DNA of 64,000 nucleotides from Coprinellus micaceus (Eukaryota > Basidiomycota > Agaricomycetes > Agaricales > Psathyrellaceae). Each line of letters begins with the position of its first letter. Position 1 is the first letter of the stretch. The notes under the pieces are model-generated. The model ran no database searches. It was not told where the DNA came from and worked only from the letters and a program-made list of their open reading frames with translations. Below are positions 1 to 64,000 of the stretch, one piece after another. The position numbers and the translations under genes were made by a program. Location: contig OX596334.1 in the NCBI GenBank assembly GCA_951394405.1, positions 930,001 through 994,000 on the forward strand, written 5' to 3'.

Positions 1-211
1 ATTGACGATATCCTCGCTTGGACGTTCGACTCTGCTACAACAAGTTTGAGGATGAGCCCTATGTCATCACCAAGGATGAGATTGTTGCCCACCTCGCGAC
101 CTGTCCTGTGCTTTTGGGCGAAACATACTTCATGATGGTCCTGAACCTAGACAGGGTACGTGTAAGAAAAGATGTCTTTTGCATATGGAACCGACCACAT
201 GTAGGACTAAC
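1..211 (+). CDS. 3' end of an unidentified gene entering from the left
   Basis: An open stretch from about base 6 reads as well-behaved coding sequence (residues such as DVRLCYNKFEDEPYVITKDE). It ends at a plausible donor, GTACGTGTAAG, at about 168. The first good acceptor (ATGTAG, about 208) leads straight to a TAA, so the gene probably ends there. There is no start codon in the window and no family is recognised. An in-frame TGA at 3-5 means that an exon boundary, or the end of the reading frame, lies very close to the left edge. Confidence is low because only about 160 coding bases can be seen. Confidence 0.3.
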
Positions 212-299
212 CTTGGTGAATGGGCGACGATACACCAGCGAGGATGCTCAGGGCGCTACCAGAACCGTGCTCTCTATGAGCCTGTACTAGAAGGGTGAG

Positions 300-986
300 G
301 ACAGCTTTGAGATGAGAAGCAATATACACACTTGAGGCCGCTGTGAAAGCGACTGATAGTTGATGTTGGAGACCGGTTTTCCTCCGGCGGAGATACACAA
401 GACGACATCGTCAAGAGAGAGATAAGAGAGAGCAAGATAGCCAAGCAATTGTATAATAAAGAGATTAAGCATTGGAGGTAAACGCAATCCATGGAAGTGT
501 CAGAACTCCCATCTCTTTCGAATGTCGAATAGAGAAGGTTCAACTGCTTCGAATAAGTTGAATGCAGTTTGCTCTAGCCACAACGCTGGGAAGTCGACCA
601 ACAACATCAGTGCTTCGAATTGAATCGAATGCAGATGCCACAGCAGACACAGGCAGGATCGCTGTTTCGAATGTCGAATACAGCGACGACCCTGCACTGA
701 GGTACGAGGAGGACATGGCATGAAGCTGACTGACTCCGATGTGCTGGCAATCCCGGACCCTTTACTGCGATGGTGTGATTCGGCATGGGTTCGGCGGCGA
801 TTCTGAGTCAGGGTGTGATTCAGCGATTCACACACTGGTCCCGTCAGTTTGAGTGCTTTGATAACTCTTGACTCTTGACTCTCGACTCTGGTCTGCGTAC
901 TCGACATTCGAGACCCAGATATTGAGCTCTCTTCCATCGATCCTTGGATATTCGATATTTCGAAATCCAATCCTCTTCTCAATCCC
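300..986. other. Non-coding stretch with repeated TTCGAAT words
   Basis: No convincing gene is visible. The stretch carries scattered copies of TTCGAAT and the 14-mer TTCGAATGTCGAAT (about 519 and 665), followed by a run of CTTGACTCTTGACTCTCGACTC-type short direct repeats near 866-890. It immediately precedes the start of the interrupted gene at 999, so it probably includes that gene's promoter as well as repeat debris. Confidence 0.35.
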
Positions 987-998
987 TTGACACCTCAC

Positions 999-1491
999 AT
1001 GGAGTTCACGCCATTTACAAACAGTCACATTCAATTTGTCGACGGGGACCGATTCTACTCCCCAAACAGCATTGTCGACCCTCCCCTACTCCTGAAACCC
1101 CTTGAAGAAGGCCTTCAAAACATTTTCCTCCCACATCGCCGAGGCAAGGAACGCGTTCGGTACAGGGAATACGTGCACCCAAGACTGTGGGTTCTCAAGT
1201 ACGCTTGGGTCCCCTTCGTCCCAGTAAACCCCTACCAGTGGTTCGACAATTGCTCCTATATGGGGAGAGTGCTCTCAAAATATCCGCCACTCGAACATTT
1301 TGCGGACAAGTCGGGGAAGCACCACAGCTGGGCCATCACTCCTGAAAACGAATGGGCACAACTGGAAGCAGACCTGTACAAGGCGATCCGCACTTTGAGC
1401 GTGAAGTATAATATCCCCTGTTCATTACCTTTCCTTCCCAATGCCATCGGTTACCAGGGCATGTACACTCACAAATGCTCCCTCACAACCC
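999..1491 (+). pseudogene. 5' half of a conserved Agaricomycete gene, split by the KDZ element
   Basis: This is the N-terminal part of a protein of unknown function that continues at 26084. The reading frame starts at ATG 999 and runs through residues such as RYREYVHPRLWVLKYAWVP and PFLPNAIGYQGMY. It loses meaning just after CTC ACA ACC (1482-1490), where the transposon begins. At 26084 the same CACAACCC octamer recurs and the frame continues without a shift into ACA ACC CGG CTC and a Trp-rich segment (REWFFVFFGALSYLIA). Proteins of this general type, rich in Trp and Phe, are common orphan genes in Agaricomycetes (from memory; no function known). Translation of the left half ends at a transposon-derived TGA at 1509-1511. 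The left half itself has no internal stops, so the insertion is likely the primary lesion. Confidence 0.75.
1484..1491 (+). repeat. Left target-site duplication CACAACCC
   Basis: This 8-bp copy lies at the exact point where host coding sequence ends. The second copy is at 26084-26091. Codon phase is the same on both sides (ACA ACC), as expected of a staggered-cut duplication. Confidence 0.8.
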
Positions 1492-1526
1492 ACCCTATAA
1501 CCTCCCAATGACCAATTCACTATGAG

Positions 1527-1655
1527 TCAATTGAGTGCCTAGATGACATAAAACTGAAGGGCTAGTATTTCTCAACTGAGCACCGCCCTTGACTCATGGA
1601 ATGTGGCTCAGTTGAGATGCACTCAGGTGAGCCAATCTCCATGAGTCAACAGCCA
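1527..1655. repeat. Left subterminal palindrome cluster (CTCARYTGAG)
   Basis: Within about 130 bp of the left end are TCAATTGAG (1527), CTCAACTGAG (1571), CTCAGTTGAG (1607) and CTCAGGTGAG (1622), interspersed with TGACTCA/TGAGTCA words. The same palindrome family recurs at the right end. Clusters like this are typical of transposase-binding subterminal repeats; that role is inferred. Confidence 0.7.
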
Positions 1656-2079
1656 CCTCTGATCCCAGTACGGCCGGTCCAGAGCCCTGCCAAATAGGGC
1701 AATGTACGGACAACCGAACGACTTCCCATATTTGATCATTTAGCCCGGGACAAACGACCTGGGCCGCCCATCGCAACCCAACATGGCCCTATTAGCGGAT
1801 GAAGGTCGGACGTCACACGTTGGGCGTGGCGATAGAGAGTGCCACCCTTCACAAAAGAGGCATGTGGTCTCCGGGTACAAGCGCCCGAAAGGATCCCGTA
1901 CGCTCGGCGGCCCAACCACGGAGATAACGATATCTTAATTTAGCACTGGGGTGATCTGAGGAAGGGATGGCCATGGATCGAGATCGCGTTAACGTATATA
2001 CAGTAGTGGGGTTTATAGAAGACAATTTGACCAATGAGGGAAGGGTATGAGATCCGTCGATCGAATAGAGACCTCCCCC
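1656..2079. other. Left-end non-coding DNA of the giant element
   Basis: No gene is recognised between the subterminal repeats and the stop codon of the first cargo gene. Short open frames exist on both strands but have no splice continuity or codon structure that I would defend. Confidence 0.4.
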
Positions 2080-2744
2080 TCATCGCTCAGCATCTCGTCG
2101 TTCCTGGCCTCCGGTGGCGGCTAGATCGTCGAGCTGTTCCCTTGAGTATGCCGCCCTTGCAACACCATCCAAGGCCTTTCGGACGAGGTTACGGGTGCGG
2201 ACAAGATTTGCATGGTGGTCGACCACACGGTCATGAAACCACAAGAGGTCATTCAAGTGGGTGTCCACGAATCCTACCGCCACTCGGATAGCTTCCAAAG
2301 AGTGGAAGTTCCAGTGGATCGCCTCTCCAACGGCAACGTGATCACCTGGATGCGAGCCAGAAGCTCGGATGAAACCGTCCGGTCTGGGGGGATTTGAGGT
2401 AATCCTATGAGAATGGGGGATATTGCGGGAACTGTCGTTAGTCGTGTTTGGCGAAGCTGCAGAACCCTCCGGTATTTTTTTGTTGTTGTTGTCGGTGGTG
2501 GCGGCTGGGGCTTGCGGCATTGCTCTCTGGGGTGCAGGCAAGTCCCCGAACGCGAACATGGCAGGGTTCATTTGCGCTGCCCAATTATTCTCCGGTGCAC
2601 CTAAACCGTGAAACGTGAGAGGTCATACCGATCCAATATTCAGATGATCTTACCCTTCTGAGAGGATGACTGCTTTGGAGTTGTGAAGGGGGAATCGAGG
2701 ACAATCGTCCCCTCGGCATCCCGCATCTCGAAATCTAAGAACAT
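2080..2744 (-). CDS. Cargo protein of unknown function, first gene in the element
   Basis: Two exons (2654-2744 and 2080-2600) are joined across a 53-bp GT-AG intron (2601-2653), giving about 203 residues in one clean frame. The N-terminal part (FLDFEMRDAEGTIVLDSPFT) is followed by a low-complexity Ala/Pro/Asn linker and then a helical C-terminal half with many His, Asp and Leu residues (FHSLEAIRVAVGFVDTHLND). The start at 2744 is a choice: coding sequence could extend further upstream to an acceptor at about 2775 (TTGCAG), which would imply another 5' exon. The gene is divergent from the large gene at 3124. No family is recognised. Because it is enclosed by the element, it is probably a cargo or helper protein. 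Confidence 0.55.
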
Positions 2745-3123
2745 ACAGCTTGGGCCAATGTCAAACTCGACCTCTGCAAGACGTGCTTACCGTCATCCCC
2801 GATCCTTTTTTTCTTTCCTAGGCTCATTCTAGAACAGAAAGCAATTGGTGATACGAAGAATTTCTTGCCAGGCGAGGGTCTGTGAGGTGACGAGATCAAC
2901 CAGTGCAAAGGGGAAAGATATTAAATGCTGGCACGCACCAGGGGCGTGACCAGGAAGTGAAAACCGGGAAATAGCCGAACGCATAGACAGGGAAAGAACG
3001 TCCGACCATCCATCGATTATCGGTGTGCTGTCACTGCATTGTGTCCGATACAGACCCTTTGTATATCCATCGTCCACTCAGTATCATACCCCCCAATTGC
3101 TACCCCCAATCGCAACCGTCGCA

Positions 3124-6100
3124 ATGTCAAAGGCCCACACCAACCAGAATCAAAACGATCGAACGAAAGGCATCAGCCTTCAAGAGTTCCGGGCTACAGT
3201 CCCACAGATGGAGAAGCTACTCCTGGAAACTGAAACTTGGACGGCGGGCAAGATAGATCTTGTCAAAGCACGGCGCAAACTCTGCAAACCAGCTGTGAGT
3301 TGGAGTACGGGCTAGGCAGGAGATTTCTAACTAACGAACACCACCCCAGTTCATTATCCTGAAGGGCCAGGTTACCCATGGACGCGACTACGAGCGCACT
3401 CCGGCCCTCAACAAGTGGCTGGAATATTGCCGCGTTAACCCCCAGATCTTCCTCGAGCAAAACCTCGAATTGGACTTGTCGGAGTTCCTCCATGAGGCCT
3501 ACCAGAAGACGTACCGCGCATCCGGTGTCACCATCAGTCAAGATGCGGTCGCCACCGCGCCAAGCGGGGCCACGGACGCGAACGAGCGAAGCAGGGCCGA
3601 CGTGGGCAATCAAGGGGATCCGACCGATCTCACCCCGCTCGTTAACCCCGTCCTCAAAGCTTCCGGTGAGAAGGGGTCCAAAATTAAGACCACTGGGGGC
3701 ACCACCAAGAGTGGAGCTACTGAGAGCGCACCCTCGAACGCCGCTGTGGTGAACGTCCCTCGAGTGAGCACCCCCACTAACGCCCCCGAGCACGGTGGTG
3801 CAGCGAACGCGCCTCAGACCCCCACTATCGTGAAAGTCGCAGTGTCCGGAAAGTTGGAGAGTGTTGGGGACGATGAAGATGCCGAGGGTTCGAACGAGGG
3901 TATGGACCTCGACGATTCTACAGGCCAGGGAGATACCTACGAGGATAAGGGAGGACAGATGGATGTTGAGTTATTGACCGAGACAGATGCGGAGGGAGAG
4001 ACAGAGGTGTCGGAGACGGAGGCCACAGAGGTGTCGGAGACGGAGGCCACAGAGGTGTCGGAGACGGAGGCCACAGAGGTGTCGGAGACGGAGGCCACAG
4101 AGGAGGAAGGGGGCGTCGATGGAGGCGATGACGATGGAGATCTCGAGGGAGGCCCCGATAAAGAAGCTAGCGAGACGGAGGACGGCGCAGATCCCTTCAC
4201 TGGCGGGTTTAGCACCAATGAGCGAGATCGGGCGGGCATCATCGAGAAGAGAGCCCAGGACTTCGAGGAGGGATACGACCGCCAGGAGCAGAAAAGGCGT
4301 AAGCTATACAAGTCGCTGAAGAAGAACATCAAGGAACCTTGTGGTATTATACGCGGACTACCAGGCATGGAGGTACACTCCCCCAAATGCGAACTTTGTA
4401 TGGAGAAGCCTGCCCAGCTCTGCTTTAAGCAGGATCCCACCTCACTCAAGCACGTAGCGCTGTGCTGCTATCCGTGCCGGAAGAAGGGAAAGGGGTGTTC
4501 TTTCAATGTGGCGAGGGGTAAAACAGCTCAAGTCGATGATAGCGGAGATGATGATAAGCGAGCGACCGAGGAGGCTGAAGAAACCGGGCCCCAGAATACG
4601 GAGCGAGTGGTGCTGGCGCAAAATAGCGATGTTAGCTCACGAGACGAGGGGGATGATAGTGACTCAGTGGGAACGAGGCGGATCACGACCGGAGATCGAG
4701 TTATGGGTGGAAGCAAGCAGATGACGACGACCAAGGGCAATAGAGAGAGGGCGAAATCGAAGGTGGGCGAGCGAGAACATGTGCCTAGGACCAAAAAGGG
4801 TGGTAAGGTCGATGGTGGATGTCACGAACCGATGAGCAGTGATGGGGCGGGGAATGAGATGGGAGCGACATCTCTTGGCGGTGGAAGGAAGGAGAAGCAC
4901 GTTCAGACCCGCGTCAAGGCGGAAGTTGATGACCCAAAGCGCGATATCGCTACGCAGGAGTCGGATGTGGACAACGGAGTAGAGAATGGGAATCGCGCCA
5001 GGGGCTCATCTAAGAAGGGAAAGGCCCAAGGTGTGAGATCCCTCCAGCCAGAAGGGACGCCTACCCGGTCAGTGTCTCGTCCCAAGATCAACCCGCCCAG
5101 CAACCCGGAGACGAGTGAAGCGCTTGACGGTGTACCAGCTTCCAGTCGTACCAAGCGAGTTCAGAGCAACAAGGTCCCTGTGGGTGGAGGTCTCAATGGG
5201 AATGGAACTGAGAGAAGGAGTACCCAGGGGGCTGGGAAGAGCGCTCGGGTTCGTTCTACCGTAGGCCAAATTCATTGTTCAGTGTTTGGACAGACACTCA
5301 CGAATACTTCAGACAGCCGGTTCCTCTACGATCGCCAGGGGCAAGCGGCCAGAACTTGCATCCGTAGCGAACGAGATGGAAGGAGACGGCAGACCTAGGG
5401 TGAGCAATGCATCACGTTATTTTGGGAGCGATCGAAACCTTATTTGTATTGATTCTCAGGCGGCTGAGACAACCTTCACCTTTCGTCGAGTCGCTCCTGC
5501 CGGAGTCGACGAAGACGAAACCCCAAGAGCACTGGGACGTCTTACGGACGACCATGTCCGTCTTGAACAGCGAGTGACTATGGTGGATAGCACTCTAAGG
5601 GTATCGAATCGGCAAATCGGCGAACTCGAGGAGCGGCTTGCAGTGACTAATGGTGAGATCGCCGGCCTGACAACAGCGCACAGCCAGGATCGAGGGTTAT
5701 ACCACGACCAGGTTCGAACTCTGGAGGAAAAGATCGACAAGCAGCAAGACAGCCTCCGGATTAGCAATGCCTTCATCGAGACCGTTTCCCAGAGAGTGAA
5801 CACCCTCGAAGCCCATCACAACACTCGCCTTAGCGTCATCAAAGGCCAGCGACCGACGACGTTAACCGCACCCACCTTAGCCCCTGCTGAAGCGTCGGCT
5901 GGTGTCCCAGACATCATTGAGCGCCTAGAGCAGATGCTGAGGTCTCACCGTATCGACGTCCAGGCCGACATTAACGCGGCAATCTCCGGGCTGGAGGCTC
6001 GGATGGAGAAGCTGCTGGCCGCTGCGATCGGACATTCTGGCACAAGCACCCAGGCTGTCGTCCCGCTACCAAGTGTTCCACACAATGGTGCCTCAGCCTC

Positions 6101-7244
6101 AGTGGCCGCCGGGATTTCCTGGAACGACAATCAACACCATCCCCAGCCCATCGCGCCGGGAGGAACAAGTGCCTCGGCTCCACTGCAAGGCCCTTCCCAG
6201 GTCCAGGATTTCCACTCTCTATCGAGTGCTAGAACCACTGGAGGAGTCTTCCCAAACCCACCTCTGTCTGGATCGATCGCTCATACTCGTGGGAACGCGG
6301 TTGCCAACCTTGGGCCACACGGCGCTCGCAGGGTGGCCAATCCTTCCCAATTGGGTCATCGTCAAGCGCATCAGACCGCAGGCCATCGCACGACTGCCGT
6401 ATCCGCTCAACCATCATTGGGAGCCCCTGACCTCGTTCCCAATCCCAATCAACCCCTGCCTCACTCCACCCCGGCTCCCTATCATCATAATAACCGCACC
6501 TCCGTCCAGAGTTGTCGCAACCCCGGTCCGCAGGATCTCCAAGCTCCTTCGATGTTCGTCGCCCATCCTCAATCGAACAGCGGTGTCTTGCCTGCGGGCG
6601 ACGATCCTGCGCCCATCACCAGCTGCCAAGGTGACGCTCCAACGCAATTGGGATACACTCAGGCACTATCCGGCATTCGCCAGCAACATCAATTCGACGC
6701 CAAGGATGTCCCCACTGGCATCTACGACGCGCCTCCGATCACCTTCAGCGACGCCCATGGTGGCTTGGTACAGTCAGGACACAATCTGGCCCAGGGCGTA
6801 TTGCCCTATCCTCCTCCATCTACGGGTCGGCCCTCGAATGGCGAGGACCAGGGTGTAGAGGGTGTAGAGGCGCAGAACGCAGGGAGCCTGGTTGACAGCT
6901 CTTACAATGATTTTGGCGGTATCCCGCCTGGAGGCATGACTGCGTACCTGCAAGCGCCCCTCCCAGAACACGATTCTTCCATCTCGCGAAGGTCCGGCTC
7001 TCGTTCCGGTAGCCACAGGCAGGGAGGGTCCACACTCATACCCCCTACCGCCGCACTATCTTATGCGAGCGCGATAAGTCGAGGGACGAACGAAGCGCTC
7101 TTTGGGAGTGCCCCACCTCGTCCATCAGCTCTGACGTCAGTCGGTGGGATTTCGGTGGGGTGGTCGCATCCCGGCTCTCCTTTGACGGAGGCACCCTCGT
7201 CCAACATGGGCTCTGTGGGACCTTCCAACGCCTCCAACAACTGA
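3124..7244 (+). CDS. 1317-residue acidic, Cys-cluster and coiled-coil cargo protein
   Basis: Four exons (3124-3294, 3350-5260, 5313-5399, 5460-7244) close exactly to 1318 codons with GT-AG introns of 55, 52 and 60 bp. Order of parts: a folded-looking N-terminus (about 1-135, with KWLEYCRVNPQIFLEQNLEL); a long acidic region with four perfect 8-residue repeats of EVSETEAT; a Cys cluster at about residues 322-355 with the pattern CELC...C...CCYPCRKKGKGC, resembling a fungal Zn2Cys6-like or short zinc-binding module; a Lys/Arg-rich linker; a coiled coil at about 750-860; and a Pro/Ser/Gln-rich tail. DNA or chromatin binding is a reasonable inference for such a layout, but nothing catalytic is visible. 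The third intron is a multiple of three, so its retention would not shift the frame. It could also be two genes fused by my splice choice at 5261. Confidence 0.65.
4001..4096 (+). repeat. Four perfect tandem 24-bp units in the coding sequence
   Basis: The unit ACAGAGGTGTCGGAGACGGA plus GGCC repeats four times without a mismatch, encoding four EVSETEAT octapeptides. A partial fifth unit follows. The perfect identity suggests recent slippage or unequal exchange and likely length variation between copies of the element. Confidence 0.9.
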
Positions 7245-7536
7245 AGATCCTAGCTATGCGAGCACTCCTTTCATAGAGGCGGGTAGGTACCGATCGCAAA
7301 CATCGCCGTATTTTTGGGACACGTTCACTTATCGTACGCTACATTGGCCCATGCATACCATTCCTGTAACGCGTCATATAACTGTATCATTTCTTCCCCC
7401 ATTTCATATATATTAACCAAGTGTACGAACCAGGTCAGGGACAGCAGCTTCCAAATGGGGGCTCGATGGACCATAGTCAGGTCTGACAGGCGATCGCGTA
7501 CTCGGTACGTTCCTCGTGCGCACGCAAGTGAAGGGA

Positions 7537-7545
7537 TATATATAA
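7537..7545 (+). promoter_or_regulatory. TATA box for the 7627 gene
   Basis: TATATATAA lies 82 bp before ATG 7627. Similar TATA-to-ATG spacings recur before other small genes of the element (13298, 14278, 18394). Confidence 0.5.
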
Positions 7546-7626
7546 CGAGGGGTGTCTCTCTCCAATCCTACCATACCCCTCTCGACCCAACCTATCTACT
7601 TTATCACATCTCCAACCTCCGCCGAT

Positions 7627-8151
7627 ATGTCCACCGAACCCCCCAAGACGCACGCCGAGCTGGTGAAGATAGCGGATGAACGCGCTGCACTTCTCTCGGG
7701 CTTGAACGCAACCCTGATGGCAGAGCTGGATGTGGTGGTCGCCCGGAACAAGAAGTTGTCCCAAGATTGGCAGGAGAGCATTGCCCAACAAATTGCTGCG
7801 AGGGAGGATAACGTAAGGTTGCTGGCGGAGACTCAGGAATGCTGGAAACAGCATGATGCGCTGCTTGCGAAGCATACGGTCCTGCTGGAGGAAATAGTCA
7901 CCATTCGAGAACAAGCTGAAGAGATGACTGGGCGCCATGCCGCTAAAGCCAGCAATATGGAGGCTTTGGTTGAAACGTTGCAGCAACAGTCGCTCATCCT
8001 CGATGGGCACATTAATTCCACCGTCGCGCTTATGAAGACCTTGAGCGAGAAGGACGAGGCCCTTGACCGAAGCATCCAGCGTATCGAAGAACGCCAGGAG
8101 GAGCAAGCCAAGGCCCTCGCGGCCTGCAAGTGCCAGAAGAGCGAGGCGTGA
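7627..8151 (+). CDS. Small coiled-coil cargo protein A
   Basis: Single-exon gene of 174 codons, opening at ATG 7627 (MSTEPPKTHAELVKIADE). An earlier in-frame start at 7552 lies only a few bases after the TATA box, so 7627 is preferred. Almost the whole product is predicted helix with heptad-like spacing of Leu and Ala, and it ends in a short Cys-containing tail (ACKCQKSEA). No enzymatic motif is visible. It belongs to a series of similar-sized, unrelated-looking coiled-coil genes in the element (9006, 9794, 13298, 14278), which suggests structural or adaptor roles in transposition or regulation; this is inferred only. Confidence 0.6.
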   Translation: MSTEPPKTHAELVKIADERAALLSGLNATLMAELDVVVARNKKLSQDWQESIAQQIAAREDNVRLLAETQECWKQHDALLAKHTVLLEEIVTIREQAEEMTGRHAAKASNMEALVETLQQQSLILDGHINSTVALMKTLSEKDEALDRSIQRIEERQEEQAKALAACKCQKSEA

Positions 8152-8440
8152 CCATTGTAAGTACACCTAGACCTTCGCTCCAATGTGACCCAGACTGAGT
8201 CACCCAAACCCATTAGACGGACCACCTGGCACTTTGACGTGCGATTCGGATTCTAGTCCTTATGCATAGTGTTCCATCAGCCTTAGGCCTAGCCCCTGTA
8301 CCTATCTACACATCTCCTTTGAAACCGAGTATTTGGCGAACCATGAATGTGCTCCATGAGCGGGCCCTTGGATGTATCAAGTGTCACCGACCCTGGGCAG
8401 TGTCGGGGGTATGAGATGTCACCCTCGATCGCCATGCAGC

Positions 8441-8909
8441 TAAGGCATGTCACGAGTCCGGGCTACCTGTGGGTACTTGCAGGTAGACCTGTGGGAATAC
8501 CCGTGGGAAACCTGACCCGCAAGTCCAGGTAACCCGTGGGAACAAACCTGTACAGATCCAGGTCGCAGCCTTAAAACCACAGGTACTTGCATGGTGCAAA
8601 CATCTGGGCCAGATGTCACCACTGGAAATTATATTGGGTCTGTATGACTGCATTAGTGAGTTGTGTGATGTAGTTTAGGTGTATGTACAATGTTAGATAC
8701 CATTTTTAGGGGGTGTACACTAGTATTTGCCCTATAATATGCTTGGCACCTGCACTATTACCTGTGACCTGACCTGTGACAACCTGGACTCACAGGTACA
8801 GGTGACCCGTGGGAAAATACCTGCACAGATCCAGGTATGGCATAATTTTCTGCAGGTACCTGCCCCACAGATCCAGGTCAACCTGTGGGTGCACTTGTGA
8901 CATGCCTTA
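8441..8909. mobile_element. 469-bp non-autonomous hAT-like element nested in the KDZ element
   Basis: The terminal inverted repeats begin TAAGGCATGTCAC at both ends, with similarity continuing to about 18 bp. The element is flanked by a perfect 8-bp duplication, CATGCAGC, at 8433-8440 and 8910-8917. The interior is built of opposed ACCTGTGGG / CCCACAGGT words near both ends and has no open reading frame worth calling. An 8-bp duplication with a TIR starting TAAGG fits the hAT superfamily. It lies 96 bp before ATG 9006, so it may influence that gene's promoter. Confidence 0.8.
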
Positions 8910-9005
8910 CATGCAGCACACACGCGTCTCAACAAGGCGACCCTACACTCCATAAATTGTGGAGCTGTAGGCACCCAATTATACCTTAACATTTTCGTAC
9001 ATCCC

Positions 9006-9464
9006 ATGGCAGCTAACGACCTCCACTCAAACGACGCCACCTCGTGCGACACTCTGTCACCCACCTCTTCACCGCTTTCTACTCTATCCGCCACGGAATC
9101 TGAGCTCATTGCCAGTCTTGCCGACAACAACGACGAGACGGCATCTTCCATCCAGCAATCCCTTATGGATACGATTGCGGAGCAGGCACGAGAGATCGCG
9201 CGCCTTCAAATTACTATTGCTCAGTACCAGCTTAGAGAGACATTAGAGAATCGCCAATCGACGCAACACTTCGACAGTATTTCCACCCTCCTTGGACAAC
9301 TTGTGAACGCCGTCGAACGCATGGCCGAGGCTGAAGTGGGAGCATCCCCCGAGGAAATGGGGCGGGTGGTGGACATGTTTATTAAGTCGAGGCAGGCGAT
9401 CGCAGAGTTGGCAGGGTTGGAGGCTAAGGACATGGTCGTTTGGGCCACCAAGCCCATGGTTTGA
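9006..9464 (+). CDS. Small coiled-coil cargo protein B
   Basis: Single-exon gene of 152 residues starting at ATG 9006. A Ser/Thr/Asp-rich N-terminus (about 1-45) is followed by continuous helix with a coiled-coil pattern (TIAEQAREIARLQITIAQYQ) and a second helical segment ending WATKPMV. No catalytic motif. The nested hAT-like element ends 96 bp upstream, which separates this gene from its original upstream DNA. Function unknown. Confidence 0.6.
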   Translation: MAANDLHSNDATSCDTLSPTSSPLSTLSATESELIASLADNNDETASSIQQSLMDTIAEQAREIARLQITIAQYQLRETLENRQSTQHFDSISTLLGQLVNAVERMAEAEVGASPEEMGRVVDMFIKSRQAIAELAGLEAKDMVVWATKPMV

Positions 9465-9793
9465 CGTTGCCACCGGGAGACCTTGATGGAGACGACAGGG
9501 ATAGTGGGTATGGAATTTCTATACCCTGACCCCTTGGTTTGGACGCTGAACATCACTTTCCAGGTGTAGTTGGATTCGCGTATTGGCACCGTAGATTATA
9601 TCCCGTTATGGCAATGGACATGTGCATGATCAGAAATTGACAGCGGCGACAAAGACGGCCCAAATGCGGTAAGAGGACCATCGTCGAACGGCGAGGGAGG
9701 TAAAGAACGGGGAGCGATCGGCATGGGTCACAAAATGAAATAAAACCCTAGATATGGGGCTTCTTGTCCACCCCCCACTCGACGCTCACTACT

Positions 9794-10192
9794 ATGTTGC
9801 AAGCTCGCCTCCAACCCATCGAAGACATGGCGCGGACCCTGATCGTCCTCCAGGGTCTCCGTGACAACATCCTGAAGCTGAGCAAACAAACTAAGGACCA
9901 CTTCATCAAGGTCAACGGGGATATACAGGAACAGGGGGAAAGGGTTGTGATGCTTATGGAACACGCGGCAGGTGTGGGGAGGGAGATCAATAGGCTCACG
10001 ACGGAGAACGCCAAACTGACGGCATCCATTCACTCCTTGGAGGAGAAGCTCAAGGAGAAGGAAGCGCAGATTGTGGGGTTAACCAGGGCTGTAGAGCAGC
10101 TAAACCTTCGCATTCCCCAGGTATGCGAGCGCATACTTTGCATTTTGCAACACAACTCTCATTGCAACACAACTCTCATTGCAACACAGTAA
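9794..10192 (+). CDS. Small coiled-coil cargo protein C
   Basis: Opens at ATG 9794 (MLQARLQPIEDMARTL). The product is essentially all helix, with a strong coiled coil (REINRLTTENAKLTASIHSL). The coding end is ambiguous. A donor GTATGC after RIPQ at about 10122 and an acceptor ending CACAG at about 10190 would join directly to TAA, giving a 109-residue protein. Reading through the putative intron adds a short repetitive tail to 10192. The 17-bp unit AACTCTCATTGCAACAC is duplicated inside that interval. Function unknown; grouped with the other coiled-coil cargo genes by size and position. Confidence 0.5.
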   Translation: MLQARLQPIEDMARTLIVLQGLRDNILKLSKQTKDHFIKVNGDIQEQGERVVMLMEHAAGVGREINRLTTENAKLTASIHSLEEKLKEKEAQIVGLTRAVEQLNLRIPQVCERILCILQHNSHCNTTLIATQ

Positions 10193-10597
10193 TTCTTCCC
10201 CGGGGAAATGGACCATCACATGCTCGGTTGCCAATGTCTAATGATAGTAATTTCCCAAGGGCGATTGAAACATTTATCGAATGAGCTTGCAATTGTGATC
10301 GTCCGAAGTAGCGTGTTTCCTAATAGAAATGTCGGATTAAAAAAAAGCGAAGTGCTAGAACTATTGGGGCTCGTGTCGGAGGGAAGGCAACCGTATCACA
10401 CGCCGCACAGGATACGAGGGTGGTGGGTATCGGAAGTCCCCATAATTTGGATTGGGAAACAATGTCCAGGAATGAATGTATTCAACTCCCAAATGGTATA
10501 CGTACGATTCAAAGCGATAATCATTGAGAAGTCAAATGAGGAATAGAAAGAGGAGATCCTTCCTATACGATCTCGGTAGAGCCTGGGGCGGGGTCAT
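10193..10597 (+). other. Intergenic DNA within the element
   Basis: An open frame (10208-10546) is present, but it has poor codon structure and no recognisable protein. I treat this as the 3' flank of convergent genes. Confidence 0.3.
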
Positions 10598-11140
10598 TTA
10601 GATAAGGCTGACAGAGAAGAGGGCCACTGTGAGCTTACCATCAGAAATTTCTTCGCCCGATTTGCAGGAAGGGTCCTGCTTTTGTGACCCGGGGGAAGGA
10701 CAACAGCTACTGAAATGAGGCGCCTTGTTCAAGTCCCCTTCTTCCGATTTAGGGCACTCCAGTTGTTCGCCTTGGCCCCCATCATCGCTCTCAGTCGCAT
10801 TGTCTGAGTCTTCGGCCTCAATATTCTCCAACTCCTGCACACGCCTCCAAATGCGACACCCTGGGCAAACACAACCGGGAGGACCATAGCCCTCCCTATG
10901 TGACCGCATTGTCCAGACGAACTGGTCGATCCGATCGCATTCCCTCAGAACTTCCGCGTCCGCTAATTTCATCCGCCTTCCTCGATTGAGTAGGAGCGTG
11001 GTGCCTCCTTGGTCCTGTGTGAGCGTATCAGTGTGCCCGTGGCATGTACTAAGGGAAGGCCGTTTAAAACGTACCTCTGCGTGTACCTGGCGTGTCAGTC
11101 GTTTCCCAAAATCTTTGAAAGCCTCTGCGACCGAGGACAT
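10598..11140 (-). CDS. Cargo protein with a short Cys motif
   Basis: Start at ATG 11140 (MSSVAEAFKDFGKRLTRQVH), an intron of about 70 bp with donor GTACGT, then an exon reading KLADAEVLRECDRIDQFVW and GYGPPGCVCPGCRIWRRV, followed by an acidic Ser/Asp-rich tail. The CVCPGC motif could bind metal or form a disulphide, but is too short to assign. The 3' end is uncertain: a donor GTAAGC follows EISDG, so the stop at 10598 applies only if that intron is not used; otherwise the protein ends within a few codons of the next acceptor. A large hAT-like element has inserted just 101 bp upstream of its start. Confidence 0.5.
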   Translation of the reverse strand: MSSVAEAFKDFGKRLTRQVHAEVRFKRPSLSTCHGHTDTLTQDQGGTTLLLNRGRRMKLADAEVLRECDRIDQFVWTMRSHREGYGPPGCVCPGCRIWRRVQELENIEAEDSDNATESDDGGQGEQLECPKSEEGDLNKAPHFSSCCPSPGSQKQDPSCKSGEEISDGKLTVALFSVSLI

Positions 11141-11241
11141 GATCTGGAGTTCGGGGCTGGAACAGGGTATTTGTGATAAGGACATCCAGGGATCCAGAAG
11201 TATGAGTATTTGAAATCCACCGAACGAAGCACCGCGTTATG

Positions 11242-12962
11242 CTGTACTTTACACTCCCCCATATGTCCTGCAGGATGTCCAGTAGACCAGTAGAATCCAG
11301 TAGAATCCAGTGGATGTCCGGTCAATGTCCAGTGGAATCCAGTGAGATCCAGTGGTGTCCAGTTCAGCACTCAAACAGTCCAGTCAATGTCCAGTGGACC
11401 TTGCAAATGGAAAGTATTTGCCAATGGTCAACTCCAAGGGGCCACCTCTAATGTGTCCATTGAAATCATGCCACCCTGCTGGGTGGAGGTTTTGATGGAA
11501 TCACCTGACAATGGCATTGATGGCTGGGTGGTTGGAGTTCTAAGTATCTCAAATGGTAGAATAACACAATCACAAGGGGTATAAAAGCAATCTTCCATTG
11601 CATCTCCTTTTCTTAATTTAGCTTTGTCCCATTTCATACTTTCCAATCTGTCTTGCTTTTCCTCCCTGCCAACTTTAGGGCATGGGCTTGAGAACTTGGG
11701 CTACCCCCACTTTTCACACACAAGACTCAGCTCTACAATTGTATCCTATCAAGCTTTCCTGGTTGACTTCTGGCAATGTGTTGCCACACTGTTGCCACCC
11801 TCCACTGCACCATTCTTGCTCTTCAAGAGCCAAAGCTTGTTAAGCTGGACAACTTTAAGAAATATTGTTGTAGTGATTGTCTTTTGTCTTTCAGTCTTAT
11901 GTAGCCTGACTTCATTACAGATGTGAAAATACTAGTGTTTATAATGTAGACAGAGGATGCCAAGAAACAGGCCAGTACCATAAATGAAAAGGCCTGCACA
12001 GACTGGACATGCAAATACAAGTAAACAAATACAAACATAATATTTTCCATATTTTTCATGATTTTTCCAGAATTAATGACACACAATGACACTACTTCAA
12101 TATTTTGCACAGCCACATTGCACAGCCACATACCTGATATTGGGTGGAAGTCATTGGCCTTCCACTTAAGGGTCAAACGGATTAGATTAGATTACTGACT
12201 ATAAGGGGTGTATACCGATTAGAACTAGGATTAGGGATACAAGGAATGGCCCAGGATTATTAGTCTGTAATTAGTCTGTAATCCCTTTTGTAATCCCTAT
12301 TGCCCAAACCAATCTCCCAGGAACACGAATACATGGCGCTAAGGCAAAGGATGTGGCTGTAATATGTCCCCACAGTGTAGATTCCTGGTTAAAAAGGGGT
12401 CTCGCCCTTCATAACACCTCAGGGAGCAAATGTTCTCCAAGTCACACTGTGTTTGTGGCAAAATATGCCACTTCCTCCACCCATCTACAACCTCCCAGAC
12501 CGTCCTCCCAAGAGTGTGTATGTGCAGGAAGTGTTTCTAATTGATGAAGGCACGTGAGCAACCGGAAAAACACCAAAGAACTTGCACCACCAGACTCATC
12601 TGAAAATACTGATTATATTTCATCGTAATCCCATTATACCCCTTAGATTAGCAGTATGGGGGATTAGGATTAGATTACTCGCTCAGCCGTAATCCTAATG
12701 TAATCCGTTGGACCCTTACTTCCACTGGATGTCCAGTGGATTCAAGGGGGTGGACATCCACTGGATACGTATCCTGGACTGTCCAGTATCCACTGGACAA
12801 TCCAGTGAAATTTTGGCTGATACAGGACATTGACTGGACAACCACTGGACAATTTGAGCAAATTTGGCAGAGAAAGGCCAGTGAATGTCCAGTAGACATC
12901 CAGAATGTCCACTGGATGTCCACTGGATTCCCAAAGGCAAAATGGGGGAGTGTAAAGTACTC
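11242..12962. mobile_element. 1.72-kb hAT-like element nested in the KDZ element
   Basis: The ends read CTGTACTTTACACTCCCCCAT and, inverted, GAGTACTTTACACTCCCCCAT. The flanking 8-bp duplication GCGTTATG is perfect (11234-11241 and 12963-12970). Both subterminal zones are packed with opposed TCCAGTGGA words (11280-11400 and 12720-12930), typical of non-autonomous hAT-like elements with transposase-binding repeats. The interior has only short open frames and no transposase. It is poor in CpG compared with the cargo genes around it. A further element (12167-12718) sits inside it. An 8-bp duplication with CAGT-like ends supports hAT; the autonomous partner is not in this window. Confidence 0.8.
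12167..12718. mobile_element. 552-bp hAT-like MITE nested inside the 1.72-kb element
   Basis: The ends are TAAGGGTCAAACGGATTA and, inverted, TAAGGGTCCAACGGATTA, with one mismatch in 18. The duplication CTTCCACT is perfect at 12159-12166 and 12719-12726. Many TAATCC/GGATTA words lie near both ends. There are no genes. This is the third level of nesting: MITE within hAT-like element within KDZ element within host gene, which orders the insertions in time. Confidence 0.8.
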
Positions 12963-13243
12963 GCGTTATGTGACAGAGTTACAAATGAGACCCTGTGCTG
13001 TTTTACCTGACACTGACGATTACCACAGGCGTTCTTGGTCGGGTAGGGTCTGTCAAAGTCATCAGTCACCCACAATGAATTGAAGGCCATACGGCGCTAC
13101 TCTGCCCGTCTCCCGACACCAGGATAGTGGATTCATTCATCACGGTGAACCCGATATTCCATACAAGACCGGGATATCGAGCCACGTTTCGGTGCACAAA
13201 TGGATTCCAAGGTCAGGGGTTCTTCGCGGTTGCGAGCTTTCTT

Positions 13244-13250
13244 TATATAG
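13244..13250 (+). promoter_or_regulatory. TATA box for the 13298 gene
   Basis: TATATAG lies 54 bp before ATG 13298. Confidence 0.45.
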
Positions 13251-13297
13251 CGATCGCTCATTCAAATCCGATCCCTCCAGTCGCGTGATCATCCACT

Positions 13298-13924
13298 ATG
13301 TCCTCGGTCTCACAAAGGGGCCCGTCTAAATCTCCGGCCCACCAGGTCCAATGCCAGTGCGATCTAGCCCAGGATGTCCACCACTACAAGACCCAGGTTC
13401 TTGACCTCCAAGCGCGGTTGGCCGTTGCGAGGAAAAGGAACTTCGACTTACAGCAGAGGTTGGAGGATGTAGAGGGGGCTATATTTCAGCAAGCCGAAAC
13501 TCCGTGTGGCGACGAGGCAGAAGTTACGGTGGAGAGGGGTGATGGTGTGGGCCCATCGGCGGAAGGGGAAGACGAGATCTCCCTTGTGGACATACTCGCC
13601 CAAGAGCAAGCACAAGTCGCAAGCGACCCCAACTGGCCTGAGAGTGCTTCGGCCCTTAGGTTGTCCATCTGGGCTAAGCACAAACTCCTTGCTCGGGTCC
13701 TGCAAGAGCTGTGGAAGGAGGAGCATATCCTGCTAAGCGAGAATAGCAAGATCAAACAGAGGTTAGAGAGAGAGCGAGAGGAGAGTATCCTGCAGGAGAA
13801 TGAGGCTGAAGAATGGAGGAGTGGGCAGCGTGACCTTCACAAGGAGAACCTGGATCTCGCTTTACAAATCTCCCGGCTCGAGGAACAGCTGTCTCGTATC
13901 GCTCAACTTACTCGTAATGATTGA
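13298..13924 (+). CDS. Coiled-coil cargo protein D
   Basis: Single-exon gene of 208 residues from ATG 13298. It has a Cys pair near the N-terminus (QCQCDLAQDV), a first coiled coil (about 30-65), an acidic linker (about 68-100), and a long second coiled coil to the C-terminus (NSKIKQRLEREREESILQE). No catalytic motif. It lies 335 bp after the hAT-like insertion, so its promoter with its own TATA box appears intact. Function unknown. Confidence 0.6.
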   Translation: MSSVSQRGPSKSPAHQVQCQCDLAQDVHHYKTQVLDLQARLAVARKRNFDLQQRLEDVEGAIFQQAETPCGDEAEVTVERGDGVGPSAEGEDEISLVDILAQEQAQVASDPNWPESASALRLSIWAKHKLLARVLQELWKEEHILLSENSKIKQRLEREREESILQENEAEEWRSGQRDLHKENLDLALQISRLEEQLSRIAQLTRND

Positions 13925-14212
13925 ACAGTGTCGAACTCTGCATGTATTGTGTTGGATATATTCCATATGCTTGCCACGATGTACCATGTTCGTGCGCCCT
14001 GTCGTTCGTGTCATTCTACTAGCAATTCCCACACATTATTCGACTGTCCATCAGGCGCATGGACTCAGCTTCAGGGTTTTAAGCGCTAGCCAGCGAGAAC
14101 GGCCCCCTGATCCGGAATGCCTTGGCATCCATGTGGCTATATCCCGTCGGTGAATAGAAGCGGAGAGGTCCATTATTGGCCAGCCCGTCCAGGTAGGGTG
14201 AATACTCTTCTC

Positions 14213-14219
14213 ATAAATA
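14213..14219 (+). promoter_or_regulatory. TATA-like box for the 14278 gene
   Basis: ATAAATA lies about 60 bp before ATG 14278 and only 13 bp before the alternative ATG 14227, which favours the later start. Confidence 0.4.
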
Positions 14220-14277
14220 CATCGATATGTGCCAGGGTCTTGTTAAGAATACATCCCGACTCGAGTCCACCCCCATC

Positions 14278-14724
14278 ATGGAACACACTCCCAATGACCC
14301 TGCACGTTCGCCTACATGCTCCCATGGCCCATTCATCGAGCAACAGACACACAGAATGCTCGAGCTGGGAGATACGCTTGCAGCCCTTCAAACCAAGTTC
14401 AACGCTGCCAAAGAAGTCAATACCAAGTTTGAAGCTATGCTCCAAAGCGAAGAGAACCACCGTCGATCTTACGCGATCGCAACTGCTAAGCAGTTGGCTC
14501 GAACCGAGGTTCTTATCCATGAACTGGAGAAGGCGCGCGAGCGGGAGCGGGTCTTGGAAGAAATCAACCGAGAGTTGCATGCGGCGATAGATTGGGAGAT
14601 TGGGAGGAATGATGAAATGCTCGCAACGCAGCACAATTTAATTCAGCAACTCCAGCTCCTCATGTGCTTCGCTCCCACTCCCCTTTCTCAGCAGGTTCCA
14701 ACCACTGGTCTAGTTTTTCAATGA
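14278..14724 (+). CDS. Coiled-coil cargo protein E
   Basis: Single-exon gene of 148 residues, start chosen at ATG 14278 (MEHTPNDPARSPTCSHGPF) because the TATA-like box is too close to the upstream ATG 14227. Most of the product is one coiled coil (RTEVLIHELEKARERERVLE), with a hydrophobic Leu/Phe-rich C-terminus. No known family. It is the last of the five small coiled-coil genes on the plus strand. Confidence 0.55.
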   Translation: MEHTPNDPARSPTCSHGPFIEQQTHRMLELGDTLAALQTKFNAAKEVNTKFEAMLQSEENHRRSYAIATAKQLARTEVLIHELEKARERERVLEEINRELHAAIDWEIGRNDEMLATQHNLIQQLQLLMCFAPTPLSQQVPTTGLVFQ

Positions 14725-15248
14725 GTGAGCACCGACTCACCCGATTCGATAACCATCATCGCTCACCCGTATAACAGAGCCACAATTTCACCTGCGTCAC
14801 GCACGGGACCTTAGTTTTTACACCATCCGCTCGTACTGCACTCTGTGTATTCGAAAGATCATGCATTTGTGAGGAGTAAGCATGGAGTCTAGAACTAGCC
14901 AAGTACGGGCCAGAGCTTGAACCAGGTATTGATTGAGTGCATGTGAGTTCTGATCGGGATTTGATCCCTTGCAGCATATCACTTTCACCTCGACCACCAT
15001 GACGGTAACCTGGCCCTGTATCCCCGGACGTTTCTCGATCGACGAAATTGAACTCTCAAAGGACATGGTATTGGGCATGGTCGACGCAAGTTCGGATGAG
15101 ATGAAGAGAAGAGGAAATTCCAGGTGAAGTCACCCCTCCCTCGGTTTTGCTTTCGCCCGGCGCGTATTACAGTGGGGTTGTATCGGTTCAGACGTGATGT
15201 CCATACCAAAGGCTATCAATGAATATTCAAAATCTGTCTACGTGTTGT
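14725..15248. other. Intergenic DNA between convergent genes
   Basis: I see no gene in these 524 bases. Some short frames occur (for example 14818-15078, minus strand) but without good coding character. Confidence 0.4.
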
Positions 15249-18241
15249 TCACTTTCTACCCCTCAGTCTCGGCTTTGCATGGGGAGCCTCTTCCCCGAAC
15301 CGTACCGCTTTTTTGGTTGGGTGTTTGGCAGACGTAGGAAGATGTCGTGCTGCTGCTTCAAGGAGGAGCTGATCCTGAGCTGACACCTTGACAGCACTTG
15401 GCCCTGCCTTTGGTGGTGGAGTAGTGTTCCCGTCGTCCGCACCGCTCGTCGCCTCATCACCTGTGTCGTTCGCCGCTTTTGACGTGTTCCCCCGTCGTCC
15501 ACCATGGCCCCTACGGCCTGTGGACTTACCCCGACCAAGAGATCTAGCTGGTTCGTGCTCCTCGCCTCCCTCTTTGGCTCCCTGCTTGACCGCGTGCTCC
15601 CCCCCTTCAAGACCTGGTCGATTCACGTCGGTATCAGCCGCTATTGGGGCAATGGACAGAGTTGGACCCTGAGGCGCACGATCTTCCCCAATCTCTCTGT
15701 CGTCCACCTCCATCCTGTCGCTCTCGGTGGCCTTGCCCTTGAGCCCCCTTTCGGCTGCCCTAGCTCTTGCTCCATTCAGCCTTGCTTGTCGAATCTGCTC
15801 CCGCCTTTGCTCCGCCGATACCTCGACTTCTGGCTCCTCCTGGTCGTCCCGCCCCCACTCTTTGAATTCCCGGGTCTCGGCCGCGTTGGGGTATTCAACA
15901 GCAGGCCTATACCTTTCCTGTGGGTTCCTCTTCCCTGCTCTCCCAGTTCCCGCTCCCTGAGGCTCTGCTAGATCAATGTCCATTGCCGATCCCTCCCTGC
16001 TGGGTGTCCTCAAAGTCAGATCCTTCGTAGCCCCTACTAGCCTCTCGGTGAGAGGGGTATCATGTCGAGGTCAAAGAACGCGAACAGAATCGTCACCTGC
16101 AAATTGAGACAATCAAATTTAAAGGACCATCGTTTATGTGGGCGATCGAAAGTGTTGAGCGTACCATCATTGTCAACCTCACTCTTACCAGGACTCTCCT
16201 CACCATCCGAACTGGACTCCACAACAGTCCTCCTCCCTTTCCCTTTCTTCGGGGCCATTAGAACATTCACGGAGCCAGATGGGTGAGCGGGTTCAGTGAC
16301 CGGAGATGGGGGTGATTGTACCAGTTGAGGCGGAAGTTGTGATGTCGACTTGGTTCCATGTGCTGGGGAAGTAATCGATACCTGAAGCTCATCCGTTTCC
16401 TTGCACGGAGCGCGAGCGCTCTTCATTGCGATGGACGCTGATTGCCTCGCTGTCATTTTTGGCATGGAGCGGGCGGCGCTATCATTTGGCTTTCGCGCCT
16501 TCGGCTTTGCTTTCGATTTCTTCCTTTTTCCTGCTCCCTTCTTCTTCGACTTCTCATCGTCGCTGGAGTCTGCATGCACCTCGCGACGTGGTTCGTGAGA
16601 TACCCATTCCTCTCCCCCCACCCAATAGCTGTGGAATTGGAAAGGTATCTCGCCCCGTTTCTGGCGAGCGTACCAGGCCTCAAGGATCATCCTGCACTTC
16701 GGCACTCCGTAACCCCCTGGATCACCGATTGGCCAATCCTTGGGCCAATACTCCTCGCCCACCCAGTTGTACCACTTGGCCGCCATCTCCTTCCAAGGGG
16801 GTGTGGAGTCCTTGTCGGTCACGGGGAGATCTCTGGCGGCAGCTAGCCAAAAGGGGTGTCAGCAGCGCTCGGGGTGAAAGGACTAATGGCACTAACCGTA
16901 GTCGTGGCGCATAATTGATCGAATGAGGTCAGGGAAGTACCGATGAGCTTTCACATTTGCCGGGAGTGTACCAATGCTAGGGACAATGGGCTCCCGGAAC
17001 TCATTGAGCTCCACCCAGATGGGTTCACCGCACTTTCTCGGTCGCTTCATTGGCCCTTCTGTATCCTTCCCATCCATCCCCTCTTCTGGCAACGTCCGCC
17101 GCACAAATCCCGCCCAATGATTATCCAGGTCCACCTTCTCCAAATATGCCCTTTCCGCTTGCTTGAACGAGATACCGCTGCCGATCTGATTGTTGAAGTC
17201 TAGGCTGACTGTAGTGGCCGCCGGTGACATGAAAGAAATTGGGGTGAGTTTGAAATAAATCATCTATACAATACGCTGGAGTGCTTACATGCCAAGTGTT
17301 CGCCCGTGGTGTCTTGAAAGGTAACAAGGAAATGTAACCGTACGCCCATTTGTCGGTAAATCTCGTCCGCGAATTGGTGTATCACGCGGCCGCTTTCCTT
17401 CTCGGCAAGGCTATACATTTCCCGGAATCAGCACTGTGGGTCCACGTGTAGATGCAAAGGGGTACGAACCGTTGGCGTTCCTCCATGCTTGGGCCCCTCT
17501 CTCTCCAAACTAGAGCCTTTGCTTCGTACGACGAGCGTTCTTTGTCTGTCAGAGCTATCCATTCTGCCGTCACCGCACGCTGAAAGAAGTGGAATAAACT
17601 TGGCTTCTTCCCTGGTCTCACGTCCGGCGTTGGCTCGTCGACCAGATCCAGATTGACGGTGCCTTCACCATTCTCAGTACTCGCCGTGCCGGTTTCCAGC
17701 TCAAAGAGCTTTCTCTGGGTATCCTGGATACGACTGATATTCTCTTTATAGAACACCATGCGCCTGTTCCAATGAATGGTCCAGTGCATGGGTCCATGCC
17801 GGCTCCTTGCCCTCTGGCTGTACCAGAGCTGGACGTTCTGTGTTTCGACCGAGCATCAGGTACAATTCATTTTGTTAGAAGAGCTGCCTGACTCACTTCA
17901 TACATTGCCGATATCTGTGCCTTGCTCGGGTCTCAACCAGCCTTCTGCATCTTCTTGAGAAAATAGTCGCCAGTGGCTTGGGCCATTTCGCGGCGTTGAT
18001 TTGCTGGGGCATAGCGGTAGAGGTCCCTTTGTTCGTTGAGATAGGCGAGTTGCTTGGGTGTGAAGCGTGCATCGAGTTGCTTCTGGTCCGCTAGCTTATC
18101 CAGCAGCTCACGCTCGATCGGTTCGTCGGAGAAGGGGTCTTCCTCGGCGGATGAAGAACCCCTTGAATGCACGTCGTCTTGGTCCGCTTGAGATGGAGAA
18201 CGCGGTGCTTTACTGGGAATATTCTCGGGGAGAGGCGGCAT
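15249..18241 (-). CDS. Transposon accessory protein, multi-exon, Lys-rich and putatively DNA-binding
   Basis: Start at ATG 18241 (MPPLPENIPSKAPRSPSQAD). Exon order by reading: an N-terminal helical module (FTPKQLAYLNEQRDLYRYAP) that after an intron continues NVQLWYSQRARSRHG, reminiscent of a homeodomain-like helix-turn-helix third helix; a helical segment with PSLFHFFQRAVTAEWIALTD; a compact domain with SFKQAERAYLEKVDLDNHWA and EPIWVELNEF; a Trp/Tyr-rich segment (KEMAAKWYNWVGEEYWPKDW); then a long Lys/Ser/Glu-rich disordered tail with many basic stretches. Exact splice sites are only approximate between exons. It is divergent from the KDZ transposase with only 152 bp between start codons, so the two probably share a control region. 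Proteins of this kind often flank transposase genes in Agaricomycetes (from memory); the helix-turn-helix reading is an inference. Confidence 0.55.
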
Positions 18242-18393
18242 AATCTTGTTGGAAGATAGGAGCAACTATAGGGTATGAGAGGTACGACTCGAAAACGTGT
18301 ATATATAGGGGATGGAGGTAGGCTAATTTCCGTAGCCCTAGGGAGAGTCAGCAACCCAGTTGCTACATTATCCCGATCACCCCTCATTGCATC
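18242..18393. promoter_or_regulatory. Bidirectional promoter of transposase and accessory gene
   Basis: Only 152 bp separate the two divergent start codons. TATATATAG at 18300-18308 serves the plus-strand transposase, 86 bp before its ATG. No equally good TATA box is seen in the minus direction. Confidence 0.45.
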
Positions 18394-21300
18394 ATGCCCA
18401 CCCCCATCCGAATCAATAAGAATCGGGTCGCCACCGCAAGATACGTTGAGAAGAAATCGAAATACGGCTTCAGTGGGAACGTGAAGAAGAACCGAAACAC
18501 CGTCCACAGCGCACCCAAGACTTCGATCGCAACAACCGATACACCTACCCCTACTCCCCCCATAGCCCCAGGCAAGCGTCCGCGATTGGACGAGGATGTG
18601 AAACCCCAAATAATCAACATAGATATCGACATGGATGACAATACTGGTCCGGATCTAGATCCTTTCGACGATTGGACTGAAGCGGACGCTTATCGTGAAG
18701 AGGTTCTGACCCGTCATACTGGAAAAACAAGCCTGGGGAAGGTCCGTACACTCGGTCATTTGGCTTATTGGGGATTCTGATTTCATTTCAACTAGACATC
18801 GCACAAAGTAATGAAAGAATGGAAGGCCTCGAAGGTCCTTCCCTATCTCGATCGCATTCTCCAAGCCGAGGACCGCCTACGCTCTGTGTGCGACTCCTGT
18901 CACTGTCAGGAAGGGCTTTGGAAATGCTTAGACTGTATTCCCAACCCTATCTCTTGTACGGATTGCTGCCGTTCGACCCACCACCAGCACCCACTGCACC
19001 GCATCGAGCGATGGAATGGCACACACTGGCGCCCTGCCTGGCTCTGGCATGTTGGATCGGTCATCTGCCTTGGACATGGCGGCGCTCCGTGCCCCAAATA
19101 CAATGCCTCTCTTGAGAGCTTGCAGTCCCGCCTAGTATCCGTCAACAACGTCGATCACTTAGAGTCGGACAATACCTTCGGAGAGAAGCCCAAATCCACC
19201 TCCAGTCTTGGCCTCGGTCGGGTCATTGTGATCGTTCATATCAATGGGTTCCATCACCTCCCCCTCTTCCCATGCTGGTGCAAGGAAACTCAAACCGACG
19301 ACCTTGACTTTCTAGACGTCGGGCTCTACCCTGCTTCTCTAAAGAATGTCTCCACGGTCTTCACCTTCGATCTCCTCAACAAGTTCCATCTCCTGAAGGT
19401 TCACTCTCATATGTCGACCGAGCACTTTGCGGCGCTGCTCCGGCGCTTCACCAATTTTGCCTTCCCTGACAAATCATTGGTGAGTGGCCATGCTTTCCCC
19501 GGGAATGTTATACCGACTTTGTCACCACGTGTAGGATAGGAGAAGGGAGCTAGCGAGGGTGTGGGCCCAGTGGAATCATTTGATGGAGTTGAGAAAGGAG
19601 GGTTTTGCGCACAACCGACGGGGCGACCGCCCTGGATCCAGGGATTTGGCTTTATTCTGTGCCGCGTGCCCCCAACCTTCCATCAACCTACCCAACGACT
19701 GGATGGAGGACATTCGAGGGTATGCGTTTCAATTATGTATACTCACAAACACCGTCTAATCGTTTCACGACCATTATTAGGTGGCTTTACCGCCGCTACC
19801 TTGTGGTTGACGGCAACTTCGTTCTTGATCATCTGGTATCGAACGGGACGCGGGACAGTGTAGGGCTTGGGGGGGGAGCTGCCTTTACAGCCGAGCCCAG
19901 GAGATATGCAAAGCATTTGAAGGGGGCGAAGGAGCCCACTGAGGTGAGTTATTTGGACTATCTGTGTTCCATACCAGACATCCCACCTATCCTGGGAGGG
20001 GGCAGCGATGCCGGCCCGGCCATCGAGGCAATGACGTAGAAGCGTGTGATTTAGGCGCCCATGACCCTTCATCTTCCCGGTCGAGATCTCCCCATGTATG
20101 TTTCCCATTTATCGATAATAATGCCTTCAACCCAGACATCAACATGTGCCGAGCTTCGTGCGGTCTCTGAAAAGAATAAGTTGAAGAAGGGTTATGACGC
20201 TACCGGGGTTGTGGCGGTCGCATGCGCCCGTCATGGGTGCTTCGTGCCTGGAAGCGTGGTCGATATGCAGAAAGGCGAACGGTGAGTTGAACTACCTGCC
20301 ATTTCGCATGCCATTAAAACCTTCTAACTACTTTGGGATACTTGAACCCATAGTCATGTCAACGTCGACTATGCATTATCCCAGGCCCTGAAAACCACAC
20401 ATGCGGGCGCCACGAGTGGAATCCGGTTAGCATACGATATCAATTGTCAGTATTCCATCAACCTCGAGACCTGGATGAAGAGCTCGCCGTACCTTTCACT
20501 TCCATCGGACATGCCCCTGGAGTTCGTTATTGGTTTGTTCCACGTTCATGGTCACAAGGACGAATGCCTCGCCCGTTTCACGCCGACCTTTCTCCCAGGC
20601 AGTGGCGTCACGAGCGGAGAGATAATTGAGTCTCTCTGGTCGACGCTAAACGGTGCTGCTCCGATAACGCGCAATATGACCCCTTCAAACCGATGGGGGA
20701 TGATTGACGCCTGTATTCAGGATAGCAATCTGAGGAAAAACCAGGGGTTGGGTACGACAGCGATACACCTGTGCTGCTAATATATGTGTCTAACGTGATG
20801 ACTTCCAGTATCTTATCTCGATCGCCAACTAAAGCTCGCACGCAAAGAGAAGACTGCAGCCGACAAGTTCTTCTTACTTCTGAACGAGGCGACGGAAGAC
20901 AGGGACAGAGGGGTTTGGCAAGATCAGATGGATGCCGCTAACACTGCCCGGGGTGGACATAATACCTCAATGGACATTTACAACTTCCACATTCCACAGG
21001 GTAAGTCACTGATACCTGTCACTGCGGTTCCATGGCTATTCTGACACTCATCCAGTGGAACCGAAAAAGGCCGTCCAGGTGAGACTGATGGACGCTGAGA
21101 AACAGAAGAAAAAGGAGGACAAGAAGAGCAAGCGCCGGCTCGGGTACGCCAACTGGGTTGCAGATGGGATCTCGATCCAAGAATCACAGTGTGCCTTGCA
21201 GTTCATTTGGTCGGGGCTAGTCCTAACTCCTCCCTTGTTCCAGAATCTCCCTGTGAGCGGCGTACTGAAAAGCCCATTCCCCATCTCTCACCGAATCAGT

Positions 21301-22386
21301 GGACCTTGCCCGAAAGTCTGAAGCCCTTGCAAACCGCGTGGTCGCGTTCCACAAGGAGGGGAAGAGACTATTCCCAGATAATGATCTGGTGTCTCATGAG
21401 GGAACACAGTGGGAGAGTGATGAGGTGGAGGTGTGTGTGTGCGAAGAGGAGTGTGGATGCATGGAGTTCGAGCAACTACCGCTTGGGCGCGCGGTTTTCG
21501 ATACTACGACTGATGATCTCGCACCGCTTCCCCTCTCTTCCAGCTTTGAACCCCTTCCGGAGGGCTGGGAAGAAACTGCCGAGATCGAGGTTAGTATGAG
21601 GGTGGCCCAGGCAGAGGAAGCGCTCGAAGAGCTGAGAGGTGAGATTGCGCACAAGTCCTGCTTGTATCGTGGGAAGCGCCAAATGGCGGGGGGCGGGCGG
21701 GGGGTAACCAGAAGCTACGACGAAATCAATGCTGTCGAGGAGAAGATGCGATCGCAAGTCAAGATCTACGAAAGCACGCGCTGGGCACTCGAGCGTCTGG
21801 GTGTATCTGAAAAGTACTCCCAATTCAGGTCTCTATCAAGGGCCGATACCAAGGCCGTTACAGCGGTCTTCGACCCTAACAATCCGGGAGAGAGGAATAC
21901 CGAATTGTCGTGGATCTGGACAATGAACGTGCAAATGGGTGGGACACACGGCTCAGACTACCTAGAAGAACGTGAGTTTTCCACTCAATGTCGAACGAGC
22001 ATGGCTGATTCTGTTCGACTTCTTTGAAAGTGCGTCGGGTAAATTGGATCAGGGCACGTTCTAGGAAGGATAGATGGACCGAGGAAGTCCTTCTGCTGGA
22101 ATCGGAGATGAAATGGTATGTCAACTTCATGACATTCCAGAAGAACAGGGCAGAGAAGTGGGTGATGCTGGACTTGGGCGGTGGACATAAGGCGTTCGCC
22201 CTCCGCCACGCGGATAGCTGGAGGCGACTTGGCCTGGAAGGAGTTAATCGGTTTTTTGGTGCCCCAGATCCGCCACAGAGCTTTGTGAAACCCGAGCCGG
22301 ATGAGGATGTGAAGATGGTGTTGGATGTCTCTGGCCGGGATGACTCTGAGAATAGTGAATATGACCTAAACGAGCGCATTGAGTAG
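18394..22386 (+). CDS. KDZ-family transposase with N-terminal Cys-rich module
   Basis: Starts at ATG 18394 and spans about eleven exons with 50-70 bp introns. Diagnostic parts in order: a disordered basic N-terminus; a Cys/His cluster (SVCDSCHCQEGLWKCLDC, then CTDCCRSTHHQHPLHRIERW) matching the CxC2-like module of fungal KDZ transposases; the GLYPASLKNVSTVFTFDLL segment; CAACPQPSINLPNDW; YRRYLVVDGNF; GVVAVACARHGCF and the QKGER motif; then the catalytic-region hallmarks YDINCQY, GLFHVHGHKDEC and GSGVTSGEIIESLWS; and a C-terminal helical region with VNWIRARSRKDRWTEEVLLL. KDZ transposases use an RNase H-like fold with acidic residues; the Asp in YDINCQY and the Glu in the GSGV-SGEIIE motif are the likely catalytic residues. 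No stops interrupt the exons, so it looks intact. It catalyses excision and insertion of the surrounding element. Confidence 0.9.
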
Positions 22387-22442
22387 TTAAAGCATAATTC
22401 TGAAGTTGAATGTAATCAGCCCCCATCCCACAAACGGTCACC

Positions 22443-23284
22443 ATGCCCATCTTGTCTCGCGAAGTAGTCCTTGCAGTCCGACAGCTCGACGCAGGGAATT
22501 ACCAGGGTCTGGTCAATTACTCGGGTAGCAGGTGCTTGGCCGCCGCGACCACCTGTTGCGTTGGGATGAGTATGATGGAGGGCGCCACTGTAGAAGCTAT
22601 GGCCGAAGCAATGTGCAACGAGATAGTGAGTAATCATCACCCTTCCAAACACAATTCGCCTACTTACTGGAGTTTCCATCACTCGATTTATATGGCGACC
22701 GCCTCTAGGCTGTTGGAAACCTGCTCGTGGGACTTGGGTTCATGGTCCATGGGCATCGACTCCACGCACCCTTATCCCTGAAAGCGCTTACCCCTTTGAT
22801 GGTCGAGGGACGACTTGCCGATTTTGTAAGCTTGAAAACGGCGGTTACCCAGAAGCTGGGGGGTGGTGACGACCTCCTCCATTACTATGCCGGTAACTGG
22901 TGGACCAATTTTTCGACCGCCGCTGCGCCGTTCCCTCAAGAGGCGATCGACATCATAAGATTCTGGAGACAGCAGTATGCATCACTGCCTGTTCCCGCTC
23001 CGCTCCAGCCCCCCGGGCAACTAAACGTCAGCGTACTGTCTGGTATGGAGCTTTTCGAGGCATATGCTGTGGGTGAGGACACCCTGAGGTTGATGGACAA
23101 GGACATCAAAGGGTGCCTGGAGAACATGAGCAACCTCACTGGGAGCATCAAGTCGATCAAGTCTCTGAAAGCAGAGCTCCTTGTTCTCGAAGAGAGGGTG
23201 GTCGCAGAGGTGACGGCTAGGGAAGCAGCGAAGGCACAGGCGGATGGTGCAAGGCGTGCAGTCGAGACTCGCGAGTCGAGTTAG
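22443..23284 (+). CDS. Cargo protein F, downstream of the transposase
   Basis: Two exons (22443-22625 and 22709-23284) joined by an 83-bp GT-AG intron close in frame to 252 residues. The N-terminal part has a small-residue and Cys-rich hydrophobic stretch (RCLAAATTCCVGMSMMEG), followed after the intron by a hydrophobic segment (AVGNLLVGLGFMVHG) that could be membrane-associated. A Trp-rich middle (YAGNWWTNFSTAAAPFPQEA) leads to a C-terminal coiled coil. It begins 57 bp after the transposase stop and is followed 113 bp later by a second gene of similar layout (23397). Function unknown. Confidence 0.6.
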
Positions 23285-23396
23285 TCGGCCGAGAATGTGT
23301 GGCCATGCATTGTGGCTACCTGGCGATCGCCCTGGTTCACCCTTGATTGATGATCGCCGCCATGTACTTGATATAAACACCAGACCGTTCAATCTC

Positions 23397-24094
23397 ATGG
23401 ACTCTATTTCCCCTCCATCCCCCACTGTTCTTGCAAAGATGCCGGCGCCGCTTTGGTCCGGGGTCTATTGGGTTTCATTCATGTCATTTCTGACACAGCG
23501 AAGGGAATCATTTCTTCAATTTCTTGAAGAAGGTCACGTGCGAAGAGATTTCAACCAGGGCTACATTGACCTGTTTTTCAACGAGATGGTAGAGATATCC
23601 TTTTTCGTTGATCCTCTTCGCTTACTTCGCATCATTAGGCCATAGCTTTCAGAGCCCAGGGAATCCATGGATCGCTATGGGCGTTCGACAATACCTTCTA
23701 CAGTCGATCGCTGACTTCGATCTGCATGAAGTTGGGAGCCTACTGCGACACAGACCAGGACATTTGGATAGCACTCACATCGGGCTGCTTTCGCATGTCC
23801 CAGCCTTCGGGCGCGTCGCACGTGGGGGAGTGGTGGCTGCCCTCAAGAGATGTCCCAACGTTCGACTCGGTTGTAGAGGAGTGGGAGGGTTTCATGTTGT
23901 GGACAGCCGGTCAGACGAGGTCTTCCTTGGACAAGGAGATAACAGATGAAGTTACCTCAGCCTTGGAGGTCATTGCCAATCAAGTGGAGAGCGCGATGGA
24001 TGCAGCAATGGCTTCCATCAAACTGACAGAGGGTTCCTTAGATCGCATCAGCGCGACCTCGGTTCGGTGGGATAGGGTCAGCGGTCGAACATAG
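23397..24094 (+). CDS. Cargo protein G
   Basis: Two exons (23397-23588 and 23639-24094) with a 50-bp intron close in frame to 215 residues. The N-terminus is aromatic (SGVYWVSFMSFLTQRRESF). After the intron comes a conserved-looking globular part (GSLWAFDNTFYSRSLTSICM, GEWWLPSRDVPTFDSVVEEW) and a helical C-terminus. Its length and its hydrophobic-then-helical order resemble the preceding gene, but I cannot show homology. It converges on the dioxygenase gene with only 58 bp between stop codons. Confidence 0.6.
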
Positions 24095-24152
24095 CGGCCA
24101 TTTTCGTTGCTCTGCATCCATGTACCTATCATTTGTATTTTGGCTACGGGGT

Positions 24153-25531
24153 CTACTTGGGCGAATCTAATCGACAGTCTGTGGGGAGCCTAATCTGGAG
24201 CGCGTCGGTCAGATCGTTGACGCGGGGAGGCGGAAGCTCTGCACAGTGTGGGAGGACACCGTATCCAATGTTTGGTCGAAAAAAGCTTGCGATACAGACT
24301 CTATCCCCATCCGCCTCCGATACTCCATGCTGTACTAAATGTCCTGGAATGAGGACGACGGTCGAGGGGTTGTAAACAAGATGCGAGCCGAAGAGTGGAA
24401 CATCAAATCTGCAGTTCGTGTATCGGCCAAAGGTGGCGAGCAAATTGAGGAGCATTTTCCCTCCCCTGGTATCCCGGTGGAGCGGCGTCTCTCGGTTCGA
24501 GATCAGGGCGAATGCGGTGAAGGGACTGGACCAATCTTCGAAGAGCCGTTCGAAATGTCGTGGTTGCTGAACTTCAATCCGGCCCTCCCGAATCTCCTTT
24601 AGGACCTGGGTTTGGAGATCATAAAGGTGGGGATGGACAAGGGAGAGAATGACGCCAATCAAGGCGTTGGTATCGCACTCGGACGCAATAAATTCTGGGC
24701 CACCGCCGAAGGGACGCAGCCCAGCAGAGGGTGCAGGTGGTTTGTGGTTGTGGGGCTTAGGAAGATATTAACGTCAGTGGCAAGCTAAATAATATCACAA
24801 AGCGAACTCACTCCCCAGCCTTGATTATACCAGCAAATGCTCATTACGACATTCCCGGGTGTTAACACACTATCGGGGAGCGGACGAAACACGGTGTCAT
24901 CGTTTCGCCAATTGTTTCTCCTACCCCTCCTTAGCCTCCGTTTGGTCCCGCTCTCAACAAGCACGGACTTAGGAGCGCGTGATAACGCCTTGACCGATTC
25001 GTAGACATGTTCCTATGTATGCCATTCATTATAGGTCCGATCTACCAGAAATTTGGGTACTCACCGATCGCTCTTGGGTAAACATATTTGGGAAGAACCA
25101 CCCTACAACGCGTTCGCCCATATCAACAAACGCCGTTGGTTTGGTCAGGAGCCTGAGCGCCCCTTGTTCCATGTTCTCCGGGAAAGGCCCCGGGAAGCGG
25201 GATCGCAAGACCTCGTCCTTGTTTTTTGGGGTAGACTCTAGGACCCTTTGAATGTCTTCGATTCAGAATGGAAGCCTGACTATAGAAAATAGTGATTTGT
25301 CAGCGTGAGACGACCGACACGGGCCCAGGAGTTCTTACCCTGGTTCTGCAATGCTTGGTGAAAACGGTCCACAATTATTTCCAGTTCGATTTGCATGGCT
25401 GGGGGCACATTGATGGGCACAGGGGCAACGGGGCCACCCATTCGCTCACATAGAAACTCCTTGGCGTGCTTGGAGTACAACTCGGTTCGCTGAAGTCCAG
25501 GAGGGAGAGTCATTGTCGCGCGATTCGACAT
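24153..25531 (-). CDS. TET/JBP-type 2-oxoglutarate/Fe(II) dioxygenase
   Basis: Four exons (25339-25531, 25065-25255, 24812-25012, 24153-24755) close exactly to 395 residues with GT-AG introns. The C-terminal exon carries the double-stranded beta-helix signature: the iron-binding HxD as LHRDTRGG (His about 288, Asp about 290), the distal His in LVQHGVSEADGD (about 338) and the 2-oxoglutarate-binding Arg about nine residues later (DRVCIASFFRP, Arg about 347). This arrangement, with a Gly-Gly after HxD and the His-Gly-V pattern, matches the fungal TET/JBP group known to travel with KDZ transposons. Members oxidise 5-methylcytosine in DNA or related bases in the nucleus. All metal and cosubstrate residues are present, so activity is plausible. 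The acceptor of exon 2 (CGAAG) is weak but is the only one that keeps frame. Confidence 0.85.
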
Positions 25532-25905
25532 TGGAAGCGGGATGTAACGGCACAAGGTTGAATGAACAATAACGCCACATATTCATTCTGCCCATGTTGT
25601 CGCGTGGTTGGTGAGTCACGCGGACAACCAAGGAAATGCGACCCAGCGAGCCAGCGGTTGTAGTGCCGCTCGTTATGCGGACAGACCAACCAGGCGCACG
25701 AAGAGTTGTACTACGAAGGCTATGGGACTACTTCTGGTGATGTACATAGGTTGCAATACATGGCACAAATACATATTGCATCCGACATTCGGTCGCGCAC
25801 CGGTGCACGCGATTGACGGCCGCGCGAAAGTCACTCGGGGAATGCCTTTTGTGGAAGGCAAGTGCGGAATACCCGACACATGTCAGCAGCACCTCTCAAT
25901 TAACC
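25532..25905. other. Right-end non-coding DNA of the element
   Basis: No gene is supported here; short frames on both strands lack coding character. This is the upstream region of the dioxygenase gene and the approach to the right subterminal repeats. Confidence 0.4.
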
Positions 25906-26049
25906 CATGTTAGTTGAGTCATTGGTTTTCTCAACTGAGCTATGCGGTAATCAAGGTCTCACTTGAGCCATGGGGTCTAGTGCATCACAGATATGCTCAG
26001 TTGAGCACAAGTGATCAATATTGTTGGTCATTAAGGGTCCTCAATTGGG
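25906..26049. repeat. Right subterminal palindrome cluster (CTCARYTGAG)
   Basis: CTCAACTGAG (25930), CTCACTTGAG (25958), CTCAGTTGAG (25996) and CTCAATTGGG (26040) lie within about 180 bp of the right end, with TTGAGTC words between. The set mirrors the left cluster at 1527-1655. Confidence 0.7.
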
Positions 26050-26083
26050 TCAAGGCCCATGGAGATTCAAGCTGAATGCCCTG

Positions 26084-26091
26084 CACAACCC
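26084..26091 (+). repeat. Right target-site duplication CACAACCC
   Basis: Second copy of the 8-bp duplication, at the point where host coding sequence resumes; partner at 1484-1491. Confidence 0.8.
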
Positions 26092-28361
26092 GGCTCAATA
26101 CCGCTCGGGAATGGTTCTTCGTATTTTTTGGCGCCCTGTCCTACCTCATAGCTACGCTCAAGCTCGGCCCCGACCACTCCGGCATCAAAAGTGAAGAATG
26201 GTTGCCCATCCTACATTCCGCAGGCATTTCCCCTACATTCGTCGATGGAATTCACAAGTCCTTGGTGTATGAAGTCAACCAAGACCAAGTCCGCTGGTCT
26301 GGTGTCACTCTCGATCTTCTCAACCCACCGAAGGGCCAGCCGGACCCGAACTGGTTCATAATGATGGGGGTTCCTGTCTGGTATCGTTGTGGTAGCAGAG
26401 AAGAGGTCCGGGACTTTCTCAAGAAATGGAGCCCTCCAAGACATTTGCTAGGACAAGGTCTATCAACGATCCTCCCATCGCCCTCCACCTCCAAGGGACC
26501 TGTCAGTACACAAGCGTCTCCGCCTACCCTCACCCAAGAACTTGACCCCCCACCTCCAAACCCTTCTGCTGGTCTTGAATGGCCAACCCAGATGTCCCCT
26601 ACCAGTCCGTCTTCCCCTCCCAATGACGACAACGACGATCTCCCTTCAGCGCCATGTCCCAAAGGATCAACCAACGGCCCCATTGCTGGTGAGAAAGATC
26701 CAGAATGGGTGGAATTCTTCGCCACTCGGGAACAAGCCCATCTGAAGATGTTGAAGACTGAAACTCCAAAAGCTCGACAAGTGAGGGAGAACCGTACTCG
26801 GGAGCCCGCGACTACATCGGCGAAGGTGTTTGAATGGCTCGAGTCCGACAAAGAAGGCATTTTGTGGGAGCGAATACCCGTTCTTGTGAAATCCAGGGTT
26901 GACACCCTCGAAGATTACGGCATTGGGCAGAAACATTATGATCCCTTCTTCAATGAGTGGGATTGCTGTTCACAATGGGGGGACGACAACTACAACGATT
27001 GGTATGAAGACGAGGGATACATACATGCCCCCCCAATACCAGGTGGTTCAACCGCTCTTCACTGCACCAATAAGCAACGATCTCCTGCGCCCGTATCACA
27101 GACCGAAGGTGACCTCCCAACCGACATCTTCCTTGACCCCGAGGCAGCTCCCAAAAGTCTATTAAACGCGGCAGATGTAACTCTCAAAGACTTCTTCGGG
27201 TTTATTTACCCTGTACCTGGTCCCAAACCTCCCCCAAGTGTACCGTCCGACAAGGAGAAGGCGTTCTTCCTATGAATCCTAGGGCTCGAGTCAAGTAAGT
27301 GGTCTACCAATCACGACTACTTCACTAGCGGCCATTTCTTCGCCACGCAAGCCTTCGTCAAATCACTGTGGAGTCGTCAAATTCCGTCACCAGGTGTCTG
27401 GGATCTCAGGGAGGACTGTGTGCGTCCCATGGCACTCACTTCGAGGGCACGCAGCGTGGGGCTGGTACCGCTGCAGGAGGCAGACAAGATGGACCCTTAC
27501 AACTCAATCAAGCAGTACTATGTTTTCACCGAAACAACCAAGCATTCGTGGAGGCTCGCTGTCACCTCCGCCTCTGCGGTGTTCGTGGTTTCCCGCCGGC
27601 CAGCCAACGAGGACATAACAGACATTGCACTACTCCTATCTATCTATGGCATCCCCTTCCGTGCCTTCTTCCTGTTGAATTCTATCATGAATGGACCGCC
27701 GAGCATCAACAGCCTCTCCCACTTGATTCCACAATGACTGTTCGGCCACAAATTTACCAAAGCTGACTACAATGCGTACGTGCACATGCGAACACTTCTT
27801 CTCGGTCAATCACATATGCAAGCTGCCATCAAGCGAGGCGGAATCATTTGGCGCCTGGCTGTGGGTACACTGGGCACATCACGAGCCTCCCTTCCCCCTT
27901 CACTCTGGGGCTCAACACATAGCTTTGAGCTTGATGGTGTTCAATACGCAGATTCTGTCCTGACAACGATGGAGATGGACCTCATTTGCGGCGCCTACAA
28001 ATGTGTTTCTGGTAAGCTCTTCATGACAGATTCTCTTCCTCTGTTCTAATCGTCTAAATCAGCGGACGGCAAGCAGCGAGCCCTCAAATCTTGGTGGCCC
28101 TTGGCTCGATACTACAAGAAGGAAGAGTGTGGTGAGAATTATGGTCGATGGACCGCACGTCGTGAAGTCTGGTACGCGAAGAGACTAGTGGTAATCGAGA
28201 GCGGTGACGATGGTGTCCAGCCGCTGAGCTATACGGACTGGAAGAGCAGTCAACATGGACCCACAACTATTCGTTCCTTGCATGCATACACCGAGTGCAT
28301 GTCCTATCAGACCTTTGAATCATACTGCCTCAATAGACGTGATTCGGAGGATCCGTCATAG
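26084..28361 (+). pseudogene. 3' half of the split host gene, with two in-frame TGA codons
   Basis: The frame continues from the left half (999-1491) through REWFFVFFGALSYLIA, a Pro/Ser-rich linker and EWVEFFATREQAHLKMLKT. TGA at 27273-27275 interrupts it, but the same frame carries on with SKWSTNHDYFTSGHFFATQA and VWDLREDCVRPMALTSRA. A second TGA at 27735-27737 interrupts again, and the frame continues FTKADYNAYVHMRTLL. A 51-bp intron (28012-28062) joins to a last exon ending at 28361 (SWWPLARYYKKEECGENYGRW). Both TGA codons could come from CGA by one C-to-T change at a CpG. The ATG at 26076 belongs to the transposon end, so an N-terminally truncated transcript is possible. The protein family is a common Agaricomycete orphan of unknown function (from memory). 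Confidence 0.7.
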
Positions 28362-28484
28362 ATTATCGTAGTATATATCACACATTCATTGTAGTAGATA
28401 TAGTATCATTGTAATTTCCTTCCTTCCGCTGTTGCCATACGTCAAGGAACCCGTCCCCCGAATCCGAATCATATGATTGGGGCG

Positions 28485-28566
28485 GGCTGACCACGTTGTT
28501 CGCTGCCACGCGCTGACCACGCGCTGGCTGACCACATTGTTCGCTGCCACGTGCTGACCACGTGCT
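28485..28566 (+). repeat. Tandem 41-bp duplication differing only at CpG sites
   Basis: Two adjacent 41-bp units start GGCTGACCAC. They differ at three positions, and each is a CpG in the first unit that reads CpA or TpG in the second (CACGTT/CACATT, CACGCG/CACGTG twice). Confidence 0.8.
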
Positions 28567-29040
28567 GGCTGACCCACTGACTGCTGACGCAAGCATCTCC
28601 GCTTTACATCAGGAAAAACCATATTTTCCCAGGTGAGCCCTGGGAATCCCTGGGAATTCACTGGGTGTCCCTGGGCTCCCCAGGGCAGCCAGGGCATCAG
28701 AGCTCCTGGGAAGCTCTCAGGGCAAAGTCTTCATCTGGTCCAGATCCTGGGACACCCTGGGGGGCTCTCAGGGACTCTCAGGGGGCTCTGGGGGGCACAG
28801 AGCATTGCATAAAATTCACTTCTTTCTCAACATTTTTGTATATGGCGCTTAACACACTGGTGTAGATGGCAAAAAAGTCATATTGGATTATCTAGACTAA
28901 TATACAGTGTTGGTACAAGCTACAAAAATAACTAATATACATAAAGGCTGTTCTAAATAAACATAAGAGGGCTGGTAGGCGTAGTAGGGCAGGGGGGATG
29001 GTAGATTGACAAAGGGTGATGAGCTGGCAGGGGCAAGGGG

Positions 29041-29130
29041 CAAAGGGATGGGCTGGCAGGGGGAAAGGGGCAAAGGGATGGGCTGGCAGGGGGAAAGGGG
29101 CAAAGAGATGAGCTGGCAGGGGTGATGAGC
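29041..29130 (+). repeat. Purine-rich 30-bp minisatellite
   Basis: The unit CAAAGGGATGGGCTGGCAGG plus ten more purine-rich bases occurs twice exactly (29041-29070, 29071-29100) and then degenerates. GAGCTGGCAG variants extend over about 29000-29250. Confidence 0.75.
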
Positions 29131-29434
29131 TGGCAAGGGTGACAGGGGGGCTTACTGGTGCTGGTGAGCTGGCAGAAATGGTGGGCTAAGGGCAATGGTG
29201 AGCCTAAAGAGGCAGTGAGCTGGCAGTGAGCTGGCAGGAATGAGCATACTCACCATTGACCAATGTCTCCTGTATACCCTCTCACTTGAACCAGAAGAAA
29301 AGATAGAGTCTAGGAGGAGAGAGGATGGGGCAGGGGCATAGTGAGAGGAGGAAAGCAAGGGCAGGAGCGACTTAGAGTCCTGGAGTCACACCAAGCTCAG
29401 GAGGATCACATGATTGTGGAATGTTGAATGCATC

Positions 29435-29512
29435 GAACGAGATAAGGCCCTACTGTGGGAGATCTTGAATCCATGGATTTGAGATCTCCCACAGTAGGGC
29501 CTTATCTCGTTC
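29435..29512. repeat. 78-bp near-perfect palindrome
   Basis: Perfect 31-bp arms (29435-29465 and 29482-29512, starting GAACGAGATAAGG) surround a 16-base spacer that itself contains the palindrome AATCCATGGATT. The whole can fold into one long hairpin. No target duplication is visible. Confidence 0.9.
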
Positions 29513-29615
29513 AGTCACATGTTCAGCAGCAATCTTGATCAAATGAGTTCAAGATCTCAACTGGGCTAGAAACGACTAAGTCTTGAGTGAAATAAATAGA
29601 ATACTGGTAGCTCAC

Positions 29616-29862
29616 CGAGTTTTCATCCGTTTTGAATGTTCTTGGGCTCGTTTTGAACGCTAAAAGAAGCCGAGTTACTTTCCGCGCCCATATGCGCGCC
29701 TACGCAGTCCCAAACGCGGCGAGTTCTGAACAGCCTCGGCCACCACTTCAGGGCCTGCTAGATCTGGGGGTGGGTTAGGTGAAGATATGGGCACTGATAA
29801 ATGTTCGCCCACCTTTAGCGTTTAGAACGAAGCCAATATTATCCAAAACGGATGAAAACTCG
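29616..29862. mobile_element. 247-bp inverted-repeat (MITE-like) element
   Basis: The ends begin CGAGTTTTCATCCGTTTTG in both orientations, with imperfect similarity extending to about 50 bp and finishing in AACGCTAAA. No coding capacity. A diverged relative of the arm follows at about 29912-29955. No clear target duplication. Confidence 0.55.
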
Positions 29863-30372
29863 TTAGAGTGCAGGTGATTTACCGAATTTCTGCATAACTC
29901 AATCAAATCTTGACCGATTTGAGCGTTCTAAAGCTCGTTTGCAGCGGAACGCCCACTGGTTCAAGGATAAGGTATGCTGCTGGTACCACTATTAGGGGCT
30001 ATTGGTGGCAGTCACTATTCCCAGAGCCATACCACTCAGAACCTTCTCCGCGCAGTGTGTAGGCCCATAGCATGTTGTCAATCCACATCATATAGTCATC
30101 TTTATGGCATTAATGAATCTAATTACTGGTAGAAAGTCGTGTGTATGGTATTATTGGTCAATATACACCAATCAGAACAAGGTATATTATCAGAGTCAGT
30201 CAATTGCCAGAACAGCTCAGGGATGCCCTGGGATGCCCTGAGGGAAGATATCAAACTCTCAGGATCTCACAGGAAGTGCCAGCGCATCACTGAGCAGCCT
30301 GGCAACGTCAGAGTTCTCAGAGCTGTCAAGACTCATCAGCACTTCCGGGGATCAAAATGGTTTTTCCTGATG

Positions 30373-30770
30373 TAGCTGGGCATTCGGCTGAACCCTAGTC
30401 TTTATCCAGTCTTAATCCTGACCCATGATAAGCCTCGTGTGCGCACCGGGGATAGTCAATGCATTCGAACAAAGGTAAGCATCTTTTGCTTGTTATATTC
30501 CGACTTAAATCTGACTATGGATACAACCTTTATAACACGACGGGAACAAGTTAATGCTGGCACCGGATTAAAGTCTTTTCGTTGACATGATTCCGGTCGT
30601 CCATATCAGGAAGCATAAGTCTCAAGTAGCAAGCCTGATCCTGGACGCAGCCTTGGTGGGGACAATTCAAAAATGCAAAACGGCCATTAGGTATGTAACA
30701 TGTTTGTGATAATTGATTGTTTACAAATGCTATCCGGGCGGGAGATTCTATGGAGCGTCCTTTGTGTCAT
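30373..30770. other. Intergenic DNA, nothing recognised
   Basis: Between two repeat elements. I see no gene or clear repeat structure. Confidence 0.35.
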
Positions 30771-30779
30771 AAATGATTT

Positions 30780-31870
30780 TTGGTGAGATTCACACATGCC
30801 CCGGAATTGGGAGTGAAATTCGTATAGGTCAGTAGGCGGGACATAGAATTCATACATTTTAGGTGGAACGGGTAAAATTCGGACATGTTCAAGCAGTCCA
30901 ATATATTCAGGCATGCTCATAGGAGGTACCTGCTCGAATTCGTAGATGCTGGGGACTTAGCACAAAATGGGACTCCACCTCCAAAAGAGGCAGCGGAGCC
31001 CCTGTCATAGACGCCCCCTAAGCGCCCAAGCGAGGAAGCGGGTGTAGAATAACCTGGTGGTACACTTCCTGGGCAAGAGAAGGGCTCCCCATATTCTTTT
31101 GAGTCTAGAAGATGACCTCCCACCGTGCCTGGGGTATACCTGAACCGAAGTATGGGTGAGGCAGGAAGCTGAGGAACATTGAATAAAAAAGATCGACGGA
31201 ACCGCGGGATCTCTGGTGAGCGCGGTATACAAGGAAGTAGCGGGTGCAAGGTAGATAACTCTGCGGCTAATCTGCCCGCCAAATCCATGGTGATTTGATG
31301 GTGAGGTAGTACTTGCAGTCTAGTCTTGATCTGGTCTACAGTGGTAGGGGGAAGGGTAGCTGAGATAGGTCTCGTCATTACTAGAGGTTGAATAGATAGG
31401 ATCTGTCCAGCGACATTACATTTACACCTAAGAACGCAGGGAAGCGGTGGGGTCGTGAATGGCCGACCTGTTGCCTCACGTTTGATCGAGCCTACTGGTA
31501 GTCTTGACATTAGCCGCCTTGGCCTCGGTCCTCGTGAGTCAGCCCAGAAAGCGAGGACTGGCCACGGGCCAACCCCATAGATTGTTAGCTTGAAAAGAGT
31601 GGTAAACACCCTCTGGAATCTCAAGCATGGGTTGGGGCTCTGGAGCAGGGGGACGTGTCGAACACCCACTAAGAATCAAGATGACATATGCGGGTTTTGC
31701 GCCCGCCCCCACAACATGACGGAGGTGCGCACCAGAAACCCACATGTATGAATTTGAACCCAACCCACCCAACATGCATGAATCCGGGGACAAAGTGTGT
31801 GGAGCATGTACGAATTTCGAGTAGCGCACGGCACTGGACATGTCTAATTTTTGCTTCAAATGGGTTCGCA
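30780..31870. mobile_element. Putative non-autonomous element with opposed subterminal repeats
   Basis: On the left, six spaced variants of AATTCGTACATG occur between 30785 and 30960, about 30 bp apart. On the right, four inverted variants (CATGTATGAATT, CATGCATGAATC, CATGTACGAATT, CATGTCTAATTT) occur between 31743 and 31852. The middle holds a 250-codon minus-strand open frame (30917-31669) with no recognisable domain. The exact ends and target duplication could not be fixed. The mirrored repeat layout is the main evidence. Confidence 0.45.
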
Positions 31871-31930
31871 TTTTTGGCACACTATATGCGCCATAAGATT
31901 CCCCCCCTTGCCTGTAGTGTTACGGGATAG

Positions 31931-32633
31931 TCAGTAGTACATACCCGACATATACTTTGACCTCAAATAGGTCTTCCCCCATTTGCCCATATCACCCTCG
32001 ATTTTCGGACCCTTCCCAGGCTTCAATGATTCCTTGGTCCGAATACGAGCCTCAAAAATCAAGTAAATGACCCCGTCGGAGGTGTTTGTTGAAGCGGTAC
32101 TGTTAGGCATCGTTTGCGGTGCCTGAGAGGGTTGTTTGTTCATCTGGCAGTCCATTGCGTGAGCTCAAGCAGCGCGAGAAGCTTCAATCGTGTTTGCACA
32201 CTGATCTATTTGTGATGTTAGAAACTATCCCCCAACAGAACACAAGTTCATAACCGACATACCATGCTGTTCCTGGGTCAGCAGTGGGGGAGGTGGACCC
32301 ACATTGCCACCAGGAGGTGGGGGTGGAGGCACCTTACTCCTGCAGGGCCCACACTGGTCGTGCGGCATGTTACGCCATGCACCGCCACATCCACTGCACT
32401 GCTTGTAAGCCTAAACAACAACAAACAAGTCAGACATATGTCAAAAAAGCTATGATCGGTAGTCGCACTGAGTAGGCCTTATACTCATCTGAGTCCAGAG
32501 CAACATCAGAGGGCCGTTTGCACTTCCCACACAGACCAGCCACCGTCTTTGAGGGAAAGAGGCTGCCGCAGCCATCACCATCAGCAGTTGAGCACAGGCC
32601 AACAGAGTCCTCGGCAGGGGTGGCAGCACTCAT
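31931..32633 (-). pseudogene. Decayed Cys-rich gene fragment
   Basis: ATG at 32633 opens an exon with a Cys pattern (GLCSTADGDGCGSLFPSKT, GLCGKCKRPSD). A 58-bp intron (32411-32468) leads to AYKQCSGCGGAWRNM and CGPCRSK, followed by a Pro-rich linker. A second intron leads to a short exon that hits TGA, after which the same frame continues with DGVIYLIFEARIRTKESLKP. The Cys spacing suggests a small zinc-binding domain, and the layout resembles a dispersed Agaricomycete orphan family (from memory). The in-frame TGA and the neighbouring putative element, which begins about 60 bp past the last readable exon, suggest that the gene is truncated. Confidence 0.5.
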
Positions 32634-32879
32634 TGAGGTGAATAGAGAAATGCAAGTTGTCGATGGTGGCCGTAGCAGGGGTTCTGGCTGTGGTGCTGGT
32701 CCCCATCTGGTTATATACCCTCCAAGTGCAACCACACTGTCGCCTGTCGTCGGTGTGGTCACACTCTGGCTCAGTCAAGTCTCCGGACTTTGCACTTCAA
32801 GCCTTGAGGCAGTTCTCTTCAGACTTCCCATAGTGATTAGCAATGTTGCGACTCAGCTCAAGATTCTGAGAACGTGAAT

Positions 32880-33944
32880 GTCAATGGTCCCATTAAACCT
32901 CTCGGCCCCCATGCTTCTTTGCCTGTAAGCTGTGAACCCGCAAATAAGCGCCCACAAGCGGAGTACACTCTATTTCGCCATTGACCATTGAGCCTAACTG
33001 ACTGATTTGTGTACGCACTGTGATCAAGGTAAGACTGAATCCTCAAGGGGTAACTTGAACCAATATCTCCTTTACATTTGTGTAGCTATGTCTCGCCGGC
33101 ATCACTCGAGAATTCCCATTAATTCCAATTTGTGGTACCATTCACTCGGGTCACCCCCCGAGATCGGTGAGTCTGTCCGTTAATCTTATATAGCAATTAG
33201 AACTGTTCTGTTTCTCAATTGGACTTGGAAGCAACCACAGAAGTCCACCATGCAGCTTTCTAACTGCTATATACATGCTCTCCTGCCGACTAGTCACTGT
33301 GGTAGCAGATAGAACAGGGGGTTTCTTCAGCTAGAACCCTCCTGGACATACCGACAAATCCTCTGGGGCTAGAAAAGTGTCTGGGATCCTGGGTGTATGC
33401 AAAATGGTACAAGATAGGTTGGGTCTCTGCCTCGTGCCCTTTGAAACCACGCCATCGCGGAGATAGGCGCCCAGCGCGAGGCAAGACCAGCGGGCGGCTG
33501 TGCCGGTTCCCTCTAGTTGTACCCCATGTACACCGGACAAGGGAGACCCTCTCACTCTAAGAAAGGCGCACATTTTCATAGCACTCAAAAGGGGCTATGC
33601 TCCCCATAGGTGCCATTAAAAGCCATGCATTCACAATCCTATGCGTGACAAATGTATGTACATGCCTGGAATCGAACCCAGAACTGCTACCTCAATATTT
33701 GAAAATGAAATTTTTGTCTGTGCAGAACCTGCCAACCCTACTGTTGCCACTCCTGCTGAATGGGCTGCATTTACCTGAGAATTTGGCACAAATTCACTCT
33801 GTATTTTGTCACCCCAGGAGCACTGCATGACCTACAATGAAGGAACAGAGGCTCAGAGAACTAGATCAAATAGATTGAGTTCATAAGACATGGATATATA
33901 ACACAGTTTATTGCACTAGGGGTGCCCATGCTTCTCTGACAACC
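32880..33944. other. Intergenic DNA, mostly unassigned
   Basis: No supported gene. A tRNA B-box-like word (GGTTCGATTCC on the minus strand, about 33664) is present without a foldable tRNA around it. From about 33,600 the DNA becomes markedly poor in CpG, continuing into the NACHT gene. Confidence 0.35.
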
Positions 33945-36900
33945 TCATTCTGTGATACCCCTCTGCTGAAGCATTTTAACCACACCCTGTCCTTTCCATG
34001 ATTCTTGGGCATCTTGAAGGGCAGTTTTACCCTTATTGTCTACAGCACACACTTGAGCAAACACAAAGATAAAAGGAGAAAAGACCCACTTCTTATGCTG
34101 GAGTCTGCATTGTGGTCCAGGAGGCACTCCACAGCCTCAACCTGCCCCCAGTAGCATGCACGGTGAAGGGGAGTATCTCTATTTTTATCTATCCCATACA
34201 TTTGAATAAAAGCAAACCTGCAATGGGGATGGACACACCTTGTAGGTTTGGGTCTGCATTGAACTCCAGAAGGCACCTTGCTATCTTGATGTGCCCCTGA
34301 CGAGATGCATCATGAAGGGGTGTACGTCCTCCATTATCTATGTTGTGAAGATCAGACACCCTCACTCCAACAGACAGGCAGTGTGGAATGGTTAAAACTC
34401 ACCTTTAATATTCACATCTACCCCATATTCCAGCAGAACTTGAGCAACCTCATTCTTGTCTTCCCAGACGCAAGCATGAAGAGCTGACCCATACCATCCA
34501 TCTATGGGAGTTCCACCTTCAATCACAACTCTATTCAGCAAGACCTTCCTGGACTTACCTTTCAAACTGGGATCTGCACCACATGCAAGCAGTTGGTTGA
34601 CCAGGTCAACATCTCCCTGAGCAGCAGCCCAGGCAAGGGGGAAGGCATAGAAGCACCAGTCATAAGCTGAGGCATGTTGGTCAGTTGGGCAGAGCAGGAT
34701 GGGAGTAAGTTAGAGGAGCACTTACAACTATACACCTGGTTCCTTTGGCGAGAAGCTATGTGACCACAATGGAAGGTATCAGAGTGGTGGTACTTCTGAG
34801 AAATGCACAAGGTACTGACTGACAATATTGGGATCAGCCCCCTTTTTCAACAGAAAATAGACCATTTCCTTGGCCTTGTAGTGACATGCAGCATGAAGGG
34901 CAACCCTGATGTCACTGTCCTTCCCTGAATACATGGCATTTAAATCAAAATATTTTTGTGCTATTGGTAGAACTGGTGGCATACCTTGGAACCAGGTGTT
35001 GACATTGGCACCTGCATTCACAAGAGCCTGGACAACCTTCCATGCCTGTGCACGGCAGGCAACTTCAAGGGCAGTTCGTCCACCTGTAGGCATTAATGTC
35101 AACCAGGGTCAATAGACTTAACAGACAGCTTGGAATGAAGCACTACACACCAAAGATAGGTTCATTCAATCTATTTGCAACATTTGCTGGCACACCTCCT
35201 TCAAACACACTTGCAAGGCCGCCTGTATTCCCCACTGATCTGGTGAGATGTGTCTTAGCAAACTGTTTGGAATAGTTCATCCACCAGGTGTTGCTTGAGG
35301 CTAAGGAGAGAGACATGTATGAGAGATATAGATGGATGGTTGGTAATGTGTAAAAGGCCCCTGAGCGATCCTTGGAGCATAGGAAGTCACGCAGTGAGGT
35401 ATGCCAGAGGGTGACTGGGGAGTGGTCATCTCCTGGAACCTGCATCACAGCATGCAGGTTGATGAGGACATTGGTGACATTAAAGGTCTTGATCTCCAGG
35501 AGTTCTGCAATTTGGGTGATGGAAAGGGGCTTAAACGCAAGAGCAATGGTGCTGATGATGTTGAGGAAGAAGGGGAAATGGGAGCAGGGCTCAAGGATCT
35601 CCCTGTAGAGGCTGTCAAAGTTGGGCTCCATCTGCAAGATTTGTGGTAGGCATTCCATGGGGGTGAGGCCATCCTCCATGCTTGGGGCAAACAGTAGTTT
35701 GATGATTGTGGTCATGAAGATGTATGACCCTCCAATATGTTTCACAAGTGCCTGCTTGTCCCACCAACTAGGCCAAGAGCTGTCATGAGGCATGGCACGC
35801 CCACGCATCTCTTTTGCAATCGACACATCAAGGGCCGTGGAAATATCGTCATCAGATGTGTGCTTGACAAGGTCCAGGAGGTGTACTTGGGTTGAAGCGT
35901 GAAGCTCCCGGTGGATGTGGTCTTCAACTCGGCTAGCAATCAAGAATTGAAGTGGGAAAAATGGGTTCTTGTCAAAGAAAGCAAGTAAATCCTCGATCAA
36001 GGCTGCAATCTCCTCCTTGTCCTCACACTCGTCAACACCATCCAGCACAATGAATAATGGGCCATCACTGAGGGAGGGTGTAATGGCAGCTATTGGCTGG
36101 AGGACAAGGTGTTCAAACTGGGAAAACAGCGAGGTGGTGGATATCGACAGTCGTCCGCGATCAGCCCTGGCCACGTCCTCAATGATGGCTGCTGTCTCAG
36201 GCTTGGCACGGGCCAGCTGGTGAGCAATGGTGTTGACAAAATGTGTGATCCTGCTTCTATCTGCTGCACCCCGATAGAAGAAGAAGCTTGCTGCCAACCG
36301 ACCCTCACGGGATAGCTGCTCGGCCACCACTTGAGAAATTGCTGACTTGCCGCATCCGGCGTATCCGTAGATCCACAGGATGTGAGGATCGGCTTCACCC
36401 AAGGCGCTCTTTCTCCAAGCTAGGACCATCCCGATGACCTTCTCCCTCGTTTTGGGGAAACATTTCGAATTCGGCGGTGAGACCTTGAGGTTGCGAGTAT
36501 GTGAGGCATCGAGGATGGGGTTGAGTGCAGAGAAGAGATCTGGTGAACGAATATTAGATCAACGGTATCGTCGTTGAGCCCGGAACCGCAGCAGGCTGAG
36601 AGACTAAACTTCCTCCGGATACACCAGCCCAGTATGTGGGCGAAGGGTTTTGATTTGTCTGACCGATCCACCCTGGAAAACGAACATAAACATCCAGGAT
36701 CGTCAAACGGTTGGTCAGACAATGCATCGCGTCCACAACGTACCGTGGTTCACCCCGAAGTGAGCGTTGTTCGCCCGGCCAATGTGGTTTACCGGTGCGT
36801 AGTACTGGTGATCTGTTGGATGGAATGCACATTGCGTAAGTCATCTCGACAGCCTCGCTATGCCTCTCTACACGTACAGGTAATGGTCGGTCTGGCTGGC

Positions 36901-37058
36901 TCCGGGTTCTGGTTGTGATCGTCGTCTTCATCTGGTGCGCGGATGGTGTTTTGACCCTTTGCTCGATTCATGTTGGGAACCGAGCGACGGAGGGAGGGTT
37001 CCAGTGAGGGGAGATGGCCGTACGAAGAGAAGCTGTTACCAGAGCGCAACACACGCAT
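33945..37058 (-). CDS. NACHT-ankyrin NLR-like receptor, paralogue 1
   Basis: STAND-type signalling ATPase. Small 5' exons (start taken at ATG 37058) encode a Ser/Pro-rich segment, then a short motif with IGRANNAHFGVNHG. The large exon (35143-36539) carries NACHT: Walker A in IYGYAGCGKSAIS, Walker B in LFIVLDGVDEC, a downstream sensor-like ASRVEDHIHREL, GGSYIFMTTIIKLLF, and a helical region ending VTLWHTSLRDFL. Seven ankyrin repeats follow, essentially one per exon (GRTALEVACRAQAWKVVQAL; then VALHAACHYKA, DWCFYAFPLAWAA, YGSALHACVW, RTPLHDASRQG, DTPLHRACYWG, KTALQDAQESW), ending GITE at 33945. Such proteins sense non-self or damage through the repeats and signal through the N-terminus; that role is inferred. 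Exons are all open. The 3' half is strongly CpG-depleted, unlike paralogue 2. Confidence 0.8.
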
Positions 37059-37330
37059 GTTCACAGCGAGGTTGGCACGTGGTCCGACACTGCCTTGCAC
37101 CCTAATATGGTCAAATCAGTAAATAAGCGCCCGTCGAAGGATCGAGGATCGGTTTGAGGCGTCACACACGATGCTTTGGCAATACTACGACGGGAGGAAT
37201 GCACGGTGAAGTGCTACGCTCGAGCTTCTTAGTCTCATGAGATCATGAGAAAGAGATGTTTGCGATATGTCGGACCCAACTACACCGCCGCCGTACCCTC
37301 AACCTGGCACGAGCGAAGATGCCCAATGCC
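37059..37330. other. Upstream region of NACHT gene 1
   Basis: No gene is seen; it presumably contains the promoter of the minus-strand NACHT gene. Confidence 0.3.
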
Positions 37331-40300
37331 ACCGTCACTACACTAGGTAAGCACAGCGGATAGGTTGACTACCGTCGTGACTCCCTGGCAGGGAGGAGGA
37401 ACGATCCAGGGGAGTGTAGTCCAAACGGAGAGCAAGATCGTGGAACAAGTCGATCAAGGAATTCCAGTTCGGCGAAGTAAACACCTCTGAGGGGGACATC
37501 AAGGGAGTCGACGTTCGATTGAAGGTGAACGGCGAGTATGGAAGCATCGCAAAGGAAAGGAAGCGAACCACTCCGCCAACATTACTGGCCGACCGCCAAC
37601 CTCCTCCTGCGGTCGAGGTGAAATGAAAGGATTCACATCGTCCAGCGAACAGGTTGCAGGTGCGAATCCGGGGCAGGTAATGGGGAAAGGAAAACCCAGG
37701 TTCAGATTCTGACCCTGGCCCGATCTTAGTCCTTTGGGGTCGGAAGGGTGTTAACACCCCCCAAAGGGATAAAGTGAAGGACGAAGGTAGATAGAAAAAG
37801 TGAATGAAACACCGATGCCAAACGTGAAGGAAGTCGCATGAATGACGAACAAAATACATATGGACTAACAAGATACAATAAGGCTCTCGTGAAGGGGGTC
37901 AAACCGGAGTGTTGTGCATACTGGAAGGAGAAAGGGTGTAACGTTGAAGGTTCGACAGGGGATACGCGGAGGGAGAATGGAAAGGAAGCCCAAAGGTGGA
38001 GGGAAAACATACTCGCACCAAGGTTCAGCCTCATCGTCACGGAAGCAGTCTCTCTGGCTCTCCCTACCGCAGGCTCGCATTCTTCGCTCTTCTTCCCTCC
38101 TCCCTCCACCGCCGCCCGTTGAGACCGTCCCTCGGGACGCTCCTACTCAAGCCGCCTCTCACTCCACGATCGGAAAACGCGACGAAGCAAGCCACGACCG
38201 CGTCCATTCTCCTGTCCCGACGAGAACCTGGCAGATGTTGGGGACAAAGGTAAGCCCCCCTCTTGTGTAGACAGAGGCGGCACAGAAAGGACGAACGAGT
38301 AGAGGCCACAGAAGGTCGTGGCCATGGCGAATGGCAAGGACGTAGGGGCGGAAGACCTTGCCTCGCCGCAGGTGCAGGACGAAAAGCCTATGCGGATATC
38401 TTCGGCGGTCTGGCATCGTCGTTGGTACAGAGATCGTTTATGACACCCTGGCGGGAGGGGCGAGGATGAGGGTAGATAATTGTGGATGGGGCCGACGAAG
38501 GGGACTGGTAGAGTAGCCTTATGTCTCGGGGGGCGCGGTATGGTGTTCCCCAGGATCATGTTGCAAGGGAGATTCGGCGCCAAAGGGGCCGTCGCCTACG
38601 AGAGAATGGGTCAGCGCGCCGTATGGCAGACAGTAGATAGCGGCATTGCGTTCGACGTGGAAGATATAGGGAGGAAGGGGATGCACCGTCGATAGGTAGC
38701 AAATGGGAGGATATGATTAGAAGGCAGGCCGACCCAGGGAGGGGAAGGATGGAGGCATGGGCGAAGATAGAGGGAGCGAAACGGGGTGGAGTGAAATGAA
38801 CATACCTGGGGCATCCCTGGACTTTCGGTCACTCAACCCACAACATTACTTCCACCCAAACATTCACGGTTTCGATGGTCCTTGCCAATTGACCCCTCGT
38901 CGTCCTACATCTCGTTCACGCCTGCGTTTAGTCGAGGGAGCCCACAGTTGTCGATGTCGATCACCATCCTCATGCTCCGGACGGAGACTTCTTTCCCTCT
39001 GGTGGAATTGCGAGGGCGGGTAAATTTGGGGAGGCCGTCTGAATCCTGACCAACCTCAGGGAGCTGTATCAAGAGCTGCCGCAAAGCCTGCTTCTTCGCA
39101 TCGAGCCCGCGTCTGCTGGATTCATCGCTCGGACGTCAAGGCACTCCTGGAAGGAACTGGACATGAGGAACTAGAACAACTAGGGCAGCTGGCTCGACAA
39201 ACCTGTGGAAAGTCGCCGAACTTGACAGAACCAGCGAGACACACAACGATCAGGGAATTCCGGAATGAGGGAAGGGAGAAGAGCAGATAAGAGCAGCCGA
39301 TAAGGGGCAGGAAGAGGGTGAGAGGTGTAGAAGAACTAGAGGGAAGAGGCGGTTGAGGTGGTCGAGAGGAAACAACGGTGTGGCGCGAGTCCGGCCCGAT
39401 GGTGATGGACGCGGTTTGGGCGCTTCGGGTTTGCTTCTGATCCACGTCGTGCTCGTCCCGCCCCCTGACCTCTTAGAACGCACTGCAATGACAACCCAAC
39501 ACCGAAGACTCACTCCCTTCACCCCCAACACCTCCCACCCGTTCACGGCTCGATCAAAACGGAGCAAGCCGTGAAGGGGCAGCCTATGGAAGGCAGCACT
39601 AGCGCATACCGATTGAAACACACACAACCTCGCTTACTCCCCTCGGTATGTTGCCTGTCGAACCTCCCTATACCTTGCTTTTGTTATTCCTTTCTGACTC
39701 GTGCCGTCCCTTCATACGCTTTCTATTCACCAACCCCCTCTTTTATCCTTCGCATTTCCCCCCCTCGAGGGCGGCTAATTGACAGCCCATGCTAGGCACG
39801 CCCATACTCTTCTCATCCCTTGTCCACCTACACGCCCTTCCACACTTTCCTTCTCTTAAATCCACGCCCGATACCTTCATCCTTCCCCTATCTTCACCAT
39901 TCTTCTCGTTGAATCATCTATCCCTCTTCGTTCCCCTCCTGTGATTTCAACCACACTCCCCTTCCCATGTGAGCCAGACGGTCGCCCCCCAAATACACAG
40001 CTCCCCAAGCTCGAAGGCGATGATGGACAGGCGTGGCCCCACTTCCACGGAATGCGAGGCACAGGACCGGGGAGAAAGGACTGGAGCGTGAAGGTGGACC
40101 AGAAGGGCGTCAGGATATAGGAAGGTAAAGAGCGATGAGTTTATGTCGGAATGTCGAATTAGAGCTCTTAATGTAGTTTTGTGGCATTGGGATATCATAG
40201 AAAAATGGAGCTCGTAGGGAAGCAGAATATGGCGTTCGTGGACGTGGAAGGACTGGACGAGGGTATAAAGGGTAAAAAATGGATAGAGAAGCATCTCAAT

Positions 40301-43120
40301 GGAAGGAGACGTAGCCTGAAGGAACCTGGGAAAGGGGGTACAAGCGACCTGTGAAGGAAGACGTAGTCTCGTTCATCCTATCCTTCGCGACACTACGAGA
40401 GCCGCAAAGCAAGGATGATGGAGAAGACCTTGTCCGTGAAAAGGGAAATGCGACATAAAATGAAATCGCAGGAAATCGACGATCCCGTACCGAACCAACC
40501 CTATACCCATAGACTCGGAAGCGAGGGGGGCTCATCTAGGGGACAATGCGCAAAGGGGGTCAGATAGGAAAGCATGAAGGCTTAGGGGAGTAACATACCC
40601 AATACGACGACTACACCTCCCTTCCCACCCATCCACCCACGCCCCACCTCCACCCGTCCCTAAACACGCCTCCCTCGGCTTGCTTCCTTCGCCGACCGCC
40701 AACCACGTCCCTCGTCATCTCCCTCACCACGTCCATGCGGGGACGTCTCCCCTTTGCTCGACTGAAGCAGGCTGGCGCGGGGGCCGCTGCCCGATCCCCG
40801 TCTCCCCCTCTTTGCAATGGTGGGCGTGACGAACGGTTACAGACAGCTCCTCCGGTTGCCCGTCGAGGGATCCAAGGAATTGCGGTCAGTTCGTCGACGT
40901 GGATGTGGAGGGTACGGCGGGCAAGTGCGGATGGCGCGTCGATTATCCTGCACTGAGGGGACGCCGGGGAACCAAGTCTATCCTCGTTGGGCCAGAGGGC
41001 GCCGTTCTAGTCGTAGAAACCTCGAGGCGACGGCGGAGGGCTCTCCGCGGGACGCACGACCAGGTCCTGCTCAATCGTTGGGGACGAGGGGGGACAGTGC
41101 TGCAAACGCTCAGCCCAACCAACTCGCCGGACGGGCGTTGGGCGTGAGGTGGAGAAGAGTGATGGGAGGGGATAGGTGAGGCGACGGGGTGGTTGAGTGG
41201 TCCAAGAACGCGTTCAGGGGAACTTGTATTGGGTCGATAGGGCCGCCCGCTGCTCGCGACGGCGTCGCTTCCTTGTTGGCCGCGAAGGTATGATGTAGAC
41301 TTCGCCAGAGGATCTTGCGATAGGGAAGCTGGTTTGCGAGCCTGTCGGGGAGGAATCAGCAAGTGGACGATGCGATGTCGTAAACAAGCGGGTGATGGAA
41401 TGGAGGAAGTGGGCTCGAGCATCGTACAAGGGTGTAAAGTGGAGGGGTGAATGAACGGGGAGGAGAGGGTTGGAAGCCAAGGAGCAGAAAGCAGTGAAAA
41501 CTTACCTTGAGTGTTCCTGGATTCACTACCCCCAAACGCCGATGCCCAGCTCTCCAGAAACCCAGGGATAAAACCTCCTTGCATGCTGGTGACATCCTCT
41601 TCCACCTTGACTCCACTTAGGTCGCGGGGTGAGGGAGCAGGGAATGTGTCGAATTCGGTTTCTTGCGGGAGGTGGGGTGAAGATGGGCGGCAGAGATAGG
41701 ATGAGGGATATTGAAGAAGAGACTCCCAAGCACTGCTGAGCAGGTCCTGCGAAGCGCTACGCATGCCAGGGTTTGACTGGGCGGCATTGGATTGCGCTTG
41801 AGTTAACGCTTGCGTCTGTTGCACCAGTAGGGTCTCGGTGCTCTTCCAGCATGAGACAGATCCAGGGCATTGAGATTAGAGGGGTGGTGCCCTGACACTC
41901 CATTGGGACACGCTCGAGGGCTCCAAAACACGAGTGCTTGGACGTGCCGCCGACCAACAATCACTCTGCCCTAAGGGAGAGTGGGGATCTGAGGGTTGAC
42001 AGCTGAGGGCAGAGAGAAGGGTTCACGGTTATGGTCGACATGGGAGCCGTCAATGGCAGTACGGGGTGTGGACGAACGAAAGACAGGAGAGGATCGTGGT
42101 CAAAAAGAGAGAACGGCCTTCACGCGAATGGGACGTCGGCGTTCGGCCATCGGGTCGGCATCGGCGACCCTGTGGCTGTGCTTCTCTCTCCAGCCCCGCC
42201 AAAAACTTTGGGCGGCATCGGCGTCGGCCTGAGTTTGTGGCTGTGCTCTTTTTTCAAACGTGAAGGCTGACTCGAAACTTGTCTCTTCTCCCCGCCTCCT
42301 TCCTGACCCTCTCTGGCCGTCCGCACCAGGCTTGGAACATCGACGTCTCGACAGGCTTCTCCAGGGCGCCCATCACCCGGCGCCTAAACGCCTTGAGGAC
42401 GACGTCATGGTGGCGTCCACGCCACTTCGTTTACGACACCGTCATGCTTCGACCACCGCTCTCCTCCCGCTCGTTACCTTCCTTGATGCCTACCAAGGCT
42501 ACCACGGGTCCTTCGAGCGGGAAGTATCACATTAACTGTTATAATTACGTCCTCCCCGGTCCCGCCAAAGGTGGACCCCCACGCTGCATGGCACCCTTCA
42601 TCTGGATTCTCTTTGGCGGCATCCCCCCATCCCCCCTCGCTCGTCCTTTCATTCCCTGCGTACGATCGATAGTTCTCCTGCCGCCCCGCCCACGTCCTCA
42701 GGATTAGGATATAGTGTCCCCACCTTGCACACTCCCTCGCCGCCTCCATCTCCCCTACGACTGCTCCCCTAGCTACATCGACACCCACCCATTCTCCTGG
42801 TACCAAACTCGTAGACCTCCCCCGGCTCCCTCTCAATCTTTGTATCTACGTTATTTGTGAGTTTCTTTCGACCATGCCTACGGCTACTCGCCCAGGGAAG
42901 CAACGCGTTCCGTCCCGCCAAGAGATGGAAGGGATAACGCTGGGGATAGACCCGACGGACACCACGACATTGGTAAAAATGGGTAATTGGATTGAGCCGC
43001 GGCATCATGAGCAACAGGGGACAGGTGACGATGACGCCATGGCATCCGAGGCCCCTCGTGAATCGGCGCTAGCAATGCTGCTTTGGCGAGCCTTCGTGAA
43101 GTCGAACGGCTCTACGTCGT
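37330..43120. repeat. Dispersed long repeat, copy A
   Basis: Purine/pyrimidine-biased DNA with many meaningless short frames. Segments match copy B at 50,940-53,200: about 37,790-38,050 with 51,085-51,300 (shared GAAGTCGCATGAA, GACGAAC); 41,385-41,480 with 51,560-51,665; 42,130-42,720 with 52,280-52,750 (shared CACCCGGCGC, GACGACGTCA, CCCGCCCACGTCC). One minus-strand frame (about 41,520-41,824) reads almost like an exon (SGVKVEEDVTSMQGGFIPGF) and ends at a GTAAGT donor. A homologous but degraded sequence is in copy B. No known transposon protein is recognisable. The small frame 42874-43122 is open but unassigned. Confidence 0.5.
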
Positions 43121-43371
43121 GAGAGTGTCTGAGAGTGTCTCAGTCACAAGGGGAGGGTGTGGGGGCTAAAATATGACACGCAGTGCTATCAATTGAGGGG
43201 AAGGTATCGCATCCGGGTGCAAGAAGGCAGAGGCTTCCAGGACATACTATTACAAAGGAGTTTACAGAGGTCATGAACGGAACAGACGCTTGAGCTCTAA
43301 CAGTCTCAGGCTCGCACGTTTCAATTGCATACTTCACCCGTACGGTGTATTCCAGCGCACCCTTCAACTTC

Positions 43372-44912
43372 AAGGAGTGCCCTTTATTTCGTAGCCCTTG
43401 GAGGCAAGCCGCCCACCAAGTTTATGCGCGTATATTTCCAAGCCCGTTCGCAGAGGCACACAGGTGTCCTGCGCGAGCTGGACTTCCTTCTTGAACCTCT
43501 GGAGACATCGTTAGTCTCTGTCGATAGGTTGGCATACAGAAGTCAGCTTACTATGTTCGTGGCAGCACTTAAACCTCCTTTGATGTGTTCTCGGAACTGA
43601 ACGCTCTGGCTTCGAACCTGTGGAGTGGATGTTCGTCAGGACTGACAGGCGTGAATTGAGCGGGAACCACTTACAGAGGCCCATATCTCAGCAAAGAGCT
43701 GGAGTCTTTGGCAGATCAGGTCGAAGTCAGGCTTGAGGCCTGCAAGGTCGGTTTGCAGGTAGGCGAGTCCTTGCTGCTTTCGGTTGACGTCGGCTAATTC
43801 TCGCAACTTGCCCTGGAGCTCGGTCTTCTTGGCTGGATAAGTACCTCGTCAGTCCGCACGTTGTTATCGTTAGGATACATTTGGATAGGCTTACCGTCGC
43901 GCTGGTTCTGGTACGACGCGAGCACTGAGCCAGCGACGATTAGCCCAATGACCTGTTCACGGAGGGTGAGTGGGAGTGCACAGTTGCAAAAGTCCACCCG
44001 ACACTTACGTTCAGTAACCCACCGCAGACGGCGAGAGCAATCCTCGTATCGTTGATTTGCTTGCCCAGACTAGTTAATTATTCAGTCAGCTCCGATCGAT
44101 AACAGATCAACAAAGCGGAACTTACACCGAGATCTGGTCCTGAAGACGTTGAATGACGGGCTCCAGGGCCTTCGCCGCCGCGTCGAGCTCAGTACCTGTC
44201 TCCTCAACGAACCTGTCAAGCTTGGCGGAGAAGGCGTTGATGTCACGCTTCAATTCGAGGAAGGTGCGTGCCATCTCGTCGGAGGTGTCGTGCTTCTCGT
44301 CCTAGGGAAGAGGGTAAGTGGTGTTCACAATAAGTATAGCGGGGCGGAAATGACTAACAATGAACTGCTCGAGCTCGACAATAACGTCGAGGCGATCCTG
44401 CTCAGTTTTGATCTGTAGAACCATGTCCAAGAAGACCTGCTCAAAGCCTAGAACAGGGTGAGCACCCAGTTGAATATAAATGGGCCCGACGTACGCTTGA
44501 GAATAGTAACATTCTGGGACGCAACGTCGCGAGAGAGAAGCAGTGCGCTTATCCATCGCTAGATCAGAACACAGTGCATCAGCTATCCGCATGAGACACT
44601 CGGGGAACTCCAACCTACCGAGTTATAGCCCCTCCACTCGGAGAGGAACCCTGACAGGGCGGGGAAGTCCTTGTCATAATCGTCGACGATCTGAACGAAG
44701 GCCCTCGTCACGCGGTCGAAGGCAGTGTCGACCTCGTTTGCCCAAGTGCCAACCTCGCCAACGTTCTTCTCGTACTCGGCGACCATGGCGCTATCGTTCA
44801 GGAGGGCGATGGCATCATTGACGAACCGAGTGGCTTCGTCATCGTTCAGACCTCGCCACTCTGGGAGCGAAGCGTCGGTGGCGGGAGGAGCCAAGACTGC
44901 AGCTGTCGCCAT
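43372..44912 (-). CDS. Helical-bundle protein with central hydrophobic hairpin, paralogue 1
   Basis: About nine exons starting at ATG 44912 (MATAAVLAPPATDASLPEWR). The exon plan matches the gene at 49269 step by step: VGTWANEVDTAFDRVTRAF in exon 1, a short exon with LLLSRDVASQNVTILKR, then FEQVFLDMVLQIKTEQDRLD, a long helix, two short exons encoding a hydrophobic stretch (IALAVCGGLLN, then VIGLIVAGSVLASY), a helix with GLAYLQTDLAGLKPDFDLIC, and a C-terminal helix ending at 43372. A long helical bundle with one central hydrophobic hairpin recalls the ClyA/HBL-type alpha-helical pore-forming architecture; this is only an architectural inference. TATA-like TATATA lies at 44963-44968, 50 bp upstream of the start. 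No signal peptide is seen. Confidence 0.7.
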
Positions 44913-44962
44913 GAATGCTTGTGAGACAGTGGTTTGTTCGGAGGTGAACACACATTCGAGCA

Positions 44963-44968
44963 TATATA
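44963..44968 (-). promoter_or_regulatory. TATA box for the 44912 gene
   Basis: TATATA on the minus strand, about 50 bp before ATG 44912. Confidence 0.45.
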
Positions 44969-45341
44969 CTGGGTAGGAGGCGTAGGTTTCCTAGCGATCT
45001 GTGGGGCCCCTATAGTATTCACACATGACCGTGCATAACTACATACCGCTCAGAAGTGGATGTCAGACTTGAAATTCTTCAAAGAAACTTTGGGTTAAAG
45101 AGAGAAAACGAAGAGCGTCGGAAATGAAAAACATACATTTTAAGTTCATCTTGGAAGAGAACATAGGGCCGGCCAACGACGGTCGCCGGCTGGATCAATA
45201 GGTTCCTGTTTTTGGGGTCATGGGACCAATAGCGCGACAGGAACTACCTCCTGCATCGAGTTTTTAGCTTTTGAACTAACCTGAGTTGGTTCGTCTATCA
45301 AATAAATGAGATATAGGGTGAGCCGGGAGACACCTGCATGT

Positions 45342-45349
45342 ATAAAAGC
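45342..45349 (+). promoter_or_regulatory. TATA box for the 45405 gene
   Basis: TATAAAAG lies 56 bp before ATG 45405. The two divergent genes share the 492-bp interval 44913-45404. Confidence 0.5.
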
Positions 45350-45404
45350 GGCGCTCACCTGGGCCAAAGTTCCACCAATCCAGCACTCCGAATTCAGAAA
45401 CATA

Positions 45405-46250
45405 ATGTCGTCTGCACCCCCTCTCGCAAACCCAGGCCCATTCATCGACACTATCAACAGTCTCTCCAAGGAGTCCATCTCCATCGACGAAACCGTTGGC
45501 GGTATCAAGCGGCAGGCGGAGGGCCTTGTGAACAGCTACTACAGCCGTTTCCAAATCGTTTCAGATCTCAAGGCAGTCACTGGGTCATTCAATACTGTAG
45601 GTGGCGTCTGTTCACCTGCATGAGATCAAGATGCTCACCGGTTTTAACCCGCAGCGATGGTTGGAGGTGCTGCTCCGATCCCGGGACGCCGCCTCTGCTA
45701 TCGGTGGCTGGTATAGGCGTCAGTCGTAGTTTCTTCTGGGAAAATAGATGCGGAAAACTAATGTTCGACCTTTCAGGATACGACCAGGTTTTCTTGTCCC
45801 TGGTGTCAGACATCGAGACTGAGCAGGACCGTCAGGACGTAGTGACCGAGTTCAAATCCTTCCTAACTGTGCGTCAGCCCCTTTTTACAAGTGTCACTGT
45901 TGACGGCCCTGCAGGAAGGCTACCCATCCAACCGATTCGACCTGAACAGCATTGCTGGTCTCAAGGACGAGTTCAAAAAGATCGAGGCATTGGTGGGTCC
46001 CTCGCGCGCTTTTGAAGATGTTTTCTGACGAAGTGTGTAGCTCCCCGAAGAGAGCAACAGGGTGATTCGGGTACTCGAGGGTGCCACAGGTCCGAACTGG
46101 AAGGACGTTGTCAAGGTTAGCATGGCTTGTTGAGTCGAACGGTTCAAGGGATTGACATCCTTTCAGAGATTGCAGGAAGACCTCCTCCCTGTGCAGGATG
46201 GGTGCCAGCAGATTGAGAGAGCCTTCATCGCGTATGCGTCTAACTTGTAG
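45405..46250 (+). CDS. Short paralogue of the helical-bundle family, lacking the hydrophobic hairpin
   Basis: Six exons (45405-45596, 45655-45703, 45777-45868, 45915-45992, 46041-46115, 46167-46250) close exactly to 189 residues. Shared landmarks with its neighbours: RWLEVLLRSRDAASA in exon 2 and YDQVFLSLVSDIETEQDRQD in exon 3, at corresponding exon positions. After that it has only LKDEFKKIEAL and a short C-terminal helix, so the hydrophobic hairpin and distal helices are missing. The exon 2 donor (GTGGCT) is weak but is the one that keeps frame. It is divergent from paralogue 1. It could be a soluble partner or regulator of the hairpin-bearing forms; this is inferred. Confidence 0.65.
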
Positions 46251-46369
46251 TTGGACTAGATGTAGTTCGTTCCGTAGTTTGTGCTCGATCCTTTGACTCG
46301 TGAGCATATAGTATCTGTGAACGTATGAATTCGAGCCGCGTGGTATATTAAGTGGAAAACATACTGGGG

Positions 46370-46854
46370 TCATAGCTTAGCTGCTAGCAACCCTGACAAA
46401 CCTTCCCATGTGCCCGTCGCCGTTGGGGTACTCCCCCTCGATTCACTGGCAACGAAGACATGTGCATACCCTCTCACCGCAGCATGCTGGTCTTCACCTT
46501 TGCGGAATACGTCAACTTCATATGTGACGGAGCCGGTTCCGAGCTTGTTGAACCGAAGTCCGAGGTCCAGTACCTCTGGAAAGCCAACCGACGCGAAAGA
46601 CTGCAACCTTGTTGAGCTTATTGAGCTAGCAGAAGAGAAATAGCCGCTTACCTGACAGTAGGATGAGGTACGTGTTCACGACAGGGCCGAACAAATGGTA
46701 GTAGATTGGGTTGTTCATCTGTGAATACTGGTCGTTGTCGCTCCTGTTGAGCTGTCAGACAGACAAAATGAGACCGAAGGGCATACCACCGCGTTGTATA
46801 CCCAGGAAAATACCCATAGTCATGCCGATTCCGTCTCTTGAGGTCCCCAACCAT
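46370..46854 (-). CDS. Hot-dog fold thioesterase-like protein, possibly internally deleted
   Basis: Exons 46790-46854, 46652-46743 and about 46370-46607. The second carries SDNDQYSQMNNPIYYHLF, the conserved 4HBT-type motif of acyl-CoA thioesterases (Asp and Asn-Asn-Tyr region). The third carries FPEVLDLGLRFNKLGTGSVT and the following beta-strands. The join between exons 2 and 3 does not keep frame with the strong donor GTAAGC and acceptor AACAAG; a weak donor GTCAGG would. The central strand expected between the two motifs also appears short or absent. So the gene is either spliced unusually or broken. Role if intact: hydrolysis of acyl-CoA or similar thioesters in cytosol or mitochondrion. 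Confidence 0.55.
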
Positions 46855-47233
46855 GGTGGTCAAGAGCACATTGGCCCCAATGTTACTGGTGGTTGTTGGG
46901 CTGGATACATAGGGGCTGTTGATGGCGTAAGGTTAGGGTTCGTCACGCGCGCAATCTCCCGACGCATCATGGAGCCTAATCGCGATTACGACCCACGGGC
47001 AAGGGATACGTTATGCCTGAACCCCGAAATTTGATATCCCTCGCGATGCTCGTTGCATGCACTACTCGGGAGGGTTGCTGCAGACATTAGGCGCCTGCGT
47101 TCTGTGATCAATACATCGGTGATATGAGGTGCTGTCCCCTGGTTTCTCGGATCAACCTCTCTTTTTCCTCTGCCGCCACCTTGTCTAATCCCATATACCA
47201 GCCATCCCAGGTGTCAGGGCCAATTCCCCGTCA
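46855..47233. other. Intergenic DNA
   Basis: Upstream of the minus-strand thioesterase-like gene. No further gene seen. Confidence 0.3.
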
Positions 47234-48030
47234 ATGCTTGGACAGGTGACGCGACGTCGTCGCAACCCTCTTCTTCTCCCAACTTCCAACTTCCCAGTAT
47301 ACGTCTGGAGTATGGGAGCACCCACCAGATCTCTAGGGCACTGGGAGCTTCAAGGATTTGGAGGTATGCCTCGTTACCAACGAGGTCGAAGATCGAAGGC
47401 CAGGAAGGATCCGTTTCAACGGGTCCCCCCTCTGGTCCTCGAGACGCCCGATTCGTCTCAGTCGGCGACTCTGTTGGGAGATGAAGAGGAAGAAGAGGAG
47501 GGAGGGTTCGTAAGGAAGCCTCAGCGCAATGCGGCCGAGCTTGGAAGGCGTCCCACCATCTACGTTCCACCCGAGATCGCAAGCCCTGAGCTCATCCGTC
47601 CGATGCCAGGTGAAAACTACCTCACATGCGACCCCATACCCCATCCGCACCCAGCGCATCCTTCAAGTCTTACAAACGCCGGTTCAAATCATTTGTTGAC
47701 CACCTCGACTCGCTGAAATGGGTGGAGAAGGAGCGTTGCACCGCTGACTACTACCCCGGGACGGGCTCACGTACCGCACGACATCTTCAGCACCGGCCCA
47801 TGATTAGCATGTGCGGGATTACTGTAACTACGGCGGAAGTTCTGGGGAGTTCTACGAGGGTAGCTCGGTTGATGGGGACTCGGTTCGGTCTGTCCAGCAA
47901 ACTCGTCCTGGTCAAGCGGTCCGACCTGGACCTTCTCGATGAATTCGACGGACCAAAGTACGGTCCAGCTATGCACAAGCTGAACCGTGTTACGCCTCCC
48001 ATTCCCCAAATACGCAACTGGTCCAGGTAG
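47234..48030 (+). CDS. Hypothetical basic protein, structure uncertain
   Basis: Two overlapping open frames (47234-47716 and 47626-48030) could be exons of one gene: an Arg-rich segment (GMPRYQRGRRSKARKDPF), an acidic run (LGDEEEEEEGG), YVPPEIASPELIRPMPGENY, then in the other frame YKRRFKSFVDHLDSLKWVEK. A possible intron lies near 47609-47651, but I could not close the frame with canonical sites. No family recognised. It may be a decayed gene. Confidence 0.3.
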
Positions 48031-49268
48031 ATTTGACTCGCGAATTCCCGGAAGCATGGCCCAGGAGGCGAACTGCTGCTAAAGGATATCCTGGTGTAGA
48101 TATCCCTTATGCAGACCTCCCTGTAAGGAGTCGGTAATACGCGATTGGGTTCCGGGGATTTCACGAAGAGGGTACCTACCTCTGGGAGAAGTTCATCTTA
48201 TCGGATGTGGTCTGCTCCGTCTTGGTAGTGCGAGGCTTCTACGTCCCCACTCTCTCCCGCATTGAGTTGAGAGTCAGTGGCAAGCTTTTTGTCATACATT
48301 CCGACACACGCTCCTTCGAGATGTTTGGGGCCTTTCGGAAGGCAAGGGAATGGGGGTGGGAGATCGCTCATTGTGTCGGAGGTGCCTTGCGCCGGATGCC
48401 GTGACATCAGAACCTGCGAAGGCGATAGCTTCCTCAGAGCCAAGCCGCAAGCCGGTGAAGTACCTTCACACGAAACACGAACGCTCCTCGCACTCTCTGT
48501 AAGCCTCACTGTTCTTTTATTATCTCCAAACACCTCCGAGATGAGGCAAGTCCACTTTCCGCTTTCAGTATGCTCATTCCATAAGGCCCTCGTCACACCA
48601 AGGAAATTGTATGAACTGAACTCATGAGTGTCTTTAGCCTCTATTCACGGTGTCAGCTAACATTCGTACCCCAGAACTATGTTGACAGTGTGATGTTCTT
48701 TTTTCCCTATGACTGCTATCTTCGTCATACCTTTGGGGAGGCGATTCCCTCTTATGTCTTTGCGTCATCCTCAGGTGAGCATAGGCTCGTGTCATCTTCC
48801 GAAGTGTGTGTCTACTAACTTTTTAACTTGTTCACGGGATGGTCTTCGTTCACCTTATCTGACAGTGTCATGTTCGTTCAGTATCTCTTCCATTGTGGTG
48901 GTGTATGTGACCCAGCCCATCTCGTCGGTTCTGCACTATGTAGCTTGCGCTTGCCGCAAGCTACAATACACAATATTGCAAAGTTAAAAAGGATCTTCTC
49001 GGAACAGCAGAAGATGAAGGACGAGTAAGTTGCTCACCTTGACCGCTTCTTTACCTGTGTAATCCAATTCGAAAGCAGGAGCCAGTCTTTTTCTGTGGAA
49101 AGGCAAGGTAGACTCCAACGCCTACCAGCTGGAAAGGTTTCGCCACCGAACCCCTATCGCACCTGACGAGCTTCGAAGGCCTCTTTTAAAGGCAGGGAAA
49201 ATTCTCCAAACCATTCAGCAACCTCACTCGAGAGTCTTTTCACCGAGCAAAAGAACGGACCAACAGCA
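48031..49268. other. Intergenic DNA with degraded coding traces
   Basis: A frame at about 48207-48404 (RIELRVSGKLFVIHSDTRSF) looks weakly coding but is isolated. The rest shows nothing I can name. A TATA-like TTTTAAA lies near 49190 before the 49269 gene. Confidence 0.3.
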
Positions 49269-50925
49269 ATGTCTACCGGCTCTGCTCTTACCTACGAAGA
49301 CGTCCAGGCGATCCTAGCTCAATGGAAGGCCAGAGGAACCACACCAGAGGAGCAAGACGAGTTCCTCGAAAACGCCACGCGCGACCTCCAGGACCCCGAG
49401 AAGGCCAAAGCTTACCAGGCTAACATCGAGCAGGTTGGTGTCTGGGCGAACGAAGTCGACGCGGCATTCGACCGTGTCGCGAGGAGTTTGGAGGATATGG
49501 TCCGGAGACACGGGAGTAAGTTCCCGGAGCTTGCGAGCTTCGGGGATGATTGGAAGGGATATAATGCTGTAGGCTTTTTCGCGTCTGGTTTGGGGGGTTA
49601 TGACGCTGATGCAGCGCTGATGTTTTGATTTATAGCGATGGGCCTCGCACCTTTCCCTGAGTCGCGATGTTGCGTCTGCGGATGTCACGATTCTCAAACG
49701 TAGGCTTTCATTTCGTTGTCCTTTGGCATGATGGGTGACTTACGTTTGCGGCTCCAGGTTTCGACCAGGTCTTCCTCGACATGGTTGAGAGCATTGTCAC
49801 GGATCAAGATCGCGAGGATGCGATCATCGAACTTCAGTCACTCATCGTAAGTTTATCCACTCTGATATGTTGGGCGACTGCCAGGCTGATTATAATCTCG
49901 CAGGATGAGGACCACAGCGACTCGGACAGGATGGGGAAGGGCTTCTATGCCCTTCAGACAGACATCCAGGACTACCTTGCTCGTTTCGACAAGTATGTTG
50001 AGGACAAGGGCGAAGAACTCAAGCAGCGAGCCAAAGAGCTTCGGGCGACCATCAACGGACTGCAGAGCACCATCTCCGAGTAAGTGCCCCCAGGTCATTT
50101 GATGGAGTGCACAGGCACTGACACATACGTTGCCTCGGTATCCAGTTTGAACTGGGAGGTGAGCCCTTAACTCCGAGTCTGTCTTACCCCATGATTAGTA
50201 TATGTGATTGACGCGTGCTTGCTTAGATCGCTGCGGCTTATATCGCTTTGCTCGGTGCTGCCATTGGTGCTACGACCATTCTCGGGGTTAGTGCCGCATG
50301 TTCCTTACCCGGGCGTGACATTCATTAATTCGTTTTGCTGATCTGAATGGAACAGCTACTCGGAGTCGTCGCCGCTGAGGCCACGCTCATCCTCCTCATC
50401 GCTCGCCGCCTCGATACTGAGTTGAAGTTGCAGCAGGCACAGAGCGACTTGGCCAAGGTCAACGCGACGCAAGCGGCCTTGGCGTACATCGAGACCGAAT
50501 TCGCTGGGCTGAAGCCCGATATCATCCTCATCTGCCAGAAGCTGGGTCTCTTTGGAGACATTTGGCAGAACGTAAGTCTTCCTCGGTCGATCCAGCTGGG
50601 TGTACAGCATGTTCGAAGCAAAGGTGAAGATGCTGACGGGGACCGTAATGAACAATAGATCCGGAGCGACTCCATCCGCTTCCAAGCGCAACTCAAGAAG
50701 GGGATGGATGCTGTCAACAACGAGGTGAGTTGAATTGACCCTTTGCATCGAGGCCTGACAGACGTCAGCATGCCGGTGGTATGACAACATTATCTGACAT
50801 ACGCGTTGCAGAGGTTCAAACTGGAGGTCAGGCTTGCGCGTGCGATGTGCAAGCCGATGGAGGCTGGGCTGGAGAGGTACGCGTCCGTTCTGGAGAACCG
50901 GCCTTCAAGGGAGTCAAAGGCCTGA
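49269..50925 (+). CDS. Helical-bundle protein with central hydrophobic hairpin, paralogue 2
   Basis: Nine exons (49269-49568, 49636-49699, 49758-49846, 49904-50079, 50146-50158, 50227-50286, 50356-50571, 50659-50724, 50812-50925) close exactly to 365 residues. Layout: N-terminal helices with VGVWANEVDAAFDRVARSL; SLSRDVASADVTILKRFDQV; an amphipathic long helix (about 151-210); a hydrophobic stretch at about 215-253 split across two exons (YIALLGAAIGATTILG, then LLGVVAAEATLILLIARRL); then helices with ALAYIETEFAGLKPDIILIC and a basic C-terminus. One hydrophobic hairpin within long helices is the plan of ClyA/HBL/Xax-type alpha-helical pore-formers, but equally of some membrane-anchored coiled-coil proteins. 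Homology to 43372-44912 is clear exon by exon. No secretion signal is visible. Confidence 0.75.
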
Positions 50926-50939
50926 GACGCCACGGTTTC

Positions 50940-53200
50940 CGAGTCAATGACGGCCCACAAACCAGGTTGCAGACGCCGGGTCGGAATGTGTGAAAGTAAA
51001 GGAATCCAAGTTCGGACCCTGAAGCCGGCCCAATCTTGGTCGTCGGTGCTTTCTGAAAGGCATAAAATGAGGTAGAAAATTAAGTAGAAAAGTGAATGAA
51101 GCCCCGATGATAGACCTGAATGAAGTCGCATGAAGGACGAACGGAGTAAATATAGACTATAACGAGATACGAAGGGTCTTGTGAAGGGGCCAAATGGAAG
51201 TTTTGTGTCTAGGCAAAAGAGATAAGGAAGAATCCAGAGAATGACGAAAGGTGGAAAAGATAACGTACTCTGCACGGAGGTTACATCCCCATCGACACGG
51301 TCTCTCTGGCTCTCCCCGCACCGCAGACTCGCATGGGAGGGGATGGATGGGGGGTAGAGGTGGGTGCGTTCAGGTGACTTTTCCTTGAGTCGATGGAGTT
51401 ACCCGCCACTTGCGAAAGGCGTAGCAGAGAGACGTTGGCGGCGTCGTGTGGTTGTCGATCACGGAGGTGGGAGGTAGACCTCGGGAGTGGAACTTGTCGT
51501 GTTCAGAGCTCTGTGAGAAGGGAAATCAGAGAGTGGATAAGATAAATAGCACGATGTGTCGTAAACGAGCGGGGGAATCGAATGAAGGAAGTGAGCTGGA
51601 GCATTGTAGAGGAGTGTGAAGTAGAAAGATGAATGCGCGGGGAGGGACGGTTGGACGACAAGGGGCCGGAAGGCAGTAACAACGCACCTTGAGCTTTCCT
51701 GTGTTCGGTCCCGCCCAGCCCGAGTTCCCAGCTCTCCACGACCGAGGTATGAAAGGTACTCCCATGGCGATACCCCGGCTTGCTACCCTTTCTTCGTCTT
51801 GGTGTTGAAGCGGGCGTAGGCATCGTACGCCGAGAACGGAAGCGCAGCAATTGGCATCCGCTGTCAAACATCGAAGGGGTCGAATCAACACATCTCTTTA
51901 GTGAAGTGGAGAGGGCCAGCAGAGCCGGGATGACGGAATGAGTTTGGCGAGGAGCTACACCTAGGGCGTGTCAACGAAGCGTTGGGCTATGCTCGAGTGG
52001 TCGTTAAGGTATGTCGCATTGGTCGGGGATCGACCCCATTCCGGAATGAGATAGACCCAGAGGCCTTGATGATCGAGGAGGGGAGGGGCCGACGTTCCTT
52101 TGGGATATGCTCAAGGATAATGAATGAGCCGCGGAACGACAGTCACTCTCCTCTCAGGGAGGGCGAAGACCCGAGGATCAATGCTGGAGAGAGATGTCGT
52201 AATCGTCATCCAGATACAACGTGCAACGAGGTGGGGATGGGCGAAAGGAGGATTGTGGTCAAGGAGCGAAAGCCCCGACCTCGACGCGCTTCGAACGTTG
52301 GCCGCTATCGGCGTCGGCCCGATCCTGTGGCTGTGGCTTCGGCCTTTGCAAAGGGAGAGGGCTGACTCGAAACCTTTCTCTTTCCCTGGCGTACCTCCAT
52401 GTCCCCTCTCAAGCCATCTCCCCGAGGCTCAGAATAGCGATATCTCAACGGGTTTGTGCGGGGCGGGGCGCCTATCACCCGGCGCTTAAAAGCCTGGGAC
52501 GACGTCACCGTGACGTGCATGCTACTTTATTTACGGCAACATGGCTCTGACGGCCTCGCCTCCCACTCGACCCCTCCCGCAAATTTTCTTCGCCCCCAGA
52601 CCACCATGCCATATCGTCCTCCTAACCATCGACCTGGATCTTATCCACCATCCCCGTCCCACTAATCCTTCATTCCCTGCATGCACTCGACATATCCACT
52701 GGTGCCCCGCCCACGTCCACAGAACCAAGATATACAGCATTGACTGATCACCTGGCTTTATCCACATGCCCACACGTCCATCTACACCGAGCTCGTTCAT
52801 ATCCCTCCTCCGCTCCCTACTACGCCCTGTAACGGAGCGCGCCAATATCCACCCACCGTCGTCCACCTCGAGAAACGTCTCCAAGACCGGATATGAAAGT
52901 ATACCCTGGGGATGCAAACTTCCTTGACGAACGCCGTACCGCTGGTTATCTCTGGCAAGGTGTCGTCCATGGGGAGCGCAACGGGGCAAGCGTCACCAAT
53001 AGGGAGGTTACTCCGGATGCTACGGCGCCATGGCGTGTGGTTCCCTCCTCAATTCGACGTGAGCGAGGTCGCCTTAACGAGCCTTTGTGATATCGAATGC
53101 CCTTCGCTGAATGCGCGACCCGCCCTTGTCTCCCTATTGACCGAGACGCTCGGTCGGACCGTCCAACGCTCTCGCACCGGAAGGTGTACCTCCCCGGTGC
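50940..53200. repeat. Dispersed long repeat, copy B
   Basis: Begins right after the stop of the preceding gene and matches copy A in order (see 37330-43120). It also shares with copy C a CCTGTGGCTGTG word and a CGGGCGCTT / CCCGGCGCTT block at about 52,330-52,530. No coding sequence is recognised. Confidence 0.5.
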
Positions 53201-53412
53201 TAAGGGTGGAGAGATAGGTGTTTGAGGCTGTATTGGGTGTGAAAAGGGGTTGTATTTAACGAAGGCGTACGAAAGACCGAAAGAATGATGCCTCAACTAC
53301 CCACTACCACAACCCAGAGCCATATCATCTCCACCTCCACCACCCCCACTCGAACTTACTCTCTCCCCCTTCCGCCGCTCGGGCGGGGACCCCCTTTGAC
53401 GTTATTCTCTCT

Positions 53413-54160
53413 GTGGAGGCGCCGGCGGATGCAGTGTGGGTAAGCGAATGTCGTCCAGAGCGGCGCCTGCGTCGGGTGAGCATGGCGGTTTCAAAGGGGA
53501 AGATGCGGAGAGAGAGAGAGGCGGCTATGGCACACAACGAACACGAAGGGGAGCTGGGCCATCCCTTGCTACTTCGAAAGGGCAAGCCTAGGAGGGCCAG
53601 CCAACGCTTTCGCTCAGCGGAGTCACAGCAGGCCATGCAGCCGGTGACGAGCTGGTCGGATACTGGGGAAGTACGACGAGATTACCATCACCGAGGCCCC
53701 ATCCAGGGCCCGAGCATAGAAGCAGGGTTCGGTGAAAGACCAATCAAATCCAAGGCCGATCCTACGACGTAGAGGGTCCCTAGTTCTCTAGAGAAGGGGT
53801 TGCGGTTTGCTAGAGGGGTGCTCATTGCGTCAATTATCTCGGGCAGCGCGATCAAGGACAACTTTACGCGCTTTTTGTCCCACCAAGTTCACGAGATCAC
53901 GGTGGGCTTGCACTTCAAGGAAGGGGACCATACGTCCTGCATCAAAGCTCCTCAGTATGAGGTCAATGCCGTCGGAGCGGTCATCCAGGCGCTGATGCGA
54001 AGAGGATCCTGGAGACCTGAAAGTGGTTCACATGTACTTAACCGGAATCAGGGTGCTCCCACATATCCGAGGTGCGACGACCAAATTGTTCGACGCGATT
54101 ATATGGACAGGATTCAACGATATGTCAACCAAAGAGGCCTTCTGGTCGTAAGTTGCGAAA
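53413..54160 (+). pseudogene. Unidentified frame interrupted by TAG
   Basis: The same reading frame is open from 53413 to a TAG at 53770 and again to a GTAAGT donor at about 54149. The second part (VHEITVGLHFKEGDHTSCIK, DQIVRRDYMDRIQRYVNQRG) looks coding. No family is recognised. It converges on, and nearly touches, the secreted-protein gene at 54175. It may be a broken gene or chance. Confidence 0.3.
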
Positions 54161-54174
54161 GCAGTCATACGGGC

Positions 54175-55393
54175 CTAGTGCTGCTTCGCCTTCACCTGGA
54201 TATGATCGTTGTAACCAGGATCACTGGGTTTCCGTGAGCTGTCATGGGACACGACGCCCATAAACTTTGTGCGACCTATCGTCGAACGTGAGTCTCCAAA
54301 GCATGTCCAAAACCTCGATAAACTGACCGTTAGGCTTCGACTGTGTAATAGCACGCATGGTTCCGACATCGCCCCCTCCTTGGTACCCTCCCTTCTTGTT
54401 GTTGACTGGGAACTCGTGTCCTGGTCCCTTCATATTTCCAATAGGCTTCGCCTTCTTGTGGCGAGGCCCCTGTTCGTAGTTCTTGAAGACCTTTGGGGCA
54501 GGCTCGGAGGAGATGAGCTCAATGTCAAGTGACAGTCAGAGAAGAATAGTAACTCACTTTGTTACCCACATTCCCACTGAAGTGGTGTGAGTTGAAGACA
54601 GCCGTTCGGACGTTCTTGCCACTGACGCTGCCTAGGACACGACCACGGTAGGTAAGGTAAACGTTCATTATGAGAAGAAACCGCACTTACCAGCCTTTGT
54701 ATCAAAGGTCGTCTTCCGATTGGGGAGGTTGGTCGTTTTACCGTACTTCTTCTTCGCATCGGCAAAATTAGCTCGACCTGCAGCCTTCCTATCCCGCTGC
54801 CTCTGGTTGGCCGCGGCCTGCCTAGCCTGCGACTTCGCACTCTTCGGGTCGCCCTTCTTCATGGCCGGCTTGGGCGTCTTGGGTTGCTTGGGGAGACGAG
54901 AACCGGCTTTACCATGAGGAATTTTACGACCAGCGGCGCGATAACCGGGCTGGTTGGGTGGCTGGTTCTTGGCTGAACGGGGCTTGCCGTACTTTCGCTC
55001 GGTCTTTGCCTTCTCTTGCAGATCCTTCTTCTTCACCGCGTTGTTGGCTTGGTTAGCCTTGACTTTATTCCGGACACCGTCCTTCCGCGCGTTCTGCTTG
55101 TTCTTAGTAAGCTTTGGCTTTGGCTGCTTGACGCGGTAGGGGTTTCCATTCGCCCGAGCTTCGAGGTAGGTGTCGAGGTGGTCAGTGAGAGAACGGAGTT
55201 CATAGTCGGTGAGAGAGCGGAGGTCGCATTCGTTGTTGATACCGAAGCTGTTGTCGCGACTGCTGAGCTCTTTGTTATAATCGGCGTAGCGGGACACGAG
55301 CTCGTCGGTGTCGAGATGTCCGACCCAGGCAAGAGTACTTGCAACTGATGCCAGCAGGGGGAGGGCAGAGGCGATAATCCTGTGGAATCGCAT
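54175..55393 (-). CDS. Secreted Lys-rich protein with a conserved C-terminal domain
   Basis: Four exons (54691-55393, 54558-54631, 54328-54469, 54175-54275) close exactly to 339 residues with GT-AG introns. The N-terminus is a clear signal peptide (MRFHRIIASALPLLASVAST). Next comes a short Asp/Leu-rich segment (TDELVSRYADYNKELSSRDN), then a very basic, Lys/Asn/Gln-rich low-complexity region (about 85-230), then a conserved-looking C-terminal region: SGKNVRTAVFNSHHFSGN, GHEFPVNNKKGGYQG, MRAITQ, and VVSHDSSRKPSDPGYNDH. The C-terminal His/Asp/Asn pattern suggests a small enzyme or binding domain; similar secreted proteins occur in Agaricomycetes (from memory) without an established function. A TATA-like box (minus strand) sits at about 55562-55570. 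Confidence 0.7.
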
Positions 55394-56183
55394 CTAGATG
55401 GGATAATTGTCGTGTTGTGAGTACAGAGCAGCTCCATATGGCGTATGAAATGAGCGCTTGGCTGACCTTTCAGTAGAGAACGAAAGCCTGCTCCCGAGGG
55501 TCTACTACTGTCTGTGAAAGGAGTGTATGGGGATCTATGAAGCCCCCTCTGTTTGTACGCACCTTATATACTCTGTCCGACTCTACACACCTTGCGATAC
55601 ATCAAACGGACAGTGGCCGTCACTCCCCGAGAGCGCGCTGATCTCATGATTTTCGAAAAGCATCGCTTTGATATGTCGCCCTACGATCATTGAAATGCTT
55701 GTTGAATGCCAACCCTATCGCCGTCGTGGGGTGGGTTCTAAGTAACGGAACAAATGCGGGGGTGGTGGATGCTCGCAGAGCTTCCTTACACAATCCACAA
55801 AGGTCTCGGAGCAAACAATGGGTTCACCTTCACACATTGAGGTTGCTTGTTGCTTGGACCCGGACTTCTCCCTCTCATCAACTCCCTGACAGGTAGGCGG
55901 TGCTGGGCGCCTGATAGTTATCGTAAAATGTGATATACGGATTCGACACTGCATGTGTACCGATGCGCGTCTCTGGGCATCGAGTGTTTCACTTGCATGT
56001 CAATCATTAATCCGGGGACAACGCAGTCTGACAAGCCACCTCCGTTCGAGGTCGGGTGCGAGAATGATCAAAATCGAGGCGGCGATGCTCTCTCTAGGTC
56101 ACGAGCGCCGAGGGTAGCCCCTGGTTGTGCATTAGAACTGAATACATGGCGTCGGAATGAGAACGGTACAGTGACAGAAGGCC
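55394..56183. other. Intergenic DNA with promoter of the secreted-protein gene
   Basis: Contains the TATA-like word near 55565 for the minus-strand gene. The short frames in the remainder are not convincing. Confidence 0.35.
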
Positions 56184-59100
56184 TCATTCTGTGATTCCCT
56201 TTTGGCGCAGCATCCTAATCACACCGTGCCTTCTCTCTCGGCAAGCAATTTGGAATGCGGTTTTGCCCCCATTATCTGTAGAACATATTTGAGTTGATGG
56301 AAAGATCGGGAGTTAAGAGTTGGCAGACGCACTTCTTATGGCGGGGTCAGCATTATAGCTTAGTAGGAGCTCCGCAGTTTCGAGCTTCCCTTCGGAACAC
56401 GCATAATGGAGGGGGGTCCACCCAGTCACATCTCCGGTGCGGGGTGTATTTGTGAGAAGATCCAAGTGTGAAAAGAGGGTAACCACACCTCTTGCGTTTG
56501 GATCTGCTCTGAATTTCAACAGGCATTCTGCGGCCTTGGCATGCCCCAGCCCAGATGCCTCATGAAGTGGGGTTGCCTCGAATGGGCCTGCAGTTCCGGT
56601 GTCAATTGCTAAGTCAAAGAACGTTTTTGCACAGCAGGGAATCACTTTTAACATTGGGATCTGCCCCATGTTCCAGCAGAATGTGAGCAATCTGGTCCCT
56701 GCCCGCCTGGATACCGATGCGAAGGGCCGACCCATAAAATCTACCTGTGGTGGATCGCACATCCATACGCAAATCAATTCAAGTTTTGTTCATATAATTC
56801 AGGACTGAAGGCCTACCTTGGAATTGGGTGTTAACATTGACGCCCGCATTCACGATGGCACAGACGAGTCTCCATTCCTTAGCACGGGAGGCGACTTCAA
56901 GTGCAGTCTGGCGCCCTGTTAACGAACGCATTAGCTTCGGCGACGGGGAGTGGTGTATTGCCTTACCACGGAATATAGGTTGCTCCAGAAGAGGCACGAT
57001 GGACTTCCCCTCCCACTCAAACAGGACCATACTGTTGTCGTCTGCATTCACAATTTCCGTAAGGTGCTGAATTGCAAAATGCCGCGAATAGTCCCGGGAC
57101 TCCAATCGCTGGAGGGAAGTCGCTATTCGAAGTGCACTGTGGGCAAGCCGTTGATGGTGTGCTGTGGGTGCATAAAAGGGTCCCGCGCGCTCCTCTGAGG
57201 TGAGAAAGTCACGAAGGGACGTATGCCAGAGGGTTACCGGGGAATGGTCATCTCCTGGGACTTGTATAATGGCGTGCAAGTTGATGAGGACGTTGGTGAC
57301 GTTGAAAGGCTTGATATCTAGCAGTTCCGCAATCTGGGAGATGGAAAGAGGTTGAAAGGCAAGCGCTATGGTGCTGACAATGCCGGAGAAATGGGGGAAG
57401 TGTTGCACCGGTTTCAACAGGCTTGAATAAAGCTCGTCAAAATCAGGTCCCATGCTTAGAACCATAGGAAGCCTATCCATTGGGGTGAGCCCATCGTTGA
57501 CGGCGGGGCTAAAAAGGGTCTTCACAATCGTGGTCATGAAGATGTAAGATCCACCGATGTGCTCAACCAGGTCGTCCTTCTCGTCCTCACTCGGCCACGA
57601 GGGGACACAAGCAAGTACACGACCACGGCTTTCTTCAGAGATACGGACGTCGAGGGCCGCTCTTATGTCCGCATTCGACGTATAGTTGACAAGGTTGAGA
57701 AGCTGAACTTGGGGTGATGTGTGGAGCTCCCGGTGGATGCGGTCTTCTACTCGACTGACAATTAAGAACCGTAGTGGGACAAGGGGATTCTCGGTGAAGA
57801 GGCTGATCGCGCTCTTGATGAATGAGGTAACCTCTTCCTTGTCTTCACACTCGTCTACGCCGTCAAGCACGACAATTAACGGGCCGTGGGGAAGGGAGTC
57901 GGCAATGGTGGCAATCGGCCGAAAAACGAGAAACTCGAATTGGGCGCTCGGTGAGGATGTGGACGTTGAGAGCAGGGCGGGATTGGCTCGAATGGCTGCC
58001 TCAATGAGAGGGGTTGCTTGTGGGACAGAGGCGGCGGTCTGACTGGCTATGGTACTGATGAGCCTCCCGATCCTGCTTCTGTCGCCTGAGCCCCGGAAGA
58101 AGAAAAAGCTTGTCGCTAAACACCTGTCCTGGGCAAGCTGTTCAGCGACAGCTAGGGAGATAGCCGACTTGCCGCACCCGGCGTATCCGTATATCCACAT
58201 AACATGACGGTCATCTTCACGTATCCCGGCACGCGCCCAAGAGAGGACCATCCCTATGACTTCCACTCTCGTTTTGGGGAGACATCTCGAATTCGGTGGC
58301 GAGATTTGGAGATTCCGTGTGTGAGATGCGTCGAGAATAGGCTTGAGAAGGGACGGGAGGTCTAGATGGCACAACATGAGACCGCCACTCGGCTCTTCAG
58401 ATTGAATAACAGACCTAATCTTTCCGTGTGCTGAATTGTTGTATGATTTTGATGTATTGTGCCTGGAAAGGACGACAATGAGGAGGGCTGCTGAGGCACG
58501 AAGGAATGGGAGAGGCAGTCTGCAGATACTCACCGTAGTTTGGCCCAAAGGCACTATTGTGTGCCTCTCCCACTGTATAGAGACTGTGAGGGACATCTAT
58601 AGAGAAGTATGGCCCGAGGTGATGAGACCGGAAGATTCGTGGAGAAACCGGGTTCTTCGCACTTACCCTGACTATGCGCCCGTCGTCCACCTTCCGTGGT
58701 CGATGTGGTGTCGTCGGCGCTGGGTTGGCTGCCGTTTGGGGCCTGGGGAAGGACCCCTTCAGTTGCAGCGTTTGGCCGGAGTTCACCCTGTGTGAAGGCC
58801 TGGGTCCGTTGCGGTGCTCCCCCAGCATCCAGTGTATTGTCGCCTGTGATGTCAGGTGAGCTCGTCCAAAAGGGCCCCAAACTAAATGAGGCCAGCAACG
58901 TACATCGACAATCCTCGCTTTCTGGAGGCGCCACCTCGCTTCTACCTGGGTCTCCCTGTGCTATGGTGTCCTCTCCTTCGGCTGAGATCTTATTGGAGAG
59001 GCCACCTTCATCTCCGCCCTCGGCGACTGAGATCTGGAGGGAGACGTTGAGTGAAAGCGGTGTGTACAATGTAGGGAGCCTGACCGAGAGCAGCCACGAA

Positions 59101-59210
59101 AGGACCATGGCGAGCCATGAGCCGAATATATGGGAAACGTCGTATTTCCGTCCAAGGGTTTGCTTGAAACCCGCTGGCGAGCCTGCCCAACTGTGCCTGA
59201 GAGTGGTCAC
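56184..59210 (-). CDS. NACHT-ankyrin NLR-like receptor, paralogue 2
   Basis: The core exon (about 56,815-58,360) has Walker A in IYGYAGCGKSAIS, Walker B in LIVVLDGVDEC, VSRVEDRIHREL, GGSYIFMTTIVKTLF and VTLWHTSLRDFL, closely matching the gene at 33945-37058. Five ankyrin repeats follow (RQTALEVASRAKEW, YGSALRIGIQAGR, ATPLHEASGLG, WTPLHYACSEG, KTAFQIACRER), ending GITE at 56184; the second and third repeats of paralogue 1 are missing. Upstream small exons encode a motif with VGEAHNSAFGPNYG. Further 5' a long frame to 59210 includes a hydrophobic segment (WLAMVLSWLLSVRLPTLY) that could be part of the N-terminus; the true start is uncertain, and an ATG at 59370 is another candidate. CpG content is normal here. 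Predicted role: intracellular recognition and signalling ATPase. Confidence 0.75.
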
Positions 59211-59370
59211 ATTTCCTGAAGCGATTCCTTGAGCCGGTCCTCATGACGATGAGTTCTATTGGCGCACCTCGACCCTCATTTCCTCTGTCAACACTGCGTG
59301 TTCGGCGGCCTGAAGACGGCCCCGGTACCATCGCTCCCTCCCCACTGCTTTGGCATCCAGCATCGCTCAT

Positions 59371-59870
59371 AACAGATTCGAGGGGAAGGTCTAGTCATAA
59401 ACAGATACGCAAATGGTGGCACAATGGAAATGGCGAGGGACACTCTCAACAGCATGGAGCAGTGCGGAAAATTGGGGACGCACGTGGTGGATTCGAAGAC
59501 CTTGCCGATCGGACATCGATGGGGAAGTTAGCAAATAGGCGCCCGCGTTCGGGTGTAGGTACTTCTGAAAGACGTGGTGCACAGGAATGAGGAATGAAGC
59601 TGTGTAGACACCGTGTTCAATATAGTGTTGCTGGAGTACACCTCCATAAGGCTGTACGGCTGGGAAGGAAGGCGCACCAAAATGAACATTCTCCCCTCTT
59701 CTGGCATCAAGTCCTACTTGACACCGTCGACCAGGGATGGATGACGAACCTCTGGAGCTTCGATTCCAAATAGAAAAGAGTGCTGTAAGCATAAATAGTC
59801 AGGCGTCATCGCGTTATCGCTTGGCAATTCGCATTCCTGCCTGAGACAATTTATCAAGACAGGAGGAACA
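59371..59870. other. Intergenic DNA
   Basis: Upstream of NACHT gene 2. Short frames only. Confidence 0.3.
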
Positions 59871-59879
59871 GATTACCCA

Positions 59880-62800
59880 GGTATCGAAACTTCCTCATTA
59901 CAGCAATCCCACTCGCGTACGCCTCTCCCCCCCTCCCGGAAACATGCCAGCTTCACTCCTTCGTTCACTCCAACGACCATTCTCGATAGGCTCCTTGCCG
60001 GCCAGGCTGCAGCTGAAGATGAGCCCACCGTCCCGGAGCGCACGCAGTGGCAGAGTCGGAGGGGAAGGTGGGGATGAGGCCAGTCGATCGGTTGGTGATC
60101 GTGATACGAACCTGAGCTGGGATGGCACACGGTCACACACTCTCGTGGTCTCGGGCCACAACCGTGCCTAGGCTTTAACGGAGGGGAAGGGAGTACTTTT
60201 AGAAGAGGGGAAGTAGGATGATAAAAAAAAACGGTTGAGAAACAAGAACGTAAACATGTGAAAGCGTTAAAAGAAATTGCGAGAGGGAGATCAAAGGTAG
60301 AAGGGCTCGTCAATGAAAGGGACTATTGAAAAGGCGCTTAAGCCGTTTGAACGTTGATAAAAACAGATACGAGGGTGTGGCTCAAGGTTCGCGGTGGTTC
60401 GTGAAACCGAGTCGGCTTTATGACCAGAACAGAGGGGAAAGAGGATTGAAGAAGGAATGGCATGAAAACAGTAGGAAGGAGTACGGAATAATCGGAGTGG
60501 GTACTGAATGAGTAAGGGAAGAGCGAAAAGCGGGGAGCAGAGACACCACAGGCACAGCCCAAGCAACACTTCCTCGGTGCCCCTTCTACCTCGTCAACGA
60601 ATCATCGTCCTCCCTTGACCGCTCTGTGCAACCACGAGTTGCACAGATATGGTGAAGTACGTCGAAAATCGTGCTTTACCCCACACTCCATGGACCCGAG
60701 GGCCAAAGCTCTTCGGCGACACTGGGCTGTCAACTCCCCGTCGAGACCTCACACGAACATGAAATACCGCCTTTCGTACAGCGACCAAGGCGATGAGGCC
60801 AAACGGGTGGAACATAGGAACCCAAGGCCCATCCACCCTAAGCCCTCCGCTGAGCTTCACCCGGGTCCCGTGCAGCAGGGAGACGTATACTCGTTTGGAA
60901 TGAGGTGGTGTGACCGATAGGCGGGTGGCGGGGAATCGAGGAAGCGGGTTTATTCTCATAGTGCGACGGCAGGGACTTTGAAAAGGGGGGGAGGTCCCGG
61001 GCGAGAACGGCCAGCACCTACCCCTCGCTCAACCCAAGGCGCTCCTCGACGGTCAAGTCATTCCATCGAGTCGCCTCGGCGCTTGGGGAACGGGGAGAGC
61101 GTCCTTGATGTTTTGGGTAGTAGAGGGTGGGTGATAGACAGGAGGCAGGAGGCAGGAGGTAGGAAGGCGCTGGGGGTATGTTGAAACGGCCCGACGGAGC
61201 CAGCTGATGCTCATAGACTTCGGAGGCTTCAGGTTGACGTCGTGGTCCGCTTTCACCCAACGAGTCCGTAGAGGTAGGATTCCAAAGGAGGGAGCTACAG
61301 AGTTCCATGACCTGCAAGGGGGCTGTTAGTAGGTTGTATTGAAGTGGATAGAAGGGTAGACGATGATACATGCTCAGCTATGAACACATGCAAGTGGAAG
61401 AAAAGAGGCGCTCTACGAGAGGGAAGGGGGAATGAATGGATTGCAAAAAGGAGGAGGAAAAGGTGGTCTAAAGCAAGGGAAATGTACCTTCCGTGTTCCG
61501 GGCTCATGTTCCTACTCCACCCCAGTACATTATCCCAACTCGATTCGGCGGAGTGGGACCAAAGGCCCTCGGTGCCGCACTTCCTCCTAGCTCTCCATCC
61601 CACTCTCTTGTTCCCAGTTTGAAAGGGCGTGAGCTGATTGTGTCGACGTCGAGGGTGAAGAAGATCATCTCCATTCACGGCGGTTTTGTGGAACCCAGCG
61701 TTGTTGTGAACATGGTGACGGGCCCGGGAAGGAGGGCAGCGAGGGGAAGGTCTCCTACGACCGCCTCAGCGAGCGCGGTCAAGGTATAACCCAGACTTGG
61801 CTGGATCCAAATGGGGTCGAATTCGAATGGTCGCCACGTTCGCCGCGTCGGGCGCTCCGAGGATTCTTCAGAGTGGGCGGGATGTAAGGTCGTGGAACCG
61901 AGTCGCGTTGGCATGAGGTTACTGCGGGACCGTTGAGAGGCTAGGAACTCGACGATGCGGGCGCGACAAGCATGTCACTGCTAATGAGACGATGGTGCAA
62001 CTAGAGTCCACCGTGGAGAAAGAATAGTCGAAACGGGAGGTATCAATAGTTGTGTACGCCAGGAAGGAACTTGAAGGCGAGAGGATTGTAGTTGAGAGTG
62101 AAGACCTATCGAATATCGGCCTTCGGCTATCGCCCTGCCTGTGGCTGTGCTTCCTGCTATCATCGCCGAGCAGTTTGCCGATATTTCAAACACCTCTGTC
62201 TCTCTTGTCCACCTCTTAGGTACCCTCACTGTACCAGCCCCCATAGGGCTCTGAGCAGCGACGGGTCAGCGGATTCGTTCCCCTCTCACCAACGGGCGCT
62301 TCAGAGCATGGGGGACATTCCTGTGACACCCACGCCACCTCAATTACGGCAGCCGACCCTTCACGCCCCCTTCTATCCGTTCAACGCCATTCTGCGTGGC
62401 TATCATCCTGCTTCTATCCACAGACCATCGCCTTGGTCATTCTATCTCGGTCCCCCCATCTGAATCTAGTCACCAGACCTACTCATATGAATCCTTCCCT
62501 GAGTCACTCCACCCTCACCACCACATCCTTGCTGTTTCGTCTGTCCATACTCGAGTACACTTCCTGAGCGCCAAGACACCGCACTGCCATCCCCTTCTCC
62601 CCCACGTCCCCGTGCTCGGGATGTCGCTCGCCGCTCTCCTGTGACCCCCTCATTACTTCCTCCTCGCCGACTGACTTTTCTGCCCAATAGGGACACCCCG
62701 TATCAATTTTTACGTCTCTCGTCTTTCCTGTACTTCTTTATCGCCCGCTCACCTACCCTCGAGGCCAAACTGACCGAGAGCCCAGGACCAAGTATCGCGC

Positions 62801-63020
62801 CGCCAACAGGATGGGGTGGGGGAGCTTGGGGATATTTCGGTTCTGAGAAGGTCAGACGATGTTCGACGAGCGAGAGGAAAATGCCGACCGCAGGTACATG
62901 CGTGCGAATTCTCCCTTTCGCTCCCGTGTATCTGCACTTCGTCCAATCAAGTAGCTCGACCCCCTCAATCCTCGCTCGAGGCGTTTCTAGTACTTCTGGT
63001 CCGGGTTCTGGTGTGATTCC
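59880..63020. repeat. Dispersed long repeat, copy C (most diverged)
   Basis: Purine/pyrimidine-biased DNA like copies A and B. The best match is 62,110-62,360 to 42,150-42,450 and 52,310-52,545 (CCTGTGGCTGTGCTTC; CGGGCGCTT; CACGCCAC; ATTTACGGCA / AATTACGGCA). Also 61,380-61,500 resembles 41,385-41,510 and 51,560-51,690 in layout, ending at a similar exon/donor position. No gene assigned. Confidence 0.4.
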
Positions 63021-63372
63021 ACCGACACGCCCGTGAGGGATGGTTGCCGAAGATTAGGACCGAGAATTAGTGTGGAGGACATTAGCAACATGACCGTTAG
63101 CCAAACGACCCGCAAAAACCCGTGCCTGAGTATCCGCTCTCAAGCCGCAAGCAATCCGTCTCTTCTCATGTATAGCCGACGCCCAAGCCCCAACACCCAC
63201 CTATAACGGGCACATGTTCAACCCCACAGCCAACCCTCGCGGTCCACTCCTCTGGAGGGAATTCCGAAATGATTTTGGTGGTGTACGAGGGAACTTCCAT
63301 CGTAGCTGGGAACCAAAACGGGTGTCCGTGATTATTAATTGTAGCAACTCCAACGAAGATAGTAACACTTCC

Positions 63373-64000
63373 TCATTCCTTGGCGCCCACCTGGAGGAGC
63401 ATGTCGATGATGAGGTCCGCGCTCGGTTCCTTCGATTCTCTCGCAACCGAGAGAGGTGTTTGGTGATTGTTATCTACAGGGTACCCTTGAACAAACGTGA
63501 AGATACCCAAGGACACTAGACGCACTTTTTATGCTGGTGTCGGCATTGCATCTCAGCAGGAGCTCGACGTATTCCGCCTGGCCATCTTCACATGCAAGGG
63601 AGAGGGGAGTCTTCCCGTTGGGATCTACAAAGTCACGAGCATCGTCAAGCCAAGCCTTTCACCAAAAGGTGGTCACTCACCACGTAGGTCGGGGTTGGCG
63701 TTGTGCTCCAGCAGGAGACAAGCCAACTCAAACCTGTTTTGAATGATGCAGAAATGAAGGGCTGTTGATGAACCAGCTAGAAGAGATCCTCTTAAATTGT
63801 GGGCTGACAATTGAAGGTAACCGTATTAGGCTCACCATGCAGGTCTGGGTCTGCGCCGCACGCGAGTAACTTGTAAACTACATCGTCATGTCCTGTGCGA
63901 ACAGCCCAAATAAGAGCCACTCCATAGATAGACCAGCAATAACCTGTGGTAAGCGTTGTGAGAGAACGATTAAAGTAGCAGTGCTGGAAGGCCTACAGAA
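63373..64000 (-). CDS. Ankyrin-repeat 3' end of a third NLR-like gene (runs off the window)
   Basis: Four ankyrin repeats are readable, one per exon, from the right edge: IYGVALIWAVRTGHDDVVYK, SSTALHFCIIQNRFELACLL, GKTPLSLACEDGQAEYVELL, and a last repeat HQTPLSVARESKE ending in MLLQVGAKE and a stop at 63373. The exon order, the TPL spacing and the short C-terminal tail match the 3' ends of the two NACHT-ankyrin genes, so an upstream NACHT domain beyond base 64000 is expected. Introns are GT-AG and about 50 bp (for example, donor GTGCGTC, acceptor CTGTAG near 63479). Confidence 0.65.

Follow-up and report, generated by a model that had tools for sequence, protein, structure and literature searches.

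A complete multi-gene transposon, very probably a Kyakuja-type KDZ element, in a repeated gene of Coprinellus micaceus

A stretch of 64,000 nucleotides from Coprinellus micaceus (contig OX596334.1, positions 930,001 to 994,000; hereafter the window) contains a gene that is split by a multi-gene block. Is this block a single mobile element, and do its genes belong to the element or to the host? A preliminary description, made from the sequence alone, took it for a cargo-carrying KDZ transposon. We find the block to be a genuine transposon, present in full. It is very probably one copy of a large multi-gene DNA transposon of the KDZ superfamily, Kyakuja type, a label that rests on its ends, duplication length and domains. 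Feature coordinates are collected in Table 1.

Ends, target duplication and empty sites

The insertion is proven by two empty paralogous sites in the same genome (C7:3543069-3543080 and C2:1728604-1728615), since each has continuous flanks and one CACAACCC. Left and right flank identities are 94.7/96.5% at C7 and 91.5/92.9% at C2, and the uninterrupted gene at C7 reads as a single open frame 858 codons long, with a figure of 856 for C2. The preliminary description had proposed a search for exactly such a continuous gene with a single CACAACCC; the sites found lie at paralogous loci of this one genome and are not alleles of another strain. Both sides of the insertion share one codon phase, as it had claimed, and the empty sites bear out an insertion inside a gene. 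What it called the host gene, however, belongs to a multi-copy family with 18 matches in the genome, and the window copy has an in-frame stop to the right of the insertion. At seven of 17 typed loci of this gene, the window insertion included, a KDZ domain is found no more than 28 kb away; this only hints that the gene is part of another KDZ element.

The 8-mer CACAACCC is present at 1484-1491 and 26084-26091 and had been read as an 8-bp target duplication. Alone it is little proof, because the window holds five copies against a chance expectation of 2.6. Across seven elements compared, the duplication is exactly 7 bp (CACAACC in the window): five of the seven match at 7 bp only, which rules out 8 bp, and the eighth base matches only in the window and C12 elements, as chance would give. 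Perfect 7-bp duplications flank seven of the eight elements with both ends read. The exception is C2:4535815-4559985, whose flanks differ; the 7-mer on its right is the one that the other C2 copy has in its left flank. In this near-identical pair the flanks are crossed and a stretch is masked. The left end, formerly placed at 1492, was off by one base, and the right end at 26083 stands. The element begins with the C at 1491, and C occurs in 11 of 11 left ends, found with a search pattern that includes this C and allows two mismatches.

In the window copy and other copies the element termini read 5'-CA..TG-3'. Terminal inverted repeats were looked for at the element ends and none were found; terminal TCARYTGA palindromes are present in six of six copies. 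Neither end motif has a second copy inside the window element. An internal right end near 26038, where ACCCT..AATGACCAA partly resembles the left end, was considered and ruled out, as five copies and the empty sites give an end at GCCCTG.

Four more copies with the same ends (C12, C1, C7 and C13) measure 22.3-23.2 kb, and related elements sharing the left end measure 24.5 and 27.7 kb; the B copies are 99.85-100% identical over the stretches compared. The window element is collinear with C12 over its whole length except for indels. It is longer than its four same-ended relatives because of two nested insertions, and with these discounted its older unit is about 22.3 kb. Other genomic copies might have ended at differing points; they instead share both ends and gene order. 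Together with the empty sites, the same-ended copies uphold the earlier view of a KDZ element with defined ends that moved as a single block. We saw no short non-autonomous derivatives, each of the 11 left ends being followed by a KDZ domain at a distance of 10 to 19 kb, and plasmid records searched with 1484-9000 gave no match.

Table 1. Features of the interrupted locus and of the element (window positions)
Feature	Position	Strand	Remarks
Whole element	1491..26083	+	24,593 bp, CACCCTATAACC...GAATGCCCTG; same ends at C12, C1, C7, C13; empty sites C7, C2
Left 7-bp target duplication	1484..1490	+	CACAACC
Right 7-bp target duplication	26084..26090	+	CACAACC
Left subterminal TCARYTGA palindromes	1527..1616	.	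at 1527, 1572, 1608; putative transposase binding sites
Right subterminal TCARYTGA palindromes	25931..26004	.	at 25931, 25997; same putative role
Interrupted repeated gene, left part	999..1490	+	
Interrupted repeated gene, right part	26084..28050	+	end approximate; in-frame stop 27273-27275
Nested insertion 1	8433..8909	.	one copy of its 8-bp duplication CATGCAGC; inverted ends TAAGGCATGTCAC; absent from C12
Nested insertion 2	11233..12961	.	one copy of its duplication GCGTTATG; inverted ends near CTGTACTTTACACTCCCCCAT; absent from C12
g1, antisense, near left end (main exon)	2083..2622	-	no Pfam match; conserved in 5/5 compared copies
g2, first exon and main exon 3335-5398	3124..5398	+	frame scan; no Pfam match; conserved between copies
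g3, coiled-coil-like	5409..7244	+	Pfam matches sub-threshold only
g4, small coiled-coil-like protein (frame bounds)	7546..8151	+	
g5, small coiled-coil-like protein	8910..9464	+	
g6, small coiled-coil-like protein (frame bounds)	9752..10192	+	
g7 (frame bounds)	10598..11236	-	no Pfam match; not found in C13 or C7b
g8, coiled-coil-like protein (frame bounds)	13289..13924	+	not found in C13 or C7b
g9, coiled-coil-like protein (frame bounds)	14197..14724	+	
g10, several exons, homeodomain-like and HMG-box-like (sub-threshold)	15249..18265	-	at least one premature stop in window copy
g11, CxC2 and KDZ transposase, about ten exons	18322..22386	+	two premature stops in window copy
g12, just downstream of transposase	22443..23284	+	no Pfam match
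g13, two exons	23418..24094	+	no match over Pfam cut-off
g14, TET/JBP dioxygenase, four exons	24153..25582	-	Pfam Tet_JBP

Gene content and its conservation

Outside the nested insertions we count 14 genes, where about thirteen had been claimed; 12 of them have no domain over the Pfam cut-off. The transposase, g11, matches CxC2 (PF18803, E 5.6e-18) and KDZ (PF18758, E 1e-27). The TET/JBP gene reported inside the element is confirmed by a Tet_JBP domain in g14 (E 1.3e-19), which also matches CcTet 7vpn (E 9.9e-32). No tyrosine-recombinase captain was found among the element frames given to Pfam. The element places TET genes within a defined mobile unit in this genome. Counting against our reading, two of 24 TET loci in the genome are without a KDZ domain within 20 kb, and 40 of 62 KDZ loci are without TET within 20 kb. 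Treating the coiled-coil genes as one paralogous family was not upheld: hhalign supports three pairs (g5-B1, g5-B4 and B1-B3), and coiled coils match spuriously, so these genes are of similar type only.

All 14 genes conserved between copies have dN/dS of 0.14-0.45, which as a sequence measure indicates purifying selection in each. Genome-wide searches covered g1, g2, g9 and g12, with lists that score best candidates only. Among the matches listed, g1 (19/19), g9 (9/9) and g12 (21/21, 20 of them within 6 kb) are never more than 28 kb away from a KDZ domain, 49 of 49 together, and the g2 matches are those in the five A elements. Found among these matches only beside KDZ transposases, and conserved between copies, the four look like element genes and not captured host cargo, which argues against the earlier wording. 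The A copies and the B element C7b have only eight of 14 genes in common, so part of the content is exchangeable.

We envision that the CxC2-KDZ transposase would bind the ends, probably at the TCARYTGA palindromes, excise the element and join it to a staggered target, with repair yielding the 7-bp duplication; these steps are modelled on the superfamily. The TET/JBP enzyme may oxidise 5-methylcytosine and so work against the element's silencing. The remaining conserved proteins could serve the element too, for example in pairing ends 22-28 kb apart or in expression. The window copy itself landed in the repeated gene, took up two small nested insertions and was depleted of CpG sites.

Decay of the window copy

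Compared with a 99%-identical sister, the window copy has lost 133 CpG sites, against 34 in the reverse direction, and its flank has also lost CpG sites; the losses look like the outcome of methylcytosine deamination. This decay is absent from the preliminary description. CpG sites were lost at a rate of 0.036 after A, 0.043 after C, 0.045 after G and 0.053 after T, and TCG-biased hypermutation as in rusts was dropped for want of a strong preceding-base preference. The apparent deamination left the premature stops in the transposase and in the putative DNA-binding gene g10, and the change at a TET residue. HxD is kept in the TET of the window and sister copies. CcTET position 337 is Asp in C12, C1b, C7, C13 and the first TET of C7b, and Asn in the window copy only, among copies read; a specificity shift as a family trait was accordingly dropped. 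Because of the stops and the residue change, the window copy is probably no longer autonomous.

Simple self-protection by TET fits poorly, because a TET-bearing copy and its flank still lost CpG sites: at this one locus TET did not protect its carrier copy, or no longer does. The ~99%-identical pair, with 133 versus 34 losses, offers a natural experiment on whether a TET gene borne by a transposon shields the copy in which it sits.

Classification and relation to known systems

Starships of Pezizomycotina are giant elements with many genes, a tyrosine-recombinase captain and variable host cargo. A Starship-like mobiliser with host genes as passengers would fit the large size and the partly exchangeable content seen between the A copies and C7b. 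The transposase is CxC2-KDZ, however, and the association of g1, g9 and g12 with KDZ domains, the confinement of g2 to the five A elements (among matches listed) and the indicated purifying selection on all genes make such a mobiliser very improbable. A KDZ element of Zisupton or Dileera type, with 8-bp duplications, would account for CACAACCC at the window site, and 8 bp fits C12 too. We consider it equally improbable: most elements match at 7 bp only, the terminal inverted repeats of Zisupton are lacking, and a 7-bp duplication points to Kyakuja. Segmental duplication or an assembly artefact could be suspected from the repeated nature of the interrupted gene and from the crossed flanks and masked stretch of the C2 pair. 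Differing 7-bp duplications at differing targets, the empty sites, end motifs that do not recur internally and full-length collinearity with C12 apart from indels render it the least credible of the three.

The window element, read as a Kyakuja-type transposon, adds a well-defined new member to a known superfamily. We tentatively raise the possibility that some Kyakuja, 22-28 kb long, are giant transposons that are autonomous and have their own vertically maintained set of at least 14 genes. The set would comprise the transposase cassette g11-g12-g13-TET, a left-end gene in antisense orientation, a factor of homeodomain/HMG-like type and a coiled-coil-like array open to exchange. If so, fungi have an architecture for large elements that is not related to that of Starships: the greater part of the length would serve the element, and CpG loss would still erode copies equipped with a demethylase-like gene of their own. 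With ends known to the base, empty sites and a list of conserved genes at hand for so large a KDZ element, its ends and transposase become testable.

The elements share giant size and many genes with Starships, and differ in their KDZ transposase and conserved gene set. KDZ1, KDZ2 and KDZ3 of Cryptococcus, in the accessible part of PMC12810828, are 9.2 to 11 kb long, with terminal inverted repeats of 139-241 bp and duplications of 8 bp (KDZ1) or 4-8 bp; they too combine a KDZ transposase with a cysteine cluster, theirs CxC1 and ours CxC2. Intact KDZ transposons of Pleurotus ostreatus are all preceded by a CxC2 region, as here; size, ends and TET are not given in the accessible part of that source (PMC7641404). 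The closest likeness in features is to the TET+ Kyakuja of Agaricomycetes (Kojima 2025, PMC12730594, accessible part), which share 7-bp duplications, 5'-CA..TG-3' ends, lack of terminal inverted repeats, a KDZ transposase and an AG-type TET close to CcTET. The AG-type features (HxD, distal His, Asp at position 337) are found here, with Asn in the window copy. The earlier suggestion that such a complete unit may not be described no longer fully stands, since TET+ Kyakuja elements that are complete and have 7-bp duplications appeared in print in December 2025 (PMC12730594, same part). The window family has a length of 22-28 kb and 14 genes; the accessible text of that paper gives no Kyakuja lengths or further genes.

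Family boundaries and empty sites

A giant Kyakuja-type transposon family is real, well bounded and complete in this genome, and the window holds a decayed member of it. The main point of the preliminary description, a 24.6-kb KDZ transposon caught in a gene, stands; its length for the target duplication, its boundary to the base and its view of the genes as cargo do not.

We searched a genome of 50.3 Mb in 17 contigs, in which the window is C1:930001-994000. A pattern search returned 11 left ends. Five belong to A elements, namely the window copy and four more copies with identical ends, the recurrence that had been proposed as a check; the remaining six we named subfamily B. Five of the six B left ends are similar across 1.5 kb (77-100%), and at the sixth, C1:4602490, DNA similarity is confined to about 150 bp. 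Both ends were read in eight elements, a count that omits the C4 and C1:4602490 elements, whose right ends were not reached. A perfect 7-bp duplication is present in seven of these eight. The base next to the 7-mer is identical in two of the seven, as expected by chance, so the duplication is 7 bp rather than 8 bp, and the boundary had been placed wrongly by one base. At the eighth element (C2:4535815-4559985), the right-end 7-mer, GCGTAGG, is the left flank of another, near-identical copy on the same contig (left end at 5156726), the right part of which is N. These crossed flanks would follow from recombination between the two near-identical copies or from a misjoin. Pairs of B copies are 99.85-100% identical across the stretches compared, and thus point to recent spread.

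Elements flanked at both ends by a perfect 7-mer
Element	Coordinates	Strand	Length (bp)	Flanking 7-mer
A, window copy	window 1491-26083			CACAACC
A, C12 copy	C12:217168-239489	minus	22,322	CCCGGAG
A, C1b copy	C1:1220666-1242993		22,328	GCTTCTC
A, C7 copy	C7:2474788-2497207		22,420	CTGGGCA
A, C13 copy	C13:1970739-1993953		23,215	CCGACGT
B, C7b	C7:2636936-2661432		24,497	ACTTTCT
B	C13:1561050-1588787		27,738	AACGAAT

A motif search of the window found CACAACCC at both positions first described. In genome searches, the left flank matched C7:3542989-3543080 and C2:1728528-1728615, with similarity reaching window 1491, and the right flank matched C7:3543069-3543289 and C2:1728604-1728824. At both loci the flank pieces are joined directly with a single CACAACCC, and on C7 the uninterrupted gene reads as a single open frame, 858 codons long. 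These loci are two empty paralogous sites within one genome, not alleles from another strain, and the continuity of the gene there bears out the claim that the element entered it as one insertion. The interrupted gene (window 999-1490 and 26084-28050) belongs to a repeated family, certain members of which lie beside KDZ domains and homologues of the element gene g1. Pfam comparison of this family gave no match. The repeated gene may itself belong to a mobile element. A near-perfect 78-bp palindrome (window 29435-29512) lies immediately to its right, and the window also contains two NACHT/NPHP3_N ATPase genes (35146-36558 and 56782-58596) with DNA identity of about 67% over 1.2 kb.

Comparison of the element ends found no terminal inverted repeat common to both. 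The palindrome TCARYTGA occurs 4-6 times in each of six copies counted, with at least one site at each end; all sites lie within the terminal 300 bp in five copies, as do five of six in C7b. Binomial P values for this clustering range from 5e-7 to 9e-9 per copy and, the copies being related, are not independent. Elsewhere, one site occurs in 37.9 kb (window from 26101 onward). We read these palindromes as putative transposase binding sites.

Gene content and KDZ neighbourhoods

The element has 14 genes, with reading frames picked by conservation between copies and approximate models predicted from DNA. Pfam identifies g11 as a CxC2-KDZ transposase and g14 as a TET/JBP enzyme; the latter carries a Tet_JBP domain and is related to Coprinopsis CcTet (E 9.9e-32), in agreement with the dioxygenase first placed here. 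The g10 protein has sub-threshold matches to homeodomain (E 0.035 and 0.097) and HMG-box (E 0.0014 to 0.027), and several small proteins are coiled-coil-like, with sub-threshold matches only. By tblastn (E 1e-3), all 14 genes are detected in C12, C1b and C7, 12 in C13 and 8 in C7b, where g5 is located at the opposite end and the g2 match is weak (5e-4). Subfamily B, as read in C7b, has different coiled-coil-like frames in that region. NG86 dN/dS between the window copy and C1b runs from 0.14 (transposase) to 0.45 (g7) across 14 of 14 genes, in frames that contain some non-coding margin; against C12 it runs from 0 to 1.11, based on few changes.

Genome searches with four of the 14 genes, scoring best candidates only, gave at least 21 matches for g12, 9 for g9, 19 for g1 and 7 for g2. 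Among the matches listed, all 49 for g12, g9 and g1 sit no more than 28 kb from a KDZ domain, a zone that covers 6.4% of the genome, and 7 of 7 for g2 lie inside the five A elements. With this distribution, and conservation between copies, the element genes, as judged from these four, look like the element's own and not host cargo. Of 24 TET loci, 22 are no more than 20 kb from a KDZ locus, and a TET lies that close to 22 of the 62 KDZ loci. Every B left end, six in all, is followed downstream by two TET matches (one of the 12 under the Pfam cut-off). In C7b, the sole B element read through, the second TET (about 17785-18312 of the element) has His replacing the Asp of HxD and is perhaps inactive or changed. 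A separate TET fragment interrupted by a stop (C1:926043-926589) lies about 5 kb left of the window element; no KDZ domain was found within 20 kb of it, and it is perhaps the remnant of an older element.

Nested insertions and decay of the window copy

Relative to C12, the window copy has gained 477 bp at 8433 (duplication CATGCAGC) and 1,729 bp at 11233 (duplication GCGTTATG, which could be 9 bp), both with inverted ends. Given these two nested insertions, the older unit was about 22.3 kb. Smaller indels comprise gains of 72, 17 and 31 bp and absences of 31 and 24 bp.

An alignment of the window and C12 copies has 215 differing sites (198 transitions, 17 transversions). When C1b is added as a third sequence, 133 of these have CpG in C12 against TpG or CpA in the window copy, 34 show the opposite pattern and 48 fit neither. 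For the 126 window-side differences with a C1b base, the change lies in the window at 90 and in C12 at 20, with 16 undecided; for the 34 reverse differences, it lies in C12 at 19 and in the window at 8, with 7 undecided. The window copy has lost approximately 9% of 1,485 aligned C12 CpG sites. The portion of the interrupted gene to the right of the element follows the same pattern: 55 CpG sites are lost there, against 2 lost by the C7 paralogue (22 other differences), and the comparison with the C2 paralogue gives 64 and 10 (85 other). The CpG losses show no strong TCG preference.

Three stops of the window copy, two of them in the transposase and the third in g10, are absent from C12, C1b, C7 and C13; a further g10 stop, absent from C12, is possibly intronic. 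Other flagged stops, in g5, g8 and TET, map to a nested insertion, to sequence preceding the gene or to a predicted intron. Where the frames of the window copy are open, C12 has no stops; two stops occur in the g2 of C1b. In the TET of the window copy, Asn occupies a site that is Asp in C12, C1b, C7, C13 and the first TET of C7b, a position reported as essential for CcTET 5mC activity (PMC12730594). Given the transposase and g10 stops and this Asn, the window copy is probably no longer autonomous.

Relation to described KDZ elements

KDZ and Plavaka elements are present in Marasmius (PMC8290104), and 36 KDZ transposons are reported from Pleurotus, with CxC2 in the intact ones (PMC7641404). The elements KDZ1-3 are 9-11 kb and have TIRs, according to PMC12810828. 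PMC12730594 counts 46 Kyakuja-associated AG-type TET genes in C. cinerea and describes TET+ Kyakuja as having an AG-type TET, 7-bp duplications and CA..TG ends, with no TIRs.
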